Source: an uncultured Opitutia bacterium (lineage in GTDB: Bacteria > Verrucomicrobiota > Verrucomicrobiia > Opitutales > Opitutaceae). From it: a DNA stretch of 64,000 nt. The notes under the pieces were generated by a model, which saw only the letters and a list, made by a program, of their open reading frames with translations, did no database searches and was not told the origin of the DNA. The stretch is taken from NCBI GenBank assembly GCA_903862955.1, contig CAIPAH010000014.1, positions 26,379 to 90,378 of the forward strand. Direction: 5' to 3'. Made by a program: the position numbers and the translations under genes. Position 1 is the stretch's first letter; every line of letters begins with the position of its first letter. Positions 1 through 64,000 of the stretch are shown one piece after another.

Positions 1-657
1 GGCGTCTATGAATTGGAAGGGAAGGCCGCGAGCGGTGCGCTGTCCCACGTGGGGGAGGAGGCGCTGCTGTTCGCCCTGAAGGGGCGGGTGACGGTCGAGT
101 TGGGGGGCAAGACCTTTGTTCTGGACCCCTACGACGTGCTCTACGTGCCCCGCAGCCAAGTGTACCGCCTCCGCCAGGAAGACGGCCAGTCAAGGTTGGT
201 GGTATGCCGGGCCCCCGCCACGGCTGAGCACCCGATTTATCACGCCAGCTGGAAGAAATACTCCAAGGACGAAAGCCGGATCCGGCACCTGAAGGGCAAG
301 GACGTCTTCCTGATGTTCGATGTGAGCGAAGGCGCCGACAAACTGATGGCGGGTTTCACGCTGTTCCAGCCCGGGCAGCGCTCCTGGCCGCCCCACAACC
401 ACACGGATCAGGAAGAAATTTACATTTTCACCAAAGGGCGCGGCGCCATGGAGGTGTACGCGGAAGAGGAAACCAAGAGCTTTGTCCGCAGTGTGTCCGA
501 AGGTGACGCGGTGACGATTCCCCTGTTGAATTACCACCCGGTATTCAGTCAGGAGGAGGAACTGCATTTCATCTGGTGCATTGCCGGCAACCGCTACTGG
601 GTCGGCGACAAGAACAAGGATTTCATGAGCGGCAAGGTGGACAAACTAACGACCTGA
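1..657 (+). CDS. Bicupin isomerase-like protein (IolB/KduI-like), 5' end cut off; candidate sulfoquinovose isomerase
   Basis: The frame is open from the first base, so the true start lies outside the window. About 218 residues remain and show two cupin halves. The first ends in a P-R-S-Q stretch, and the second carries a metal-site signature PPHNH followed by a Q-E-E-I run and a later N-Y-H. This resembles the IolB/KduI group of aldose-ketose isomerases (family knowledge). It is the first visible gene of a plus-strand operon that leads through sulfolactate sulfo-lyase and a transaldolase. I infer that it may isomerise sulfoquinovose to 6-deoxy-6-sulfofructose, a step known to be done by a cupin-like enzyme in transaldolase-type sulfoglycolysis. 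A role with another sugar acid is possible. Only one base separates its stop from the next start. Confidence 0.6.
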   Translation, partial: GVYELEGKAASGALSHVGEEALLFALKGRVTVELGGKTFVLDPYDVLYVPRSQVYRLRQEDGQSRLVVCRAPATAEHPIYHASWKKYSKDESRIRHLKGKDVFLMFDVSEGADKLMAGFTLFQPGQRSWPPHNHTDQEEIYIFTKGRGAMEVYAEEETKSFVRSVSEGDAVTIPLLNYHPVFSQEEELHFIWCIAGNRYWVGDKNKDFMSGKVDKLTT

Positions 658-658
658 G

Positions 659-1573
659 ATGAGCGTCGTGCGGGAGGTGATTGCGTTCCGGGGCTGGCCC
701 AACGCCCTGCGGCTCGCCAACGGCACGGCCGAGCTGATTGCGACGCTCGATGTCGGGCCGCGGATCTTGTCGTACACCCGGCAGGGCGGACTGAACCCTT
801 TCAACATTTACGAGGATCAAGCAGGCGGCCGGGGTGAAGCGCAGTGGCGGAATCGCGGGGGTCACCGGCTCTGGCTGGCGCCGGAGGCTCCTGGTTTCAG
901 CAATTTCCCGGACAACCAGCCGGTGGCTTGGGAAAAACTGGGGGAGTCTGGGGTCCGGCTGATTCCTCCGCCGGAGCCCGCAACGGGCTTTCAGAAGCAG
1001 ATTGACCTCACGCTGGCGGACACGGGGGCCCGGGTGACGGTGGTTCACCGCATCAGCCGGATCTCTCCGGTTGCCTGCACCGCTGCGCCGTGGGCGTTGA
1101 GCGTTATGGCGGCAGGCGGGACTGCGATCCTGCCCCAGCCGCCCTTCGGCGAACATCCCCGCGACCTGCTGCCCAACCGGCGGCTGGTGGTCTGGCCCTA
1201 CACAGATCTTTCCGACGCACGCTACCGGCTCGGGCGGAAGTTTTTCACCATGCGACAGGATACCGCGGGGGTACCGACCAAGATCGGGCTGGCCACGTCG
1301 GTGGGCTGGGCCGCCTATCATTTGCAGCGCACCCTGTTCATCAAATATTTCACCCGGACGGCCGGCGTCGACTACCCCGACGACGGCTGCAACCTCGAGG
1401 TTTTCACCAATGCAAGGATGCTGGAGCTGGAAACGCTGGGGCCACTGCAACGCTTTGAACCCGGCACCACCGCGGAGCTGACCGAGAATTGGGACCTGCG
1501 GACCGATCTGCCCGAAATCGACCCCAGCGATGAAGCCGCCTTGGCGGCTTATTTTCGGCTTGCTCCCGTCTAG
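659..1573 (+). CDS. DUF4380-like aldose-epimerase-fold protein; candidate sulfosugar mutarotase
   Basis: This 304-residue protein begins with a beta-rich section containing the phrase ATLDVGPRILSY and a later HRLWLAPE. I associate these with DUF4380 proteins, which resemble galactose mutarotase. No signal peptide or membrane segment is visible. The ATG follows the upstream cupin stop by one base, so the two are translationally linked. Sulfoglycolytic operons often carry an aldose-1-epimerase-like gene (YihR in E. coli). By analogy this protein may interconvert anomers of sulfoquinovose, but that is inference. The catalytic residues were not checked against a mutarotase alignment. Confidence 0.6.
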   Translation: MSVVREVIAFRGWPNALRLANGTAELIATLDVGPRILSYTRQGGLNPFNIYEDQAGGRGEAQWRNRGGHRLWLAPEAPGFSNFPDNQPVAWEKLGESGVRLIPPPEPATGFQKQIDLTLADTGARVTVVHRISRISPVACTAAPWALSVMAAGGTAILPQPPFGEHPRDLLPNRRLVVWPYTDLSDARYRLGRKFFTMRQDTAGVPTKIGLATSVGWAAYHLQRTLFIKYFTRTAGVDYPDDGCNLEVFTNARMLELETLGPLQRFEPGTTAELTENWDLRTDLPEIDPSDEAALAAYFRLAPV

Positions 1574-1620
1574 TTATTTCGGAATCGTAATAATTCTTCG
1601 CTCCAACCCTCCCAAAACCA

Positions 1621-1899
1621 ATGATCTCATTCCTCATGCACGAAAAACAGGACACCGTCGGCGTCGCCGTGGTGGACCTCAAAGCCGGCCAGGTGGTGCA
1701 GGGACGCTCCCTGCATGGCAAGGCCTCCCCGAGGCTCAAGGTCCTCAGTGACATTCCACTGGGGCACAAGATTGCCCTCCAGGCTTTCAAGCCGGGCGAC
1801 ACGGTCTTCAAATATGGCGTCGATATCGGAAAGATCGTGGCGCCGATCAAAAAGGGCGGCCACGTCCACGTGCACAACCTCAAGACCAAGCGCTGGTAA
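1621..1899 (+). CDS. suyA: (2R)-sulfolactate sulfo-lyase small subunit (SuyA), SAF domain
   Basis: The 92-residue protein consists of one SAF domain: [15 protein letters not shown], then [14 protein letters not shown], ending in [12 protein letters not shown]. UxaA-type altronate dehydratase small subunits share the fold, but the C-terminal HNLKTKRW ending and the partner gene fit SuyA, the small subunit of sulfolactate sulfo-lyase, which splits (R)-sulfolactate to pyruvate and sulfite. The ATG at 1621 was taken; an in-frame ATG at 1636 is also possible. The large subunit follows after 8 bases. In the window this enzyme would supply sulfite to the dsr genes about 21 kb away. The chief alternative is the small subunit of a sugar-acid dehydratase. 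Confidence 0.85.
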
Positions 1900-1907
1900 A
1901 ATTCCCC

Positions 1908-3071
1908 ATGAAAACTCCCACCTTTCTCGGCTATCGCCGCAAAAACAAGCGGGTCGGCATCCGCAATCATGTCATCATTCTGCCGGTTGATGATATTTCC
2001 AACGCGGCCTGCGAGGCCGTGGCCAACAACGTCAAGGGCACGATGGCTCTGCCGCATGCCTACGGGCGGCTGCAGTTCGGCGAGGACCTCGAACTCTTCT
2101 TCCGCACGATGATTGGCACGGGGTCCAACCCCAATGTGGCCGCGGTCATCGTGATTGGCATCGAGCCAGGTTGGACGCAGCGGATCGTGGACGGCATCGC
2201 CAAGACGGGCAAGCCGGTCGCGGGTTTTTCAATCGAGCGCCATGGCGACTTGCAGACGATTGCGGACGCCGCGCGCAAGGCGAAGGAGTACGTCCAGTGG
2301 GCCAGCGAGCTCCAGCGCGAGGAATGCTCGGTCGACGAACTCTATATCTCGGTCAAATGCGGCGAGTCGGATACGACCACTGGCCTGGGCTCCTGCCCGG
2401 CGGTGGGCAACGTGATCGACAAGACCGTGGCGATGGGCGCCACCGCCTCCTTTGGCGAGACGACTGAATTGACCGGCGGTGAGCACATCGTGAAGGCAAA
2501 GGCAGCTACACCGGCGGTGGCAGCGGCCTTCATGAAGGTGTGGAACAACTACAACGATATGGTCATGAAGGAGAAGACTGACGATTTGTCCGAGTCGCAG
2601 CCGACCAAGGGCAACATTCGCGGCGGCCTCACCACGATCGAGGAAAAGGCGATGGGCAACATCGAGAAGCTCGGCAAGAAGACGAAATTCGTGGGCGTGC
2701 TCAAGCCCGCCGAAGCTCCGACCCGCAAGGGTCTCTGGTTCATGGATACCTCGTCTGCGGCGGCCGAAGCGGTGACGCTATGGGCGGCCTCGGGGGCGGT
2801 GGTGCACCTGTTCCCGACGGGGCAGGGCAATATCATCGGAAATCCGATCGAACCCGTGATCAAGCTGTCCGCCAATCCTCTCACCTGCGCGACGATGAGC
2901 GAGCATATCGATCTCGATGTCTCGGCCATTCTCCGGGGTGAAATGTCCGTGGACCAAGCCGGCGACAAGCTGCTGGCCATGGTTGTGCGGACCGCCAGTG
3001 GACGTCTCACGGCCGCGGAGGCCTTGGGTCATCGTGAATTCGTAATGACGAAGCTCTATCGAAGCGCCTAG
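1908..3071 (+). CDS. suyB: (2R)-sulfolactate sulfo-lyase large subunit (SuyB), UxaA family
   Basis: The 387-residue protein belongs to the UxaA/GarD dehydratase superfamily. Recognisable stretches are [20 protein letters not shown] near the start, [74 protein letters not shown], and the ending [13 protein letters not shown]. From memory these match SuyB, which forms the iron-dependent lyase with SuyA, and not altronate dehydratase. The conserved cysteines of KCGES and GSCPAV probably bind the metal centre. The reaction releases sulfite and pyruvate in the cytoplasm. The position next to a transaldolase and an aldehyde dehydrogenase supports sulfoquinovose as the upstream source. Confidence 0.88.
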
Positions 3072-3093
3072 TTGCTGCGCCGCTTCGCGGACC

Positions 3094-4293
3094 ATGCCGA
3101 CCGAAAGCGCATCATCGAGCCGCTGCGGCGTGGCGTGGGCCAGGAAGCAAGTCCGCGATCTCGCCGTGGCGGTAAACGTGCCGCCCGGCGATGCCGGGCG
3201 GTTCGCGGATGCCTTGGTGGCCGCGGACGTGCAGGGCATCCCCACCCACGGGATTTCCCGGCTGAACGTCTATCTCCGACGCATTCAAGCCGGGCTCATC
3301 AATCCGCGGGCCAAGTTGTCGGTTATCCGGCAGCGGGGTGGGGTGCTCGTGCTCGACGCCAACCATGGCCTCGGGCAGGTCCAAGCGCTCAAGGCCCTCG
3401 ACCGGCTGGTACCGCTGGCGCGGGAACATGGCGTGGCGGTCGCGACGATCCGCAACTCGCAGCACTTCGGAGCACTGTCGTATTACTGCAACCAAGCGGC
3501 GGCTCAGGACATGATTCTGATTGCCTCCACGAATGGCGAACCGGCCATGTCGCCCGAGGGCGGGTGCCAGGCTTTCTTCGGCACCAACCCTTTGGCCGCG
3601 TCCTTCCCGACAGGCCGGGGCGGGCCTGTGAAGATTGATTTTGCCACTGCGATCGTGGCACGGGGCAACATCATTGCGGCGCAAAAGCGCGGCCAGCCGA
3701 TCCCTCCTGGCTGGGCGCTGAACGGCGAAGGCGAGCCGACGACCGATGCGGCGGCGGCGCTGGCGGGCACGGTCCTCACCTTGGGCGGGCACAAGGGCTA
3801 CGCCTTGGCCTTGATGTTGGAAGTTTTGTCCGGGGTGCTGTCGGGCGCGGCCATCGGCCCGGCGGTGGGTTCGATGTACAAAGACATGAACCGTCGGCAG
3901 GGGGTGGGCCATTTCTTCTGCCTGCTGGACATCGCGGCATTCATGGAGGTCTCCGAGTTCAAGCAGCGGATTGACCAGACGATCGACGGGATCAAGGCGT
4001 GCCGGAAACGTCCCGGCGTGTCCGAGATCCTCATCCCGGGGGAAAGTTCGCACCGCGAGGCACAGCAGAACCGCTTGCAGGGAATTCCCGTGGACGAATC
4101 CACGCAGAGCGAAATCAAGCAGTTGTGCATGGACCTGGGCGTGAAATTCCGGCTCGGTCCAGTGGCCCGCAGCCGGTCCGCGTGTACCCGGCGGCGGCCC
4201 TTGTCGCGCGTGACCGCGCAAGTTCACCGTGGCGCAAAATCCCATTCCAATTTCCGCGGATTAACCCATCAAGCGCACGGGCGACCACAGTGA
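3094..4293 (+). CDS. Ldh_2-family 2-hydroxyacid dehydrogenase, ComC-like; candidate sulfolactate dehydrogenase
   Basis: The 399-residue protein shows the Ldh_2 (malate/L-sulfolactate dehydrogenase) family hallmarks: GIPTHGISRLNVYLRRI, NGEPAMSPEGG, FFGTNPLAASFP and LGGHKGYALALMLEVLSGVL. Members oxidise 2-hydroxyacids with NAD(P). ComC of this family interconverts (R)-sulfolactate and sulfopyruvate. Between SuyB and a LarA homologue the likeliest substrate is sulfolactate. The family normally ends near residue 355 (GVKFR). Here the frame continues about 45 arginine-rich residues that look non-native, so the usual stop may have been lost. Its TGA overlaps the ATG of the next gene. Confidence 0.82.
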   Translation: MPTESASSSRCGVAWARKQVRDLAVAVNVPPGDAGRFADALVAADVQGIPTHGISRLNVYLRRIQAGLINPRAKLSVIRQRGGVLVLDANHGLGQVQALKALDRLVPLAREHGVAVATIRNSQHFGALSYYCNQAAAQDMILIASTNGEPAMSPEGGCQAFFGTNPLAASFPTGRGGPVKIDFATAIVARGNIIAAQKRGQPIPPGWALNGEGEPTTDAAAALAGTVLTLGGHKGYALALMLEVLSGVLSGAAIGPAVGSMYKDMNRRQGVGHFFCLLDIAAFMEVSEFKQRIDQTIDGIKACRKRPGVSEILIPGESSHREAQQNRLQGIPVDESTQSEIKQLCMDLGVKFRLGPVARSRSACTRRRPLSRVTAQVHRGAKSHSNFRGLTHQAHGRPQ

Positions 4294-5549
4294 TGCAAAT
4301 CCAGGTTCCATATGGGCGGGCTTTCGTATCTGCCCGCGTCCCAGACCAGACCGGGATCGATATCATTGAGGCGCCGGAGACACCGGGGGCCGGCGATCCG
4401 TTGGGCCTCGTCCGCTCAGCCTTGGCCAACCTTCTCGGCGGAGCAAAGTGGGCTGATTTCGCGGGAGCGCGCTCGGTGGCCATCACCGTCAACGACAAGA
4501 CGCGCCCGGTTCCGCATCACCAGCTCTTGCCGCCGTTGCTGGAGCGCCTCGCGGTCCTCGGGATCCCCGATGCCGCCATCACTTTCTACGTGGCCGTGGG
4601 CACCCACCCGCCGATGACGCGCGACGAATTTCCCGCGATCCTGCCGGAGGAGATTCTGAAACGCTACCGGGTGGTGTCACACGACGCGGAAAATGGCGAC
4701 CTGCTGACCAACTTGGGCGAAACCTCCCGTGGCACGCCAATCTGGTCCAACAAGGCCTATGTCGCGTCCGACCTAAAGATCGTGGTGGGCAATCTCGAGC
4801 CGCACCAGTTCGTCGGCTTCTCGGGCGGCGTCAAAGGCGCGGCCATCGGGCTTTCCGGGTTGCAGACGATCAACCGCAATCACGCCCTGATGATGCATCC
4901 CGATTCCCAGTTGGGCGAATACGAGACGAACCCGGCGAGGCAGGATGTGGAGGAAATCGGCGCCAAGATGGGAATCCATCTGGCGCTGAATACCATCTTG
5001 AACCAGCACCGGCAGATCGTGCATGTGCTCGCGGGTGAGCCGCGCGCCGTGATGCGGGCCGGGGTGCCGCTTTCGCGGCAGGTCTGCCAGGTGGGCGTTA
5101 CTTCCAGGTACGGCCTCATCATCACCTCGCCCGGCGGCCATCCCAAGGACATCAATGTATACCAGGCCCAGAAAGCGCTCGGGCACGCGGCGCTGATCGC
5201 CCGGCCGGGCGGCACCATCATCCTCGTGGCGGCCTGTCCCGAAGGCACGGGCAGCCCGCATTATGAGGAGTGGATGGCGGGCAAGAGGTCCTACGACGAA
5301 ATCATCAACCGCTTCAGCGCCGAGGGCTTCCGGATCGGGCCGCACAAGGCTTACCAAATTGCCCGCGATGCTTCCAAGACGCGGTTGCTTTTCTGCACCG
5401 GGATGGACGAGCACCTGGCGCGGACCCTGTTGCTCAATCCGGTCAGGGATTTGCAGGCCGCCGTGGACAAGGCGTTGCCGGGACTGCAGCCCGGCGAGCG
5501 GATCGGCGTTCTGCCCCATGCCAACTCCACCATTCCTTTCCTAAAATAG
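4293..5549 (+). CDS. LarA-type nickel-pincer racemase/epimerase; candidate sulfolactate racemase
   Basis: Starting at the ATG that overlaps the preceding stop gives 418 residues. The LarA catalytic set is intact: R71 in NDKTRP, H105 in GTHPP, H171 in LEPHQF, the cofactor lysine K181 in GGVKG, and H197 in NRNHALM. All lie 3-4 residues before the numbering I remember for Lactobacillus plantarum LarA (R75, H108, H174, K184, H200). Known members racemise or epimerise 2-hydroxyacids with a nickel-pincer nucleotide. The maturation genes larB, larC and larE are not in the window. The position between Ldh_2 and the SLA-producing enzymes suggests conversion of (S)- to (R)-sulfolactate. The longer in-frame extension upstream of 4293 overlaps the dehydrogenase gene and is not credible. 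Confidence 0.85.
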
Positions 5550-5629
5550 AGCGCCGCCATTTTTTCCCAATCCAACCGTCCCCGCCCTCCGGCGGAGGCA
5601 CCCAACCCGCAACCAGAACGAAAGTATTT

Positions 5630-6277
5630 ATGAAACTATTCATCGACACAGCTGACGTCGCCCAAATCAAGGAGACCTATGCGTGGGGCATCATTGATGG
5701 TGTGACCACGAATCCTTCCCATGTCGCGAAAACCGGCCGGCCGGCGGCCGCCGTCTACCGGGACATCTGCGCCATCGTCGACGGGCCGATCAGCCTCGAG
5801 ACACTCAGCCTCACCGCACCCGAGATGATCGTCGAGGGGCGTGAGCTCGCCAAGTTTCACCGCAACGTGGTCGTGAAGATCCCCATGACGCGCGAGGGCA
5901 TGAAGGCCGTGAAGGTCCTGTCCGCGGAGGGCATCAAGACCAACGTGACGGTGACCTTTTCGCCGCTGCAGGCGCTGCTCGCCGCCAAGTGCGGGGCGAC
6001 CTACATCAGTCCCTTTGTGGGGCGCTTGGACAGCTTCGGCCACAACGGCATGGATTTGGTCCGGCAGATCAAACAGATCTACGCGAACTACGGCTACAAG
6101 ACCGAGATCATCGTCGCCGCGGTCCGGCATCCTATGCATGTGCTCGAGGCCGCGCTGGCCGGCGCGGAGATAGCCACGATGGGCTATGACGTCATGGTCC
6201 AGCTCTATCACCACCCGTTGACCGATCTGGGCATCGAAACCTTCCTGAAGGATTGGAAAAAAGTTCCACAGTCATGA
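5630..6277 (+). CDS. Small transaldolase (FSA/TalC-like); candidate 6-deoxy-6-sulfofructose transaldolase
   Basis: The 215-residue protein is a short transaldolase/fructose-6-phosphate aldolase: [24 protein letters not shown], the Schiff-base lysine K83 in [25 protein letters not shown], and [10 protein letters not shown]. Short transaldolases of this type act as sulfofructose transaldolases (SftT/SqvA) in one sulfoglycolysis route, moving a three-carbon unit to glyceraldehyde 3-phosphate and leaving 3-sulfolactaldehyde. The flanking genes (SuyAB, aldehyde dehydrogenase, a sulfoquinovosidase nearby) make that role likely. A housekeeping sugar-phosphate role cannot be excluded from sequence alone. 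The start was set at the ATG giving a family-typical N-terminus; the last base of its stop forms an ATGA overlap with the next gene. Confidence 0.82.
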
Positions 6278-7695
6278 AAACACAACCGCTCTATCTCGGA
6301 GGGAAGTGGGTGACATCTCCCACGACCCTGCAGGTCCACAATCCGGCGAACGGCCAGGTCATCGGCGAAGTCTGCACCGTGGGCCGGCCCGTGGTGGCGC
6401 AAGCCATCACCGACGCGCACGCGGCCTTGGCCGGCTGGCGCGCCCTGACGGGCAAGGAACGCGGCGACCGCCTTCGGGCGGTGGCTGATCAGCTCCTGCG
6501 CCGCCGCGACGAGGTCGCGCGGACGATCACGCTGGAAAATGGCAAACCCCTGGCACAAAGCCTCGGGGAAGTGGCGATGTCGGTGGACCACCTGCTGTGG
6601 TTTGCCGAGGAGGCCCGCCGGGCCTACGGCCGCATCGTTCCGGCGCAGGCGCCGGGCAAGCGCCATCTCGTGGTGAAAACGCCCATCGGGGTCGTGGCCG
6701 CCATCAGCCCGTGGAATTTCCCACTCGTGCTGGCGGTGCGCAAGATCGCGCCGGCGCTGGCCGCCGGCTGTCCCGTCGTGCTGAAGCCTGCCAGCGCTAC
6801 CCCGCTGTGCGCTATCCAGTTTGCGGAATGTGTCGAAGCGGCCGGGTTGCCGGCCAGTGTCTTCCAAGTCGTGCTGGGCCGCGCGTCGGAAATCGCCGCG
6901 GAATTCCTGGAAAACCGCCTCTGTCGCAAGATCACCTTCACGGGTTCCACCGAGGTGGGACAGCTCCTGATCCGCGGAGCGGCCACGGACATCAAGCCCC
7001 TGTCGCTCGAACTCGGGGGGCACGCCCCGGTCCTCATCTTTGCCGATGCGGACCTGGACCAGGCGGTGGAAACCGCGATGATCGCGAAATTCCGGAATTC
7101 GGGCCAGTCGTGCATCGCGGCCAACCGGATCTACGTACAGCGGCCCGTCTACCAGGAATTCCTGGAGCGTTTCGCGCAGAAAGCCCGGGAACTCAAGGTT
7201 GGCGACGGCTTGGAGGCCGGCGTTAATGTCGGTCCCGTCATCAACCAGGAGGGACTCGACAAGGCGCTGTCGCATATCGCCGATGCCAAGGCGCGCGGGG
7301 CCCGTTGTCTTTGCGGAGGCCGGCGCATGGACCGGCCAGGATGGTTCCTGGAACCGACCGTGTTGGCGGACGTCCCGGAGGCCGCCACCTGCATGAGCGA
7401 GGAAACCTTCGCACCCGTGGCCGCGGTTTGCTCCTTCGAGACTGAAGAGGAGGCCGTCACACGGGCCAACGCCTCGCCATTTGGCCTGAGCGCCTATGCG
7501 TGCACGCGAGACCTGGGCCGGACCTTCCGGTTGATCGAGAGCCTGGAAGCAGGGACCATCGGCATCAATGACGGCGCGCCGTCGACGAGCCAGTGTCCCT
7601 TCGGCGGAACCAAACATAGCGGTTGGGGACGGGAATTGGGCAACGAAGGGCTGGACGCATTTCTCGAAACCAAACACGCTTCGCTCGTTCTGTGA
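6274..7695 (+). CDS. NAD(P)-dependent aldehyde dehydrogenase, GabD-like; candidate sulfolactaldehyde dehydrogenase
   Basis: The 473-residue protein is a full-length ALDH. It has the cofactor stretch [19 protein letters not shown], the GSTEVG turn, the general base E246 in LELGGHAP, and the nucleophile C280 in GQSCIAANR. The closest named group by eye is succinate-semialdehyde dehydrogenase (GabD), from which known sulfolactaldehyde dehydrogenases also come. In this operon it would oxidise the 3-sulfolactaldehyde made by the transaldolase to sulfolactate and yield NADH or NADPH. The ATG at 6274 shares an ATGA overlap with the transaldolase stop, which decides this start over a TTG 21 bases earlier. 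The 3' end overlaps the ROK gene as GTGA. Confidence 0.86.
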
Positions 7696-8996
7696 GGCGA
7701 TCTGCATTTCAAACCACCCATCTGACATCGGACATCCTCAAGCGAGTACGCGCTTGTGGGGGCATTTCCCGCGTGGATTTGGCGCGGGACTTGGGCCTGG
7801 CGCCGTCCACCGCCGGCATCTACGTCGAGCGACTCATCGACCGCGGCTTCCTGCTTGAGACCGAGGAAACCACGGGTGACGCCGGACGTCCCCCACGAAT
7901 CCTCCGGACAAATCCGGAGGGCGGGGAATTCATCGGGGTGGATTTTGAAGCCCGGAACATCATGGCCGTGGCCGTGGATTTTTCCGACCGGCCGCTACGG
8001 AATTCCCACAAGCTGATCGAAGCCGATGAGACCGTGGAGCAGGTTATCGCCAAGATTGCGGAAGCGATCGAGGAAGTGCTGCCGGGGGCGAACCGGCGGA
8101 ATCTGGCTATCGGGGTGGGGGTCCCGGGCATTGTTGATTCGGGCAAGGGCGTGGCGGTGCACTACAAGCACATTCGCAAATGGGACAATGTGCCCCTGGC
8201 CAAGATCCTGTCGGCGCGATTTGGCGTCCCGGTGTTTCTGGAAAACAACGCGCGTTCCATGGCCTTGGCCGAGCTTTGGTTTGGCCAGGGCAAGGGGCAG
8301 GATGACTTCCTTTGCATCGGCATCCGGAGTGGAATTGGCGCCGGAATGGTCTTGAACGGCCGCGTTTATTCCGGCGCCCACCATGCGGCGGGGGAATTGG
8401 GCCGCTGGCGCTATCTCGCTGTGTCGGTCCCCGCGGCGCCTTGGTTTGCGCCGATGACCACCAACGGCGATGCGGACGGTCCGGAGTTGGAGGAGATCGC
8501 CTCGGTCCGCGCGGTGCAGCGTGCGCTGCATAACGCCGTGGCCCAGGGAAAAAAGACGGTGCTCGCGGGCGGCAAATCCCATTTTTCGGTGACGGATATC
8601 GTCAAGGCCTGCCAGCAGCGGGATGCGTTGACGATCCGGGTGGTCAGCGAGTCCGCCGGGGCGCTCGGCTGGGCCATCGGCCAACTTTCGCTCGCGGTGG
8701 ACCCGGGCAAGATTGTCCTGTCGGGTCCGCTGACCGCACTGGGCGAGGTTTTCCTTCAGCCCCTGCGTGCCCGCGTCGATCGTTTGCTGCGCCTCTCCGG
8801 CGCGCGTTCACCCGAAATCGTGAATTCCACGATGGGCGAGTACAGTGGCGCGCTGGGCGCCGCGGCGCTGGCGCTGCATGAGTGGAAGCCGGTGCTGGGC
8901 GGGCGCGGACGTGAAGCGGAAGCGGAAAGCCAGCCGGCTCCCAAGGGACGCAAGACTCGCTTTGCGAAGGGCAAGCCAAGTGGGAAGCTGACCTAG
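7692..8996 (+). CDS. ROK-family transcriptional regulator lacking the usual zinc/kinase signature
   Basis: Starting at the GTG that overlaps the upstream stop gives 434 residues. Residues about 10-60 form a winged helix (ISRVDLARDLGLAPSTAGIYVERLIDRGFL). A ROK sugar-sensor domain follows, with IGVGVPGIVD, VPVFLENNARSMALAELWFGQG and GIRSGIGAGMVLNG. The usual GEIGH is GELGR here, and the C-x-C-G zinc motif is absent, so it should be a non-catalytic sensor. The C-terminus is a basic tail rich in K, R and P. As last gene of the sulfoglycolytic operon it probably controls that operon in response to a sulfosugar or its phosphate-free intermediate, which is inference. Confidence 0.85.
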   Translation: MRRSAFQTTHLTSDILKRVRACGGISRVDLARDLGLAPSTAGIYVERLIDRGFLLETEETTGDAGRPPRILRTNPEGGEFIGVDFEARNIMAVAVDFSDRPLRNSHKLIEADETVEQVIAKIAEAIEEVLPGANRRNLAIGVGVPGIVDSGKGVAVHYKHIRKWDNVPLAKILSARFGVPVFLENNARSMALAELWFGQGKGQDDFLCIGIRSGIGAGMVLNGRVYSGAHHAAGELGRWRYLAVSVPAAPWFAPMTTNGDADGPELEEIASVRAVQRALHNAVAQGKKTVLAGGKSHFSVTDIVKACQQRDALTIRVVSESAGALGWAIGQLSLAVDPGKIVLSGPLTALGEVFLQPLRARVDRLLRLSGARSPEIVNSTMGEYSGALGAAALALHEWKPVLGGRGREAEAESQPAPKGRKTRFAKGKPSGKLT

Positions 8997-9042
8997 CCGG
9001 AAGGCAGGTGGGCGGCGCCGAGCGCGATCGCTCTGGACTGGA

Positions 9043-10647
9043 TTACTTGGGTCCCTTGCCGTCGACCGTTGGGTGATGACTGGCCGGATCGCTGAACACG
9101 TAGCCGCGCGCGAGGGCGGTGTAGTCCGCAACCTGCCGGTCCTGCCACGCTTGATCGCGACCGAGTTCTGCTGCGGCCAGCCGCGCGACGAGCGGCGCGG
9201 TCTCAATCGAGGCGCGGGCATTGAGGATCAGGGCCCGCGTGCGCCGCGCCAACACGTCCTCAACCGTCCGGGCCATCTCGTGCCGCAACTGCCAGACGAC
9301 CTCACCTTGTTGGTAGGGCAGGTCCGGGTGCAGCTTTTGCTCCAATCCGGGGGTGGCTTTGATCAGTTCCGAAACGCGCACGGCGTCCGAACCATAGGGC
9401 GCAAGGTTCTTCTCGGAGATCTCGGCCTGCGTCCATCCATGAACGTGCATGTTCTCGGTGTGACAGCGGGTGCTCTCCAGCCCCGCGACTGTTTCGGCCT
9501 GGTCGATCACATCCTCGGCCATTTTACGGTAAGTCGTCCACTTTCCGCCCGTGATCGTGATGAGGCCGCTTTGGCTGACAAGGATCGTGTGATCGCGGGA
9601 CAGCGCTGCGGTATTGCTGCCTTCGCCGGACTTCACCAGCGGACGCAGGCCCGCAAAGATGCTGAGCACATCACTGTCGGAGGGATCCATGGCTAGGTAG
9701 CGGCGGGCATGGGACATCACAAATTCCCGCTCTTCGTCCAGCGCGCGGGGTTCGACTGAAGCTTCAGCCATCGGGGTATCGGTGGTGCCGACGACGACGC
9801 AGTCGTGCCATGGCACCGCAAACAGCACCCGCCCGTCGGCCGTCTTTGGCACCATGATCGCGGTGGTGCCGGGGAGGAAACGCTTGGGCAGCACCAGGTG
9901 AATTCCCTGGCTGACGGAGATCAGTTTCCGCCCGGCCGGCTCGTCCAGCTGGCGGAGATCATCGACAAACACGCCGGTCGCGTTGACCACTGCCCGGGCC
10001 CGAATGGTGAATTCCTCGCCCGACTCCTCGTCCCGGACGAAGACTCCGGCTACGAGGTTGTTCTCCTTGAGAATGCCGACGCAGCGGCAGTAGTTCAGCA
10101 TCGCGGCCCCGAGATCGTCGGCGGTTTGGGCCAGGTTGATCGCGAGTCGCGCGTCGTCGAATTGGCCGTCGTGATAGACCACGCCGCCGGTGAGATTCTC
10201 GGTTTCGACGGTGGGGATGAGCTCGAGCGTCTCCTCACGGCTCAGATTGCGCGACGGTTTGAGACCGAGCCGGCCGGCCAGCTGGTCGTAGACCTTCATG
10301 CCGACGCCATAGAACGGACCCTCCCACCATTTGTAGCTGGGAATGACAAACGCGAGGTCATGGACGAGGTGCGGGGCGTTTTGCGCGAGCCGGCCCCGCT
10401 CGCGCAGCGCCTCGAGCACCAGCGAAATGTTGCCCTGGCGCAGGTAGCGCACGCCGCCGTGAACGAGCTTCGTTGAACGGCTGGAAGTCCCTTGGGCGAA
10501 ATCTTGTTGTTCAATCAGCGCGACCCGGTGGCCGCGCGCGACCGCGTCCACCGCTGCCCCCAAGCCGGTGGCGCCGCCGCCCACGATGAGGATGTCAAAG
10601 GGCTCGGTGGCCGAGCGGATACGATCAAGGGCAGTGGTCCGGTTCAT
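9043..10647 (-). CDS. glpD: Aerobic-type FAD glycerol-3-phosphate dehydrogenase
   Basis: The 534-residue protein begins with an FAD-binding fold (FDILIVGGGATGLGAA, about residues 18-33). It continues with GTSSRSTKLVHGGVRYL, VVNATGVFVDDLRQLD, VPWHDCVVVGTTDTP, FAGLRPLVKSG and TITGGKWTTYRKMAED, all typical of GlpD. It oxidises sn-glycerol-3-phosphate to dihydroxyacetone phosphate and passes electrons to quinone at the inner membrane face. The start was placed at MNRTTALDRI, 195 bases inside the longest frame, because the upstream extension overlaps glpK and looks non-coding. It is the third gene after a sulfoquinovosidase and glpK, so the likely glycerol source is sulfoquinovosyl glycerol. Confidence 0.93.
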   Translation of the reverse strand: MNRTTALDRIRSATEPFDILIVGGGATGLGAAVDAVARGHRVALIEQQDFAQGTSSRSTKLVHGGVRYLRQGNISLVLEALRERGRLAQNAPHLVHDLAFVIPSYKWWEGPFYGVGMKVYDQLAGRLGLKPSRNLSREETLELIPTVETENLTGGVVYHDGQFDDARLAINLAQTADDLGAAMLNYCRCVGILKENNLVAGVFVRDEESGEEFTIRARAVVNATGVFVDDLRQLDEPAGRKLISVSQGIHLVLPKRFLPGTTAIMVPKTADGRVLFAVPWHDCVVVGTTDTPMAEASVEPRALDEEREFVMSHARRYLAMDPSDSDVLSIFAGLRPLVKSGEGSNTAALSRDHTILVSQSGLITITGGKWTTYRKMAEDVIDQAETVAGLESTRCHTENMHVHGWTQAEISEKNLAPYGSDAVRVSELIKATPGLEQKLHPDLPYQQGEVVWQLRHEMARTVEDVLARRTRALILNARASIETAPLVARLAAAELGRDQAWQDRQVADYTALARGYVFSDPASHHPTVDGKGPK

Positions 10648-10724
10648 GATGGGTGGGGGATGGGTTGGCCGGTTCTTGCCGGAAGTGGCGGTAGGGCGTT
10701 TGTCGTATGGGCTTGATCTGGGCG

Positions 10725-12230
10725 TTAATCGCCTGGGCGGGCCCATTCGCGCGCTCGCTCGAGCGCCCGGCGCCAGTCGGCCAGGCGGGCGGCGCGTTCC
10801 GACGCGGTGACGGCCGGTTCGAACCGGCGCGCCGCGCGCCACTGCTGGGAGATCTCATTCAGATCCGACCAGAAACCGACTCCGAGCCCGGCCAGGTAGG
10901 CCACGCCCAGCGCGGTGGTTTCGGTGACCTGCGGGCGCACCACCGGTTTGCCGAGAAGATCGGCCTGGATTTGCATCAACAAATCAGAGCGGGACGCCCC
11001 GCCATCGACCCGCAACTCGCTTACGGCAATGCCCGCGTCCGACTCCATCGCCCCCAGCACATCGACGGTTTGCAGCGCGATGGCATCAAGTGCCGCCCGC
11101 GCGATGTGCGCACGGGTGGTACCCCGGGTCATGCCGAGCAAGCTGCCGCGCGCATAAGGATCCCAGTGCGGTGCTCCCAAACCGGTGAACGCCGGCACCA
11201 AGATCACGCCCTCGCTGGTGGTGCACCCCGCCGCGAGCGTTTCGATTTCCTCCGCTTTGGCAATGAAGCCGAGTCCGTCACGCAGCCATTGGATGATTGC
11301 CCCGCCCATGAAGATGGAGCCTTCCAATGCGTAGGTTGTGGCACCGCCGAGTTGCCAGCCGACGGTGGACAACAGGCGGTTACGGGACGCGATCGGCCGC
11401 GCGCCGGTGTTCATCAAGAGGAACAGACCGGTGCCATAGGTGTTCTTGGCCATTCCCGTCTGCCAACAGGCCTGCCCGAACGTGGCGGCCTGCTGGTCGC
11501 CGGCGATGCCGCTGATCGGTACGCTCGTGCCGAACAAGGCAGGATCGGTTTTTGCGACGACCCCGCTGGACGGCACGATTTCCGGCAACACCGCTCGCGG
11601 GATCCCGAACAGCCCGAGCAGCTCGTCATCCCACGCCAGCGTGTGGATGTTCATGAGCGACGTGCGGGAAGCGTTCGAGACGTCCGTCACGTGCCGGTGG
11701 CCGCCGCTCAGTTGCCAGACCAACCAGCTGTCGATCGTGCCGAATGCGAGTTCGCCGCGCTCGGCGCGAAGGCGGGCTCCCGGCACATGGTCGAGTAACC
11801 ACGCGAGTTTCGTGGCCGAAAAATAGGGGTCAATCAGGAGGCCGGTCTTCTCCTGAATCCGCGCCCCCAATCCCTTCGCGGTGAGTTTTTCACACTCCGC
11901 GGCCGTGCGGCGATCCTGCCAGACGAGGGCAGGATGGACCGGCGCGCCGGTCGACCGCTCCCACAGCACCGCGGTTTCACGCTGATTGGTGATGCCGATG
12001 GCCGCCACATCGGCGATGCCGGCCCCAGCTAGCCCGACCACCGCGTGGGCCACGGTCAGTTGCGATCGCCAGATCTCGCCCGGATCGTGTTCCACCCAGC
12101 CAGGATGGGGATAGTGCTGCGCGTGCTCGCGCTGCGCCATCGCCACCGGCGTGCCTTCGCGGTCAAATAAGACGGCGCGGGAACTGGTGGTCCCCTGGTC
12201 CAAGGCGAGAATGTAGCGCTTGGCCTTCAT
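10725..12230 (-). CDS. glpK: Glycerol kinase
   Basis: The 501-residue protein has a complete FGGY kinase pattern: [18 protein letters not shown] at the start, [69 protein letters not shown], and [13 protein letters not shown]. The length matches the family. It phosphorylates glycerol with ATP to sn-glycerol-3-phosphate, which GlpD (77 bases downstream) then oxidises. The sulfoquinovosidase gene lies 24 bases upstream on the same strand, so the three form one transcription unit. No glycerol facilitator is visible, which fits glycerol being released inside the cell. Confidence 0.95.
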
Positions 12231-12254
12231 GTGGGGTTGATCTTCACGGTTGGA

Positions 12255-14273
12255 TCAAGCGTTTGCCAAGGCGAGTAACTGGGACTGCATCGCGCAGCCC
12301 TGGCGCACGAACACGGGTGGCTGGCCCAAGGGCGCCGCCACGGTCACGCGTGCACCGCCGTCGAATTCCCGCCCCGTCCACAAATGGATCCAACGGGCCC
12401 CCGCCGGGAGGTAGGGTTCCCAGGAGTCGCGCCCTGCGGCGTGCACGGGCGCGACGAGCAGGTCCGCGCCATAAAGGTATTCGTCCTGGATCGTGTAGGC
12501 CTGCGGGTCCTCCTCGAAATGCAGGAAGAGTGGACGCTGCAGCGGCAATCCCTGGGTTGCGGCCTGTTCCGCGAGTTGCCGGACATAGGGAACCAAGGCG
12601 GCGTAGATGCGGGTCATGCGGGCGAAATGCGCCAGGACCCCGTCATCCTGCCAGAACTGGAAATTCTCGTCGGGTCGGTTGCCCTCGTGAGTGCGCATGA
12701 CCGGGGTGAAGGCGGCCATCTCGGCCCAGCGCTGGAACAGCTCCGGAGTGCGCCGGTTTCCAAACAGGCTGGTGTAGCCGCCAATGTCGCTGTGATGGTA
12801 GGCATTGCCCAGCAGGCCCGACGAAAGCGCGCCGCAGATGACCGTCTGCAGGCCGTCGTGCCGGGAGAAGTCCACGGACTGGTCGCCCGCCCAGAGAAGC
12901 GGGCAATGCGCTTGGATGCCGGTGTAGCCGGCGCGCATGAAATAAAGCACATCCCCTTTGCGTCCGGCCTCCGCTACTGCGTCGGCGTTGACCTTGGCCC
13001 ACATCGTAGGCCACGCGTTGTGCATCAACATCGCGTCGGCGCCGCTCGCGAGTTTGACGTCGGTGGGCAGGTATTCGCCGAAATCGGCCATCCAGCCGTC
13101 CAAGCCCGAATCAATCATCTCCTGCCGGATCACGCGGCGTCCATACCACCGGGCGGCCTCAGGATTGGTGAAATCAACCACGCCGCAGCCAAACTCGCCA
13201 AAATCCACGATGTATTCGCCGCCCGTTGCGTTCGTGGCCAGATAGCCGGCCGCGCGCGCCTCCTGGTAGATCACACCGTCGCTGCACAAATAGGGTGTGA
13301 CGTAACCGAGGAAGCGGACACCGCGGGAATTAAGCGACGCCACCCACTGGCGCGCATCCGGGTAGCGCTTTTCATTCCAGTGCCAGTCCCAAAACAGGCG
13401 GTTGCCGAACGACGTCTTGCGCAGGCCCACCCAGTCCTCGCACCACAGCGCGGACACCTTGACGCCGTGCTTGCGACTCAGCTCCAGGATGCGCTCCGCA
13501 TGTTCGGGACCGTTCTTCAGCCCAAGGATCGCGCCCTTGAAAACCCAATCGGGGAGCGCGGGCTGCCGGCCAAACCGGGCGGAAATGCGCTCAACCAGAC
13601 CGATGAAGCTTTTGGCGGCAAACAACTCGATGCGGGCGGGCACGGCCCAGAATTGGAGCTCGTGGAATTCCGGATGGCGGAAATCAAAATCGGCGTACGC
13701 CGTGGTCTCGGCATGCAGGCAATAGTGGTCCGAGGAAACGTAGGTGGGCTGCGGATAGTTGGTGGTGTAATAGTCGCCGCCCGCCTTTCCGGTCACGTCG
13801 GCCTGCCAGGTGAGATAAGTGGACTTGTCGCGGCCGACGCCCGGCTCCGACGTCCAGAGCGGGAAATGCCGCCCGCGCAAATTAAAGTAAGACATCTGCT
13901 CACCGCCGCCCCAGACCTGCTCGGCGGGCTGCGCGTTGACGCGCCACCACAAGCGGTTGACTCGGTTGGACGCAGGAGAAAATTCGACCACTGCGCCCGG
14001 CCCTTCGACGCGAACGGTCAGCTCCAACTCCACTTCCGTTTGCGCCGAACGCGCCAAAGACACCCGCACTCCACCAGCTACCGCCTCAACCCGGGCATGC
14101 CGCAGGGGAACCCGCTCCTCCACGTAGTCTTCGAATTCAAAATTCCCACGGTGCATCTTGACCGACGCCACCCCGAACCCGACGAAACAGCACGGGACGC
14201 CCGGGGAATGCGCCATGAGCTGCCGGCCCTCATGCCAGAACGCCCAGGAGTCTTGGGTAAATTTGAGTTCCAT
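12255..14273 (-). CDS. yihQ: Sulfoquinovosidase, GH31 (YihQ type, K/E variant of the sulfonate pocket)
   Basis: The 672-residue protein has no signal peptide. The sulfonate-binding and catalytic residues remembered for E. coli YihQ map onto it at a constant offset: Q262 to K253 (GLKNG), Q288 to E279 (WCEDW), R301 to R292 and W304 to W295 (SFGNRLFWDW), nucleophile D405 to D397 (MADFGEY), acid D472 to D464 (WAGDQ), and Y508 to Y500 (DIGGYT). The K/E pair is the alternative motif known from Agrobacterium-type enzymes. It hydrolyses alpha-sulfoquinovosides, typically sulfoquinovosyl glycerol, to sulfoquinovose and glycerol. The downstream glpK-glpD pair supports the glyceryl substrate. A plain alpha-glucosidase or xylosidase would lack the R/W/Y set. 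Confidence 0.93.
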   Translation of the reverse strand: MELKFTQDSWAFWHEGRQLMAHSPGVPCCFVGFGVASVKMHRGNFEFEDYVEERVPLRHARVEAVAGGVRVSLARSAQTEVELELTVRVEGPGAVVEFSPASNRVNRLWWRVNAQPAEQVWGGGEQMSYFNLRGRHFPLWTSEPGVGRDKSTYLTWQADVTGKAGGDYYTTNYPQPTYVSSDHYCLHAETTAYADFDFRHPEFHELQFWAVPARIELFAAKSFIGLVERISARFGRQPALPDWVFKGAILGLKNGPEHAERILELSRKHGVKVSALWCEDWVGLRKTSFGNRLFWDWHWNEKRYPDARQWVASLNSRGVRFLGYVTPYLCSDGVIYQEARAAGYLATNATGGEYIVDFGEFGCGVVDFTNPEAARWYGRRVIRQEMIDSGLDGWMADFGEYLPTDVKLASGADAMLMHNAWPTMWAKVNADAVAEAGRKGDVLYFMRAGYTGIQAHCPLLWAGDQSVDFSRHDGLQTVICGALSSGLLGNAYHHSDIGGYTSLFGNRRTPELFQRWAEMAAFTPVMRTHEGNRPDENFQFWQDDGVLAHFARMTRIYAALVPYVRQLAEQAATQGLPLQRPLFLHFEEDPQAYTIQDEYLYGADLLVAPVHAAGRDSWEPYLPAGARWIHLWTGREFDGGARVTVAAPLGQPPVFVRQGCAMQSQLLALANA

Positions 14274-14637
14274 GGCGGTTAGGGACTAAGAGGGTCGTGA
14301 CCCACCGGAAGACAAGCAGCGCATGCGACGAAGAGTGACCGGAGCTGCTCGTCAAAGCCGGCGGAGGATCGGAAAGGGGAGTGCGGGGAAGCGGCCACAG
14401 GAACTGATTGGGGAGGCGGGCACGAATAATTTGTATTCAAAAGAACACCGGCGAAATGGCCTGTCAATTGTCGAATCACCCGGGAAAACGCCGGCCATGA
14501 GACGAAAACAATACCTCGCAACAGTCGCGCGCGGCGCGTGTCCGGGCTTGCAAAATATCCTTGTGCTTTGTGCGGGGGTGGGTAACAACTGATTTATTCG
14601 AAAGCGAAAGAATCGTCGGTCCTAACCCCTAACCCCC
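14274..14637. promoter_or_regulatory. Divergent promoter region between sulfoquinovosidase operon and TonB receptor
   Basis: No gene is visible in these 364 bases, which separate two divergent transcription units. The segment around 14420-14460 is locally AT-rich (cacgaataatttgtattc) and could hold the minus-strand promoter. The stretch around 14550-14600 is the likely plus-strand promoter zone and ends in the motif described separately at 14597. No convincing -35/-10 pair at ideal spacing was found by eye. Confidence 0.5.
14593..14611. promoter_or_regulatory. Putative operator, copy A (upstream of the TonB receptor)
   Basis: The core TTCGAAAGCGAA is at 14597-14608, 30 bases before the receptor ATG. 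It contains the inverted pair TTCG / CGAA separated by AAAG, an architecture like LacI-family operators. The identical 12 bases recur in front of dsrA, and a one-mismatch copy precedes cobA. The binding protein is not identified; the ROK protein in this window or a LacI-type protein elsewhere are candidates. Confidence 0.55.
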
Positions 14638-17013
14638 ATGAACTGCTCATTCGCCCGTCCCGGGCACAACGATGCCCGCATTGGCCGACTTCCCGGCCTC
14701 TTTGTTTGGCGCCTGCTCTCCCTCGCCGCGTTCGCCGTCGCCCCCGCGCTGGCCCAAGGCGACAACCCGGCCACTCCCGCGGCCAGCCCGGCTGCTCCCG
14801 CGGTGGCCGAGGAAGAAAACGCGGCCACTCCCGCCGTTCCCGCCGCTAAGGAGGATGACATTGTTCGACTCCCCAAGGTGAGCGTCAGCGCCACGCTGCG
14901 TGATGAACCGCTCCTGTCGGTGCCGATTCCGGTCGCCGTTTTGTCCGGCGCCCAGATGTTGCAGTCCAACCTGCGTGGCCTGAGCGATATCACCTCTCAG
15001 ATGCCGTCGCTGACCTTTCGTGCGGGAGCGTCCAACAAGGACACTTCGCTGCTGATCCGCGGTGTCGGTACGATCACGACTTCACCCGGCGTCGAGCCCG
15101 GCGTCTCCACGGTGGTTGACGGCGTGGTTTTGGCCCGCCCGGGACAATCCACGATGGACCTGATGGACATCGATCACGTTGAAGTGCTGCGCGGACCGCA
15201 GGGGACGCTGTTCGGCAAGAATTCCTCGGTCGGTGCCGTCAACATCGTATCCACGGATCCATCGCCGAACACCCACAGCTTTTTGAATGTCGGATATTTC
15301 GGAGCGGACACCGAGGAATCGGTTCGCGCCGGCGTCTCGGGTACCATCGTACCCAACAAGCTCTTGGCGTCCGTCGCGTTCATGTATGACCACTTTGACG
15401 GCAATGTGGACAATGTCTTCCTCCATGAGAAGGTGAACGGCTTCCGCAACTGGGGTATGCGGGCCAAGCTGGTCTACGCGCCCAGCACCAACTTCAAGGC
15501 GACCTTCATCCTCCACTACATCGATTCCTACTCCACCCAGCCGAATGAAGGTCCGTTTGTCCGGGCTTATAACACCAATTTCCCGGCCCTGGTGACGACG
15601 CCGACCTCGGCCGCCACCCTTGCCGCGATCTCGCCCGTGGTGCCGACGGAAAACAACCTGCAGATCAACAGCGGGCTGCTGGGTCGCATCCAGGACTTCA
15701 ACGACGGCGTTGCAGCCAACCTCGAATGGTCCGTGGGCGGCTACAAAGTGACGTCAATTACGGCCTACCAAAATTGGTACAACAACCAGCATGAGGACAC
15801 CGGTGTCGTCGCGTCGCCCACGGTTGGATACACCGTGTCGTGGGACAATGGTCATCTCTGGTTTGACCAGTATTCCGAGGAGCTGCGCCTGACTTCGCCG
15901 ACCGGAAAGTTCTTCAACTTTGTCACCGGCCTTTATTGGCAGAAGGCCATCGACACGGAGACCTACCGGCGCGACATCACCCAGGAGCCGACCGCGGGCA
16001 CCCTGGTGCCCAACACCGGTGAGGCTCACTACGGCACGGACTCGAGCAATTACTCGGCCTATGGCGAAGGCACTTGGAATATTTCAAAGACCTTCCGGGT
16101 GATCACGGGTCTGCGGCTGACGCGCGACGATCTTCACTTCTATCATTCGCGCATTTCCACCTCAGCGGTCGCAGTGCCCGGCATTCAACCCACGCTGGCG
16201 CCCCATGACGGCACGACGAGTTCGAACGGCGTCTCCGGGCGAGCCGGCGTGCAATACGATCTGAACAAGGAGACCATGTTGTTCGCGACCTACTCGAAGG
16301 GTTACAAGGGCCCGGCTTACAACGTGTTCTTCAACCAGACCGCCCTCCAGGTGCTCCCCTTGGATCCCGAAACCTCTGATGATTACGAACTCGGAATCAA
16401 GGCGCTGACCTGGCACGGCCGGCTGCAGTTCACGGCGACGCTGTTCAGCACGACCTATCAAAACTACCAGGCCAATGAACCCACGACCGTTCTCGGTACG
16501 CCGGTCACCAACCTGATCAACGCCGGGCAGGTCTCGTCCAAGGGCATTGAAGCGGACTTGCGGGTCCGGCTGACGTCGCAGCTGACATTGTCGGTGACCG
16601 CCTCCCGCATCGACGCCGTCATCGACAACTTCAACAAGATTGTCAGCACGATCAACTACAACGGACAGCCGTTGCCCTTTGCGCCGAAGTTCAAGGAGGA
16701 CACCTTGCTGGAATTCCGGACCCCGATCACCAACAAACTCGATCTCACGGTGACGACGGATTATGCGTACCAAACGAAGCAGCAATACCAGATCACCCAG
16801 ACGCCGGACACCATCCAAGACGCCTACGGACTCTGGAACGCATCGGTCGCGTTCGCGCGCCCGTCCGACGGATGGCGCGTGGCCTTCATTGGCAAGAACC
16901 TGACCAATACCCACTACGCGACTCTGCTGACTGAAGCCGGTGGCATGGTTTGGCGCACGGTTCCGCGGGACAACAGCACCTATTTCGGGGTTACGGTGCG
17001 CAAGGACTTCTGA
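14638..17013 (+). CDS. TonB-dependent outer-membrane receptor
   Basis: The 791-residue protein starts with a long signal peptide (hydrophobic core LFVWRLLSLAAFAVAPALA) followed by an Ala/Pro/Glu linker. The plug domain spans about residues 80-210 (VSVSATLRDE, PIPVAVLSGAQM, SLLIRGVGT, DHVEVLRGPQGTLFGKNSS). The beta-barrel ends in a typical aromatic terminus, VTVRKDF. Such receptors import large or scarce solutes using TonB/ExbBD, and a set is encoded at 48.8-53.7 kb. It sits between the sulfoquinovosidase operon and an MFS carrier and shares an operator-like motif with dsrA. It may therefore bring sulfoquinovosyl glycerol into the periplasm, though a siderophore or cobalamin receptor is not excluded. 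Confidence 0.9.
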   Translation: MNCSFARPGHNDARIGRLPGLFVWRLLSLAAFAVAPALAQGDNPATPAASPAAPAVAEEENAATPAVPAAKEDDIVRLPKVSVSATLRDEPLLSVPIPVAVLSGAQMLQSNLRGLSDITSQMPSLTFRAGASNKDTSLLIRGVGTITTSPGVEPGVSTVVDGVVLARPGQSTMDLMDIDHVEVLRGPQGTLFGKNSSVGAVNIVSTDPSPNTHSFLNVGYFGADTEESVRAGVSGTIVPNKLLASVAFMYDHFDGNVDNVFLHEKVNGFRNWGMRAKLVYAPSTNFKATFILHYIDSYSTQPNEGPFVRAYNTNFPALVTTPTSAATLAAISPVVPTENNLQINSGLLGRIQDFNDGVAANLEWSVGGYKVTSITAYQNWYNNQHEDTGVVASPTVGYTVSWDNGHLWFDQYSEELRLTSPTGKFFNFVTGLYWQKAIDTETYRRDITQEPTAGTLVPNTGEAHYGTDSSNYSAYGEGTWNISKTFRVITGLRLTRDDLHFYHSRISTSAVAVPGIQPTLAPHDGTTSSNGVSGRAGVQYDLNKETMLFATYSKGYKGPAYNVFFNQTALQVLPLDPETSDDYELGIKALTWHGRLQFTATLFSTTYQNYQANEPTTVLGTPVTNLINAGQVSSKGIEADLRVRLTSQLTLSVTASRIDAVIDNFNKIVSTINYNGQPLPFAPKFKEDTLLEFRTPITNKLDLTVTTDYAYQTKQQYQITQTPDTIQDAYGLWNASVAFARPSDGWRVAFIGKNLTNTHYATLLTEAGGMVWRTVPRDNSTYFGVTVRKDF

Positions 17014-17037
17014 GTCCACCTGTCGCGCGGTATTTAT

Positions 17038-17084
17038 GCCGCCTCGTCCGGAAGCCAATCCTGGCGAGGCGGCTCAACTTTTCT
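17038..17084 (+). terminator. Probable terminator after the TonB receptor
   Basis: A 9-base inverted repeat, gccgcctcg (17038-17046) and cgaggcggc (17065-17073), with an 18-base loop, is followed by tcaacttttct. The loop is long and the T-run short, so termination efficiency is uncertain. Confidence 0.5.
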
Positions 17085-17232
17085 GCGGGGCGTACCTAAC
17101 CGGCCGGGCCAATAGTTTGCCTCGTTCGTCCGGCCCGGTTCAACTGATCCAAACCATGAAGCCGCGTTCCTCGGACCAGGGTACTCAACCCGCGGGCAGC
17201 TGGCCGGTGGCGCCCCCTTAGCCACAACCGTC

Positions 17233-18552
17233 ATGACGCACCCCAACCCCATGGAAGAGGCCCCCGGAGGCTCCCCGGCGCGGCTGCGCTGGTATCATGG
17301 GGTTTCGCGCGCGCAATGGCTGGTGCTCGTGATTGCCTGTGCCACGTGGATCTTCGACTCGTACGACGCCCAAATTTTCAACGTGACGCGCACCGACATC
17401 CTGGCGGATGTCCTGCACCTGCGCCCGGGTGATGCCGCGATCAAGTTTTGGGGTGAGATGTTCCTGGGCATCTACCTCATCGGCGGGGCGATTGGCGGGA
17501 GTTATTTTGGATCGCTGGCGGACCGGATCGGCCGACGGCCGACGATGATCATCACGATCCTGATCTACACGACCTTTTCCGGACTCACCTGCCTGGCGCA
17601 GTCGGGCTGGCAGGTGGCGGCGCTCCGATTTGTGGTGGCGATGGGCACGGCGGGGGCGTGGGCCGTGGGTGCCTCATTCGTGGCCGAGGTTTTTTCTGCC
17701 CGGTCCCGCGCCCAGGCGGGCGCGATCTTTCATTCCACCAGCAATATCGGCACGGCCCTGGCGTCGCTGGTCGGCATGGCGGTCGGGACCAACTGGCGAC
17801 TCGCCTATTTGCTGGGGGTGGTTCCGGTCGTGATGGTGTTCTGGGTCCGGGCGTGCGTGCAGGAATCGCCGAGTTGGAAGGAACAGGCGGACAAGGTGGG
17901 AAGCCAGCCGCGCGGCAATTTCAAGGACCTGCTCCTGGTGCGCCCTTGGGCGCCGCGAGCGCTCCTGGGCATGTGCCTCGCGGCCGTGGGCATCGGGACC
18001 TATTGGTGCATCACCGTCGGGGGCCAGGATCTGGTGCAGGATTTTCTCATTCGGCACGGCGTCACCGCCGCCGCGGCCCGGCCGCGGGCCCAGTTTGCCT
18101 ACGGCTTCCTGATCAACGGCGGGGGCTTCCTGGGCGCGATCGCCTTCGGCCCGTTGGCGCATTGGCTGGGACGCCGCCGGGCGTTCGGCGCCGTGATGCT
18201 GGGGGGAATGTTCATCGTGCCCGTGACATGGTATCTGCCCCAGAACTACGGCCAGTTGCTTTGCCTCCTGCCGCTCTATGGTTTTCTGACCTTTGGGTTT
18301 CATGCGGGATTTGCCTTTTATTTTCCCGAGCTGTTTCCGACCCACCTCCGCGGCACGGGCACGGGCTTTTGTTTCAATGGTGGACGGCTGCTGGCGGCGG
18401 TGGTCCTGGGTTTCTCCGGTTGGCTGAAGTCCCGGCCCGGCCTCGATCTCCGGCAGGCGGTGTGCATCCTGGCTTTGTTCTACCTGGCCGGACTGGTCTG
18501 CCTGTGGTTCCTCCCTGAAACCAAGGGCGAAAAGCTGGCGGAGATGACTTGA
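17233..18552 (+). CDS. MFS transporter, sugar/organic-acid type
   Basis: The 439-residue protein has about twelve predicted membrane helices and the MFS signature SLADRIGRRPTMI between helices 2 and 3. A PETKGEKL-type motif near the end is typical of the sugar-porter/AAHS branches. The N-terminal D-S-Y-D in helix 1 is also common in AAHS carriers. It lies 219 bases after the TonB receptor on the same strand. I infer inner-membrane uptake of sulfoquinovose, sulfoquinovosyl glycerol or a related anion. Export of a sulfonate end product is an alternative. Nothing in the sequence fixes the substrate. Confidence 0.85.
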   Translation: MTHPNPMEEAPGGSPARLRWYHGVSRAQWLVLVIACATWIFDSYDAQIFNVTRTDILADVLHLRPGDAAIKFWGEMFLGIYLIGGAIGGSYFGSLADRIGRRPTMIITILIYTTFSGLTCLAQSGWQVAALRFVVAMGTAGAWAVGASFVAEVFSARSRAQAGAIFHSTSNIGTALASLVGMAVGTNWRLAYLLGVVPVVMVFWVRACVQESPSWKEQADKVGSQPRGNFKDLLLVRPWAPRALLGMCLAAVGIGTYWCITVGGQDLVQDFLIRHGVTAAAARPRAQFAYGFLINGGGFLGAIAFGPLAHWLGRRRAFGAVMLGGMFIVPVTWYLPQNYGQLLCLLPLYGFLTFGFHAGFAFYFPELFPTHLRGTGTGFCFNGGRLLAAVVLGFSGWLKSRPGLDLRQAVCILALFYLAGLVCLWFLPETKGEKLAEMT

Positions 18553-18648
18553 ACCCAAGTCATCCTCGACTTGGATGCAGTCGTCCTTTTCCGCGGGGGC
18601 CGTTGTCGGCGATTGGTCGTTGCCGGAATCAGGTGAGTCCGGTGCAAC

Positions 18649-19563
18649 TCAACCGGCGGTCCGGAAAATCATCCGCCGGTGGGACCAAAGGCTATCCGTC
18701 GAATAGAGGATCAGCGCCGCCCAGATCAGAGCGTAGCATTGGAAGCGTCCGACGTCGAAGGCCTCCCGGTAAATCAGCAACCCAACGAGGAATTGCACGG
18801 TCGGTGCAATGTATTGCAGCAGCCCCAGCGTGGTCAGGCGGATTCGCCGCACGCCGTAGGCAAACAGCAGCAGGGGAATGGCAGTGATGACCCCCGCGCT
18901 CAGTACGTAGGCCTGCACCAAAGGGCCGACGTGAACGAAGTCGCCTGTCCCGGTGTGCGCCCGCCAGAGGAGAAACGCCGCCGCCAAAGGGGCGATGGCG
19001 AGGGTCTCCACTGTCAGCCCGGCAATCGGCCCCAACGCAGATTTCTTTTTCAGAAATCCATACGCGCTCCAAGTGGCCGCGAGCGACAGCGCAATCCACG
19101 GAGGGTGACCGACGCCAGCCAGCAGGAGGGTAACGCCGAGCGCGGCCAGGGCTATGGCTGCCCACTGCAGGCGGCGGAGGCGTTCGTGCAAAAAGAGGTA
19201 ACCCAGGGCAATGTTGCAGAGCGGGATCAGGAAATTGCCCAGGCTTGATTCAATGATGTAGCCGGCATTGACCGCCCAAACATAGATCGTCCAGTTGCAC
19301 ACGAGCACGAGGCCACTCAGGCCATAAAACGCAAAAATCCGGACGCCGGCGAAAGCGGGGCGCAGTGCGCCCAAGTCGCGTTGTATAGCCAGGACCGCCA
19401 GCAGAAAGAGCGGCAACCAGAACGAACGGTGGGCAATAAGTTCGACCGCGGAAACGCCCTGGATTTGCTTCCAGTAAATCGGGATGATGCCCCAAAGCAG
19501 AAAGGCCGCGGTCGCTGCCAGGGCGCCGCGAGGATCGACGGAAGGGGAAGCTTCGGAGGCCAA
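18649..19563 (-). CDS. rarD: RarD/EamA-family membrane transporter
   Basis: The 304-residue protein has about ten hydrophobic helices in two EamA repeats: LLWGIIPIYWKQIQGVSAVE near the start, HRSFWLP, TIYVWAVNAGYIIESSLGNF, RLTTLGLLQYIAPT, and FQCYALIWAALILYS. This is characteristic of RarD-like DMT carriers. Substrate specificity of the family is mostly unknown. The start is a TTG because no ATG or GTG fits the family N-terminus. It is the last gene of a small minus-strand group and has no obvious link to sulfur metabolism. The 64 bases to the next gene upstream hold nothing notable. Confidence 0.85.
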   Translation of the reverse strand: MASEASPSVDPRGALAATAAFLLWGIIPIYWKQIQGVSAVELIAHRSFWLPLFLLAVLAIQRDLGALRPAFAGVRIFAFYGLSGLVLVCNWTIYVWAVNAGYIIESSLGNFLIPLCNIALGYLFLHERLRRLQWAAIALAALGVTLLLAGVGHPPWIALSLAATWSAYGFLKKKSALGPIAGLTVETLAIAPLAAAFLLWRAHTGTGDFVHVGPLVQAYVLSAGVITAIPLLLFAYGVRRIRLTTLGLLQYIAPTVQFLVGLLIYREAFDVGRFQCYALIWAALILYSTDSLWSHRRMIFRTAG

Positions 19564-19626
19564 TGGGCGAGACTGGGACCGGGCGGTCGCGACGTCAAAC
19601 GGTCGCGACGCAATGTGCAGCGATTT

Positions 19627-20751
19627 TCACGGGTAATCCGTCCCGAAATGTCGCCCGACCTGCTCACGCAGCGCCTCCGCCTCGCGCTCGCCCGGGCAGT
19701 TGACCATGAGGTAGACGCCCTTCGTTCCGATGGCGTCAAGCAGCGGGAGCACTTGCTGCGGCTCGACGTCCAAGACCTGCACCGATTTGCCGGCGGCGAG
19801 GATGCGACGGTAAAGATCGTGCCACCGCCGGTTCCCGCCCGGCTCGATGCCGGCCTGCGGCGTCCACTCGATCGCATCCAGCGGCTCAATCGCCAGCAGC
19901 AGGTCCAGATGTCCCAGTGCCTGCGTGCCGTCCAGGTGATAGAGTGAGTGGTCGAGCCAGTCGCATTGGGCGGTCAACGCCGGCACGACGAAGTGTTGAA
20001 ACATGCTCGGGGAGAACAGGGCGGAGGCGTCGCACTGCAACTTGGCGACTTTGCCGGGGCCCCAGATTCTGAACGGCCCGAAGGATGAACTGCCATCCGC
20101 CAGCTTGATCAACTCGTAGATGCGCTCGTAGGCCGCGAACCACGCGTTGTTTATCTCCCAGACTTTCTGCTCAACCCATTCCGGGCGCTCGAGCATGTCC
20201 AGCAGCAGCGTCTCGGCGCCGCGCAGCGACGCCAGGACATCCAGGTTTTCGATCAGGTCGGGGCAGGCCACGAGATACTTGCCCCGCGCAGCGTCGGCGC
20301 AGCGGCCAACGATTTCCGAGGTCGAGCGCCACCAGGCGTTTTCCGGATCGAAGCGGAGCGGCGGCAGCTGCTCCACGTCGACATTCGCTTCAAGCACCGC
20401 CCGATACCAGACCGTGTCCTGCGCAAAGTCCGGCTCGGCCCCGAGGAGCAGCGCGAGAGAACCGGGCCCAAGGTTGGTGGTCGCGAGGGGCAGTATATCC
20501 AGGGGAAATGCGCAGCAGGACAGGCGATAGTGATTCTCCGCTGCGCGGTATTCGGCATTGCAATAGCACTCGCGGAGCGACGAAGGCCGCATCGGCTTGG
20601 CCACGGCCTCGTGCACGCAGTGTCCGGTGTTCAGGTCACCGTACATGCCGATCAGCATCCCTTCGTGCCGCCACCAGTTCACGAAGCGTTGTTTGGAGGC
20701 TTCCCAGTTGTCCTTCCAGGCAATGTCGGGCGCTCGCGGGCCAGGTTTCAT
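19627..20751 (-). CDS. Uroporphyrinogen-decarboxylase-like TIM-barrel protein
   Basis: The 374-residue protein resembles the URO-D/methyltransferase-like group common in Verrucomicrobia and Planctomycetes rather than true HemE. Features include WEASKQRFVNWWRHEG at the start, DPENAWWRSTSEIV, DLIENLDVLASLRG, SLYHLDGTQALGHLDLLLAI and IEWTPQAGIEP. The last two place conserved His/Asp residues at barrel strand ends. Such proteins are often near sugar-related genes, and their reactions are largely unknown. It forms a pair with the PhyH-like gene upstream and an AraC regulator beyond. A role in porphyrin synthesis is unlikely. The function remains unassigned. Confidence 0.65.
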   Translation of the reverse strand: MKPGPRAPDIAWKDNWEASKQRFVNWWRHEGMLIGMYGDLNTGHCVHEAVAKPMRPSSLRECYCNAEYRAAENHYRLSCCAFPLDILPLATTNLGPGSLALLLGAEPDFAQDTVWYRAVLEANVDVEQLPPLRFDPENAWWRSTSEIVGRCADAARGKYLVACPDLIENLDVLASLRGAETLLLDMLERPEWVEQKVWEINNAWFAAYERIYELIKLADGSSSFGPFRIWGPGKVAKLQCDASALFSPSMFQHFVVPALTAQCDWLDHSLYHLDGTQALGHLDLLLAIEPLDAIEWTPQAGIEPGGNRRWHDLYRRILAAGKSVQVLDVEPQQVLPLLDAIGTKGVYLMVNCPGEREAEALREQVGRHFGTDYP

Positions 20752-20838
20752 GTTCTTCCCCGTGATTTCTGTCGCGCCGGGCTGACCGCTTCGTCCGGGC
20801 CTGCAATGGCTGCGTTCATGTCTTCACTCCGTTTGGGA

Positions 20839-21654
20839 TCAGCCGCCAACTTGCGCCGGGAACGGCCCGAAATTTTCCGGGCGGTCCTCCGCGTGGTTGT
20901 AGGCCATTTTGCCGTCCTTCAGGAACGGAACGGCCAGCGTCCGCGGCCGACCGTCCGGCCGGCAAATCGGCTCGGCGCTGTACTGGGGCAGGTAGACCCG
21001 CCGCATCCGCGCGGTGGTATTCGGTCCGCTGCGGTGGAGCACGTAGCTGTCGAATGCCACGATGCTGCCCGCCGGCACGATGGCCGCGTCGCCCGGATCC
21101 CGCCCGGTGTAACCGATCAGGTCGTTGGAGCCGGCTTCCTTCGTGTGGTCGAGGATTTTGTCGCGCGTGCCGCCGCGGGAGTGGGGCAGCACGTAAACCG
21201 TGCCGTTCGCCTCGTTCACGTCGTCCAGCGTGCACCAGCACGTCAGGTATGGCCGATGGCGCGTCGCCGGGTCATTCCACTTCACGTACCCGCTGTCCTG
21301 GTGCCACGAGAACTTCATCCCCTGCTCGGGCCCTTTGACGACCCATTGCTCGTGAAACAGGTAAACGTCCGGGCCGAGCGCCGCCTCGGTCACCGCCGCC
21401 ATGAGCGGGCTGAAGATGAACTGCCACAGCCGGTTGCTCATCCGGTAGCGGTTGTTAACGAAGTAGCGCCGGCCCCGATGGCTGAGGCCCTCCGTCTGCA
21501 CTCCTTTGGCGTCCATCTGGGCGTCGCAATAGCCGAGGAAGTACGAGCATTCCTCGCGCAACATGGTCAGGACGTCGATGGGGATGACCCCGGGCAGGAT
21601 CATGTAGCCCTCGCGGCGAAAACGGTCACGTTCAAGTTCTGGGACTGGGTTCAT
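20839..21654 (-). CDS. Phytanoyl-CoA dioxygenase (PhyH) family oxygenase
   Basis: With the start at MNPVPELERD (preceded by GCAGGG, a plausible ribosome site) the protein has 271 residues. The iron-binding H-x-D is in KFSWHQDSGYV, the distal His probably in SYVLHRSGPN, and the 2-oxoglutarate arginine nearby. Other family cues are FRREGYMILPGVIP and LTCWCTLDDVNEANG. Members hydroxylate or cleave small molecules with O2 and 2-oxoglutarate. An oxygen-dependent enzyme beside an anaerobic respiration operon suggests that the organism meets oxygen or that this group is unrelated to sulfite respiration. The substrate is unknown. Confidence 0.85.
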   Translation of the reverse strand: MNPVPELERDRFRREGYMILPGVIPIDVLTMLREECSYFLGYCDAQMDAKGVQTEGLSHRGRRYFVNNRYRMSNRLWQFIFSPLMAAVTEAALGPDVYLFHEQWVVKGPEQGMKFSWHQDSGYVKWNDPATRHRPYLTCWCTLDDVNEANGTVYVLPHSRGGTRDKILDHTKEAGSNDLIGYTGRDPGDAAIVPAGSIVAFDSYVLHRSGPNTTARMRRVYLPQYSAEPICRPDGRPRTLAVPFLKDGKMAYNHAEDRPENFGPFPAQVGG

Positions 21655-21727
21655 CCCTGCTAATATACGTCCTTCCCCTTTTGGGCTCTTCTCATTTTGC
21701 TTCCCTCTTCTTATCATTTCTTGTCGC

Positions 21728-22564
21728 ATGCGACTTCACCTCAACCTGCCCGCGGCCTGGGATGGAAACCTCTGGCGCAGCGGCTACCTCGGCCGCGCCC
21801 GGCAGAAGCACCGGCACGCCGAGCTCGAGTTCAATCTCGTGACGCGAGGAGCGGGCACCTATCTCCTGGCGAATCGGAAGTACCGCATCGTGCGCGGTGA
21901 CCTGCTCTGGCTGTTCCCCGCGCAAGAGCATGTGCTGGTCGGGGAGACACCTGACTTTGAGATGTGGGTCGGCGTCCTGAAGCCCCATGCCATCCGGCGG
22001 GTGGCGACTGACCCCGAGGCGCGCATTCTGCAACAAGCCGGGCCGATCGGCGTCCATTGCCGCCGCCTTTCCCTCGGGATCCTCGCGAGGCTTGAGGACC
22101 TGTTTCAGGATGTCGCGGGCACGTGCGAGCAAACGGGGTTGTTCAATGCGGGCCTCGCCCACGTGTTCCTGGCCACGTGGCAGCAGTTCGAGCGGGCCGT
22201 GGATGTGCCGGTGGTTGATGTCCACCCGGCCGTCGAACAAGCCGCGCGCTTGATCCGCCGCGACACCGGTGAGCTGGATCTTCACCAGCTGGCCCGCCAA
22301 TCCGGCCTGAGCGCTTCGCGGCTCAGCCGCCTGTTCAAGCAGCAGACGGGAGTGACCTGGGTGGACTTCCGAAATCGCGAGCGCATTCGAAATTTTCTGC
22401 AACTCTACGGCACCGGGCAGCGCCGGACTATGCTGGCCGCAGCCTTGCAGGCCGGCTTCGGGAGTTATCCGCAATTCTATCGAGTCTTCAGCCGCGTCAT
22501 GGACTGCACCCCCAATGACTATCGGCGCAAATTGGGCACGGACCCCGCGCAGGCAGGGGAGTGA
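21728..22564 (+). CDS. AraC-family transcriptional regulator
   Basis: The 278-residue protein has an N-terminal cupin-like sensor half (KHRHAELEFNLVTRGAGTYLL; DLLWLFPAQEHVL) and a C-terminal double helix-turn-helix, about residues 180-270. The first HTH is LDLHQLARQSGLSASRLSRLFKQQ, and the second follows a stretch ending SYPQFYRVFSRVMDCTPNDYRR, the usual AraC signature. It is divergent from the PhyH gene with 73 bases between the starts and probably controls the minus-strand group. It also lies directly upstream of the dsr operon, so regulation of dsr is possible but not shown. Confidence 0.9.
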   Translation: MRLHLNLPAAWDGNLWRSGYLGRARQKHRHAELEFNLVTRGAGTYLLANRKYRIVRGDLLWLFPAQEHVLVGETPDFEMWVGVLKPHAIRRVATDPEARILQQAGPIGVHCRRLSLGILARLEDLFQDVAGTCEQTGLFNAGLAHVFLATWQQFERAVDVPVVDVHPAVEQAARLIRRDTGELDLHQLARQSGLSASRLSRLFKQQTGVTWVDFRNRERIRNFLQLYGTGQRRTMLAAALQAGFGSYPQFYRVFSRVMDCTPNDYRRKLGTDPAQAGE

Positions 22565-22918
22565 CGATTATTGTTCATCCGAGCAGTCGAGGTCGCGGGG
22601 AGCGATGGAAACGGAAATGCCGTTTACTAATGGGGGCGCATAGTTTTTCACGCACAGCCTCTCATGCTCCCGAACCGCTGCGCGAGCTGCCGTAACTTAC
22701 TGATTACAAGGATGATTATATAAGCGGGGTTCGCGACCAAAAGGCGACGGGCCATCGGTTGCGGCAATCAGCCGGGCGTTTGCGGCGTCCGCGAAGCGGG
22801 AGACGCCAGATGGGTATTGTTTCGAAAGCGAAAATATGGTTCGAAATGGCCTCGCCGCGCGACGCGGCGTGAAGCCAGCCACCGGACCGAGCCGGCGCCC
22901 CCCCAATGCCCGCAACCA
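22565..22918 (+). promoter_or_regulatory. Leader and promoter region of the dsr operon
   Basis: These 354 bases hold no recognisable gene. An AT-rich promoter-like patch lies at about 22694-22723 (ttactgattacaagg then atgattatataagc). A small hairpin aaacgg-aaatg-ccgttt is at 22609-22625. A third element, the shared operator-like motif, is at 22821. A second half-copy (TTCGAAAT) follows at about 22844. The combination suggests more than one regulator acts here. Confidence 0.5.
22817..22836. promoter_or_regulatory. Putative operator, copy B (upstream of dsrA)
   Basis: The core TTCGAAAGCGAA occupies 22821-22832, extended to TTTCGAAAGCGAAAA, a perfect TTTCG / CGAAA inverted pair around AAAG. 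The distance to the dsrA start is 86 bases. It is identical to copy A over 12 bases. Confidence 0.6.
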
Positions 22919-24343
22919 ATGCCCACGATGGAAAAGATTAAACTCTGCTGCGCGAAATGTGGTTTTGTGATCGAGGAATACACGGCCGAGGAGCTGGCCG
23001 CGGTGCCGCGGAAAGCGAAGCGGTACCAGTACCTGAAAAACAAATCGAGCATCTGCCCGTCATGCCTGGCCTCGGGCCGGCTCTCGGACATTCGAGTGAA
23101 CGAAGAGAGCGGACCAGTGGGCGCCCCGCGGGTGGCCGCCCCGGCCAGTTCCACAGCTGCCCCGGTGGGACACGAGGAACACGCCGTGTCGCCGACGCCC
23201 ATGATGGATGCGATGTCCCAAGGTCGCTTTCCGAGCCACGCGGCCGAACTCAAGAAGACCAAATACCCGGTCCAGATGTACGAACAGGCGCTGCAAAAGC
23301 GCCGCACGCAGTGGGGCTATGGCGGCTATGTCTCATTACCCGGGGTGGCCTCCGGGGTTCTCGTGCGTTCGTCGGCCCGGCCCGAAATCACCAAGGGATC
23401 GAATTTTGTGCGGATCATGGACCCGTGCGGAAATTTTTTCAGCACGGCCTCCATGCGCGGGCTTTGCGACATCGCGGACAAGTACGCCTACGGGCTGCTG
23501 CACTTGCTCAGCACCGGGGGCGACTTGGAACTCCTCGGCATCCCCACCGAGAACCTGAAGCCGGCGGTCGAGGAAATCACGAACCTCGGCTTCGACATCG
23601 GATCGACCGGCGACGACTACCGGACGAGCGAGGAGTGCATCGGGCCGGCCAAGTGCGACCTGACGCTCTACGATACGCTCGGACTGCGAGCCGCCTGGTA
23701 CAAACGCTTCCTGGACGACGTCCAATACCCGCGCTTCCCGCACAAGATCAAATGCAAGTTCGCCGGCTGCCCGAACGACTGCGTGCGCGGGTGCCAGAAG
23801 GCGGACATCTTCCTCTGTGGCGTCTACCGCGACGCCCCCCAGGTCGACCAGCAGAAGGTCGCGAAATGGGTCGAGGCCGGCGGCGACATCACGACGGTGT
23901 GTTCGCGCTGCCCGGGCCAAGCCATGCAGTGGGAGTCCGGGAAGGGGCTGCGCATCGATGAAGACAGCTGCATGCATTGCATGTACTGCAGCAACAAGGT
24001 TCCCGGCGTCAGACCCGGTGGCGACCGCGGCGTGGCGGTGCTCGTCGGCGGAAAATTGCGCGGCAAGTTCGGCCCGATGCTTTCCCGCGTGCTGGTTCCC
24101 TTCATCAAGGCCGAGGGCCCGGATTACAAGGAGGTCTTCGACTGCATCGAAAAATTCACCGAAGTCTATGACGCGAATGCCCGCAAGAAGGAGCGGGTGG
24201 GCGACTTCATCCTGCGCATCGGCATCGATGAATTCTACAAGCTGTCGGGAGTCGAGCCGGCGCCCCAGCTCCTGGCGCAGCCCCGCACCAATTTCTTCTG
24301 CCATTGGGAGGTCGAGGAAGTGATGGACGAGCGCAAGCGCTGA
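22919..24343 (+). CDS. dsrA: Dissimilatory sulfite reductase alpha subunit with an added N-terminal zinc-ribbon-like domain
   Basis: The 474-residue protein carries the siroheme-[4Fe-4S] ligands C240-x5-C246 and C284-x3-C288, and an inserted ferredoxin domain with C328, C331, C351, C354 and C357 (CMHCMYC). The DsrA core starts near residue 93 (TPMMDAMSQGRFPSHAAEL), like the TPxLDxLExGPWPS start of known DsrA. Before it lies a domain with C11-x2-C14 and C46-x2-C49 plus an Ala/Pro linker, which I do not recall in canonical DsrA. With DsrB it reduces sulfite using siroheme, with DsrC as co-substrate, in the cytoplasm. Start ATG 22919 was chosen; ATG 22928 is nearly equivalent. The longer frame from a TTG lies inside the operator. 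Confidence 0.93.
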   Translation: MPTMEKIKLCCAKCGFVIEEYTAEELAAVPRKAKRYQYLKNKSSICPSCLASGRLSDIRVNEESGPVGAPRVAAPASSTAAPVGHEEHAVSPTPMMDAMSQGRFPSHAAELKKTKYPVQMYEQALQKRRTQWGYGGYVSLPGVASGVLVRSSARPEITKGSNFVRIMDPCGNFFSTASMRGLCDIADKYAYGLLHLLSTGGDLELLGIPTENLKPAVEEITNLGFDIGSTGDDYRTSEECIGPAKCDLTLYDTLGLRAAWYKRFLDDVQYPRFPHKIKCKFAGCPNDCVRGCQKADIFLCGVYRDAPQVDQQKVAKWVEAGGDITTVCSRCPGQAMQWESGKGLRIDEDSCMHCMYCSNKVPGVRPGGDRGVAVLVGGKLRGKFGPMLSRVLVPFIKAEGPDYKEVFDCIEKFTEVYDANARKKERVGDFILRIGIDEFYKLSGVEPAPQLLAQPRTNFFCHWEVEEVMDERKR

Positions 24344-24372
24344 ACAACCAATCCCAAGAAAGGACCATCCCC

Positions 24373-25431
24373 ATGCCCGGAATCGGAATCCCCTCCCTCG
24401 AAGCCAGCCTCCCGCCCATCGTGAAGCGGAACTACGGCAAATGGACCTCGCACGACCACATTCGCCCGGGCGTCATCAAGCATGACGCCGAATCCGGCGA
24501 AGCCTGCTACACGGTGCGGGCCGCCATGCCGCCCAACGCGCGCGTCAGCACCCCGACGATGCGGATGTTGTGCGGCCTCGCCGATGAGTTTTCCGAAGGT
24601 TTCTTCCGGGTCACCCAGCGCAATTCGATCGAGTTTGTCGGGGTCCCCGTCGGGCGGATCGAGGAACTGATCGCCCGCCTGGCCGGGCATGGTTTCCCGG
24701 TTGGCGGCACCAACCGGTCCCTGCACAACATGACCTGCTGCACGGGCTACATGCACTGCCACCTGGCCGCGACCGATCCCGCCGCCATCGTCAAGGCGAT
24801 CTCGGAGATGCTCATCAAGGAGTATGAAACCGACTGCCTGCCGGCAGGGCTGAAGATTTCGGGTTCCGGCTGCATCAACAACTGCGGCGAGGGCTCCTGC
24901 GCGGACATCGGCATCGTCGGCGTACACCGCGACCTTCCGCCGATCAATGCGGAAAAACTCAAGGGGTGCGAGTTGCCGCTGGTCATCTCGGTCTGCCCCG
25001 TCGGCGCGATCAAGCCCAAGGGCCCGGGCATGGTGGAAATCGACCCCAAGAAGTGCATCCATTGCCCCGCTTGCTCGGTGGCTTGCGCCGCTTTCGCCCC
25101 GATCGGCAGCGCCAACGGGGACGGCGTGGCGATTGTCGTCGGCGGCAAGTCCAGCAACACCGGCGACGGCCCGGCCCTCGCCAAGATGGTCATACCTTAC
25201 CTGCCCAACAATCCCCCGCACTGGCCCGAGGTGACGGAGGTCGTGCGGAAGATCGTGGACACCTGGGTCGCGAACGCGCACCGGGACGAACGGGTGGGAG
25301 AATGGATCAACCGCATCGGTTGGGAGAAATTCTACCAGCGTACCGGGCTCAAGATGTCGTTCAAGGTGGTCGACGGCTACGACCAGAGGTCGCTCGAGTA
25401 TGTCAGGAGCAACGTGAGATTCCGCTGGTAG
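24373..25431 (+). CDS. dsrB: Dissimilatory sulfite reductase beta subunit
   Basis: The 352-residue protein aligns along its length with DsrB as remembered: PPIVKRNYGKW, ESGEACYTVRA, FFRVTQRNSIEFV, HCHLAATD, DIGIVGVHRDLPPI, a ferredoxin insert C228-x2-C231-x2-C234-x3-C238, then PYLPNNPPHWPEVT and GEWINRIGWEKFYQRTGL. The siroheme cluster ligands read C123-x5-C129 and C167-x3-C171. Textbook DsrB lacks the first cysteine and has a C-C pair later, so this arrangement is unusual. An AAGGA ribosome site precedes the ATG. The gap to dsrA is 29 bases. No dsrD follows. Confidence 0.93.
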   Translation: MPGIGIPSLEASLPPIVKRNYGKWTSHDHIRPGVIKHDAESGEACYTVRAAMPPNARVSTPTMRMLCGLADEFSEGFFRVTQRNSIEFVGVPVGRIEELIARLAGHGFPVGGTNRSLHNMTCCTGYMHCHLAATDPAAIVKAISEMLIKEYETDCLPAGLKISGSGCINNCGEGSCADIGIVGVHRDLPPINAEKLKGCELPLVISVCPVGAIKPKGPGMVEIDPKKCIHCPACSVACAAFAPIGSANGDGVAIVVGGKSSNTGDGPALAKMVIPYLPNNPPHWPEVTEVVRKIVDTWVANAHRDERVGEWINRIGWEKFYQRTGLKMSFKVVDGYDQRSLEYVRSNVRFRW

Positions 25432-25488
25432 GTCACCCCTTTCCGGCCCCGGTTACGCGCCACTTTCAACCCAGATTCCATCAGCACC

Positions 25489-25806
25489 ATGCCCACCATC
25501 ACATTGTCCGGTGAACCATTCGAAGTCGACGAAGACGGCTTCATTCAGGATCCCGCCCGCTGGAACGAGTCCGTCGCGAAGGGCCTCGCCAGCGAGGAGG
25601 GAATCACCGAATTGACCGAGGACCATTGGAAGGTGATCCGATTCCTTCACAACTACTACGCGCAGTTCGGCAGCGCGCCGATGGTTCGGAAGCTCAGCAA
25701 GGAGACCGGCTTCGATCTCAAAACCATTTACAAACTCTTTCCGACCGGCCCCGCCAAAGGCGCCTGCAAGCTCGCAGGCTTACCCAAACCGACGGGCTGC
25801 GTATGA
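25489..25806 (+). CDS. dsrC: DsrC, sulfur-carrier co-substrate of DsrAB
   Basis: The 105-residue protein matches the DsrC/TusE family (FEVDEDGFIQDPARWNE, LTEDHWKVIRFLHNYY, FPTGPAKGACKLAGLPKPTGC). It retains both C-terminal cysteines, C93 and penultimate C104, ten residues apart. True DsrC keeps both, while TusE-like proteins keep only the last, so this copy should form the DsrC-trisulfide released by DsrAB and reduced through DsrMKJOP. It lies 57 bases after dsrB. The two active cysteines make the operon biochemically complete. Confidence 0.95.
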   Translation: MPTITLSGEPFEVDEDGFIQDPARWNESVAKGLASEEGITELTEDHWKVIRFLHNYYAQFGSAPMVRKLSKETGFDLKTIYKLFPTGPAKGACKLAGLPKPTGCV

Positions 25807-25895
25807 CGCATCCGGCTGCAGTTTGCCGGTGCCGCGGGGGCGCAAGTCTCCTCGAGCGGGCGTCGGCGATCAACCCATAGAACCACCGCCTCCCC

Positions 25896-26081
25896 ATGTA
25901 CGTCATCACAATCGATGAGGCCAAGTGCACCCAGTGCACCGAATGCGTGAAGATCTGCCCCTCCGAGGTGTACAAGCTGGTGAACGGGCGGGTCGTCGTC
26001 GGCAACAGCGACGACTGCAGCAGGTGCGAAAGCTGCCTGTCGGTATGCGTGCCCGGGGCAATTACCGTCGTTGAAATGTAA
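25896..26081 (+). CDS. Small 2[4Fe-4S] ferredoxin of the dsr operon
   Basis: The 61-residue protein is a bacterial-type ferredoxin with two clusters: CTQCTECVKICP near residues 11-22 and CSRCESCLSVCVP near 42-54. It is cytoplasmic and probably carries electrons to DsrAB or between central metabolism and the Dsr complex. It lies between dsrC (89 bases) and dsrM (17 bases). Small ferredoxins inside dsr operons are known in some sulfate and sulfite reducers. Confidence 0.9.
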   Translation: MYVITIDEAKCTQCTECVKICPSEVYKLVNGRVVVGNSDDCSRCESCLSVCVPGAITVVEM

Positions 26082-26098
26082 CCGCCGGTGAATTTCCC

Positions 26099-27187
26099 AT
26101 GCCTGACATTAAGCCACCGGCGCATGGTCAGGATTCCCCGGTTTCATTCCCGGCTTGGAGAGGTGAAGGCGCGAAAGCCCTGTTCCCGCTGGTGGCGGTC
26201 GCGGCCCTGGTCTTGATCGCGTGGGCGGGTGCCGGGTTGCCCCGGCTGGAGCCGTTGTTTGGCATCATTCTTCCCTACGGCGCCCTGCTGGCGTTCTTGT
26301 TCGGTATGTCCTGGCGCGTGCTCTCTTGGACGAGGTCGCCGGTTCCCTTCAACATCACGACCACTTGCGGCCAGCAGTATTCGCTTCCGTGGATTCGCTC
26401 CAGCCGGATCGAAAATCCCCACACCCGCTGGGGCGCGGCCGGCCGGGTCGTACTGGAAATGCTGCTGTTCCGCAGCCTGCTGCGCAATGTGCGGCACGAG
26501 TGGGTCGAAGGGGATCGCGAGGGTGCCGCACCGAAGTTGGTTTTCAAATCCAGCCCGGGCCTGTGGCTGGGCGCGCTGGTTTTCCATTATTCCCTGCTAC
26601 TGGTCTTGCTGCACCACGCCCGTTTCTTCCTCGACCCGGTGTCGGGCTGGGTGACAGGCCTTGAAAAGCTCGATGCGTTTTTTCAGCTCGGTTCGGCGGC
26701 GTTCTACGTCAGCGGCGTCACGCTGATCCTGGCTCTGCTTTACCTGTTGGTGCGCCGCTGGTGGCTGCCGTGGCTGCGTTACCTCTCCTTACCAGCTGAT
26801 TACTTTCCCCTCTATCTCCTGCTCGGTGTCGCCCTGACGGGCGGCATGATGCATTACTCGACGCGGGCCAACGTTCCCGCGGCCAAGGATTTTTGCCTGG
26901 GCCTGGCCCGGCTGCGTCCGGCCGGCTTGTCCGGGCTCGGGCCGCTCTTTTACGTTCACCTGACGCTGGCCTGCCTCCTGTTGGCCTACGTGCCATTCAG
27001 CAAACTGGCGCACATGGTGAGCCTGCCGCTGAGCCCGACCCGCAACCTGCCCGGCGCCGGCCGGATGACACGGCACGTGAACCCGTGGAATGCGCCCGTC
27101 AAAACGCACCCTTACGCGGAATATGAGAACGAATACCGCGACAAGATGCGGGCGGCGGGCATTCCGCTGGAGAAGGAGATCCCATGA
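26099..27187 (+). CDS. dsrM: DsrM, membrane cytochrome b subunit of the DsrMKJOP complex
   Basis: The 362-residue protein has about six to seven hydrophobic helices. Histidines suitable for b-heme ligation lie in ALVFHYSLLLVLLHHARFF, GMMHYSTR and FYVHLTLAC, as in the NarI-like family to which DsrM belongs. The C-terminus (MVSLPLSPTRNLPGAGRMTRHVNPWN) is a DsrM/NarI-like cytoplasmic tail. It should pass electrons from menaquinol to DsrK. The N-terminus is longer than usual, with about 30 soluble residues before the first helix. The stop overlaps the dsrK ATG as ATGA. Confidence 0.88.
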   Translation: MPDIKPPAHGQDSPVSFPAWRGEGAKALFPLVAVAALVLIAWAGAGLPRLEPLFGIILPYGALLAFLFGMSWRVLSWTRSPVPFNITTTCGQQYSLPWIRSSRIENPHTRWGAAGRVVLEMLLFRSLLRNVRHEWVEGDREGAAPKLVFKSSPGLWLGALVFHYSLLLVLLHHARFFLDPVSGWVTGLEKLDAFFQLGSAAFYVSGVTLILALLYLLVRRWWLPWLRYLSLPADYFPLYLLLGVALTGGMMHYSTRANVPAAKDFCLGLARLRPAGLSGLGPLFYVHLTLACLLLAYVPFSKLAHMVSLPLSPTRNLPGAGRMTRHVNPWNAPVKTHPYAEYENEYRDKMRAAGIPLEKEIP

Positions 27188-28788
27188 GCGAGGACGCCAA
27201 GCCCGCGAGACCGGCCAAGGTGCCGTTCGCTCCGAGTTCGCGCGACTGGCTCGAACCGACCGTGAAATTTGCCGCCGGGCGGTGGAGTTACAGCGCCAAG
27301 CCGAAGTCACTCCGCACGCTGGAGTTTCCGAATCCCCGCGACTGGTCGCCGGACCAGCCGGACTGGAAGCTCCCCGATAACTGGAAGGAAATCATCCTGC
27401 AGGGCTTGCGGGAGAGGATGGACCGTTTCCGGTCGCTGAGGCTTTTCATGGACTGCTGCGTGCGCTGCGGGGCCTGCGCCGACAAGTGCCACTACTTCAT
27501 CGGCACGGGCGATCCGAAGAACATGCCGGTGCTGCGCGCCGAGCTACTGCGCTCGGTTTACCGCGGGGAGATGACGCTGGCGGGCCGCCTGCTTGGGCGG
27601 TGGGCCGGCGGCCGGCGGCTGACCCCCGAGGTGCTCAAGGAATGGTTTTACTACTTCTACCAATGCACGGAATGCCGGCGGTGCTCGGTCTTCTGCCCGT
27701 TCGGCATTGACCAGGCCGAAATCACGATGCTCGGCCGCGAGCTGCTGAATCTACTGGGCTTGAACATCAACTGGGTGATGGAGCCGGCGGCCAAGTGTTT
27801 CACCACCGGCAATCATCTTGGGATCACGCCCCACGGGCTTAAGGACAACCTGGAGTTCTTCGTGGATTCCATTGAGGAAATCACCGGCGTAAGGGTAAAC
27901 CCGTCGATCAACCGGAAGGGCGCGGACGTCCTCTTTGTGGCCCCGTCGGGCGACCTCCTGGCCGAGCCCGGCATTTTCACCCTGATGGGCTACCTGCTGG
28001 TGCTGCATCAAAGCGGCCTCAATTACACTTGGAGCAGCTACGCGTCGGAAGGGGGAAATTTCGGCATGTTCGCGTCGCATGAGCTCATGAAAGGCTTGAA
28101 CGCGAAGATTTACGCCGAGGCGCGCCGACTGGGCGTCAAGTGGATCCTCGGCGGCGAATGCGGTCACATGTGGCGCGTGGCGCACCAGTACATGGAAACC
28201 ATGAACGGACCGGCGGACTTTTTACAGGAGCCGATTTCGCCGATCACCGGCACGCACTTTCAAAACGCCCGGACCACGCGCATGGTGCACATCGCCGAGT
28301 TCACCGCTGACCTCATCCAGCAGGGAAAACTCAAGCTGGCTCCGGAGCGCAACGACCGCTACCGGGTCACATTCCATGACTCGTGCAACCCGGCCCGTTC
28401 CATGGGGCTGCTGGAGGAACCGCGCTATATCCTGAGAAGCACCTGCCGGCATTTCCACGAGATGCCCGCTGAGACGATCCGGGAGAAGACATTCTGCTGC
28501 GGCTGCGGCGCGGGACTTGGCGGCGAGGAATGCATGGATCTGCGGATGCGCGGCGGCATTCCCCGGGCCGAGGCGGTTCGCAGCGTGCGGGAGAAATACG
28601 GCGTCAACCTGCTCTCCTCCATTTGCGCCATCGACCGGGCAGTCCTGCCGACGTTGATGGATCATTGGGTTCCGGGCGTCGGCGTTGCGGGGCTGCACGA
28701 GCTGGTCGGCAACGCGCTCGTGCTCGACGGCGAGAAGGAACGCACCATCAACCTGCGCGGCGAACCGTTGCACGAAGGCGAGACGTGA
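27184..28788 (+). CDS. dsrK: DsrK, iron-sulfur CCG-domain subunit of DsrMKJOP
   Basis: The 534-residue protein contains two [4Fe-4S] motifs, CCVRCGACADKCHYFIG (about residues 90-106) and CTECRRCSVFCPFGID (about 160-175). C-terminal cysteine-rich CCG segments follow: GGECGHMWRVAHQ, FHDSCNPARSMGL and FCCGCGAGLGGEEC. The CCG segments bind the catalytic non-cubane cluster, as in heterodisulfide reductase HdrD. DsrK reduces the DsrC trisulfide at the cytoplasmic face, with electrons from DsrM. The length is typical of DsrK. The gene overlaps dsrM by 4 bases and is followed by dsrJ after one base. Confidence 0.93.
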   Translation: MSEDAKPARPAKVPFAPSSRDWLEPTVKFAAGRWSYSAKPKSLRTLEFPNPRDWSPDQPDWKLPDNWKEIILQGLRERMDRFRSLRLFMDCCVRCGACADKCHYFIGTGDPKNMPVLRAELLRSVYRGEMTLAGRLLGRWAGGRRLTPEVLKEWFYYFYQCTECRRCSVFCPFGIDQAEITMLGRELLNLLGLNINWVMEPAAKCFTTGNHLGITPHGLKDNLEFFVDSIEEITGVRVNPSINRKGADVLFVAPSGDLLAEPGIFTLMGYLLVLHQSGLNYTWSSYASEGGNFGMFASHELMKGLNAKIYAEARRLGVKWILGGECGHMWRVAHQYMETMNGPADFLQEPISPITGTHFQNARTTRMVHIAEFTADLIQQGKLKLAPERNDRYRVTFHDSCNPARSMGLLEEPRYILRSTCRHFHEMPAETIREKTFCCGCGAGLGGEECMDLRMRGGIPRAEAVRSVREKYGVNLLSSICAIDRAVLPTLMDHWVPGVGVAGLHELVGNALVLDGEKERTINLRGEPLHEGET

Positions 28789-28789
28789 G

Positions 28790-29287
28790 ATGAAACTCTA
28801 TCACGGCCAATACATCCTGCCCGGGCTCGCCCTTTTCCTCGTGGTGACGACGCTGCCAATCTGGCTCGGCGCGGGCGGCGGCAACCCGGGTTTTCGCAGC
28901 CCGCCCAATCCCGGTGGGGAGCGGTGCATCGAGCCGAAGGAGTTCATGCGCGTCGAACACATGCGAATCCTCGTGCGCTGGCGCGATGACGTGGTCCGGG
29001 AAGGCAACCGCGTCTATGTTGCGACGGACGGCCGCCACTGGGAGAAGGGTTTGAAAACCTGCGTGGCCTGTCACGGCTATGCGGATGCGCGCGGGAAATC
29101 CACCACCGCCGCGGCTGCCTGCAGCGAGTGCCACGGCTACGTCGACGCGAAGCTGGATTGCTGGAATTGCCACCACGAGTCGGCGGCTGGCGCCGCTGAA
29201 CGAATGCGTCCCCGAGTGTGGTCCGGGAATGCCACGGCGGAAAATGCGGGAACGCTCGCGGTCTCGAGTAGAAAGGAGCCGCAATGA
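28790..29287 (+). CDS. dsrJ: DsrJ, periplasmic triheme cytochrome c
   Basis: The ATG one base after the dsrK stop gives 165 residues; the longer in-frame extension is not real. An uncleaved signal anchor (ILPGLALFLVVTTLPIWLG) is followed by C46 in ERCIEPKEFMRVEHM, the position of the unusual cysteine heme ligand in known DsrJ. Three heme motifs follow: CVACH (91-95), CSECH (111-115) and CWNCH (124-128). This matches the three hemes expected. It is attached to the periplasmic side and exchanges electrons within the DsrMKJOP complex. Confidence 0.93.
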   Translation: MKLYHGQYILPGLALFLVVTTLPIWLGAGGGNPGFRSPPNPGGERCIEPKEFMRVEHMRILVRWRDDVVREGNRVYVATDGRHWEKGLKTCVACHGYADARGKSTTAAAACSECHGYVDAKLDCWNCHHESAAGAAERMRPRVWSGNATAENAGTLAVSSRKEPQ

Positions 29288-30069
29288 AGTGTAACCGGCG
29301 AGCGATGCTGAAGCTCACGCTGCTGGCCGCTGCCGGACTCGCGCGCCGGCGGCCCCTGTTCGCGGCTTTGGTGTCCGCCGTGCCCACGGACGTGCTGAAG
29401 CCCGGTGCGGCGCTCAGGTCCGGTCGGTGGGCGATGGTAATCGATCTCAGAAAATGTCTGGAGTCGAAGGACTGTCACGCCGCCTGCGCGCGCGCCTGCC
29501 ACTTGGAGCACAATGTCCCGGACATCGCCAACCCGCGGCACGAGGTGAAGTGGATTTGGCGCGAGCAGGGAGCGCATCTGTTTCCCGATCAACTGGACGA
29601 GTTTCGCGGTGCGGCGCTGGCGGATCAGCCCATGCCGGCCCTCTGCAACCACTGCGACAATCCACCATGCACGCGGGTGTGCCCGACCGGGGCCACGTTT
29701 AAGCGGCCGGACGGCATCGTTGTGATGGATCCGCACCGCTGCATCGGCTGCCGGTTCTGCATGGCGGCGTGCCCGTATGGCTCGCGCAGCTTCAACTGGG
29801 AGGACCCGCGGCCCTCGCTGAAGCACGTTAATCCGGACTATCCGACGCGCGGCAAAGGCGTGGTGGAAAAATGCTCCTTCTGTGACGAGCGGTTGGCCCA
29901 GGGCCGGATGCCCGCCTGCGTCGAAGCCTGCACCTGCGGCGCCATGGCGTTTGGCGACTTGCGGGACGAGCAATCGCCCGTCGTGAAACTTCTGCGCGAA
30001 AACTACAGCATCCGCCGCAAGCCCGAGCTCGGGACCCAACCGGCGGTGTATTACCTGGTATCAAAATGA
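29284..30069 (+). CDS. dsrO: DsrO, periplasmic iron-sulfur subunit with Tat-like signal
   Basis: The 261-residue protein begins CNRRAMLKLTLLAAAGLA, a twin-arginine signal (RR-x-x-L-K), so it is probably exported folded. It contains four ferredoxin-type clusters: CLESKDCHAACARAC, CNHCDNPPCTRVCPTGA, CIGCRFCMAACPYGS, and CSFCDERLAQGRMPACVEAC. This is the NrfC/HybA/PsrB-like arrangement used by DsrO, linking DsrJ hemes to DsrP. The gene overlaps dsrJ and dsrP by four bases each, indicating tight coupling. Confidence 0.92.
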   Translation: MKCNRRAMLKLTLLAAAGLARRRPLFAALVSAVPTDVLKPGAALRSGRWAMVIDLRKCLESKDCHAACARACHLEHNVPDIANPRHEVKWIWREQGAHLFPDQLDEFRGAALADQPMPALCNHCDNPPCTRVCPTGATFKRPDGIVVMDPHRCIGCRFCMAACPYGSRSFNWEDPRPSLKHVNPDYPTRGKGVVEKCSFCDERLAQGRMPACVEACTCGAMAFGDLRDEQSPVVKLLRENYSIRRKPELGTQPAVYYLVSK

Positions 30070-31226
30070 TCGAGCGAGCCTTCATCGGACGGGGTCGTTA
30101 CCAGCTTTGGCTGGCGGGCTGGCTGATTCCAGTCGGCATCGGCCTGGCGTGTTACCTTTTCCAATATTCCCATGGCTTGGGCATTACGGGAATGGGTCGC
30201 GACGTGATCTGGGGGTTCTACGTCGCCCAATTTACTTTCCTGGTGGGCGTCGCGGCGTCCGCGGTGATGGTCGTCGCCCCGTTCTATCTCCACGACTGCC
30301 GGGAGTTCGCCCGTATCGTCATCCTGGGGGAATTTCTGGCCGTCACGGCGGTGATCATGTGCGTGCTGCACATCTTCGTTGATCTCGGCCAGCCGGCACG
30401 CGTCTTGAACGTGCTGCTGCACCCGTCCCCGGGCTCGGTGATGTTCTGGGACATGATCGTGTTGACCGGCTACCTCGGACTCAACTTGGTCATCGCTTGG
30501 ACGACACTCGACTGCGAGCGCAACGCCACCCGTCCACCGCGTTGGATCAAGCCGTTGATCTTTCTCTCCATCCCTTGGGCGGTTGCCATCCACACGGTCA
30601 CGGCCTTTCTCTATTCCGGCCTGCCCGGGCGTCATCTTTGGCTCACCGCCGTGGTGGCACCGCGGTTTCTCGCCACGGCGTTTGCGTCCGGCCCGGCCCT
30701 GCTCGTCCTCCTTTGCCTGCTGTTGAAAAAGGCCGTGGGATTCGACGCCGGCAAGGAAGGGCTCCGCCGGCTCTCCTTCACGATCGTCTACGCGATGCTC
30801 GCGAACCTGTTCTTCATTTTCGTTGAGTCCTTCACCGCGTTTTACAGCGGCGTGCCGAGTCACCGGCATGACTTGCAGTATCTCTTCTGGGGTCTCGATG
30901 GGCACGCCGCCATGGTTCCCTGGATGTGGCTGTCGCTGCTCATGGCGGTCGCGTCCCTTCCGATCTTGCTGAGTTCCATCCGGCGCGGAAACCAGCGGCG
31001 GCTGGCGCTGGCCTGTGGGCTCGTATTTTTCTCCACGTGGATCGACAAAGGGCTCGGATTCATCGCGGGCGGACTCGCGGTCTCCCCGATGGGGACGGTC
31101 GCTAGCTACGCCCCAACCGTTCCGGAGCTGCTGATCAGTCTCGGGATCTACGCCGTGGGGGTGCTGCTCCTGACGCTGTTCTACAAGATTGTCCTCTCGG
31201 TTCGGGCGGAAACGGAGAGCCCGTAA
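30066..31226 (+). CDS. dsrP: DsrP, NrfD-like integral membrane quinone-interacting subunit
   Basis: The 386-residue protein has about ten membrane helices and NrfD-family features, for instance GMGRDVIWGFYVAQFTFLVG near the N-terminus, LYSGLPGRHLWLTAVVAPRF, SFTAFYSGVPSHRHDLQYL and DKGLGFIAGGLAVSPMG. DsrP interacts with menaquinone in the inner membrane and exchanges electrons with DsrO. It overlaps dsrO by four bases. With dsrM, K, J and O the complete five-subunit complex is present in canonical order. Confidence 0.92.
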   Translation: MIERAFIGRGRYQLWLAGWLIPVGIGLACYLFQYSHGLGITGMGRDVIWGFYVAQFTFLVGVAASAVMVVAPFYLHDCREFARIVILGEFLAVTAVIMCVLHIFVDLGQPARVLNVLLHPSPGSVMFWDMIVLTGYLGLNLVIAWTTLDCERNATRPPRWIKPLIFLSIPWAVAIHTVTAFLYSGLPGRHLWLTAVVAPRFLATAFASGPALLVLLCLLLKKAVGFDAGKEGLRRLSFTIVYAMLANLFFIFVESFTAFYSGVPSHRHDLQYLFWGLDGHAAMVPWMWLSLLMAVASLPILLSSIRRGNQRRLALACGLVFFSTWIDKGLGFIAGGLAVSPMGTVASYAPTVPELLISLGIYAVGVLLLTLFYKIVLSVRAETESP

Positions 31227-31245
31227 ACTACCGCACTCTTTCCAC

Positions 31246-32514
31246 ATGAAAACACTCCTCATCCTCGGCGCGGGTACGGCTGGGACCATCGTGGCGAACA
31301 AGATGTCGCGCCGACTTGATCCGCGCGACTGGCGGATCGTGGTCGTGGACCGGGAGAAAAGGCATTTCTACCAACCGGGCTACCTGTTCATTCCCTTCGG
31401 GCAGTACTCGCCGGCGCAAGTGGTCAAACCGAAACGGAACTTCCTGCCTTCGCGGGTGGAGGTCGTCTTCGATGATGTCGAAATCATCGATCCGCAGAAC
31501 AGCCAGGTGAAACTGGCCGGGTCACCGGAAAAGATCGTCTACGACCAATTGGTCATCGCCACCGGATGCGACATCGACCCGAAGGAGACGCCGGGCCTGG
31601 TCGACGGGGGCTGGCGGAAAAACATCTTCGATTTCTACACCTTTGAGGGGGCTTCGGCGCTCGCGGCCCACCTGCGCAACTGGCCGGGCGGACGCCTGGT
31701 CATGAGCATCGCCGAAATGCCCATCAAGTGCCCGGTCGCCCCGCTGGAGTTCCTGTTTTTGGCGGATGCGTTTTTCCGCGAGCGCGGCCTGCGTCGTAAA
31801 GTTGAGCTGATTCTGGCGACGCCACTCACGGGCGCGTTCACGAAGCCCATCGCTTCGGCGGCCTTGGCCGGCCTGCTCCAGCGCAAGGGGATCCAGGTCG
31901 TACCCGATTTCACCCTGAGCGAGGTAGACAACCGCCGGGGCGCGCTCATGTCCTACGACAATCGGGAGGTTCCCTTTGACCTGCTGGTGACGGTCCCCGT
32001 CAACAAGGGAGCCGAGGTCATCGGCCGGTCCGGCATGGGCGATGAACTCAACTACGTCGAGACCGACCCTCACACGTTGCGTGCAAAACGGTGGCCCAAT
32101 GTCTGGGTAATTGGCGACGCGGCTGACGTCCACACTGCCAAGGCCGGTTCTGTGGCCCACTTCATGGCCGACATCCTGGTGGATAACCTGTTTCACGAAA
32201 TCAGGGGCCGGACCGGGCCGTATCCCGCCAGTTTCGACGGCCACGCGAACTGCTTCATTGAAACGGGCTTCGGGCGGGCGCTCCTCATCGACTACAGCTA
32301 TACCGCGGAGCCGCTGCCCGGTTCATTTCCGCTGCGCCGCTTCGGCCCGCTCCCGTTGCTCAAGGAGTCCAGGCGCAATCACTGGGGAAAACTTCTGTTT
32401 CGCCCGATCTACTGGCACCTGTTGCTACCCGGCCGGCTGCCGTTTCCGCCCCACTATCGACCCCCGGGAAGGTCGGCGCGGAGAACTTCCCGTTCGGATT
32501 CGGCCGCCAAGTAG
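31246..32514 (+). CDS. Sulfide:quinone oxidoreductase-like FAD flavoprotein
   Basis: The ATG at 31246 gives 422 residues. The N-terminus is an FAD Rossmann motif (LLILGAGTAGTIVANKM). Three cysteines fall where SQR-type enzymes use them: in IATGCDIDP, in MPIKCPVAPLEF, and in GHANCFIETGF. The C-terminus (NHWGKLLFRPIYWHLLLPGRLPFP) is amphipathic and typical of one membrane-bound SQR branch. SQRs oxidise sulfide to sulfur with quinone, which seems to oppose a sulfite reducer. It may detoxify or recycle sulfide, or serve as a different electron entry to the Dsr system. It is 19 bases downstream of dsrP and overlaps cobA, which runs the other way, by 61 bases. Confidence 0.82.
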   Translation: MKTLLILGAGTAGTIVANKMSRRLDPRDWRIVVVDREKRHFYQPGYLFIPFGQYSPAQVVKPKRNFLPSRVEVVFDDVEIIDPQNSQVKLAGSPEKIVYDQLVIATGCDIDPKETPGLVDGGWRKNIFDFYTFEGASALAAHLRNWPGGRLVMSIAEMPIKCPVAPLEFLFLADAFFRERGLRRKVELILATPLTGAFTKPIASAALAGLLQRKGIQVVPDFTLSEVDNRRGALMSYDNREVPFDLLVTVPVNKGAEVIGRSGMGDELNYVETDPHTLRAKRWPNVWVIGDAADVHTAKAGSVAHFMADILVDNLFHEIRGRTGPYPASFDGHANCFIETGFGRALLIDYSYTAEPLPGSFPLRRFGPLPLLKESRRNHWGKLLFRPIYWHLLLPGRLPFPPHYRPPGRSARRTSRSDSAAK

Positions 32515-33281
32515 GCAAGGGACCGCGGCCGGTGCGCCGCAACCTCGCCGATAATAACGATCGCCGGCGAGGCAATGCCCGCGGCTTCCGCGCGCTCGGT
32601 CAAGTCGCCCAGGGTGGCAAACACCTCTCGCCGCCCTTCCATTGTCGCCCCTTGGATGACCGCGGCGGGCGTGTCCGGCGAAAGCCCGCCATCCTGAAGC
32701 TCCCGCGTGATCCCCGCCAGGCGGTGCAAGCCCATGTAGATGCAAAGTGTCGCATTGAGCCGGGCGTAGTCCCGCCAGCGCACCGCCCCGTCGGGCTTTC
32801 CCGGGCACTCGTGTCCGGTGAGGAAAACCAGTGCCGAAGTATGGGCGCGATGGGTGAGGGGAATCCCGGCCGCGGCCGCTGCTCCCAGCGCGGCGGTGAT
32901 GCCCGGGACGACATGGACCGGAATCCCGGCCGAAGTGAGCGCCTCGGCCTCCTCGCCACCCCGGCCGAAAACGAACGGGTCGCCCCCTTTCAAGCGCACG
33001 ACGTTTCGTCCCCGGCGGGCGAGCGCGATGAGGAGCCCGTTGATCTCGGCTTGGGGATGACAAGCGTGCCCCGCCTTCTTGCCGACGAACACGCGTTCGC
33101 ACCCGGGCGGAACCTCGGCAAGGATCTCCGGCGCCACCAAGTAATCGTAAACGACCACCTCGGCTGAACGGATCAGCCGCAGGGCCTTGACCGTCAGAAG
33201 TTCCGGATCGCCCGGGCCGGCGCCCACGAGGTAGACGACGCCGGGGACGATGACAGGTGCCTCTGGGGGTGACGTGCTCAC
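32454..33281 (-). CDS. cobA: Uroporphyrinogen-III C-methyltransferase (siroheme biosynthesis)
   Basis: From the GTG at 33281 the protein has 275 residues and full SUMT signatures: VYLVGAGPGDPELLTVKALRL, EVVVYDYLVAPEIL, NVVRLKGGDPFVFGRGGEEA and VPGITAALGAAAAAGIPLTHR. It makes precorrin-2, the first committed step towards siroheme, the DsrAB cofactor. No fused or adjacent precorrin-2 dehydrogenase/ferrochelatase is visible. The longer frame begins with a TTG inside the operator-like motif and is unlikely. The 3' end overlaps the flavoprotein gene convergently. Placement beside dsr suggests dedicated siroheme supply. Confidence 0.92.
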   Translation of the reverse strand: MSTSPPEAPVIVPGVVYLVGAGPGDPELLTVKALRLIRSAEVVVYDYLVAPEILAEVPPGCERVFVGKKAGHACHPQAEINGLLIALARRGRNVVRLKGGDPFVFGRGGEEAEALTSAGIPVHVVPGITAALGAAAAAGIPLTHRAHTSALVFLTGHECPGKPDGAVRWRDYARLNATLCIYMGLHRLAGITRELQDGGLSPDTPAAVIQGATMEGRREVFATLGDLTERAEAAGIASPAIVIIGEVAAHRPRSLAYLAAESEREVLRADLPGGR

Positions 33282-33339
33282 GGCGATATTCTGGCGACAT
33301 CGATTTCGGCTTACTTGGGGGCGGTGTGGCAACTGGTAA

Positions 33340-33362
33340 TATTTCGAAAGCAAACGAATTTA
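33340..33362. promoter_or_regulatory. Putative operator, copy C (upstream of cobA)
   Basis: TTCGAAAGCAAA at 33343-33354 differs by one base from copies A and B. Its flank extends to ATTTCGAAAGCAAACGAATTT, pairing outer ATTCG and CGAAAT. It lies 61 bases before the cobA GTG on the minus strand, and 51 bases before the excisionase-like gene on the plus strand. Confidence 0.5.
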
Positions 33363-33405
33363 CCTTGGCTGCAGCCGCCAATACCTCGTCTAATGCTCGA
33401 TCTGG

Positions 33406-33593
33406 ATGCACAGTAGCCCGGAACCCGATGGCGGAAGATGTCCGATTTCCAAGCGCCCCCTGAATCGCCTGATCGCGGGCGGCACTTTTCCCGCTCCCTT
33501 GAAAATCGGCCGTGCGTCGCGCGTGGCGCGCGAAGACATTGCCGGCTACCTCGAAACCCTTCGCCGCGAGCGCGGTGACAAAATTGGCCCGTC

Positions 33594-33597
<4 letters not shown>
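33406..33597 (+). CDS. AlpA-like excisionase / small helix-turn-helix protein
   Basis: The 63-residue protein contains a short winged-helix pattern, RLIAGGTFPAPLKIGRASRVAREDIAGYLE, like AlpA/MerR-type excisionases that guide a tyrosine integrase. Its stop overlaps the integrase ATG (ATGA), a typical xis-int arrangement. No other phage genes are near. An alternative is a chance small frame, but the overlap and HTH-like pattern make it credible. Confidence 0.65.
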
Positions 33598-34959
<1,362 letters not shown>

Positions 34960-35170
34960 ACGTGGCTTTTAACCCGGCCTGCGCCGGGCGAAAGAGTCCA
35001 CGAAAAACAGAGCCATGCCGCAGGTTGTCAATGCCCGTTTTACCCTCGGCGGGCGAAAAATGCGGACGCGGCGAAGTTTTGGTTGCTTTCAACCGGTCCA
35101 ACCGTATCACCTGACCCTCTTTTCCACTACGCCTGCCCTCAATTCCGGGGCGACAGGGGGAACGAAAACC

Positions 35171-35992
35171 ATGACCCAATCGTATAAACTTAACGTCGCA
35201 GTGCGCGCCCAGACGGGCCGTAGCGCCTCACGCCGCCTGCGCAAAGCCAACCGCGTTCCCGCCATCCTTTACGGGAAGCACACCAGCCCGGAGTCGCTCT
35301 CCATCGAGGGCCCCGAGTTCGTCCGCCTCCTGCGCACCGTCGCCGGCCGCGCCGTGCTCGTCGAGCTCGAGCGCACGGACAAGCCCGAGAAGGCGCTGTC
35401 CTTCCTCCAGGAGGTCCAGCGGGACCCGATGACCGACAAGTTCCTCCATGTGGACTTCCAGGAGGTCAAACCGGACGAAAAATTTGAAATCCGTGTGCCC
35501 GTCCAGGTCACCGGCGAATCGTTTGGCGTGAAGAACCAAAGCGGCGTGCTCGAAATGAACGCGCACCAACTCCGGATCCGCGTCCTCCCGAAGGACCTAC
35601 CCGAGTTCATCGTCGTCGACGTCACCGAGCTCAAGGTCGGTGAAACCATCAAGGTCGGCGAGATGAAGCCCATTGCCGGCGTCGAGTTCCTCGATTCCAA
35701 GGGCCAGCCCGTGGTCGCGTGCGTCGAGCCCGTGGCCGAGGTCGTGCAGGAAGTCGTGGCTGCCGCGACTCCCGCCGAAGGTGCTGCCGCTGCTCCTGCC
35801 GATGGTGCCGCCGCCGCGCCTGGCGCCGCCGCCCCGGCGGGCGATGCCAAGGCCGCGCCTGGTGCCGCCGCTCCCGCGGCCGGTGCGAAGCCCGGTGCCG
35901 CCGCCCCGGCGGGCGCCGCGAAGGCCGCCGCTGGCGCGAAGCCCGCGGCCGGTGCCGCCGCTGCCAAGCCGGCAGCTCCCGCCAAGAAATAA
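35171..35992 (+). CDS. rplY: 50S ribosomal protein bL25 (general stress type Ctc) with long Ala/Pro/Gly tail
   Basis: The ATG after AGGGGG gives 273 residues. Residues 1-95 are the L25 5S-rRNA-binding domain (SASRRLRKANRVPAILYGK). The Ctc-type second domain follows (FEIRVPVQVTGES, VTELKVGETIKV). The last about 80 residues are a low-complexity Ala-Pro-Gly-Lys tail common in this phylum. It is the first gene of a housekeeping run with pth, as in many bacteria. The longer frame from 35015 is non-native. Confidence 0.95.
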   Translation: MTQSYKLNVAVRAQTGRSASRRLRKANRVPAILYGKHTSPESLSIEGPEFVRLLRTVAGRAVLVELERTDKPEKALSFLQEVQRDPMTDKFLHVDFQEVKPDEKFEIRVPVQVTGESFGVKNQSGVLEMNAHQLRIRVLPKDLPEFIVVDVTELKVGETIKVGEMKPIAGVEFLDSKGQPVVACVEPVAEVVQEVVAAATPAEGAAAAPADGAAAAPGAAAPAGDAKAAPGAAAPAAGAKPGAAAPAGAAKAAAGAKPAAGAAAAKPAAPAKK

Positions 35993-36050
35993 GCTTTCCC
36001 GTCCCGCGCACCGCTCCAACGCGGCGCGCGGCGATGTTGTTCTTTGAGTC

Positions 36051-36632
36051 ATGTCCATCACCCTCGTTGCCGGTCTCGGCAATCCGGGCCGCGAATACGA
36101 AACCACCCGCCACAACGTGGGCTGGGTCGTCGTCGAGGCTTGGGCCAAAAAACACGGCCTGACGTGGAAAACGTCACCGCAGTTTGAAGCCGAGATTGCG
36201 CGCTGGGACACCCCGGGCCGCACCTGCTACTTCGCAAAGCCGCTGACGTTCATGAACGACAGCGGACGTGCCGTCGCCGCGCTGGCACGGTATTACAAGG
36301 CGGACGCCGGGTCGGTCATTGCGGTCTACGACGACCTCAACATTGACCTGGGCCTCGTCAAAGTCTCCGTCACCGGCAGCGCCGGCGGACACAACGGCGT
36401 GGCCAGCCTGCTCGAGCACCTCGGCGACGGCTTCACCCGCTATCGCCTGGGCATCGGCCCGAAGGAACCCCCGCAGATGGACCTCAAGGACTTCGTCCTC
36501 GGCAAATTCACTCCCGACCAACAGAATCTCGTCACTCAACACCTCTCCACTTACCTTTCAGGCCTCGACCTGCTGCTCTCCCGCGGCGCCGAGGCCGCCA
36601 TGAACCAGCTCAATCGCAGAGATCCAAAATGA
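36051..36632 (+). CDS. pth: Peptidyl-tRNA hydrolase
   Basis: The 193-residue protein shows the Pth pattern: LVAGLGNPGREYETTRHNVGW (catalytic H about 20), KPLTFMNDSGRAV, VYDDLNIDLG (D about 96), and GGHNGVASLLEHLG. It frees tRNA from peptides dropped by the ribosome. It follows bL25 by 58 bases and its stop overlaps rpsF (ATGA). The bL25-pth pairing is standard. Confidence 0.96.
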   Translation: MSITLVAGLGNPGREYETTRHNVGWVVVEAWAKKHGLTWKTSPQFEAEIARWDTPGRTCYFAKPLTFMNDSGRAVAALARYYKADAGSVIAVYDDLNIDLGLVKVSVTGSAGGHNGVASLLEHLGDGFTRYRLGIGPKEPPQMDLKDFVLGKFTPDQQNLVTQHLSTYLSGLDLLLSRGAEAAMNQLNRRDPK

Positions 36633-36925
36633 ATCCCACCAAACGCAACTACCGCGCGACCTTCATCCTCGATAACCGCGGCAAGGAAGACTCCATCGAA
36701 CAGATCATCGAGGGCGTCAAAAAGGACATCGTCGCCGTGCAGGGCGAGGTGACCGCAGTGGACAACATCGGCAAGCGCGACTTCGTGCGCGTGACCGACA
36801 AGAAGCTCACCGGCGCGACCTACGTGCACGTGAGTTTCTCCGCCCCGAGCGACGGCCCGGCCCAGCTGAAGGAGCGTCTCCGCCTCAACAACAGCGTCTA
36901 CCGCACCTTCGTCCAGAGCGCCTGA
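36629..36925 (+). CDS. rpsF: 30S ribosomal protein bS6
   Basis: The 98-residue protein has the bS6 fold pattern: NYRATFILDNRGKEDSIEQI, VQGEVTAVDNIGKRDFVR, and YVHVSFSAPSD. Its ATG overlaps the pth stop. The order rpsF-ssb-rplI seen here is widespread, with rpsR (bS18) missing between ssb and rplI. This suggests bS18 is encoded elsewhere. Confidence 0.94.
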   Translation: MNPTKRNYRATFILDNRGKEDSIEQIIEGVKKDIVAVQGEVTAVDNIGKRDFVRVTDKKLTGATYVHVSFSAPSDGPAQLKERLRLNNSVYRTFVQSA

Positions 36926-36950
36926 CGCCCGGACGGTCGCGCCCCCACCC

Positions 36951-37430
36951 ATGGCCTACCTCAACAAAGTCTTCCTCATCGGCAACCTCACGCGGGACCC
37001 CGAACTGCGGGTCACGCCCAAGGGCACGGCCATTTGCCAGTTTGGCATCGCGGTGAACCGTCAGTTCAAGGACGAGTCCGGCGCGACGCGCGACGAGACG
37101 ACGTTCGTGGACATCGAGGCGTGGGGCAAGCAGGGTGAGCTCGTTTCGAAGTATCTCACCAAGGGCAGCCTCGCGATGGTCGAGGGCCGCCTGAAGCTCG
37201 ACCAGTGGGAGGACAAGACCAGCGGCCAGAAGCGCAGCAAGATCAAGGTCGTCCTCGATAACGTGCAATTTCTCTCCACCCGCGGTGGCGCGGGCGGCGG
37301 CGGTGGCGGCGCAGCTGCCGCTCCAGCCGACGGCATCGACCAGACGACGCCCGAGCGTCATTCACCCCCGCCGCGCGGCAACCCCAAGCCTGCCCCGCAG
37401 GAACACCTCGACGAAGACGTGCCGTTTTGA
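36951..37430 (+). CDS. ssb: Single-stranded DNA-binding protein
   Basis: The 159-residue protein has the OB-fold start NKVFLIGNLTRDPELRVTPKGT, the GKQGELVSKYLTKGSLAMVEG strand, a glycine-rich linker, and the acidic C-terminal tip LDEDVPF that recruits repair and replication proteins. It lies 25 bases after rpsF. Confidence 0.96.
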   Translation: MAYLNKVFLIGNLTRDPELRVTPKGTAICQFGIAVNRQFKDESGATRDETTFVDIEAWGKQGELVSKYLTKGSLAMVEGRLKLDQWEDKTSGQKRSKIKVVLDNVQFLSTRGGAGGGGGGAAAAPADGIDQTTPERHSPPPRGNPKPAPQEHLDEDVPF

Positions 37431-37487
37431 GCCGGCGCAGTCGCTTCCACTTAAACCTTACAGCTTAAAACTTAAACCTAACGTCCC

Positions 37488-37976
37488 ATGGCCAATAGCG
37501 AAATCCTCCTTGTCAAACCCGTCGACGGTCTCGGCGGCGAAGGCGACCAAGTCAAAGTCCGCGCCGGTTACGCGCGCAATTACCTCCTGCCGCGCGGCAT
37601 CGCCGTGCCGTTGACGAGCTCCAACCGCAAGCAGGTCGAGGCGCTGAAGAAGCGCCGCGCCGTGCGTGAGGCGGACGAGCTCACCGGCGCCCGCGAGCTC
37701 GCTGGCCGGCTGGAGAAGACCAACCTGGCCTTTGCCGTGAAGACGGGCGAGGGCGGCAAGATGTTCGGCGCGATCACCGCCACCGACATCCACGACCAGC
37801 TCACCGCCGCCGGCATCACGCTCGAGAAGCGCCGCATCCACCTCCACACGCCGGTCAAGACGCTCGGCAAGCACACCGTGAAGGTGAAGCTCCACCCGGA
37901 AATCACGGTCGACGTCAATTTCGACGTCGTCTCGGAAAACCCGATCGTGCCGACGGCCACCGAGGAAAAGAAGTAA
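37488..37976 (+). CDS. rplI: 50S ribosomal protein bL9
   Basis: The 162-residue protein has the bL9 N-terminal domain (EILLVKPVDGLGGEGDQVKVRAGYARNYLLPRGIA), a central helix, and the C-terminal domain (KMFGAITATDIHDQL, IHLHTPVKTLGKHTVKVKLHPEI). A terminator hairpin follows, which separates this group from dnaB. Confidence 0.96.
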   Translation: MANSEILLVKPVDGLGGEGDQVKVRAGYARNYLLPRGIAVPLTSSNRKQVEALKKRRAVREADELTGARELAGRLEKTNLAFAVKTGEGGKMFGAITATDIHDQLTAAGITLEKRRIHLHTPVKTLGKHTVKVKLHPEITVDVNFDVVSENPIVPTATEEKK

Positions 37977-37994
37977 TCCGGTGCCACTTTGACC

Positions 37995-38029
37995 AAGGGC
38001 CGCGTCGCTGACGCGGCCTTTGTGCTTTT
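37995..38029 (+). terminator. Rho-independent terminator after rplI
   Basis: A stem of ggccgcgtc (37998-38006) and gacgcggcc (38010-38018) with a three-base loop is followed by tttgtgctttt. The strong GC stem and T-rich tail fit an intrinsic terminator between rplI and dnaB. Confidence 0.75.
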
Positions 38030-38096
38030 GGGAACATCTTGTTGAAAACCCTTTGTTGCCGCCCCGCTGCCGCTGCTCCTGACTCGCCTGCGTCCC

Positions 38097-39485
38097 ATGG
38101 CTGAAGACAACGCTCCCGCCCTCCGCCGCGCCGATGCCCCCGCGGCCATGGTGGGACGCATGCCGCCCCACAGCATCGAGGCCGAGGAATACCTGCTCTC
38201 GTGCTGCCTGCTGGACGGCTCGGATTCCATCGCGCGCTGCCTGGAAGCGAAGCTCCCGAGTGCTGCGTTCTACGCGCCTGCCAACCGCCTGATTTACGAG
38301 AAGCTTTGCGAGCTCTACCAAAAGAGCCCGCCGGTGGACGTCGCTGTCCTCGCCGAGGAGCTCAAGACCTCGCGCCAGCTGGAGAGCATCGGCGGTTTCG
38401 CCTACCTGACCCAGATCAGCGGACGGATCCCAACGACGGCGCAGGCGCAATACTTCATCGACAAGGTCCGCGAGCTCTACCTGCTGCGCGAGCTGATCAA
38501 GGTTGCCACCGGCGCGGTGGAGAACTGCTACAGCTACCAGGGCGGGCTCGAGGAGTTCATCGACAAGGTGGAGCAGGACATTTTCCGGGTGACGCAGGAC
38601 CGCGTGTCCGACGCCGCCAAGCCCATGCGCGAGTCCGCTCACGAAGCGGTGAACGTCATCAACAAGATGATGATGAAGAAGGGCGAGCTCACGGGTGTCG
38701 CCTCCGGCTTCAAGGATCTCGACGCGTTGACGTGGGGTTTCCAGCGCGCGGAAATGATCGTGCTCGCGGCGCGGCCCTCGATGGGCAAGACGTCCTTCGC
38801 GCTGAACATCGCCGAGACCGCCGCGATGCCGCGGAAAGGGGAGGGCGTCGCGACGCTGATTTTCTCGCTCGAAATGAGCGCGGCCCAGCTGGCGCTGCGC
38901 ATGCTCTGTTCCCGGGCCCGCATCAACATGAAGCTGCTGCGTGAAGGCTTGCTGTCGAAGAACGGCAACGAGCAGGCGGAGTTGATCAAGGCGGCCGACG
39001 AGTTTTCCAAGTCGCCGCTGTTCATCGACGATTCCAGCCATCTTTCGATCATGGAGCTCCGGGCCAAGGCCCGCCGGGTGCATGCCCGGCACAAGCTGGG
39101 CTTCATCATCATCGACTATCTCCAACTCCTGAGCCCCACCGACCCCCGGGTGCCCCGCGAGCAGCAGGTGGCGGAGGCCTCCCGCGGATTAAAGGCATTG
39201 GCGAAGGAACTCAATTTGCCGGTGCTTGTATTAAGCCAGTTGAACCGAGCATCCGAAAAGGAAAACCGCGCCCCCAGACTTGCTGACTTGCGGGAATCCG
39301 GATCGATCGAACAAGATGCTGACGTTGTACTTATGCTGGCCCGCCCCAAAGACGCAGACGAAAAATTCCAAGTTGCCTCCGACTCAGCCGAGTTAATCGT
39401 TGCTAAGCAACGAAACGGCCCGGTAGGAGAACTAAAGCTCACTTTCCTTCGAGACATCACCCGCTTTGAAAACTTCACTCAGTAA
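38097..39485 (+). CDS. dnaB: Replicative DNA helicase DnaB, with a compositionally different 3' end
   Basis: The 462-residue protein has the DnaB N-domain (PHSIEAEEYLLSCCLLDGS) and RecA-like motor (Walker A ARPSMGKTSFALN, FSLEMSAAQLALRML, IIIDYLQLLSP, VLSQLNRASEKEN, DLRESGSIEQDADVV). It unwinds DNA at the replication fork. The last about 100 codons use many A/T-ending codons (TTA, CTT, GTA, AAA, CGA), unlike the G/C-ending codons before them. The protein sequence there remains normal. The 3' end overlaps the bamA start by 20 bases. Confidence 0.96.
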   Translation: MAEDNAPALRRADAPAAMVGRMPPHSIEAEEYLLSCCLLDGSDSIARCLEAKLPSAAFYAPANRLIYEKLCELYQKSPPVDVAVLAEELKTSRQLESIGGFAYLTQISGRIPTTAQAQYFIDKVRELYLLRELIKVATGAVENCYSYQGGLEEFIDKVEQDIFRVTQDRVSDAAKPMRESAHEAVNVINKMMMKKGELTGVASGFKDLDALTWGFQRAEMIVLAARPSMGKTSFALNIAETAAMPRKGEGVATLIFSLEMSAAQLALRMLCSRARINMKLLREGLLSKNGNEQAELIKAADEFSKSPLFIDDSSHLSIMELRAKARRVHARHKLGFIIIDYLQLLSPTDPRVPREQQVAEASRGLKALAKELNLPVLVLSQLNRASEKENRAPRLADLRESGSIEQDADVVLMLARPKDADEKFQVASDSAELIVAKQRNGPVGELKLTFLRDITRFENFTQ

Positions 39486-41850
39486 CCTGCTGCGGCGGGT
39501 CACAGGTTCCTGCCTTGTCCCTTGTTTGCTCCTCGCCGTGGCCGGCACGCCGGTTGTTGCCCAGGAAGCACCTGCTGCCGCCGCCTCGCAGACCCCGGCG
39601 CCGGTTTACCACGTGGGCACCGTGACCGTGAAGTTTATCGGCACTGCCATTGTCAATGAACAGGTTGTGCGCGCCAACATGCAGGTGCGCGAGGGCGGCG
39701 AGATCGACTCGACCATGATCGATCGCGACATCCGCTCGTTGTATAAGACCGGCCTGTTCGAGCTGATAGAAATCAAGCAGGAGCCGGTTCGCGGCCTCAA
39801 CACGCTCAACCTCGTCGTTGAGCTCACGTCCAAATACCGCGTGCTCGCCGTCCGTTTCGAGGGCAACAAGGAGTTCAAATCGGGCAAGCTCGAGAAGGAG
39901 GTCAAGACCCGGCCCAACACGTCCCTGGACGAACGCCAGGTAAAAGACGACGCCGAGAAGCTCCGCGTCTTCTACCAAAAGAAGGGCTACAATCAGGTCT
40001 CGATCAATTACTCCATCGAGCGCAATCGCGCCACCAGCTTCGGCACCGTCACGTTCAAGGTGCGGGAAGGCCCGAAGGTGCGCGTCTCGCTCGTCAAGTT
40101 CACCGGCAATGCGCACATCGCGGCCAAGCACCTCATCGGCGAGATGGAAATCCGCAAATGGAACATGTGGTCCTGGCTGACGGACACGGGCGTGTTCAAG
40201 GACGAGGACTTCGATGACGACTTGGAAAAGCTCCGCGACTTCTACCGCGAACAGGGCTACCTCGACGTGGATATCCAGCCGGACAAGGTCACCTTCGACT
40301 ATCCCAAGATCAACCGGCTGGTCATCACCATCGCGATCACGGAAGGGCGGCGCTACCGCATCGGCGACATTTCCATCTCCGGCAGCAAGCTGCACCCGGA
40401 AGCCCTGTTGAAGCGCGTGCTCCGCCAGAAGAGCGGCGCGATCTTCAGTCCCTCCAAGATCGACAAGGACCGCGAGCGGCTGGAGGAATTCTACGGTCGC
40501 GACGGTCATTTGGAGACGCAGGTGCAGCTCACCCGCAAGTCGAACATCACCACGGGCAACATTGACCTCGTTTACCAGGTCAACGAGAGCGAAAAGTTCA
40601 CCGTCGAGTCCATCGTCATCGAGGGCAACTCCAAGACCAAGTCCACGGTCATCCTGCGCGAACTGACGCTGGGACCGGGCGACGTGTTCAACACCGTCAG
40701 CGAAAAGATCAGTCGGTTGCGCCTTGAGAACACGCGGTTCTTCGACGACGTGAGCGTGACGCCGCAGGACACCAACATCCCAGGCCGCCGTAACCTGCGC
40801 ATCGCGGTCAAGGAAGGCCGCACGGGCAATCTCACCTTCGGCGCGGGCTTCAGCTCGCTGGAGCGGGCGAGCATTTTTGCCGAGGTGTCCCAGTCCAATT
40901 TCGACCTCTTCAACCGTCGTTCCCTCTTCCAAGGCGATGGCCAGAAATTCCGTCTCCGCCTCCAGCTCGGCCAGGTGTCGAGCGAGGCGGTGTTGACGTT
41001 TGAAGAGCCCTGGCTGTTCCAGCGCGAACTCGCGCTCGGCTTCAACTTATTCCGCACCAGCTCGGACTACGCCCAGGTTTACTACCGCGAAGTCGACACG
41101 GGCGCCACGGTCTACCTTCGGAAACGCCTGTTCGAGCTGGTCGAAGGCACGCTCTCGTACACGGCGGAGGTCATTACCATTGATAACATCGCTTCCGGCG
41201 CCGACGCCACCATCCAGGCCCTGGCCGGCAACAACACCGTTTCCCGGGTGGGCTTCACGCTCCTGCGGGACACCCGGGACAAGATCATCAACACGACCCA
41301 GGGTAACTATTTCACCGCCACGGTGGCCGTCGCCGGCGGGCCGCTTGGCGGCGACGAGAACGACTACCGCCTGGAACTCCGTACGTCGCAGTTCTTCCAG
41401 GTGTTCGAAACCCACTCCCAGGTCCTCAGCTTGATCGCCCGCGGCGGCGTGATTGAGCAATTCGGCTCCAGCGTCGACGTGCCCTACTATTCGAAATTCT
41501 ACCTCGGCGGTCCCAGCGACCTGCGCGGCTTTGAATACCATGACGTCGGCCCGAAGGTGGGCGGCTCGGCGAATGTGCCGATTGGTGGCAAAACCTACGG
41601 CTTCTTCAGTGCGGAATACCAATTCGACATCGTGAGCCCGGTCCGCTTCGCCCTCTTCTATGACGCAGGTTTCGTCAATGCCGGCGCTTACGACTTCAGT
41701 CCCGCCCACTACAACGACAACTTCGGCGTGGGCTTGCACCTGTTCGTGGCCGGCTCCCCGCTGGCCCTGGACTTCGGCATCCCACTGACGACCGACAAAT
41801 ACAACAAGAAGGGAAATCAGTTCAATTTTTCCTTTGGCACGCGCTATTGA
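39466..41850 (+). CDS. bamA: Outer-membrane protein assembly factor BamA
   Basis: The 794-residue protein begins at a TTG inside dnaB, followed by a signal peptide (LVPCLLLAVAGTPVVAQE). Five POTRA-like modules follow (first near VKFIGTAIVNEQVVRANM), then a 16-strand barrel with the GGPSDLRGFEY (RGF) lid motif and a C-terminal aromatic F-N-F-S-F-G-T-R-Y. It inserts beta-barrel proteins in the outer membrane. It is followed by ompH and lpxD, the normal order in Gram-negatives. Confidence 0.95.
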   Translation: MKTSLSNLLRRVTGSCLVPCLLLAVAGTPVVAQEAPAAAASQTPAPVYHVGTVTVKFIGTAIVNEQVVRANMQVREGGEIDSTMIDRDIRSLYKTGLFELIEIKQEPVRGLNTLNLVVELTSKYRVLAVRFEGNKEFKSGKLEKEVKTRPNTSLDERQVKDDAEKLRVFYQKKGYNQVSINYSIERNRATSFGTVTFKVREGPKVRVSLVKFTGNAHIAAKHLIGEMEIRKWNMWSWLTDTGVFKDEDFDDDLEKLRDFYREQGYLDVDIQPDKVTFDYPKINRLVITIAITEGRRYRIGDISISGSKLHPEALLKRVLRQKSGAIFSPSKIDKDRERLEEFYGRDGHLETQVQLTRKSNITTGNIDLVYQVNESEKFTVESIVIEGNSKTKSTVILRELTLGPGDVFNTVSEKISRLRLENTRFFDDVSVTPQDTNIPGRRNLRIAVKEGRTGNLTFGAGFSSLERASIFAEVSQSNFDLFNRRSLFQGDGQKFRLRLQLGQVSSEAVLTFEEPWLFQRELALGFNLFRTSSDYAQVYYREVDTGATVYLRKRLFELVEGTLSYTAEVITIDNIASGADATIQALAGNNTVSRVGFTLLRDTRDKIINTTQGNYFTATVAVAGGPLGGDENDYRLELRTSQFFQVFETHSQVLSLIARGGVIEQFGSSVDVPYYSKFYLGGPSDLRGFEYHDVGPKVGGSANVPIGGKTYGFFSAEYQFDIVSPVRFALFYDAGFVNAGAYDFSPAHYNDNFGVGLHLFVAGSPLALDFGIPLTTDKYNKKGNQFNFSFGTRY

Positions 41851-41890
41851 TTTACCCTAGGCTCAGCAGCTCTTTCCCCTCTATCCATCC

Positions 41891-42562
41891 ATGAAAAACA
41901 CCATCCAAACCCTGCTGGCTCTCTCCGCCTTCGGCGCCGCGACCCTCTGCGCGTCGGCCCAGCCGGCCCCCAAAATCCTCGTTGTCGACCTCGGTACGTT
42001 GTTCGACAGCCACTATAAGACCGAGGAGCAGGGCGCCAAGCTCCGCGCCGACGAGGCCAAGGCCCAGGAAGAGCTGGACCGCCTGAACAAGGAAGGCAAC
42101 GCGATGGTCGAAAAGTATAAGGAGCTCGCGGCGTCCGCCGACAATCCGATGCTCGCCCCCGAGGCCAAGTCCAAGTCCCAGGGCGATGCCCAGAAGGTGC
42201 TCGCGGATATCCGCGCCAAGCAGACCGAGGTGCAGACCTTCCAGCAGAACACCCGGAATTCGCTCCAGCAGCGCATGAAGGCCTTCCATGACCTGATGCT
42301 CGCCGAGATCAGCAAGGTCGCCATCGACATCGCCAAGAGCAAGGGCTGCAACCTCCTGATCGACAAGTCGGGCCTGACGCTCAACGGCGTCTCCAGCATC
42401 GTCTACGCCGATCCCGATTACGACATCACCCCCGAGGTGCTGAAGGTGATCAACAAGGACCGCCCCGCCACCGCCCCGACGCTCCCGTCCGCGCTGGCGC
42501 CCACGTCCGCGCCGGCCTCGGATTCGCCGAACATCACCCTGCCCGGGGTGAAGAAGCCGTAA
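41891..42562 (+). CDS. skp: OmpH/Skp-family periplasmic chaperone
   Basis: The 223-residue protein has a signal peptide ([21 protein letters not shown]), then an OmpH domain with charged long helices ([27 protein letters not shown]) and the motif [20 protein letters not shown]. Skp proteins hold unfolded outer-membrane proteins for BamA. The C-terminal about 30 residues are a Pro/Ala/Thr extension. It is separated from bamA by 40 bases and followed by a strong terminator. Confidence 0.93.
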
Positions 42563-42590
42563 GCCACGGACCGAAATTTCGTTTGGATCG

Positions 42591-42625
42591 ACCCCCGTTC
42601 CTCACCGGAACGGGGGTTTGTTTTT
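42591..42625 (+). terminator. Rho-independent terminator after skp
   Basis: A perfect 11-base stem, acccccgttcc (42591-42601) with ggaacgggggt (42607-42617), a 5-base loop and a TTGTTTTT tail form a strong intrinsic terminator. Confidence 0.9.
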
Positions 42626-42665
42626 GAGGCATTGCGCCCCTCGCGGAAAATTCCCACGCTCCGGC

Positions 42666-43703
42666 ATGCAGGTTTCCTTCACGGCTGCCGAACTTCTCGC
42701 CATCGCCCAACCGAAGCAGACGCGCGGGGGCACGTCCGAAACCGTGCGGGGCCTCGCCGCCCTGGGCACCGCCGGTCCCGGTGAGCTGACTTTCCTGGGC
42801 AATGCCAAGTATCGCAGCGAAGTGGCCGCCACCCGCGCATCGGTGGTGCTGCTGCCCCTCGACTACGACGGCCAGCCCCAGCCCAACCAGCTCTTCCTGC
42901 TGGTCGACAATCCCTCCGTTGCCCTGGCCAGGTTTTGCTCGCGCTTGGAGCAGCTCCTATGGCCCAAACCAGCGCCGGGCATCCACCCCTCGGCGTCGGT
43001 CGCCCTGGGCGCGACAATCGCTCTGTCTGCCACCGTTGGACCCCTGTGCGTGGTCGAGGAAGGCGCCGTGGTGGGCGACCGCTCGCACCTGCAGGCGCAG
43101 GTGTTTGTGGGCCGCGGGGCCACGATCGGGCAGGATTGTTGGCTGATGCCGGGCGTGATCCTGGCCGCCGACTGCAGCCTGCGCAACCGGGTCCGCCTGC
43201 AGCCCGGCGTGATCGTGGGCTCGGATGGCTTTGGCTATGAGTTCGTCAAGGGCCGGCATGAAAAGGTGCCGCAGGTCGGCTCGGTTTTGATCGAGGACGA
43301 CGTCGAAATCGGCGCCAACTCCACGCTGGATCGCGCGCGTTTCAGCCGCACGGTGATCGGCGAGGGCACGAAGATCGATAACCTCGTCCAGGTCGCCCAC
43401 AACGTGGTCATCGGCAAGCATGTCATTCTCTGCGCGCAGGTGGGCATCTCCGGCAGCACCACGATCGGCGACTATGCCGTGCTGGGTGGACAGGCCGGCA
43501 TCGGCGGACATATCACGATCGGGGCCAAGGCCAAGATCGGCGGCCAGGCGGGGGTTTCCTTCGACGTCGAGCCGGGCGCCTACCTGAACGGCACGCCGGC
43601 CATGCCGTATATGCTGGGCCAGCGACTGGAAGTTCTTCACCGCAAGCTGCCCGAGCTGTTCAAACGGGTGGACGGGTTGGAGAAATTACTGGCGCAGCGT
43701 TAG
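42666..43703 (+). CDS. lpxD: UDP-3-O-acylglucosamine N-acyltransferase
   Basis: Starting at [10 protein letters not shown] gives 345 residues. The N-terminal domain precedes a left-handed beta-helix of hexapeptide repeats ([21 protein letters not shown] onward). It includes the catalytic-histidine stretch [13 protein letters not shown] and [18 protein letters not shown]. It adds the second acyl chain in lipid A synthesis, confirming an LPS outer membrane. The longer frame from 42618 crosses the terminator region. Confidence 0.95.
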
Positions 43704-43745
43704 AAAAGACTTCCGCCTCGGCCGGTTCGTCACCAGCTTGCCGGC

Positions 43746-44696
43746 ATGGGCGAATCGCGGCTGAAAATCTTCTCCGGCAACTCCAACCGTCCTCTCGCTG
43801 AGGAAATGTGCGCGTCGATTGGCGTGCCCCTGGGCGAGGCCACCGTCACCAGCTTTCCCGACGGCGAAAGCTTCGTGAAGATCAACGAGAACGTCCGCGG
43901 TCACGACGTCTACATCATCCAGTCGACGTGCCCGCCGACGAATCATCACCTGATGGAGCTGCTCATCATGATTGACGCCGCCCGCCGGGCGTCGGCGCAG
44001 CGCATCACCGCCGTGCTGCCGTTCTACGGCTACGCGCGCCAGGACCGCAAGGACCAGCCCCGCGTGCCGATCACGGCCAAGCTCGTGGCCAATCTCCTCG
44101 TCGCGGCGGGGGCCACGCGCATCCTCACGATGGACCTGCACAGCCAGCAGATTCAGGGCTTTTTCGACATCCCGGTTGACCACCTCTTCGCGTCGCCGGT
44201 GTTCTTCGAGTATCTCAGCAAGCAGAAGCGCGACCGTCCGCTGGTCGTGTGCTCTCCCGACGTGGGTGGCATGAAGATGGCGTCCGCCTATGCCGACACC
44301 ATGGGCGCGGCCCTCGCGCTGGTGGCCAAGAAGCGCAAGAGCGCCACGACCGTCGAGGCCATGAACCTCGTGGGTGAGGTCGAGGGCTGCGACGTGCTGA
44401 TGGTGGACGACATCACCGAAACCGCGGGCACCCTGACGGCGGCCGCCAAGATCCTCCGGGACCACGGCGCGGCCCGCATCACCGCGGCCGTCAGCCACTG
44501 CATCCTCAACGACGTCGCCCTCGAGCGCCTGCGGTCCGGGATCATCGACGAGCTCATCACCACGAATTCCACGCCCATCGACACCCAGGGCCTGCCCATC
44601 ACGGTGCTGAGCATCGCGAAGCTGCTCGGCCAGGCGATCGTCCGCATCAACGGCAACGAGAGCGTCACCGGCCTTTTCCGCATCAAGGGGTTTTGA
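43746..44696 (+). CDS. prs: Ribose-phosphate pyrophosphokinase
   Basis: The 316-residue protein has all Prs hallmarks: LKIFSGNSNRPLAEEMC, FPDGESFVKINENVRG, PFYGYARQDRKDQPR, the PRPP loop DDITETAGTLT, and C-terminal VTGLFRIKGF. It makes PRPP from ribose-5-phosphate and ATP for nucleotide synthesis. It lies 42 bases after lpxD. Confidence 0.96.
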   Translation: MGESRLKIFSGNSNRPLAEEMCASIGVPLGEATVTSFPDGESFVKINENVRGHDVYIIQSTCPPTNHHLMELLIMIDAARRASAQRITAVLPFYGYARQDRKDQPRVPITAKLVANLLVAAGATRILTMDLHSQQIQGFFDIPVDHLFASPVFFEYLSKQKRDRPLVVCSPDVGGMKMASAYADTMGAALALVAKKRKSATTVEAMNLVGEVEGCDVLMVDDITETAGTLTAAAKILRDHGAARITAAVSHCILNDVALERLRSGIIDELITTNSTPIDTQGLPITVLSIAKLLGQAIVRINGNESVTGLFRIKGF

Positions 44697-44811
44697 GGCT
44701 GGGAAGGGCTTCGGCCGGTGCCTACGGCCCGCTCCGGGAGCTCGAGCGCGTTCAGCAGGGGATTGCGGGCGGGAACTTTTCGCTCTAACCTCTTGTCCGC
44801 CTGTTTTCTCC

Positions 44812-46221
44812 ATGAAATCCCATTCGTTCCCCCGCGCGCTGGTCCTCGCCGCCGCATTCACCGCGTGCAGTTATTCGCTCTTCGCCACGCCCGCCGCACC
44901 CGCCAAGAAGCCCGTCCTGCACATCGACAACAGCCCGGTGAATGATGGCCACTCAGCGGTGGTGACGAGCTATGCGGACGTGGTCGAGCCGGTGCAGAAA
45001 GCCGTCGTTTCCGTCTATTCCAAGAAGACCGTTCGCGAGCACGTTTCGGCCAATCCGATGCTGCGGCAGTTCTTCGGCGACATCCCGGACCAGGAACAGG
45101 AACGCAAGGAGGAGGGTTTGGGCTCGGGCGTGATCATTTCCCCGGACGGCTACATTCTCACCAACAACCACGTCGTCGAAGGCGCGGACGAGCTCAAGGT
45201 GGGCTTGTCCGACGACCGTGAATTCATCGCCAAGGTCATCGGCACCGACCCGAAGACCGACGTGGCGGTGATCAAAATCGAAGCCGAAAATCTTCCGACC
45301 ATCACGCTGGCGGACAGCGACAAGCTCCGCGTGGGCGACGTGGTCTTTGCCGTGGGCAACCCCCTCGGCGTCGGCCAAACGGTCACCTCGGGCATTGTTT
45401 CGGCCAAGGGACGCAACCAGCTCGGCCTGCTGGAAAATGGTTACGAGAGCTTCATCCAGACCGATGCCGCGATCAACATGGGCAACTCCGGCGGCGCGCT
45501 GGTGGACGCCAAGGGCCGCTTGGTCGGCATCAACAGCGCGATCATTTCCACCTCCCGCGGCAGCATCGGCCTTGGTTTCGCCATCCCCATCAACTTGGCG
45601 TCGTCCGTCCTGCAGAGCCTGATCGAGACCGGCACGGTGACCCGGGGCTTCCTTGGCGTTTCCGCCCAAACCGTCCCGGCCGAGGACGCGGAGGCACTCC
45701 GCCTGCCGAAGGGCACGCACGGAACCATGATCACCGATGTCACGCCCGGGTCCCCCGCCGAGAAGGCCGGTCTCAAACGCGGCGACGTCGTGCTATCCTA
45801 CAACGGCCGGACCGCGACCACCTGGGAGGAACTTCGCCTGATGATCGCGGAAACCATGCCCGGGACGAAGGTGAAGCTGGCGGTCTCCCGCGACGGCAAG
45901 CCGCTTTCGTTCGAGGCGTCGCTGGACAAGTTTGACGAAAAGCCCGACGAGCTCATTCCCGGCGTCAATGCCACGGTCCTCACGCCCGATCTGCGCCGCC
46001 GCCTGGTAATCCCGACGCGGTTCAGCGGCCTGCTGATCACCTCCGTGGACGAGAACTCGCCCTATCGCGAACAGCTCATCCCCAACATCCTCATTGTGCA
46101 GATTGACCGGGAGGACGTCACGGACCTGGCCTCCGCGAAGGCGGCGCTCACGCCGGGGCGGCACATGATGTATGTGTTCTTCCGCGGCGCGCTGCGCGTG
46201 CTGCGCATCGAGATCCTCTGA
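44812..46221 (+). CDS. degP: HtrA/DegP-family periplasmic serine protease
   Basis: The 469-residue protein has a signal peptide (LVLAAAFTACSYSLFA), a trypsin-like protease domain with H (TNNHVVEG), D (KTDVAVIKI) and S (NMGNSGGAL), and two PDZ domains. The first starts at RGFLGVSAQTVPAEDA; the second covers GLLITSVDENSPYREQL. It degrades or refolds damaged envelope proteins. It is one gene after prs and converges with pyrE. Confidence 0.95.
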   Translation: MKSHSFPRALVLAAAFTACSYSLFATPAAPAKKPVLHIDNSPVNDGHSAVVTSYADVVEPVQKAVVSVYSKKTVREHVSANPMLRQFFGDIPDQEQERKEEGLGSGVIISPDGYILTNNHVVEGADELKVGLSDDREFIAKVIGTDPKTDVAVIKIEAENLPTITLADSDKLRVGDVVFAVGNPLGVGQTVTSGIVSAKGRNQLGLLENGYESFIQTDAAINMGNSGGALVDAKGRLVGINSAIISTSRGSIGLGFAIPINLASSVLQSLIETGTVTRGFLGVSAQTVPAEDAEALRLPKGTHGTMITDVTPGSPAEKAGLKRGDVVLSYNGRTATTWEELRLMIAETMPGTKVKLAVSRDGKPLSFEASLDKFDEKPDELIPGVNATVLTPDLRRRLVIPTRFSGLLITSVDENSPYREQLIPNILIVQIDREDVTDLASAKAALTPGRHMMYVFFRGALRVLRIEIL

Positions 46222-46265
46222 CCGTTTCCCAGGCCGCACGGCCCACGCCGTGCCGGCCGGCGGCG

Positions 46266-46835
46266 TCAGCTGCCGGGCTTCTGGACCGGGATCTTCGCGA
46301 GCCAGTCGGGCACGGCGTCGGCCGGGTAGGTGGGAAAACTCAGCTCCAGCAGCGAGATCGCCGGCACGTCGAAGCGGGCGGTGCCTGAGCTGCGGTCCAC
46401 GAGCATGCCGACCGCCACGGGTTTACCGCCGGCTTGGCGGACGATCTCGAGGCATTCCAGCACGCGGCCGCCGCGCGTGACCACATCCTCCACGATCAGC
46501 ACCGGCTCGCCCGGCGACAGGGTGAAGCCGCGCCGAAGCACCAGCACGTTGTTTTCCTTCTCCGCGAAAATGTAGCGGGCCTTGGCCTGGCGCGCGACCT
46601 CCTGGCCGATCACGAGGCCGCCCATCGCCGGGGCCAGCACGGTGGTGAAGGTGTGCCCCTTCAACTTGGCGAGCAGCAGCTCCGCCAGGCGCTCGACGGC
46701 GTCCATCCGCTGGCAGACTTGGGCACATTGGAAGTAGTGGCCGCTGTGGAGGCCCGAACGGAGCACGAAGTGTCCTTCGAGGAGGGCGCGCGTGCGGGTG
46801 AAGATGCCGAGGATTTCCGACTGGTCTGAAGCCAT
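46266..46835 (-). CDS. pyrE: Orotate phosphoribosyltransferase
   Basis: With the start at MASDQSEIL the protein has 189 residues. The PRPP-binding loop VLIVEDVVTRGGRVLECLE and the catalytic stretch FAEKENNVLVLRRGF are typical of OPRTase. It makes OMP from orotate and PRPP in pyrimidine synthesis. The longer frame upstream runs to 46937 and overlaps the next gene's start, so it was rejected. Confidence 0.93.
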   Translation of the reverse strand: MASDQSEILGIFTRTRALLEGHFVLRSGLHSGHYFQCAQVCQRMDAVERLAELLLAKLKGHTFTTVLAPAMGGLVIGQEVARQAKARYIFAEKENNVLVLRRGFTLSPGEPVLIVEDVVTRGGRVLECLEIVRQAGGKPVAVGMLVDRSSGTARFDVPAISLLELSFPTYPADAVPDWLAKIPVQKPGS

Positions 46836-46915
46836 GCACCGAGAGTTGGCGGACCGGCGGCGGAAAACAAAAACATTTTGCACCCGCCCAGGCATCCGCC
46901 TAGGCTCCGCTTGCC

Positions 46916-47761
46916 GTGTCGAACTTAAGCGTACCATTGGAAGACGAACTCGGCGATGTGCTCGAGAAGGCGATGCGCCGTGCCGACCTCTCCGAAGAGG
47001 TGCTCGCCGAGCGTGCGGGCGTCCTGCCGGCGCGCGTGCATGACGCGATCGACTATCGCCCGGATTTCACCACGGCCGAATTGAGCCGGCTGGCGGCGGC
47101 CCTGGATCTCAATGAAGTCGGCCTGTGCGCGCTGGGTTGCGGACAGTATCCGCTCCCGGAGTCGGTGGCGCTGCCTTTTTGCGTGCACCCGCTGCGCATG
47201 AAGCACGGGGTTGGCTTCGCGAACGCCTATCTGGTCGCGGAATGCGGCGCCTCGCACGGCCTGCTGTTCGACACGGGACCCGGCCTGGAGGCGCTGACGG
47301 CGCAATGGCCGGCGGCGATCAAGTCGGTTGACGCGGTTTTCCTCACCCACGCCGAAGGCGAGCATACGGGTGGGCTCTGCGCGGTGGTGGCGCGTTTCGG
47401 GCTGGAGGCGGCGTCTTGCCCGACAGGCGCCCTGGTGCCATGCGGCCGGCCCATGGGTGAAGGGGAGCGGCAGCGATTTGGACGCCTGGAAGTGACAGCG
47501 TTGAGCACCCCGGGTCATGCCGCCGCGCATAATTGTTATCTGGTCACCGCGCCCACGGCCCAGCCGGGCGGGGCGTTGCTGGTCTCAGGCGACCTTATCT
47601 TCGCGGGGTCGGTGGGTGGGGGCTATTTCTGCCCCAAACAACTCGTGACGCAGTTGCGTCGGGTGTTGGCGGCGGTGCCTCCCAGCACGGTGATTGCGCC
47701 CGGCCATGGGCCGCTGACGACGGCGGAAAACGAGCTGCGCTACAATCCATTCGTGGTGTGA
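46916..47761 (+). CDS. MBL-fold metallo-hydrolase with degenerate metal motif and N-terminal HTH-like segment
   Basis: The GTG start gives 281 residues. Residues 1-70 (LEKAMRRADLSEEVLAERAGVLPARVHDAI) resemble an XRE-type helix-turn-helix. A metallo-beta-lactamase fold follows (GLLFDTGPGLEAL, FLTHAEGEHTGGL, LSTPGHAAAHNC, LLVSGDLIFAG, VIAPGHGPLTT). The usual H-x-H-x-D-H is H-A-E-G-E-H here, so one metal site may be altered or lost. Other ligands (two PGH and SGD) are present. The substrate is unknown. Confidence 0.8.
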   Translation: MSNLSVPLEDELGDVLEKAMRRADLSEEVLAERAGVLPARVHDAIDYRPDFTTAELSRLAAALDLNEVGLCALGCGQYPLPESVALPFCVHPLRMKHGVGFANAYLVAECGASHGLLFDTGPGLEALTAQWPAAIKSVDAVFLTHAEGEHTGGLCAVVARFGLEAASCPTGALVPCGRPMGEGERQRFGRLEVTALSTPGHAAAHNCYLVTAPTAQPGGALLVSGDLIFAGSVGGGYFCPKQLVTQLRRVLAAVPPSTVIAPGHGPLTTAENELRYNPFVV

Positions 47762-47959
47762 CCCGCTGGTCCCGGGGTCCTTGTAGTGGGCGGGTGTCGC
47801 GATTCGTTTTCCAGGGGTTTGCTGGTTGAAATCCAAGTCAACGTGGGTGCCGCGAGTTCGCATTGGTGCGGCCACCGAAAGCAAGATACGCGTGGCTATA
47901 GCCTTTGCGAAAGCGAGGTTCAGGAGATATTTTGAAATCTCCCCCCGCGGCATAAATTT

Positions 47960-48472
47960 ATGCAGTCTGACCCCAAGCCAGTTGTTCGGTCCTACGCCGA
48001 ACTCGTTTCCGCCCATTCCACCAGCCGGCTAACGGTGGAAAGCGAAATCCAGATCTCGAAGGAAATGCTCGACCACGCCGTTGCGATTGCCTCGGCCATT
48101 ACTGAAGCGGCCATCAAGGTTTCCATCGCCGCAACGGTGGCGGCGGTGAAAGTGGCTGAGGCCAAGGCTGTCGCCCTGGCCGCGGTTTTGGCTGCGGCCA
48201 ATGTGCCCAAGCACCTCTCCGACGAAGTGGAACTGGGGGTGACAGCGGTCAATCTGGCTTCCGCGCATGTGGCCGAGGCCGTGGCCGCAGCGTCAGCGAA
48301 GGTCGAGGAAGCGAATGTCTCTGCGGCCGTGGCGGTCAAAGTCGCTACGTCCATTGCCGCACAAATCGTCCTGGCGGCGGCCAAAGTGGCCGAAGCTGGC
48401 ATGCGCGCCGCCGCCGCGTCTGCGACGTTGAAGATCCTGGTGGACGAGGCTGAGCAAGCCGAGAAGGCCTAG
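47960..48472 (+). CDS. Alanine/valine-rich helical protein of unknown function
   Basis: The 170-residue protein has about one third alanine, no cysteine or tryptophan, and repeated helical segments such as AAIKVSIAATVAAVKVAEAKA, VAEAVAAASAKVEEANVSA and AAKVAEAGMRAAAASATL. The KVAEA/KVEEA pattern recurs at roughly 11-18 residue spacing, suggesting an amphipathic or coiled helix. It has no clear ribosome site or neighbours on its strand. I do not recognise it. Confidence 0.5.
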   Translation: MQSDPKPVVRSYAELVSAHSTSRLTVESEIQISKEMLDHAVAIASAITEAAIKVSIAATVAAVKVAEAKAVALAAVLAAANVPKHLSDEVELGVTAVNLASAHVAEAVAAASAKVEEANVSAAVAVKVATSIAAQIVLAAAKVAEAGMRAAAASATLKILVDEAEQAEKA

Positions 48473-48614
48473 CTGGATGTGCTCCCAAATTTTGCCCACC
48501 ATGGGTCGTTTGGGTACGCGTAGGTCGGCGGCAGTCCAACGCCGGGGAATCTCTGCTACCCGAACCTGAGCCGTGGTTAGTCGGCCTCAGACGCTTTCTG
48601 TCGCGTCCTTGAAA

Positions 48615-48691
<77 letters not shown>

Positions 48692-48773
48692 ATTGCATTT
48701 CCCGGCGCTTGTCGCCGTGAGGAAGGCGGAGGAAACGCCGTGCGCGCGGGCAGTGCAAACAAAATATGGGCGC

Positions 48774-48810
48774 AAAAAAACGGCCCGGGTCAGGTTGACC
48801 GCGGGCCGTT
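48774..48810 (-). terminator. Strong terminator of the ExbB-TonB operon
   Basis: Read on the minus strand, aacggcccg (48810-48802) pairs with cgggccgtt, which is followed by seven Ts. The stem is 9 bp with a 14-base loop. It lies 29 bases after the stop of the last coiled-coil gene. Confidence 0.85.
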
Positions 48811-48838
48811 CAAATGAGGCGGGATGGCCGGGCCGGGG

Positions 48839-49351
48839 TCAGGGCGCGTGGGCCAGTGAGCTTTGCGCGGCTTTGGCGGCGATCATGGCCGTGGCCCGCT
48901 GGATCTCGAGTTCGGCGGTGCGCCGGGCAATCTTGCCCTGTTCGACCTGCTTCGCGAGTTCGAAGGCCTCGCGGTTGAGCTTTTCCTTCTCCGCCCGCAG
49001 GGCGCTCAGCTGGACTTCCAGGTCGGAGGCGCGCTTGGCGCTCCGGTCGGCATCAGCGTTGAATTTGTCCGTGTCGGCCTGGATCTCGCGGCCAATGGCC
49101 TGCCATTTTTCCAGGCGGTCGGCTTCCTTCTTGGCCTCGGCGGCGGCGCGCTCGGCGGCGCGCTTCTCGGCGTCGGCCCGGGCGGCGGCCTCGATCTGCG
49201 CCTTGTGGGCGTCATCGGCGGCCTTCTGGGCGGCGACCTTGAGGGCGCGCTGGTGTTCCTTTTCCTCGTGTTTCTTCGTTTCCGAGAAATAGAACGCCAA
49301 AAAGATGGCCAACATGCTGCCGACGGAAATGACGTACATCCATTTTTTCAT
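48839..49351 (-). CDS. Membrane-anchored coiled-coil protein 1
   Basis: Starting at MKKWMYVISVG gives 170 residues: an N-terminal membrane anchor (WMYVISVGSMLAIFLAFYF) followed by a continuous charged Ala/Lys/Glu helix with heptad character to the C-terminus. It looks like the periplasmic part of an envelope-spanning assembly. It is last in the ExbB-ExbD-TonB operon. The upstream extension of the frame is proline-rich and non-native. No known family was recognised. Confidence 0.75.
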   Translation of the reverse strand: MKKWMYVISVGSMLAIFLAFYFSETKKHEEKEHQRALKVAAQKAADDAHKAQIEAAARADAEKRAAERAAAEAKKEADRLEKWQAIGREIQADTDKFNADADRSAKRASDLEVQLSALRAEKEKLNREAFELAKQVEQGKIARRTAELEIQRATAMIAAKAAQSSLAHAP

Positions 49352-49370
49352 GGGAGAGAGGGTGACGGGG

Positions 49371-49919
49371 TTAGGAATTCTTCTTGGCGGCAGCGGCGGC
49401 GGCGGCGTCGGCCGCGGCGCGGGCGGCATCGGCGGCGGTGATCTTGTCGAGGACCTGCATCAGGTTCTTGACGTTGTCCTCGGCTTTCCGGACGTATTCG
49501 TGGAGAAAGGCCTGCTCATCCGCGGACTTCTTCTTGTCGGATTCCAGCTTCGCGATGGCATCCTTTTCGGTCTGCAGATCTTTTTCGAGGCGCTCGACCT
49601 GCTGGGCGAGCTTGCGGGCATCGCGGTCGGCCTTGTCCCGGGCCTCGACGGCGAGGGCGCGGGCTTCCTTGTCGGCCTTGTCCTTGGCTTCCTTGGCCTC
49701 GCGCTCAGCCTTGCGCTTCGCCTGGGCGGCCAGCGCATCCTTGATGGCCTGTTCGTTGTCGTGGGCCTGCTTGCGCAGTTTGTCTTCCTTCTTCTGTTTC
49801 TCGGCGGCAATGCGACGGGCTTCGCGCTCGGCAAGGCCCTTGCTGAAGTTCCAATAGACGGCAGCGAAAATCAGCAGACCGACAAGGGGAGCGAGGAAGT
49901 AAATGTAGTTCTTCTTCAT
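49371..49919 (-). CDS. Membrane-anchored coiled-coil protein 2
   Basis: The 182-residue protein has a leader helix (YIYFLAPLVGLLIFAAVYW) and then about 150 residues of Ala/Lys/Glu/Asp coiled coil, ending in a poly-Ala run before KKNS. It resembles its downstream neighbour in layout (MKK, one TM, coiled coil), so the pair may be old duplicates. The operon context suggests help with the TonB-ExbBD system or its TPR protein. Confidence 0.75.
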   Translation of the reverse strand: MKKNYIYFLAPLVGLLIFAAVYWNFSKGLAEREARRIAAEKQKKEDKLRKQAHDNEQAIKDALAAQAKRKAEREAKEAKDKADKEARALAVEARDKADRDARKLAQQVERLEKDLQTEKDAIAKLESDKKKSADEQAFLHEYVRKAEDNVKNLMQVLDKITAADAARAAADAAAAAAAKKNS

Positions 49920-49937
49920 GATGATAAGGGGGCGTGA

Positions 49938-51341
49938 TTACTGGGTGCGAGCGCCGGACTTGAGCAACGCGCGCTCCCTCAGGGCATCCTCGACGGCCTG
50001 CTTCAAGCGGGGCAGTTGAGGTTCCTTTTCCGAGTTGGGAGAGGCGATGGCCTTGTCGACGGCGACCAGGGCTTCGTCGAACTTCGTCAACTCATAGGCG
50101 ACGAAGGCTTGGAAGTAATAGACGGCGTAGGCCTTGTCCAAGTGGTCCTTGGCGACCGCCGTCGTCAGGCTGTCGTAGGCTTCCTTGGGCTTTTCCAGGG
50201 AGTAGTAGATTTGCGCGACCTGGAAATCGAGCTGGCCGGACTTCGTGAAGTGCTGGGACGCTTCCTTCAGGACCTCGATGGCCTGGAAGGGTTTGTCGAC
50301 CTGCTGGTAGGAGTAGGCGAGGAGTTCCCAGTTGGCCTGGCTCGACTCGATGGTCCCGCGCTTCAGGCCTTCATGGAGCAGCTCCGTGGCCTTGCCGAAC
50401 TGGCCGACGTTGAAATAGAGGCCGACGAGCGTGTAGTTGTCCTTCGCTGTGCGCATGAAGCCGAGATGCTGTGCCCGCTCGATGGTGAAAATGGCGCGGA
50501 TGTTGTTCTCGCGGCTCTTCTGCTCGTCCTTGTCAAAGGCCAGGTTCAGGTAAATCGGCACCAGCTGGGACCAGTAGTCCTTCTTGGCGGGATACTTCTT
50601 GACCAGTTGCTCCAGCACTTCGGCCGAGCGGGCGAAATTGCCCTCCTGCTGGTAGGCGGCGAGCAGCAGCACGTAGAAGGTTTCCTTCGGATGATTGATG
50701 GTCAGGAGGCAGGCCTCGATCGCCGCTTCGCACTCCTTCATCAGCTTGAGATCCACCGTTGTCGGGTTCAGCACCGCCCGGTTGTAGAGCACGTTCACGT
50801 AGAACAGCATCACTTCCTGACGCTTCGGGTCCTGGCCGGAATTCGTATCCTTATCCAGCCAGCGCTTCGCGTAGTCGGTCGACTTGTTGAGATACTGTTG
50901 CTGCAGCGCGAGCGACTTCAGGTTGGCGGCTTCCTGATTGTACATCAGGGCGAGATAATAGACCAACTCCTGGACTTCCTTATCCTCGAGGTAATTGTAG
51001 CTGTCGGACAGGCGGACGGAGTCCTCCATCGTGGGGAGGGCCTTCGTGTAGTCGCCCTTCTGCATGTAAATCTTGGACAAGACCTCCTCGATGATGTCGG
51101 TGTCGTAGCTGGTCGGACTGACGTTGGGCTCCTGGTTGCGCAGCAGGGCAATCGCGCCATCCCAATCCTTGGCGTCGGTCATGTCCTTCACCTTGGTCAG
51201 CGCTTCCGAGGTGGCGGGATCCATCTGGTGGTCATCGGCGGCGCGAAGCGGCTGCGCGATGAGCCCGGCGCCGGCGACGGCGAGGCCGGCCAGAAGCAGG
51301 CGGCACGGGCGGGAAAGGGGGGAGAAGGGCTGGTCGGTCAC
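49938..51341 (-). CDS. Secreted TPR-repeat protein of the TonB/ExbBD operon
   Basis: The 467-residue protein has a signal peptide (LLLAGLAVAGAGLIAQPLRAA) and many tetratricopeptide-like helical pairs (AKDWDGAIALLRNQEP, YMQKGDYTKALPTMEDSV, GLYFNVGQFGKATELLHEGL, and others). TPR proteins beside TonB/ExbD genes are common in Gram-negative bacteria and presumably scaffold the energy-transducing complex. It begins 7 bases after the TonB stop. Confidence 0.8.
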   Translation of the reverse strand: MTDQPFSPLSRPCRLLLAGLAVAGAGLIAQPLRAADDHQMDPATSEALTKVKDMTDAKDWDGAIALLRNQEPNVSPTSYDTDIIEEVLSKIYMQKGDYTKALPTMEDSVRLSDSYNYLEDKEVQELVYYLALMYNQEAANLKSLALQQQYLNKSTDYAKRWLDKDTNSGQDPKRQEVMLFYVNVLYNRAVLNPTTVDLKLMKECEAAIEACLLTINHPKETFYVLLLAAYQQEGNFARSAEVLEQLVKKYPAKKDYWSQLVPIYLNLAFDKDEQKSRENNIRAIFTIERAQHLGFMRTAKDNYTLVGLYFNVGQFGKATELLHEGLKRGTIESSQANWELLAYSYQQVDKPFQAIEVLKEASQHFTKSGQLDFQVAQIYYSLEKPKEAYDSLTTAVAKDHLDKAYAVYYFQAFVAYELTKFDEALVAVDKAIASPNSEKEPQLPRLKQAVEDALRERALLKSGARTQ

Positions 51342-51348
51342 GGAGAGA

Positions 51349-51996
51349 TTAGTTGTCAGTCAGGGTGAAGCCGACCGGCACCTGCATGTGGGTGTTGACC
51401 GCGCGTCCACCGCGCTTGCCCGGGCGGAACTTCCACTTGCTCACCGCGAGGACGGCCGAGGCCTCGAATTCGCGCTGGGTGGAATGGGCGGCGTAGGCGT
51501 TCCGCACCTCGCCCTCGGAGGTCACGATGAAGTCCACCATGACTTCGCCCGTGATGCCGGCGCGGCGCATCTCGAAGGGATACTGCGGGGCGGCCTGGAA
51601 CTTGGCGACGGGGATCTGGTCGAGCTTGGAAATATCAAACACCTCGATGCCCTTGCCGAGGCCGTGGTTGCCGACGGGGATGACGAGCATGCCGGTCATG
51701 GGCTTCAGGCCCTCGGGTGGCGGTGGCTGGATGGGCTGCACGAAGGAGTCGACCTGCACGAGTTGCGGGACGTCCTGCTGCATCGGGGGCGCGATATCGA
51801 GGGGGGTGGGCGCCTCGTCGGACTCCACCTTCTCCGGCTCGTCCGGCTCAATCTTGGGCATTTCAATCTGAATGACTTTCTCCACCTCCTCGACCTTGGC
51901 CTTCTTGGGACCGGTTTTGAAGGCTTCGCTCACCCAGGCAACGCCGCCGTGGATGGCGAGGGAGACGATGAGACCGATGATAAGATCGCGGCGCAT
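51349..51996 (-). CDS. tonB: TonB-family energy transducer
   Basis: The 215-residue protein has an N-terminal anchor (LIIGLIVSLAIHGGVAWV), a Pro/Glu/Lys linker, and a TonB C-terminal domain with FQAAPQYPFEMRRAGITGEVMVDFIVTSEGEVRNAY and KWKFRPGKRGGRAVNTHMQVPVGF. It couples ExbBD proton flow to outer-membrane receptors such as the one at 14.6 kb. Confidence 0.9.
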   Translation of the reverse strand: MRRDLIIGLIVSLAIHGGVAWVSEAFKTGPKKAKVEEVEKVIQIEMPKIEPDEPEKVESDEAPTPLDIAPPMQQDVPQLVQVDSFVQPIQPPPPEGLKPMTGMLVIPVGNHGLGKGIEVFDISKLDQIPVAKFQAAPQYPFEMRRAGITGEVMVDFIVTSEGEVRNAYAAHSTQREFEASAVLAVSKWKFRPGKRGGRAVNTHMQVPVGFTLTDN

Positions 51997-52019
51997 GAAA
52001 AGGGTGGGCGGGTCGTGGG

Positions 52020-52457
52020 TTATTTGCCCGTGGTCCGGGTGCGACCGGTCTCGACGGAGACCTGCTTGATGCCCGCTTTGCGAATCTCGTCCAAGGCCAG
52101 GACCGTGACACCAAAACGCGCGCGGTCATCGCCCGTGATGAGGATGCGGGGCTGCGCGACGCGGCTCTTGAGGTTCTCCAAGCGGGGGGCGATTTCGCTG
52201 ACCTGAATGGGCTCTTGGTTCCAAAAGCAGCTGTTCTGGTCGGAAATCTGCAGGGTCACCATGTCGGGATCCGGCGGAGTCGGGCTCGGGGGCGCCGGGA
52301 TGGGCAGGTTGACCTCAACCGAGGCAATCTTGTTCAGCGAAAGCGTGAAGAGCACGAAAGTGGCGAGCAGGAAGAAGATGACATCGATCAGCGGGATGAT
52401 CTCGATGCGCGCCTTCTTCTTGGCTACTTCTACTGCTTTGGGGATGGAACCGGCCAT
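52020..52457 (-). CDS. exbD: ExbD/TolR-type biopolymer transport protein 1
   Basis: The 145-residue protein has the single-helix ExbD signature IEIIPLIDVIFFLLATFVLFTLSLN (proton-path aspartate in PLIDVIF), and a periplasmic domain (ILITGDDRARFGVTVLALDEIRKAG). It is one of two paralogues in the operon. Confidence 0.9.
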   Translation of the reverse strand: MAGSIPKAVEVAKKKARIEIIPLIDVIFFLLATFVLFTLSLNKIASVEVNLPIPAPPSPTPPDPDMVTLQISDQNSCFWNQEPIQVSEIAPRLENLKSRVAQPRILITGDDRARFGVTVLALDEIRKAGIKQVSVETGRTRTTGK

Positions 52458-52511
52458 GTTGGTCGAAATTGACGAACGAAAAGGTGAAAGGACGCCGCGA
52501 GGGCTAAGTCG

Positions 52512-52946
52512 TTATTTGCCCGGGGGTTTGACGTGGGTCTCGATGAAAACCTTGCTCGCGCCCGACTTGCGGATCTCGTCGATCACGTAGCCGAAGGCGA
52601 CGCTGAAGGAGGCGTTTTCGTCACCGTTGATCAGGAAGCGGCCTTCCGGATTGTTGACGTGGAAAATCTGCAGGCGGCGGATGAATTCGTCGGCCGCGAT
52701 GGGATCCTTATCCCAGGCGATCGTGCCCTCCTGCGTGATGCTGATCGTCGCGGTGCCGGCGGCATCGCGCGGCACGCCCGTCTCCGACAACGGCACCGTC
52801 ACCCCGGCCAAGCCGTTCGACTTGTTCAGCGAGAGCGTGAACAAGACGAAGGTCGCGAGCAGGAAGAAGATGACGTCGATCAGGGGAATGATCTCGATGC
52901 GGGCGGTCTTTTTGCCGCCTTTGTTGCCACCGGATGAGCCTGCCAT
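52512..52946 (-). CDS. exbD: ExbD/TolR-type biopolymer transport protein 2
   Basis: The 144-residue protein shares the transmembrane PLIDVIFFLLATFVLF segment with its neighbour and has a related periplasmic domain (EGRFLINGDENASFSVAFGYVIDEIRKSG). Two ExbD paralogues per ExbB are common, perhaps forming a mixed dimer. Confidence 0.9.
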   Translation of the reverse strand: MAGSSGGNKGGKKTARIEIIPLIDVIFFLLATFVLFTLSLNKSNGLAGVTVPLSETGVPRDAAGTATISITQEGTIAWDKDPIAADEFIRRLQIFHVNNPEGRFLINGDENASFSVAFGYVIDEIRKSGASKVFIETHVKPPGK

Positions 52947-52998
52947 GATAGGAGTGGGCTAGAAGGGAAACGAGCCGGGCGTGATTTTCTTAGGGAAA

Positions 52999-53685
52999 TC
53001 AGCGGCTGAAGGGGGCGGTCGTCTCGGACTTCTTGATGATGAGTTCCAACGCGTTGGACGCGTCGGCGATCTCGTGCTTCGCCTCTTCCGTGCGGGCATT
53101 GAGATAATTGTAGGGCAGGAGGGAGGTGACGGCGATGAACAGACCGCACATCGTGGCGATCAGGGCCTCGGCGACACCGCCGGTGATCGTGCTGGCCGCC
53201 GCGCCGATGTCGCCGCCGCCGAGGGCGCCGAAGGTGCGCATCATGCCGGTCACGGTGCCGAGGAGGCCGAGGAGCGGGGCGGCCGTGATGCAGGTGTCGA
53301 GGGTCGCCATGCCCTGGCTGAACCGGGCCAGCTCCTGGGAGGAGGCGCGGACGAAGGCGTTGGAGAGGGAGAATTCCTTGTTCGTCAGGCTGTAGACAAG
53401 GATGCGGGCGACGAAGTCATTGCTCTTCTTGCCCAGCGCCACGGCGCCCTCGATGTCGCGGTGCTCGACGGACTCGAGCATCTTCTGGACGACTTCCGGC
53501 TCGCGGCTGCTGTTTTCACGGAAGATGAAGAGCAGGCGCTCGACGATCACGGTGATCGCGACGAACGAGAGCAGCAGGATCGGCCACATGATTTCGTGGC
53601 CCGCGGCGAAAAGATCCATCGCCGACATGTCGGAGCCGTCGGGGTTCTTGAGGAGGAACGCGAGGGGGAGGAGCTGAGTGATCAT
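52999..53685 (-). CDS. exbB: ExbB/TolQ/MotA-type proton channel protein
   Basis: The 228-residue protein has three membrane helices and the MotA/TolQ/ExbB domain (APLLGLLGTVTGMMRTFGAL, and ITGGVAEALIATMCGLFIAVTSLLPYNYLNAR). It forms the proton channel with ExbD. It is the first gene of the minus-strand operon. Confidence 0.92.
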   Translation of the reverse strand: MITQLLPLAFLLKNPDGSDMSAMDLFAAGHEIMWPILLLSFVAITVIVERLLFIFRENSSREPEVVQKMLESVEHRDIEGAVALGKKSNDFVARILVYSLTNKEFSLSNAFVRASSQELARFSQGMATLDTCITAAPLLGLLGTVTGMMRTFGALGGGDIGAAASTITGGVAEALIATMCGLFIAVTSLLPYNYLNARTEEAKHEIADASNALELIIKKSETTAPFSR

Positions 53686-54035
53686 AGGAGGAAGAAAGTC
53701 AGGAGTGAGGGAGCGTGGGTGGGAGGGTGGGTTGGAACAGAGAGGGGAAAATTACCCAGGAAAGACGAGGCAGCGTGGTCCTTCCACTAGGTGGATTCAG
53801 CTCATTTTCGTTGCTGGCGTAAAGCAAGAGACAGGCCAACGAACGCGAGACCTGCCCTTTCTGTGTAATGCCCGCACGCAATCGGAAATTCCATTTGGGG
53901 TGCGGGGATATTCAGCATGTGGCTGAGGTTAATTAAGGGAGAAAAAACCAGGCAGAGAGCGAACTAGGGGTTATCGAAACTTTGCTGTCAACTTTCTTTG
54001 TCGGCGCAGATCTTGCGTTTCTGTCGCGGTGAAAG
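53686..54035 (-). promoter_or_regulatory. Intergenic region: probable promoter of the exbB operon
   Basis: These 350 bases between exbB and tRNA-Gln are more AT-rich than average, with ttaattaag near 53930. No gene, strong hairpin or repeat is visible. They probably hold the promoter of the exbB-tonB operon and perhaps 3' processing signals of the tRNAs. Confidence 0.4.
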
Positions 54036-54109
54036 TGGCTGCCCGACTAGGACTCGAACCTAGACAAAACGAGTCAGAGTCGTTTGTGCTACCATTACAC
54101 CATCGGGCA
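54036..54109 (-). tRNA. tRNA-Gln (CUG)
   Basis: Acceptor TGCCCGA/TCGGGCA, G73 and encoded CCA; anticodon loop CTCTGAC with anticodon CTG; T-arm CTAGG-TTCGAGT-CCTAG. Confidence 0.94.
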
Positions 54110-54157
54110 GTGAAGACCTGGGTCGCGCGCCAGCGAAGCGGACGGGAGATTCCGGAA

Positions 54158-54232
54158 TGGAGCCGGCGATGGGATTCGAACCCGCAACCGCCTGTTTACA
54201 AAACAGGTGCTCTACCGTTGAGCTACGCCGGC
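54158..54232 (-). tRNA. tRNA-Thr (UGU)
   Basis: Acceptor GCCGGCG/CGCCGGC with T73 and encoded CCA, anticodon stem CCTGT/ACAGG around TTTGTAA (anticodon TGT), and T-arm with TTCGAAT. Confidence 0.94.
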
Positions 54233-54281
54233 GAAAAAATCGCGCGTGGACCAGGCGAAGGACTGTGAAAAAACAGGACGG

Positions 54282-54356
<75 letters not shown>

Positions 54357-54541
54357 GAAACCGAAGGGCAAAAAACTCATGAAGCCACAGGTTAAGTCAA
54401 CTGTGATTTCGGCGCGGGTCATGGGTAAACATTTCTATGGCGTCGGACCCGCCGGGTCGTCGATGCTCGCGCGCCATCGCCCGTTTCGCCGGACCGCTTC
54501 ATTGGGTTCCAACCGCGCCCGGAGCGACCTTCGCCGCCCTA

Positions 54542-56254
54542 ATGAACACCTTTCGTCGCCTTACTACTACGGTTGCACTCCTGTTCAGCCTGGCCTTTGC
54601 GGCCAGCGCACAGCCCGTGCCGGTCACCGTCACGCCGGTCGTCGCGAAACGGGGCATGGTCGTCGCCGGCCACCCGCAGGCCGCCGAGGCCGGTCTCGCC
54701 GTGCTGAAAGCCGGGGGCAATGCGATCGACGCCGCGGTGGCCACCTCGCTCGCGCTGGGCGTGTGCGAACCCTACGCTTCGGGGCTGGGCGGCAAACTGA
54801 TGCTTATCTACTACGAGGCGGCGAGCGGGCAGATCTACGTCCTGGAGGCGATGGACGCGGCCGGCTCGGTCGATGTGCCCGGCTACCTGCGACGTCCCGA
54901 GGAAGATCACAGCTACGGCTACGGAGCGGCCTGCGTCCCAGGCTTGGCGGCCGGCCTCTGGCGGGCGCATCAGCAATGGGGGACGCGCCCCTGGGCCGAT
55001 GATGTCTCACCCGCCATCGCGCTGGCGCGGGAAGGATTTCGCATGCTGCCCAAGTCGCGCGACCTCTTCGAGGAGCAGACCAAGAAGCTGCATCGGGGTG
55101 ATGCCGAGATCGCCCGCCTGTATTTGACGCCCGACGGGCAGCTGCCGCCCTCCGGCGTCCTCCTGCCCAATCCGGATTTGGCCCACACCTTGGAACTCCT
55201 CTCCCGGAACGGGCGGGACGGATTCTATCGCGGACCCGTGGCGGACGCGATCGTGGGAGCGTCCCAGCGGGGCGGGGGATCGCTCACGCTGGGGGATATG
55301 GCCAGTTACCAGCCCCGCCTGACGGAGACCGTGGGGATTACATTTCACGACTATCGCATCGAGAGCGCACCGCCGCCCGCGAACGGCGCGGCGATGCTGC
55401 TGCCGGCGCTCAAGGTTCTCGAGGACGAGACCTTCGATGGCGGAACGCTGCGCACCGCCGCCAACCTCGACCGGTTGGGACGGGTCTGGAGCGTCGTGGA
55501 ACCCGAGGTTTACCGGCTGATCGGCGACGCGCCGGATGCGCGCAAGAAGCTCGAGCGCCTGCTTTCTCTCGCGTCGATCCGTTCCCTTCGCCAGCGCGCG
55601 TTGGCGCCGACTTCCGCCCCCGTCCTGCCGGCCGCGGCCGCCGTGGACGGGTCGTTTTCCGAAAGCGAGATGGCGGCGACGACGCATTTCATCGTGGTGG
55701 ACCTGCACGGCGACGTCGTTTGCGCCACGCAGTCGCTGGGCGTGCACTTTGGCGCGGGGGTGGTTCCGCGGGGTACGGGAGTCGTTTTGAACAACTCGAT
55801 GAGCAACTTCGAGTATCGCGACCCGAAGAACCCGAACTACGTGGCTCCCGGCCACCGGCCGCGCAGCACGGTCGCGCCGACCCTCGTGCTGCTCCGCGGT
55901 CAGCCCATCCTGGCGCTCGGCGTGCCGGGGGCGGCGCGGATCCCCACGGCCCTGCTGCAGGTCCTGGTGGACGACTTGGTGTTCCATCGCCGGTTGGGAG
56001 ACGCCATTGGCGACACGCGGGTGCATTTCATGATCCCGTGGAAGAAAGGCGACGTGCGGACGTTTGAGGCCGAGCAGTCGTTTCCGGCGCCGCAGGCGGA
56101 GGCTTTGCAGGCCATGGGGTGGAAAATCGACCTTTCCGAGCCGGCGGGGCGCGGCCGGCATTTTGGCGGAATCAACGCGGTGGAAATCGCTTCGGACGGC
56201 ACCCTGACGGGCTATGCCGACCCCCGGCGGACGAATACCGCGGTGGGATACTAA
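54542..56254 (+). CDS. ggt: Gamma-glutamyltransferase
   Basis: The ATG at MNTFRRLTTT gives 570 residues with a signal peptide (VALLFSLAFAASAQP). The Ntn-hydrolase maturation site is the threonine pair in EMAATTHFIVVD, where autocleavage makes the small subunit. Large-subunit cues are AAEAGLAVLKAGGNAIDAAVATSLALGV and ASGLGGKLMLIYY. It transfers or hydrolyses gamma-glutamyl groups of glutathione-like compounds in the periplasm. The longer frame upstream is non-native. Confidence 0.92.
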   Translation: MNTFRRLTTTVALLFSLAFAASAQPVPVTVTPVVAKRGMVVAGHPQAAEAGLAVLKAGGNAIDAAVATSLALGVCEPYASGLGGKLMLIYYEAASGQIYVLEAMDAAGSVDVPGYLRRPEEDHSYGYGAACVPGLAAGLWRAHQQWGTRPWADDVSPAIALAREGFRMLPKSRDLFEEQTKKLHRGDAEIARLYLTPDGQLPPSGVLLPNPDLAHTLELLSRNGRDGFYRGPVADAIVGASQRGGGSLTLGDMASYQPRLTETVGITFHDYRIESAPPPANGAAMLLPALKVLEDETFDGGTLRTAANLDRLGRVWSVVEPEVYRLIGDAPDARKKLERLLSLASIRSLRQRALAPTSAPVLPAAAAVDGSFSESEMAATTHFIVVDLHGDVVCATQSLGVHFGAGVVPRGTGVVLNNSMSNFEYRDPKNPNYVAPGHRPRSTVAPTLVLLRGQPILALGVPGAARIPTALLQVLVDDLVFHRRLGDAIGDTRVHFMIPWKKGDVRTFEAEQSFPAPQAEALQAMGWKIDLSEPAGRGRHFGGINAVEIASDGTLTGYADPRRTNTAVGY

Positions 56255-56305
56255 GTTTACCCTTTACAGGAGGGGCGGGCTACTCTGTTTTCGACCGCTC
56301 TTTCC

Positions 56306-56500
56306 ATGCAAAAGACCAAAAAGTCCGTCGCCAAGCGCTTCAAGCTGTCCGCCAAGGGTAAGCTCATCCGGCGCACTCCCGGTTTTCGTCACCTGCTGGC
56401 CGCGAAGAGCACGAAGCAAAAGCGCCGTGCCTCCCGCGACAAGCTCGTTGACGTCGGCCATGCCCGGCCGCTCCTGCGCTGCCTGCCCCACGGTCTCTGA
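56306..56500 (+). CDS. rpmI: 50S ribosomal protein bL35
   Basis: The 64-residue basic protein matches bL35: KKSVAKRFKLSAKGKLIRRTPGFRHL, KSTKQKRRASRDKLVD. It is followed by rplT. infC, the usual first gene of this operon, is not adjacent. Confidence 0.95.
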   Translation: MQKTKKSVAKRFKLSAKGKLIRRTPGFRHLLAAKSTKQKRRASRDKLVDVGHARPLLRCLPHGL

Positions 56501-56586
56501 CCACGGCTGAAGCGCCTCACTTCGCCAGGCGGGTGAAATCCTAAGCCGACCCGCCGGCGACAACCTAATCCTAAAAAAACACCAAC

Positions 56587-56961
56587 ATGGCTCGTGCAAC
56601 CAACTCCGCCGCTTCCCGCAAGCGGCACAAGAAAACGCTGAAATACGCCAAGGGCTATTTCGGCAGCAAATCGAAGCTCTTCCGCTACGCGAAGGAAGCC
56701 GTCCAGCACGCCTGGCAGTATGCCTACATCGCGCGCAAGAAGAAGAAGTCGGATCGCCGCGGTCTCTGGATCGTGCGCCTCAACGCGGCCTGCCGCGCCG
56801 CCGGCATCTCCTACAGCCGCTTCATGGAAGGCCTCAAGGCCGCCAACATCGGCCTCGACCGCAAGGTCCTGTCCGACCTCGCGATTCGCGACGAGGTGGC
56901 CTTCAACTCCCTGGTCAAACAAGCCCAGGACGCGTTGAAGACCAAGGCCGCCAAGGCCTAA
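56587..56961 (+). CDS. rplT: 50S ribosomal protein bL20
   Basis: The 124-residue protein has the bL20 pattern RATNSAASRKRHKKTLKYAKGYFGSKSKLFRYAKEAV and RRGLWIVRLNAACRAAGISYSRFMEGLKAANI. It is followed by a terminator hairpin before pheS. Confidence 0.96.
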   Translation: MARATNSAASRKRHKKTLKYAKGYFGSKSKLFRYAKEAVQHAWQYAYIARKKKKSDRRGLWIVRLNAACRAAGISYSRFMEGLKAANIGLDRKVLSDLAIRDEVAFNSLVKQAQDALKTKAAKA

Positions 56962-57008
56962 GCTCTGACTAACGCGAGCCCGGCCAGGCTCGCCTCCCTG
57001 TCTCTCCG

Positions 57009-57049
57009 GAGGACGGGCCTCACCCGAGGTTCCGTCCTCTTTGTTTTTC
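57009..57049 (+). terminator. Terminator between rplT and pheS
   Basis: A stem gaggacgg (57009-57016) / ccgtcctc (57032-57039), with an inner cctc/gagg pair, is followed by tttgttttt. It ends the rpmI-rplT unit; some read-through into pheS is possible. Confidence 0.8.
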
Positions 57050-57091
57050 TTCGCTTCGCCGCCACCGCTCTGGTTCAAGAAAGCTCTCTCC

Positions 57092-58135
57092 ATGCAAGCC
57101 ACCCTCACCGCCCTCGTCGCCAAGGCCCAGACCGAGCTCGCCGGCTTGACGGCCCGCCCGGCGCTCGAGGCCGCCAAGGCCCGGTATGTCGGTCCCAATG
57201 GCGAACTCACCGCGCTGATGAAGCAGATGGGCACCGTGCCCAAGGAGCAGCGCCCCGCCATGGGCAAGCTCATCAACGAGACCAAGGCCCGCCTGCAGGA
57301 GCTGCTCGACGCCGCCCTGGCCGCCATCGAGACCAACGAGCTCCGCGCCCAGCTCGGCCCCGCGATCGATCCCACGCTGCCCACGCCCGACGCCCGCTCC
57401 GGCACGTATCACCCGCTCACGCTCGTGCGCGAGGAGATGTGCCGCATCCTCCGCAAGGTCGGGTTCACCGTCGCCGACGGCCCGGAGGTGGAGACGGAGT
57501 ATTACTGCTTCGATGCCCTCAACACGCCCGCCGACCACCCGGCGCGCGACGTGCAGGACACGTTTTATTTCCCGGCCACCGCGCATTTCGGCAATGTCTC
57601 GAAGAAGACTGCCGAGGAGAAATACCTGCTGCGCACGCACACGTCGTCCGTCCAGATCCGGACGATGCTCAAGGGCCCGCCGCCGATCCGCATCGTCTCG
57701 CCCGGCCGCACGTATCGCCGCGACGCCACCGACGCCACCCACTCGGCCAACTTCAACCAGCTCGAGTGCCTCTACGTGGACAAGAACGTGACGGTCCGCG
57801 ACCTCAAGGCGCTGCTCGACTACATCTTCGGCTCGTTGCTCGGGAAAGACACGAAGACGCGCTTCCGCCCGCACTATTTCGGCTACACCGAGCCCAGCTT
57901 CGAGGTCGACCTGAGCGCGAAGCACCTGCCCAAGGTGAAGAAGGAATGGATCGAAATCGGCGGCTGCGGGATGGTCGATCCCACGGTGTTCGCCGGCGTC
58001 GGCTATGATCCCGAGGTCTGGAGCGGCTACGCCTTCGGCATGGGCCTCGAGCGCCTCGCCATGCTGCTCTACGGCATCGATGACATCCGCTACTTCTACC
58101 AAAACGACCTGCGCTTCCTGAATCAATTTGCCTAA
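57092..58135 (+). CDS. pheS: Phenylalanyl-tRNA synthetase alpha subunit
   Basis: Starting at MQATLTALVA gives 347 residues. An N-terminal coiled coil precedes the catalytic class II core: GTYHPLTLVREEMCRI, LLRTHTSSVQIRTM, ISPGRTYRRDATDATHS-like, and GCGMVDPTVF, then GMGLERLAMLLYGIDDIR (motif 3). Works with PheT as a tetramer. The in-frame extension upstream crosses the terminator and was rejected. Confidence 0.95.
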   Translation: MQATLTALVAKAQTELAGLTARPALEAAKARYVGPNGELTALMKQMGTVPKEQRPAMGKLINETKARLQELLDAALAAIETNELRAQLGPAIDPTLPTPDARSGTYHPLTLVREEMCRILRKVGFTVADGPEVETEYYCFDALNTPADHPARDVQDTFYFPATAHFGNVSKKTAEEKYLLRTHTSSVQIRTMLKGPPPIRIVSPGRTYRRDATDATHSANFNQLECLYVDKNVTVRDLKALLDYIFGSLLGKDTKTRFRPHYFGYTEPSFEVDLSAKHLPKVKKEWIEIGGCGMVDPTVFAGVGYDPEVWSGYAFGMGLERLAMLLYGIDDIRYFYQNDLRFLNQFA

Positions 58136-58143
58136 AACCGTCC

Positions 58144-58210
58144 CCGCGGATGACGCGGATGAACGCGGATAGGATTCCCCTTCATCCGCGATTATCCGCG
58201 TCATCCGCGG
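58144..58210. repeat. Long inverted repeat between pheS and pheT
   Basis: A 17-base arm ccgcggatgacgcggat (58144-58160) has a perfect reverse copy atccgcgtcatccgcgg (58194-58210). Inner short units cgcggat also repeat in direct order at about 10-base spacing. Such elements belong to a family of extragenic palindromes. It lies wholly in the 85-base gap, ten bases before the pheT start. Confidence 0.85.
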
Positions 58211-58220
58211 AAAACTCCCT

Positions 58221-60677
58221 GTGAAAATTTCTCTCAACTGGCTCAAGGATTATGTCGCCCTCGACGCCTCCGTCGAGGAGGTGAGCCGCGCGCTGACGCT
58301 GCTGGGCCTCGAGGTCGAGCAGGTGATCCGCACCGGCGCGCCCGCGCTCCAGCACGTCGTCGTCGGCGAGGTGCTCGTGCGCGACAAGCATCCCAACGCC
58401 GACAAGCTCTCCGTCTGCCAGGTGGACCTCGGGCCCGCGGGCGGCGTGAAGACGATCGTCTGCGGCGCGCAGAACTACAAGGTGGGCGACCGCGTGCCGG
58501 TCGCGCTCGCCGGCGCCGTGCTGCCGGGCGACTTCGTCATCAAGCAGTCCAAGATCCGCGGCCAGTTGTCCGACGGGATGATGTGCTCCGCGAAGGAACT
58601 CGGCGTGGCCGAGGATGCGGACGGCCTCCTGATCCTCGACAGCCGCCCTGCGCTCGGCACGCCGATCAACGAGGTGCTGCCTCCCGGCGACGTGGTTTTC
58701 GACCTCGAGATCACGCCGAACCGTCCCGACTGCCTTTCGCACCTCGGCATTGCCCGCGAGCTCGCGGCTTGGTTCAAGCTCCCGCTGCTTTACCCGCAGG
58801 AGAAATTCCGCGGCGAGATCGCCGGCGCGCCGCACCCCGAGCTGCTGCGGAGCGTTTCCGTGCTCTCGCCCGAGGACTGCCCGCTCTACACCGCGCACGT
58901 CATCCACGGCATCAAGATCGGCCCGAGCCCGGCCTGGCTGCGCGAGCGCCTCACGGCCGTCGGCCTGCGCCCGATCAACAACGTCGTCGACGTGGGCAAC
59001 TACGTCATGCTCGAGACCGGCCAGCCCCTGCACGCCTTCGACGCGCGCAAGCTCGGCGGTCACCAGATTGTCGTCCGCCGCGCGGCCGACGGGGAAAAGA
59101 TCACCACCCTCGACGGCAAGGAGCGCGCGCTCAACAGCCGGATGCTCGTCATTGCCGACGCGACGAAGCCCGTCGTCCTCGCCGGCATCATGGGCGGCGA
59201 AAACTCCGGCGTCAGCGACGACACGACCGACCTCGTGATCGAGTGTGCGATTTTCCGGCGCCAATCCATCCGGTGGACCTCGCGTCACCTCGGCCTGACG
59301 TCCGATTCGTCCTACCGCTACGAGCGGGGCGTGGACCCACACTCGGCGGTTGAGGCGGCTTACCGCGCGATCGACCTCATCCTCGAGACGGCCGGCGGCC
59401 AGGTGGTCGGCCCCGCCTGCATCGTGGGCGGCGACGTCCCGTGGCAGCGCGAGATCGTGGTCACGCACCGCTACATTTGCGACAAACTGGGCTTCGACCT
59501 TCCCGCTGCCGAGATGCGCGCCGCGCTGGAATCGTTGGAACTCAACATCTCCCGCGAGGAGCCCACGGAGGACCGCGGCACCGCCTGGTGGGTCACGATC
59601 CCCAGCTGGCGCGACGACCTCGACCGCCCGATTGACCTTGTCGAGGAAGTGCTGCGCCTGCACGGCACGGACAAAATTCCCTCCGCCGTGGTCATGGCGC
59701 CCGGCCTCATCGGCGACGACGATCCCGTGGTGCTGTTCAACCGCCGCGTGACGGACTACCTCGTCGGCCACGATTTTCACGAGTGTGTGAGTTACACGCT
59801 GCGGTCCGCGAAGGAGATTTCCACCTGGGTGTCGCAGACCGCCGCGGTCGAGCTGGCGCTGGCGAATCCATTCGTCGACGACCAGTCGCACCTCCGGCCC
59901 ACGCTGATCATGGGCCTGCTGGAGTCGCTCAAGCTCAACCAGTCGCGCGGCGTCGTCGCGACGCACCTCTGTGAGGTCGGCCGGGTTTTCATCGAGCGCA
60001 ACGGCCAGAATTACGAGTGCGCCGCCGCGGGTTTCATCATCGCCGATCCCGTGGGTGCGCGCACCTGGCTGCCGCGCGAGCGGGCGGATTTCTTCACGAC
60101 CAAGAAGCACGCGACGGCGCTGGCCGCCGCCGCTGGCGTCGATCTGGCCAAGCTTCCGCTCGTGCCCGTGACAGGTTCGTTTTACGGCTGGCAGGAAGGC
60201 CAGTCCGCCGCCGCGGGGGAAATGGCCCATGGCTGGACAGCGCGCTTCGGCCTGCTGAATCTCGCGATGGTCAAGTCGCTGGGACTCACGGGCAAGGTTT
60301 ACGCCGGCATTTTCGCCATCCTGCCGGAGAAGCTCACGGGTGAGGCCACGCGGCGGCGTTATGCCGATTTCAGCCTCATGCCGGCCGCGCTGCGCGACTT
60401 CGCGCTCGTGGTGGATGAGGCCGTGCAGGCCGACGACGTGCGCCGGACGCTCGGGAAGATCGCGCGCGCCGCCATCGGCAGCGCCTTCGTGCTCGAGAGC
60501 GTCGACGTCTTCGACGTCTATCGCGGCCAGGGTCTGCCCGAGGGCAAGAAGAGCCTGGCGTTCTCCCTCGTTTTCCGGTCGCCCGAACGGACGCTCACTG
60601 ACGACGAGGTCAACGCGGCCGGGCTGAAGATTCAGGAAGAGATCGCCAAGACCACCCTGTGGCAGATCCGGAAGTGA
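58221..60677 (+). CDS. pheT: Phenylalanyl-tRNA synthetase beta subunit
   Basis: The 818-residue protein starts at GTG with MKISLNWLKDYV. It contains the tRNA-binding EMAP-like domain (VVVGEVLVRDKHPNADKLSVCQVDLG), B3/B4 editing domain, B5 repeats and the C-terminal anticodon-binding FDX-ACB domain (DVYRGQGLPEGKKSLAFSLVFRSPERTLTD). It pairs with PheS. Confidence 0.96.
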   Translation: MKISLNWLKDYVALDASVEEVSRALTLLGLEVEQVIRTGAPALQHVVVGEVLVRDKHPNADKLSVCQVDLGPAGGVKTIVCGAQNYKVGDRVPVALAGAVLPGDFVIKQSKIRGQLSDGMMCSAKELGVAEDADGLLILDSRPALGTPINEVLPPGDVVFDLEITPNRPDCLSHLGIARELAAWFKLPLLYPQEKFRGEIAGAPHPELLRSVSVLSPEDCPLYTAHVIHGIKIGPSPAWLRERLTAVGLRPINNVVDVGNYVMLETGQPLHAFDARKLGGHQIVVRRAADGEKITTLDGKERALNSRMLVIADATKPVVLAGIMGGENSGVSDDTTDLVIECAIFRRQSIRWTSRHLGLTSDSSYRYERGVDPHSAVEAAYRAIDLILETAGGQVVGPACIVGGDVPWQREIVVTHRYICDKLGFDLPAAEMRAALESLELNISREEPTEDRGTAWWVTIPSWRDDLDRPIDLVEEVLRLHGTDKIPSAVVMAPGLIGDDDPVVLFNRRVTDYLVGHDFHECVSYTLRSAKEISTWVSQTAAVELALANPFVDDQSHLRPTLIMGLLESLKLNQSRGVVATHLCEVGRVFIERNGQNYECAAAGFIIADPVGARTWLPRERADFFTTKKHATALAAAAGVDLAKLPLVPVTGSFYGWQEGQSAAAGEMAHGWTARFGLLNLAMVKSLGLTGKVYAGIFAILPEKLTGEATRRRYADFSLMPAALRDFALVVDEAVQADDVRRTLGKIARAAIGSAFVLESVDVFDVYRGQGLPEGKKSLAFSLVFRSPERTLTDDEVNAAGLKIQEEIAKTTLWQIRK

Positions 60678-60679
60678 CC

Positions 60680-60970
60680 ATGCCTGCGGCGCCCGATCTC
60701 AACCTCGACCACGTGGCGAAGCTTGCCCGCCTGGCGCTCACGCCGGCGGAAAAGGCGCAGTTCGCCTCGCAGCTGGGTGACGTGCTGCACCACATCGAGC
60801 AGCTCGCGAAGGTGGACGTCACCGGCATCGAGCCGACCGCCCACGCGTTTCCGGTTGTCAATGTCTGGGCCGACGACGTCGCGCAGCCGGGACTTTCCGT
60901 CGAGGCGGCGCTGCGCAACGCGCCCGCGCAGCGCGAACACATGATTCTGGTGCCCAAGGTCGTGGAGTAA
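60680..60970 (+). CDS. gatC: Asp-tRNA(Asn)/Glu-tRNA(Gln) amidotransferase subunit C
   Basis: The ATG two bases after the pheT stop gives 96 residues: LNLDHVAKLARLALTPAEKAQFASQLGDVL, HIEQLAKVDVTGIEPTAHAF, and REHMILVPKVVE, which are the GatC pattern. An alternative GTG at 60659 would overlap pheT. It stabilises GatA and GatB. Confidence 0.94.
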   Translation: MPAAPDLNLDHVAKLARLALTPAEKAQFASQLGDVLHHIEQLAKVDVTGIEPTAHAFPVVNVWADDVAQPGLSVEAALRNAPAQREHMILVPKVVE

Positions 60971-60973
60971 GCC

Positions 60974-62437
60974 ATGGCCGCGGAACTGTTTTTCAAGTCC
61001 ATCGAGGAACTCGGCGCCCTGCTCGAAGCGAAGCAGCTCTCCGCCACCGAGCTGATGCGCACGGTCATCGCGCGGCGGCAGGCGGTCGACGGCCGGGTGA
61101 AGGCCTTCAACTCGTCCGACGATGCCGATGCGCTCGCACAGGCCGCTGCGTCCGACGCGCGCCGTGCCGCCGGCCAGGCGCGGGGACCGCTCGAGGGTAT
61201 CCCGGTGGGGCTGAAGGACGTTATCGCCGTCGCCGGCCAGCCGCTCACGGCGTCGAGCAAGATGCTCGCGAACTTTGTTTCGCCCTACGACGCCACCGTC
61301 ACCGTGAATTTGAAGAAGGCCGGCGCCATCGTCTGGGGCCGGCTCAACTGCGACGAATTCGCCATGGGTTCGTCGACGGAAAATTCCGCGTTCGGTCCCA
61401 CCGCGAACCCATGGGACCTCGCGCGCGTGCCCGGCGGCTCGTCCGGCGGCAGCGCGGCCGCGCTGGCGGCGGGCGAGGTGTGCGCGACGCTCGGTTCCGA
61501 CACGGGTGGGTCCATCCGTCAGCCCGCAGCGCTGTGCGGCGTGGTAGGGCTCAAGCCCACTTACGGCCTCGTTTCACGCTACGGCCTCGCGGCGTTTGCG
61601 TCGTCGCTGGACCAGATCGGCCCGCTGACCCGGACCGTCGCGGACGCCGCGCTGATGCTGGGCGCGATCGCCGGCCATGACCCGCACGACTCCACGTCGT
61701 TCAAGGCGGAGATTCCGGATTACCGCGCGGAGTTAAAAAAGCGTCAGGGCCCGTGGCGACTCGGCATTCCGAAGGAGTATTTCGGAGCAGGGTTGGATCC
61801 TGCGGTCGGTGCGGCGGTGGAGCAGGCGATCGCGTTTTATCGCGCGCAAGGCTGCACGATCAAAGAGGTTTCGTTGCCGCACACACAGTTCTGCCTCGAC
61901 ACGTATTACATCATCGCGACCGCCGAGGCGTCCTCGAATCTGGCGCGCTACGACGGCATCCGCTACGGACACCGGGCGAAGGGCGCGAAGGACGGGGTGG
62001 ATCTCTACGCCCAGTCGCGCGCCGAGGGCTTTGGCCCGGAGGTGAAGCGCCGGATCATCCTCGGCACCTACGTGCTCTCGAGCGGCTACTACGACGCGTA
62101 TTACCTGCGCGCCCAAAAGGTCCGCACGCTGATCCGGCAGGATTTCCTGAAGGCGTATCACGAAGTGGACGCGCTGCTCACGCCGACGTCGCCGATGCCC
62201 GCGTTCAGGCTGGGGGAGAAATCCGACCCGCTGGCACTCTATCTCTGCGACATCTACACGATCGGCGTGAACCTCGCGGGCCTGCCGGCGCTGAGCCTCC
62301 CGTGCGGCTTCACCCCGGCGGGCCTGCCCATCGGCCTGCAGCTCATCGGCCAGCCCTTCCGCGAAGCTGACCTGCTGGCGATGGCCCACACCTACGAACA
62401 GGCTCACGACTGGCACACCAAGCATCCAAGCCTCTGA
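60974..62437 (+). CDS. gatA: Asp-tRNA(Asn)/Glu-tRNA(Gln) amidotransferase subunit A
   Basis: The 487-residue protein has the amidase signature: GIPVGLKDVI (catalytic Lys), then VPGGSSGGSAAALAAGEV with the cis-Ser and the nucleophilic Ser in GSDTGGSIRQPAALCG. It releases ammonia from glutamine for GatB. Follows gatC by three bases. Confidence 0.97.
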   Translation: MAAELFFKSIEELGALLEAKQLSATELMRTVIARRQAVDGRVKAFNSSDDADALAQAAASDARRAAGQARGPLEGIPVGLKDVIAVAGQPLTASSKMLANFVSPYDATVTVNLKKAGAIVWGRLNCDEFAMGSSTENSAFGPTANPWDLARVPGGSSGGSAAALAAGEVCATLGSDTGGSIRQPAALCGVVGLKPTYGLVSRYGLAAFASSLDQIGPLTRTVADAALMLGAIAGHDPHDSTSFKAEIPDYRAELKKRQGPWRLGIPKEYFGAGLDPAVGAAVEQAIAFYRAQGCTIKEVSLPHTQFCLDTYYIIATAEASSNLARYDGIRYGHRAKGAKDGVDLYAQSRAEGFGPEVKRRIILGTYVLSSGYYDAYYLRAQKVRTLIRQDFLKAYHEVDALLTPTSPMPAFRLGEKSDPLALYLCDIYTIGVNLAGLPALSLPCGFTPAGLPIGLQLIGQPFREADLLAMAHTYEQAHDWHTKHPSL

Positions 62438-62441
62438 TTTT

Positions 62442-62511
62442 GCCCACGAATCACGCGAATGAACGCGAATAAATCCTCATCCCTTCGTGCCGATTCGCGT
62501 GATTCGCGGGC
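62442..62511. repeat. Long inverted repeat between gatA and gatB
   Basis: Arms gcccacgaatcacgcgaat (62442-62460) and attcgcgtgattcgcgggc (62493-62511) are reverse copies with one mismatch. The inner unit cgcgaat repeats directly at 10-base spacing. The layout is the same as in the pheS-pheT repeat, with A for G in the units (gaatcacgcgaat versus ggatgacgcggat). Confidence 0.85.
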
Positions 62512-62523
62512 ACGCCGGTTAAA

Positions 62524-63975
62524 ATGAACTACGAAGCCGTCATCGGTCTTGAGGTGCACGTCCAGATCCGGACGAACTCCAAGGTATTTTCGCGGGTCGG
62601 CGCCGGCTACGGCCACCCGGAGAACACGCTGACCGATCCCGTCGTGCTCGCGCTGCCCGGCGCGCTGCCGGTGATGAACAAGGCCGCGCTCGACGCCATC
62701 ATCAAGGCCGGCCTGTTGCTCGGCTGTGAGATCGCCCCGGTCTGCAAGTGGGACCGCAAAAATTACTTCTATCCGGATTCACCGAAGAACTACCAGATCT
62801 CGCAATACGACCAGCCGATGTGCCTCGGCGGGGCGGTCGAGATCGAGCTGCCGGGCGCGGCGCGCAATGTGATGGGCGAGCACAAAAAGATCCCGCTCAT
62901 GCGCATCCACCTGGAGGAGGACGTGGGCAAGCTGAACCACTTCGCCGCGGACTCGCTCGTCGATTACAACCGCGCCGGCACGCCGCTGATGGAGATCGTC
63001 TCGGAACCGGCGATGCACTCGGCGGAGGAGGCGTTTGCCTATCTCACGTCGTTGCGTGCGACGATGATCTTTGGCGGCATTTCAGACTGCGACATGGAGA
63101 AGGGCCAGCTGCGGTGCGACGCCAACATCTCCATCCGCCCGGTGGGCCAGACCACGCTCGGCACGAAGGTCGAGCTGAAGAACCTCAATTCCATCTCGTT
63201 CGTTCGCGACGGCATCGCGCACGAGATCAAGCGGCAGATCGCGGTGCTTTCGGCCGGCGGCACGCTGGTGCAGGAAACGCGCGACTACGACGGCCAGACG
63301 GGCATCTCGCAGTCGTTGCGCTCGAAGGAAATGGCCCACGATTACCGCTATTTTCCCGACCCGGACCTGATGCCGGTGAAGGTCGACGAGGCTTGGAAGG
63401 CCAACCTGCGCGCCGAGTGCCCGGAGCTGCCCTTCGACAAGCAGAGGCGGTTTCTCGATAAATATGCGGTGCCCTACACGATCACCTCGGTGTTGGTGTG
63501 GGACCGCGCGCTGGCGGACTTTTTCGAGGAAGCGGTGAGGCTGGGCGGCAAACCCCAGGCGGTGGGCAACTGGATCGCGAACGACCTGCTGCGCGAACTC
63601 GGCGCGGCCAAGCTGCCGTTGGCGAAATCGAAGGTCATGCCCGCGCACGTCGCAGGGCTGGTGACGCTCATCGAGGCGGGCACGTTGTTGCCGAATGCGG
63701 CCAAGGAGGTTTTCGCCGAGATGTTCGCGACCGGTGACCAGCCGGCCGCCGTCGTCGAGCGGAAGGGCCTGCGCGCGGCGCCGGTGGACGTCGGCGAGCT
63801 CGAGCAATGGTGCCGCGATGCGATCGCGGCGAATGCCAAGTCCCTTGCCGATTTCAAGGCGGGCAAGGACAGTGCGATCAACGGCTTCAAGGGCTCCGTG
63901 ATGAAGGCGGCGAAGGGCAAGGCCGACCCGAAGCGCGTGGACGAGACCCTGCGGAAGCTGCTGGCGGGCATGTGA
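62524..63975 (+). CDS. gatB: Asp-tRNA(Asn)/Glu-tRNA(Gln) amidotransferase subunit B
   Basis: The 483-residue protein has the GatB pattern: YEAVIGLEVHVQIRTNSKVFS, KWDRKNYFYPDSPKNYQISQYDQPM, MRIHLEEDVGKLNH, DYNRAGTPLMEIVSEPAM, and a YqeY-like C-terminal helical domain. With GatA and GatC it converts Glu-tRNA(Gln) or Asp-tRNA(Asn). It begins 86 bases after gatA. Confidence 0.97.
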   Translation: MNYEAVIGLEVHVQIRTNSKVFSRVGAGYGHPENTLTDPVVLALPGALPVMNKAALDAIIKAGLLLGCEIAPVCKWDRKNYFYPDSPKNYQISQYDQPMCLGGAVEIELPGAARNVMGEHKKIPLMRIHLEEDVGKLNHFAADSLVDYNRAGTPLMEIVSEPAMHSAEEAFAYLTSLRATMIFGGISDCDMEKGQLRCDANISIRPVGQTTLGTKVELKNLNSISFVRDGIAHEIKRQIAVLSAGGTLVQETRDYDGQTGISQSLRSKEMAHDYRYFPDPDLMPVKVDEAWKANLRAECPELPFDKQRRFLDKYAVPYTITSVLVWDRALADFFEEAVRLGGKPQAVGNWIANDLLRELGAAKLPLAKSKVMPAHVAGLVTLIEAGTLLPNAAKEVFAEMFATGDQPAAVVERKGLRAAPVDVGELEQWCRDAIAANAKSLADFKAGKDSAINGFKGSVMKAAKGKADPKRVDETLRKLLAGM

Positions 63976-63981
63976 AGTAGC

Positions 63982-63999
63982 GCAGGCGTCCCCGCCTGC
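63982..63999. repeat. Short extragenic hairpin element at the window edge
   Basis: gcaggcg-tccc-cgcctgc (7-base arms, 4-base loop) starts seven bases after the gatB stop. The phrase gtagcgcaggcgtccccgcc looks like the edge of a dispersed repeat, cut by the window end. Confidence 0.5.
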
Positions 64000-64000
64000 A

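What the first reader, a model, noticed from the sequence alone, without database searches (positions are those of the whole stretch)
1..33281. One locus appears to encode sulfoquinovose breakdown all the way to sulfide
Seen: sulfoquinovosidase, cupin isomerase, small transaldolase, aldehyde dehydrogenase, sulfolactate sulfo-lyase SuyAB, then a complete dsrABC-dsrMKJOP set and cobA, in 33 kb. Known: SuyAB yields pyruvate and sulfite; DsrABC plus DsrMKJOP reduces sulfite to sulfide; in described anaerobic systems sulfoquinovose use and sulfite respiration are, as far as I recall, usually split between two organisms. Inference: this bacterium makes its own respiratory electron acceptor from the sugar it eats, retaining fructose-6-phosphate, pyruvate and glycerol carbon. 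That would be an unusual self-contained sulfonate-respiring lifestyle for a Verrucomicrobium.
Basis: partly seen in the sequence, partly recalled or inferred. Interest (0 to 1): 0.95.

Follow-up and report, generated by a model that had tools for sequence, protein, structure and literature searches.

The report
Sulfosugar eater that breathes its sulfite
One 33,000-base stretch of a genome that is likely Verrucomicrobiota holds genes predicted to break the plant sulfosugar sulfoquinovose down to pyruvate and sulfite, next to a full gene set that would respire that sulfite to sulfide, so a single cell would likely do what the papers we searched describe as the work of two bacteria.

Summary
In detail: all named genes are there, plus a LarA-family racemase, an Ldh2 dehydrogenase and a mutarotase-like protein. 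SuyB groups with sulfolactate sulfo-lyases (64-69% identity, one side of a branch 100/100), not with hexarate dehydratases (30-40%). The DsrAB belongs to a 13-member clade of Verrucomicrobiota and Planctomycetota beside lineages described as early-branching. In 10 of these 13 genomes a SuyB of the same kind occurs, each time clustered with SuyA and a small transaldolase; among 386 other sampled Verrucomicrobiota one has it. AprA reaches its cut-off in 2 of the 13, not in the window's genome. In three genomes the sugar and dsr blocks share a contig. Best reading: one cell likely cuts sulfoquinovose to fructose-6-phosphate, pyruvate and sulfite, and reduces that sulfite through DsrABC-DsrMKJOP. 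Unproven: direction of Dsr, growth, LarA as sulfolactate racemase (residues kept, but LarC and LarE not found in three of its four genomes), the cupin as isomerase. Haem-copper oxidases and a sulfide:quinone reductase leave detoxification or oxidation open. A new variant of known modules.

The parts
1..657 (+). Cupin of the KduI/IolB type (starts about 105 bases before the window); predicted sulfoquinovose to sulfofructose isomerase
   Evidence: PF04962 62 bits; IolB profile 44 bits, far below its cut-off of 205; same place in G387 (91%) and beside LarA in G391 (56%, cut by the contig end); the window's genome, G387 and G391 have no SftI-like isomerase at 1e-10
659..1573 (+). Mutarotase-like protein
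   Evidence: NF052227 263 bits, below its cut-off of 550; no Pfam match; also in the clusters of G387, G388, G372
1621..1899 (+). SuyA-like small subunit of sulfolactate sulfo-lyase
   Evidence: SAF domain; 47-49% identical to the SuyA-position proteins of Cupriavidus pinatubonensis and Paracoccus aestuarii
1908..3071 (+). SuyB, large subunit of sulfolactate sulfo-lyase
   Evidence: 66% to Cupriavidus pinatubonensis, 69% to two Paracoccus; one side of a branch 100/100 against UxaA/GarD-like rows
3094..4293 (+). Ldh2-family dehydrogenase, ComC-like
   Evidence: PF02615 386 bits; L-sulfolactate dehydrogenase is the best NCBIfam match, 270 bits, below the cut-off of 500
4293..5549 (+). LarA-family racemase (LarAH5 malate-racemase type); predicted sulfolactate racemase
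   Evidence: NF052595 531 bits, cut-off 462; nearest solved chain Mar2 6d6z 254 bits; residues kept, read by eye
5630..6277 (+). Small transaldolase; predicted sulfofructose transaldolase
   Evidence: PF00923 189 bits, TIGR00875 314 bits, cut-off 246; the 10 cluster transaldolases aligned share a Ser-to-Ala change at column 166 against two ordinary ones
6274..7695 (+). Aldehyde dehydrogenase, predicted sulfolactaldehyde dehydrogenase
   Evidence: PF00171 539 bits; Trp-Asn-Phe with Arg 7 residues on, and Arg 6 before the catalytic Cys, as in RlGabD (PMC10599462, passages)
7690..8996 (+). ROK-family regulator
   Evidence: PF00480 plus winged helix; start not fixed, ORF runs from 7623
9043..10647 (-). 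GlpD-like glycerol-3-phosphate dehydrogenase
   Evidence: 312 bits, below the cut-off of 360
10725..12230 (-). GlpK glycerol kinase
   Evidence: TIGR01311 712 bits, cut-off 590
12255..14273 (-). YihQ-type GH31 sulfoquinovosidase
   Evidence: PRK10426 953 bits, cut-off 553; best solved chain 5ohy (yihQ) 932 bits over 3-659 of 672
14638..17013 (+). TonB-dependent outer-membrane receptor
   Evidence: PF00593, PF07715
17233..18552 (+). MFS transporter
   Evidence: PF07690; sialate and aromatic acid symporter models below cut-off
21728..22564 (+). AraC-family regulator
   Evidence: PF12833, PF02311
22919..24343 (+). DsrA with an N-terminal extension holding two CxxC pairs
   Evidence: TIGR02064 327 bits, below the cut-off of 392.85; 3mm5_A 254 bits; cysteines
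24373..25431 (+). DsrB
   Evidence: TIGR02066 365 bits, cut-off 341.5; 3mm5_B 289 bits
25489..25806 (+). DsrC with both C-terminal cysteines (residues 93 and 104)
   Evidence: PF04358 132 bits; cysteines
25896..26081 (+). Two-cluster ferredoxin
   Evidence: the 25 NCBIfam matches shown of 39 are all below cut-off, mostly ferredoxin-type
26099..27187 (+). DsrM
   Evidence: NF038037 415 bits, cut-off 300
27184..28788 (+). DsrK
   Evidence: NF045796 691 bits, cut-off 400
28790..29287 (+). DsrJ
   Evidence: NF038038 109 bits, cut-off 100
29284..30069 (+). DsrO
   Evidence: NF045797 296 bits, cut-off 200
30066..31226 (+). DsrP
   Evidence: NF045798 428 bits, cut-off 350
31246..32514 (+). Type III sulfide:quinone reductase
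   Evidence: NF049943 580 bits, cut-off 525
32454..33353 (-). CobA, uroporphyrinogen-III methyltransferase (sirohaem path)
   Evidence: TIGR01469 301 bits, cut-off 185

Best explanation
This locus likely lets one cell take the plant sulfosugar sulfoquinovose apart to pyruvate and sulfite and then use that sulfite as its own electron acceptor, reducing it to sulfide. Predicted route: YihQ frees sulfoquinovose from its glycerol glycoside (GlpK and GlpD take the glycerol); the cupin turns it into sulfofructose; the small transaldolase moves three carbons on to glyceraldehyde-3-phosphate, giving fructose-6-phosphate and sulfolactaldehyde; the aldehyde dehydrogenase makes (S)-sulfolactate; LarA (or Ldh2 with a partner) turns it into (R)-sulfolactate; SuyAB splits this to pyruvate and sulfite; DsrAB with DsrC and DsrMKJOP reduces the sulfite. 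Shown here: the genes, their families, their linkage, and the recurrence of SuyAB plus transaldolase with this DsrAB clade. Inferred: every substrate, the direction of Dsr, and energy conservation.
For: Families and order. SuyB is a sulfolactate sulfo-lyase by clade and identity; of 13 plasmid records at 60-80% identity I opened five: one has hpsN and hpsO close by, three have a hydroxyacid or NAD(P) oxidoreductase and an Ldh dehydrogenase, one has neither in the stretch. DsrAB: 13-row clade, SH-aLRT 100, apart from a 19-row, mostly proteobacterial clade. SuyB at E<=1e-100 in 10 of 13 genomes of that clade, with a transaldolase in the SuyB cluster in 10 of 10; background 1 of 386 Verrucomicrobiota besides the window's own genome; for the named Verrucomicrobiota members alone 4 of 5 vs 1 of 386, Fisher p 2.6e-8 (kinship not corrected). 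AprA over cut-off in 2 of 13. No DsrE-family match in the window's genome, G387, G388. Sugar and dsr blocks on one contig in 3 genomes. In planctomycete relatives the cluster is SuyA-SuyB-Ldh2-2HADH-transaldolase-ALDH-SftI-like isomerase, which by order and family resembles the published sulfo-transaldolase route joined to sulfolactate cleavage.
Against: No expression or growth data. The genome has haem-copper oxidases (4 COX1 matches) and a sulfide:quinone reductase in the dsr block, which suit other uses of Dsr. DsrE-family proteins over cut-off do occur in 8 of the 13 clade genomes. LarC and LarE (best 46 bits, cut-off 150) were not found in the window's genome, G387 or G388, so LarA may lack its cofactor. 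The transaldolase scores higher against ordinary transaldolases (1vpx 269 bits) than against sulfofructose transaldolase 8bc3 (166 bits). The cupin has no close solved kin, and G388 has no such cupin in the stretch read. The SftI-like proteins of relatives score 167 and 133 bits against an SftI cut-off of 700. A 39% SuyB homologue in Variovorax also has hydroxyacid and Ldh dehydrogenases beside it, so that neighbourhood alone does not mark SuyB. Three of 13 clade genomes lack SuyB, and the G372 cluster has no dsr. For the planctomycetes both blocks lie on different contigs of metagenome bins, some bins are near-copies (G392 and G393 have identical SuyB), and none has a true YihQ. DsrD and DsrL were not searched genome-wide.
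Confidence: 0.68

Rival explanations
1. The sugar part is right, but Dsr is a safety valve: sulfite set free inside the cell by SuyAB is toxic, and Dsr reduces it to sulfide for assimilation or export while the cell respires oxygen.
For: Four COX1-type matches in the genome; the same kind of sugar-to-sulfite cluster occurs without dsr in G372, where a YeiH-type transporter closes the cluster; a YeiH gene also lies just upstream of the window's cluster.
Against: A full DsrMKJOP membrane complex, which in known organisms links DsrC to the quinone pool (recalled), is more than a detoxification needs; export through YeiH could already do the job; another NIR_SIR-domain protein, likely assimilatory, is encoded elsewhere (C18).
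Confidence: 0.15
2. Dsr runs in reverse: together with the sulfide:quinone reductase it oxidises sulfide or sulfur, and the sugar cluster beside it is a neighbour by chance.
For: Type III sulfide:quinone reductase directly after dsrP in the window and G387, and after the ferredoxin in L015; DsrE-family proteins in 8 of 13 clade genomes, though not in the window's; PMC10591310 (passages) describes some Verrucomicrobiota with DsrL-1 as likely oxidisers.
Against: DsrAB lies outside the mostly proteobacterial clade, which I recall as the sulfur-oxidiser type; no DsrE-family protein and no AprA in the window's genome, G387, G388; no DsrL-like gene among those identified in the dsr block; no sulfide:quinone reductase match in the G388 block; linkage to SuyB recurs.
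Confidence: 0.09
3. The cluster feeds on another sulfonate, such as sulfofucose, sulfolactate or DHPS, and sulfoquinovose is not the main substrate.
For: The isomerase here is a KduI-type cupin, not SftI; SuyAB in a genome with Dsr but with no transaldolase in the cluster is seen in Rokubacterium L133; a sulfofucose-to-sulfite route exists in Paracoccus (PMC12421959, passages).
Against: The YihQ match is very strong over nearly the full length, glycerol genes follow it, and transaldolase plus SuyAB recur together.
Confidence: 0.08

Closest known systems
Extended sulfo-transaldolase clusters with SuyAB in Thermotogae and Chloroflexi (PMC9594981, passages)
   Same: Sulfo-transaldolase pathway joined to (R)-sulfolactate sulfo-lyase, so that all sugar carbon can be used and sulfite is released
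   Different: No dsr coupling is described in the passages read; here a cupin and LarA stand where SftI and the SlcC-type dehydrogenase stand in relatives, and a dsr block is on the same contig
Two-member sulfoquinovose to sulfide cultures (E. coli with Desulfovibrio DF1; Eubacterium rectale with Bilophila; PMC9594981 and PMC8397734, passages)
   Same: Same overall conversion, sulfoquinovose to sulfide by way of a C3 sulfonate, with SuyAB and Dsr in DF1
   Different: There the C3 sulfonate passes between two species; here both halves are in one genome
Peatland Acidobacteria SbA4 and SbA5 with suyAB and dsr (PMC6018796, passages)
   Same: SuyAB and a sulfite-only Dsr set in one genome; sulfite from sulfolactate proposed as electron acceptor; SbA5 has slcC and comC
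   Different: No sulfosugar front end is described in the passages read; bacterial-type DsrAB, with DsrL and in some bins DsrD
Verrucomicrobia peat MAG SbV1 with early-branching DsrAB (PMC7174415 and PMC10591310, passages)
   Same: Early-branching DsrAB in a Verrucomicrobium without Sat and AprA
   Different: No sulfite source is named in the passages read; SbV1 itself was not among the loci found here, so its place in the clade was not tested
SlcC/ComC sulfolactate racemising pair of Chromohalobacter (PMC9594981, passages)
   Same: Inverts (S)- to (R)-sulfolactate ahead of SuyAB
   Different: Two dehydrogenases; in four genomes here LarA sits in the cluster instead of the 2-hydroxyacid dehydrogenase, in two of them with no Ldh2 in the stretch read
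Malate racemases Mar1/LarAH5 and Mar2/LarAH6 (PMC7583248, sections 7 and 8)
   Same: Family, catalytic and cofactor residues, and the GHK motif; its Lys is thought to hold malate's second acid group
   Different: Substrate here predicted to be sulfolactate; LarC and LarE not found in three of the four genomes

Membership tests
Sulfolactate sulfo-lyase SuyAB | SuyB in the clade of sulfolactate lyases, apart from altronate/galactarate dehydratases | tested here: met
   16 SuyB rows against 8 UxaA/GarD-like rows, support 100/100; 66% to Cupriavidus pinatubonensis HN-2; the studied JMP134 enzyme itself was not at hand
Sulfolactate sulfo-lyase SuyAB | Separate small SAF subunit directly before SuyB | tested here: met
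   1621-1899 then 1908-3071
Sulfolactate sulfo-lyase SuyAB | Cleaves (R)-sulfolactate to pyruvate and sulfite | not testable with these tools
   needs purified enzyme
Sulfoquinovosidase YihQ (GH31) | Full-length match over the curated YihQ-type model | tested here: met
   953 bits vs 553 (the model is named alpha-glucosidase); 5ohy 932 bits
Sulfo-transaldolase pathway | Transaldolase closest to characterised sulfofructose transaldolase | tested here: not met
   1vpx 269 bits vs 8bc3 166 bits; the works-like claim rests on context and on the shared Ser-to-Ala change
Sulfo-transaldolase pathway | SftI-type sulfoquinovose isomerase | tested here: not met
   no match at 1e-10 in the window's genome, G387, G391; SftI-like proteins in G392-G396, G389 and G372, themselves far below the SftI cut-off where scanned
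Sulfolactaldehyde dehydrogenase (GabD/SlaB) | WNF tripeptide and the two arginines proposed to hold the sulfonate | tested here: met
   against PMC10599462 (passages); equivalent arginines bind succinate semialdehyde in human SSADH, so not decisive
Reductive Dsr system | DsrAB, two-cysteine DsrC, DsrMK(JOP) | tested here: met
   DsrA below its cut-off
Reductive Dsr system | DsrAB not in the proteobacterial (recalled: sulfur-oxidiser) clade | tested here: met
   quick tree
Reductive Dsr system | DsrD present, DsrL and DsrEFH absent | tested here: inconclusive
   DsrE family absent from the window's genome; no DsrD or DsrL among genes identified in the block; neither searched genome-wide; PMC10591310 (passages) says the early-branching group lacks both
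Sulfate reducer | AprA present | tested here: not met
   none in the window's genome; Sat not searched
Nickel-pincer racemase LarA | Cofactor and catalytic residues | tested here: met
   Asp, Arg, His, His, Lys, His, Lys equivalents and GHK motif kept, read by eye
Nickel-pincer racemase LarA | LarC and LarE for cofactor synthesis in the genome | tested here: not met
   LarC none; LarE only partial 46-bit match, cut-off 150; LarB not searched

The most novel reading that the evidence does not exclude
A guild in two phyla, marked by one DsrAB clade and mostly without AprA, lives by breathing the sulfite of the sulfosugars it eats: sugar carbon and electron acceptor come from the same molecule, in one cell. 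In part of its Verrucomicrobiota branch a LarA acts as a one-enzyme sulfolactate racemase in place of the SlcC-type dehydrogenase, and a cupin acts as a new kind of sulfoquinovose isomerase in place of SftI. This would give a job to early-branching Dsr enzymes whose sulfite source has been unclear.
Probability: 0.42. Interest if true: 0.87.

Novelty: new variant of a known kind. Interest (0 to 1): 0.76.

Why it matters
Sulfoquinovose is among the most abundant sulfur-bearing organic compounds (stated in PMC11659671 and PMC12890257), and its anoxic conversion to sulfide is described as a hand-over between a fermenter and a sulfite breather. A genome that joins both halves would change who makes sulfide in lakes, wetlands and sediments, and where the energy goes. 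It also offers a testable sulfite source for early-branching DsrAB enzymes found without AprA. The LarA and cupin swaps give two concrete enzyme predictions that can be tested with purified protein.

Tried and rejected
SuyB as altronate or galactarate dehydratase: rejected by tree and identity. The first tree held two badly read rows (L107, L103) and was rebuilt; in the second L107 was read on the other strand, L103 remained a bad row (branch 6.3), and L104, L109 and L128 (identical to L127) were left out.

Two further DsrB hits among the 387 Verrucomicrobiota genomes (G081, G290; 31% identity, E 3.5e-22 and 8.4e-27) were not counted as DsrB.

The DsrAB tree was a quick search, unrooted, with long branches kept in (L066, L084, L043 and others); L043, L057 and L065 may be misplaced because the best DsrA and DsrB stretches were taken mechanically. 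The 13-row clade does not contain them.

G389: one SftI-like gene (66-68%) but no other cluster gene in the 19.7 kb read around it, and its SuyB-like hit is a 26% paralogue: not counted. G397 and G398 have near-identical DsrAB but only G398 has SuyB, so the lack in the smaller G397 bin may be incompleteness; I still counted it as lacking.

Background for SuyB was sampled in Verrucomicrobiota only (387 genomes), not in Planctomycetota, so the association in that phylum has no control. Members of the clade are related to one another; the Fisher value is not corrected for that.

PDB search with the cupin gave only two weak cupin matches. No structure was predicted. No search was made for DsrD, DsrL, Sat, LarB, hydrogenases or pyruvate oxidation.

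The claim that sulfoglycolysis and dsr in one genome were not found in print rests, an open-access library, and on passages, not whole texts. Papers seen in passages: PMC10591310, PMC13219744, PMC11659671, PMC12421959, PMC6018796, PMC12330013, PMC10599462, PMC12890257, PMC11770544, PMC11796402, PMC8397734, PMC9594981, PMC7174415; PMC7583248 in passages and sections 7 and 8; PMC6278857 in listings only.

Full report
The window lies in a 3.61 Mb genome of 31 contigs (listed as 100% complete, 0.12% contamination), at bases 26379-90378 of contig C14. Its nearest named kin by DsrB are an uncultured Opitutae bacterium, AlinenLipids bin-2747 (94%), and an Opitutaceae bacterium, bin-8141 (86%), so a place near Opitutaceae is likely; the genome itself carries no name.

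What is there. From just before the window to base 8996 on the plus strand: cupin, mutarotase-like protein, SuyA, SuyB, Ldh2 dehydrogenase, LarA, small transaldolase, aldehyde dehydrogenase, ROK regulator. On the minus strand follow GlpD, GlpK and a YihQ-type GH31. A TonB receptor, an MFS transporter, three minus-strand genes and an AraC regulator lie between this and the dsr block: DsrA, DsrB, DsrC, a ferredoxin, DsrM, K, J, O, P, a type III sulfide:quinone reductase, and CobA on the other strand. Upstream of the window a YeiH-type (PF03601) transporter points away from the cluster; a gene of that family also follows SuyAB in Paracoccus versutus (31% identity).

SuyB. On plasmids 13 of 314 matching records hold it at 60-80% identity and 301 are below 60% (the listed rows fall from 64% to 40%). 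I opened five of the 13: Cupriavidus pinatubonensis, where hpsN and hpsO are close by; Paracoccus aestuarii, Methylobacterium oryzae and Rhodococcus koreensis, where hydroxyacid or NAD(P)-dependent and Ldh dehydrogenases stand close by; and P. versutus, with neither in the stretch. A 39% homologue in Variovorax has such dehydrogenases too, so the neighbourhood alone is no marker. In a tree of 25 rows the 16 SuyB rows, the window's among them, are one side of a branch with support 100/100 against 8 UxaA/GarD-like rows; Variovorax was put in neither group. PMC9594981 and PMC12890257 (passages) name SuyAB of C. pinatubonensis, and the former also of Paracoccus pantotrophus, as (R)-sulfolactate sulfo-lyase.

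DsrAB. A scan of named genomes with a DsrB alignment returned 135 relatives, 80 kept. In a DsrA plus DsrB tree of 81 rows the window and L011-L022 form a clade of 13 (SH-aLRT 100): five named Verrucomicrobiota, seven Planctomycetota and the window. Next come Rokubacteria, a Chloroflexota bin and Hydrothermarchaeum; 19 mostly proteobacterial rows form their own clade. PMC7174415 and PMC10591310 (passages) describe DsrAB of Rokubacteria, Hydrothermarchaeota and a Verrucomicrobium as early-branching. Only the window, L011 and L012 show DsrMKJOP beside dsrABC; the other ten show a divergent DsrM (30-34%) and DsrK (42-50%) and, in nine, the ferredoxin (several of these contigs are short). Among the 387 sampled Verrucomicrobiota genomes, besides the window's own there were two DsrB hits, both 31% identical, which I take for assimilatory-type.

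Do the sugar genes travel with this Dsr? SuyB at E<=1e-100 is found in 10 of the 13 clade genomes (the window's, G387, G388, G391-G396, G398) and not in G389, G390 (1.5 Mb bin) or G397 (2.9 Mb bin); of four outgroup genomes one, a Rokubacterium, has it. In all 10 the SuyB cluster holds SuyA and the small transaldolase; the Rokubacterium's cluster shows neither transaldolase nor aldehyde dehydrogenase. Among 386 other Verrucomicrobiota, one genome (G372, same family, another genus) has such a SuyB. For the named Verrucomicrobiota members of the clade, 4 of 5 against 1 of 386 gives p 2.6e-8, without correction for kinship and with no planctomycete control. Of 17 genomes searched, a YihQ at 70% or more is limited to the window's genome, G387 and G388, so what sugar feeds the planctomycete clusters is open. 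In these three genomes the sugar block and the dsr block are on one contig, 20-32 kb from the end of SuyB to the start of DsrA.

Source of sulfite. AprA reaches its cut-off in 2 of the 13 clade genomes (G397, and G398, which also has SuyB), not in the window's; six others have only weak matches. Sulfate reduction is therefore unlikely in the window's organism, and a sulfite source such as SuyAB is needed. PMC7174415 (passages) reports the peat MAG SbV1, early-branching DsrAB, to lack Sat and AprA.

Direction of Dsr. For reduction: the tree, the absence of DsrE-family proteins from the window's genome, G387 and G388, no AprA, the two-cysteine DsrC, and the link to SuyAB. PMC10591310 (passages) notes that the early-branching group lacks DsrD and DsrL but has cultured members that reduce. 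Against or open: the sulfide:quinone reductase in the block (also in G387, and after the ferredoxin in L015, but not matched in G388), DsrE-family proteins over cut-off in 8 of the 13 clade genomes, four COX1-type matches in the genome, and that DsrD and DsrL were not searched genome-wide. I hold reduction as likely, not shown.

Two swaps. In planctomycete relatives the cluster reads SuyA-SuyB-Ldh2-2-hydroxyacid dehydrogenase-transaldolase-aldehyde dehydrogenase-SftI-like isomerase (dehydrogenase and isomerase identified by profile in L127, dehydrogenase also in the Verrucomicrobiota bin L131; in L128-L130 an ORF of similar size stands in the same place; L132 is rearranged and shows neither the dehydrogenase nor LarA). 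G372 has the same set without dsr. In the window's genome, G387, G388 and G391, LarA stands in the cluster and no such dehydrogenase was seen; in G388 and G391 Ldh2 is not seen either, though the G391 contig ends soon after. SftI-like genes are absent from the window's genome, G387 and G391, which carry the KduI-type cupin; G388 has neither a close SftI (26%) nor this cupin in the stretch read, only a single-domain cupin. The SftI-like proteins score 167 and 133 bits against the SftI model, cut-off 700. SuyAB needs (R)-sulfolactate while sulfoglycolysis gives the (S) form (PMC12421959 and PMC9594981, passages), so an inverting step is expected here. LarA keeps the residues that PMC7583248 (sections 7 and 8) lists for cofactor and catalysis, and the GHK motif, whose Lys is said to hold malate's second acid group and would suit a sulfonate. 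Against it: LarC and LarE were not found in the window's genome, G387 and G388, while G391 has both. Either the cofactor comes from elsewhere or these LarA proteins do something else; this stays unexplained.

Other enzymes. The aldehyde dehydrogenase has the WNF tripeptide and both arginines proposed for sulfonate binding in RlGabD (PMC10599462, passages). The transaldolase is nearer to ordinary transaldolases than to sulfofructose transaldolase, but the 10 cluster transaldolases aligned (of 11 at hand; L128 was left out) share six residues that differ from two ordinary ones, among them Ala for Ser in the ASIRHP stretch, which I recall as part of the phosphate site.

Balance (arithmetic from known reactions): sulfoquinovose to two acetate and two CO2 frees eight electrons and one sulfite; sulfite to sulfide takes six. 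The sugar thus would supply acceptor for three quarters of its own electrons; the rest would need hydrogen, fermentation or oxygen.

Against the record. Sulfo-transaldolase clusters with SuyAB are known from Thermotogae and Chloroflexi (PMC9594981), suyAB with dsr from peat Acidobacteria (PMC6018796), a sulfosugar-to-sulfite route from Paracoccus (PMC12421959), and sulfoquinovose to sulfide from pairs or consortia of species (PMC8397734, PMC13219744, PMC11659671); all read in passages only. I found no paper with sulfoglycolysis and dsr in one genome. The parts are known; their union in one locus, with the LarA and cupin swaps, is a new variant.

Noticed in passing
L124:5792-8133 (G388): Where other clusters have the aldehyde dehydrogenase, this relative has a type II GAPDH (399 bits, cut-off 185) and a phosphoglycerate kinase; it is the only one of 13 genomes with two PGK matches. 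It could oxidise sulfolactaldehyde with ATP gain, a step not met in the passages read.
   Followed up: partly
window 4293-5549; genomes G000, G387, G388: LarA with the cofactor-binding residues kept but no LarC or LarE found in the genome.
   Followed up: partly
L168 (G372): A genome of the window's family without a DsrB match has a sulfoquinovose-to-sulfite type cluster with SftI-like isomerase, 2-hydroxyacid dehydrogenase, a GFO/IDH/MocA protein that may be an NAD-dependent sulfoquinovosidase, and a YeiH transporter.
   Followed up: partly
window 22919-23200: DsrA carries an N-terminal extension of about 95 residues with two CxxC pairs and no Pfam match; the G387 DsrA aligns over it (496 of 508 residues).
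   Followed up: no
L013-L022 against window 26099-31226: Within one DsrAB clade the electron-input genes differ: full DsrMKJOP in three genomes, a divergent DsrMK (with a ferredoxin in nine of ten) in the rest.
   Followed up: partly
window 31246-32514: A type III sulfide:quinone reductase directly follows dsrP; also in G387, and after the ferredoxin in L015.
   Followed up: no
L023 and L024: These Rokubacteria show a second DsrA and/or DsrB copy just upstream of the first.
   Followed up: no
L133 (G399, the genome of L023, Rokubacterium CSP1-6): SuyA-SuyB with no transaldolase or aldehyde dehydrogenase match in 20 kb: possibly sulfolactate use alone.
   Followed up: no
window 33594-34922: A phage-integrase-family recombinase sits right after the dsr-cobA block, ahead of housekeeping genes (L25, peptidyl-tRNA hydrolase, SSB); the block may have arrived as an island. 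Two same-genus genomes (G345, G369) have no DsrB or SuyB match.
   Followed up: no
L125:914-2926 (G388): A second YihQ-type gene (70%) lies between the sugar and dsr blocks of this relative.
   Followed up: no
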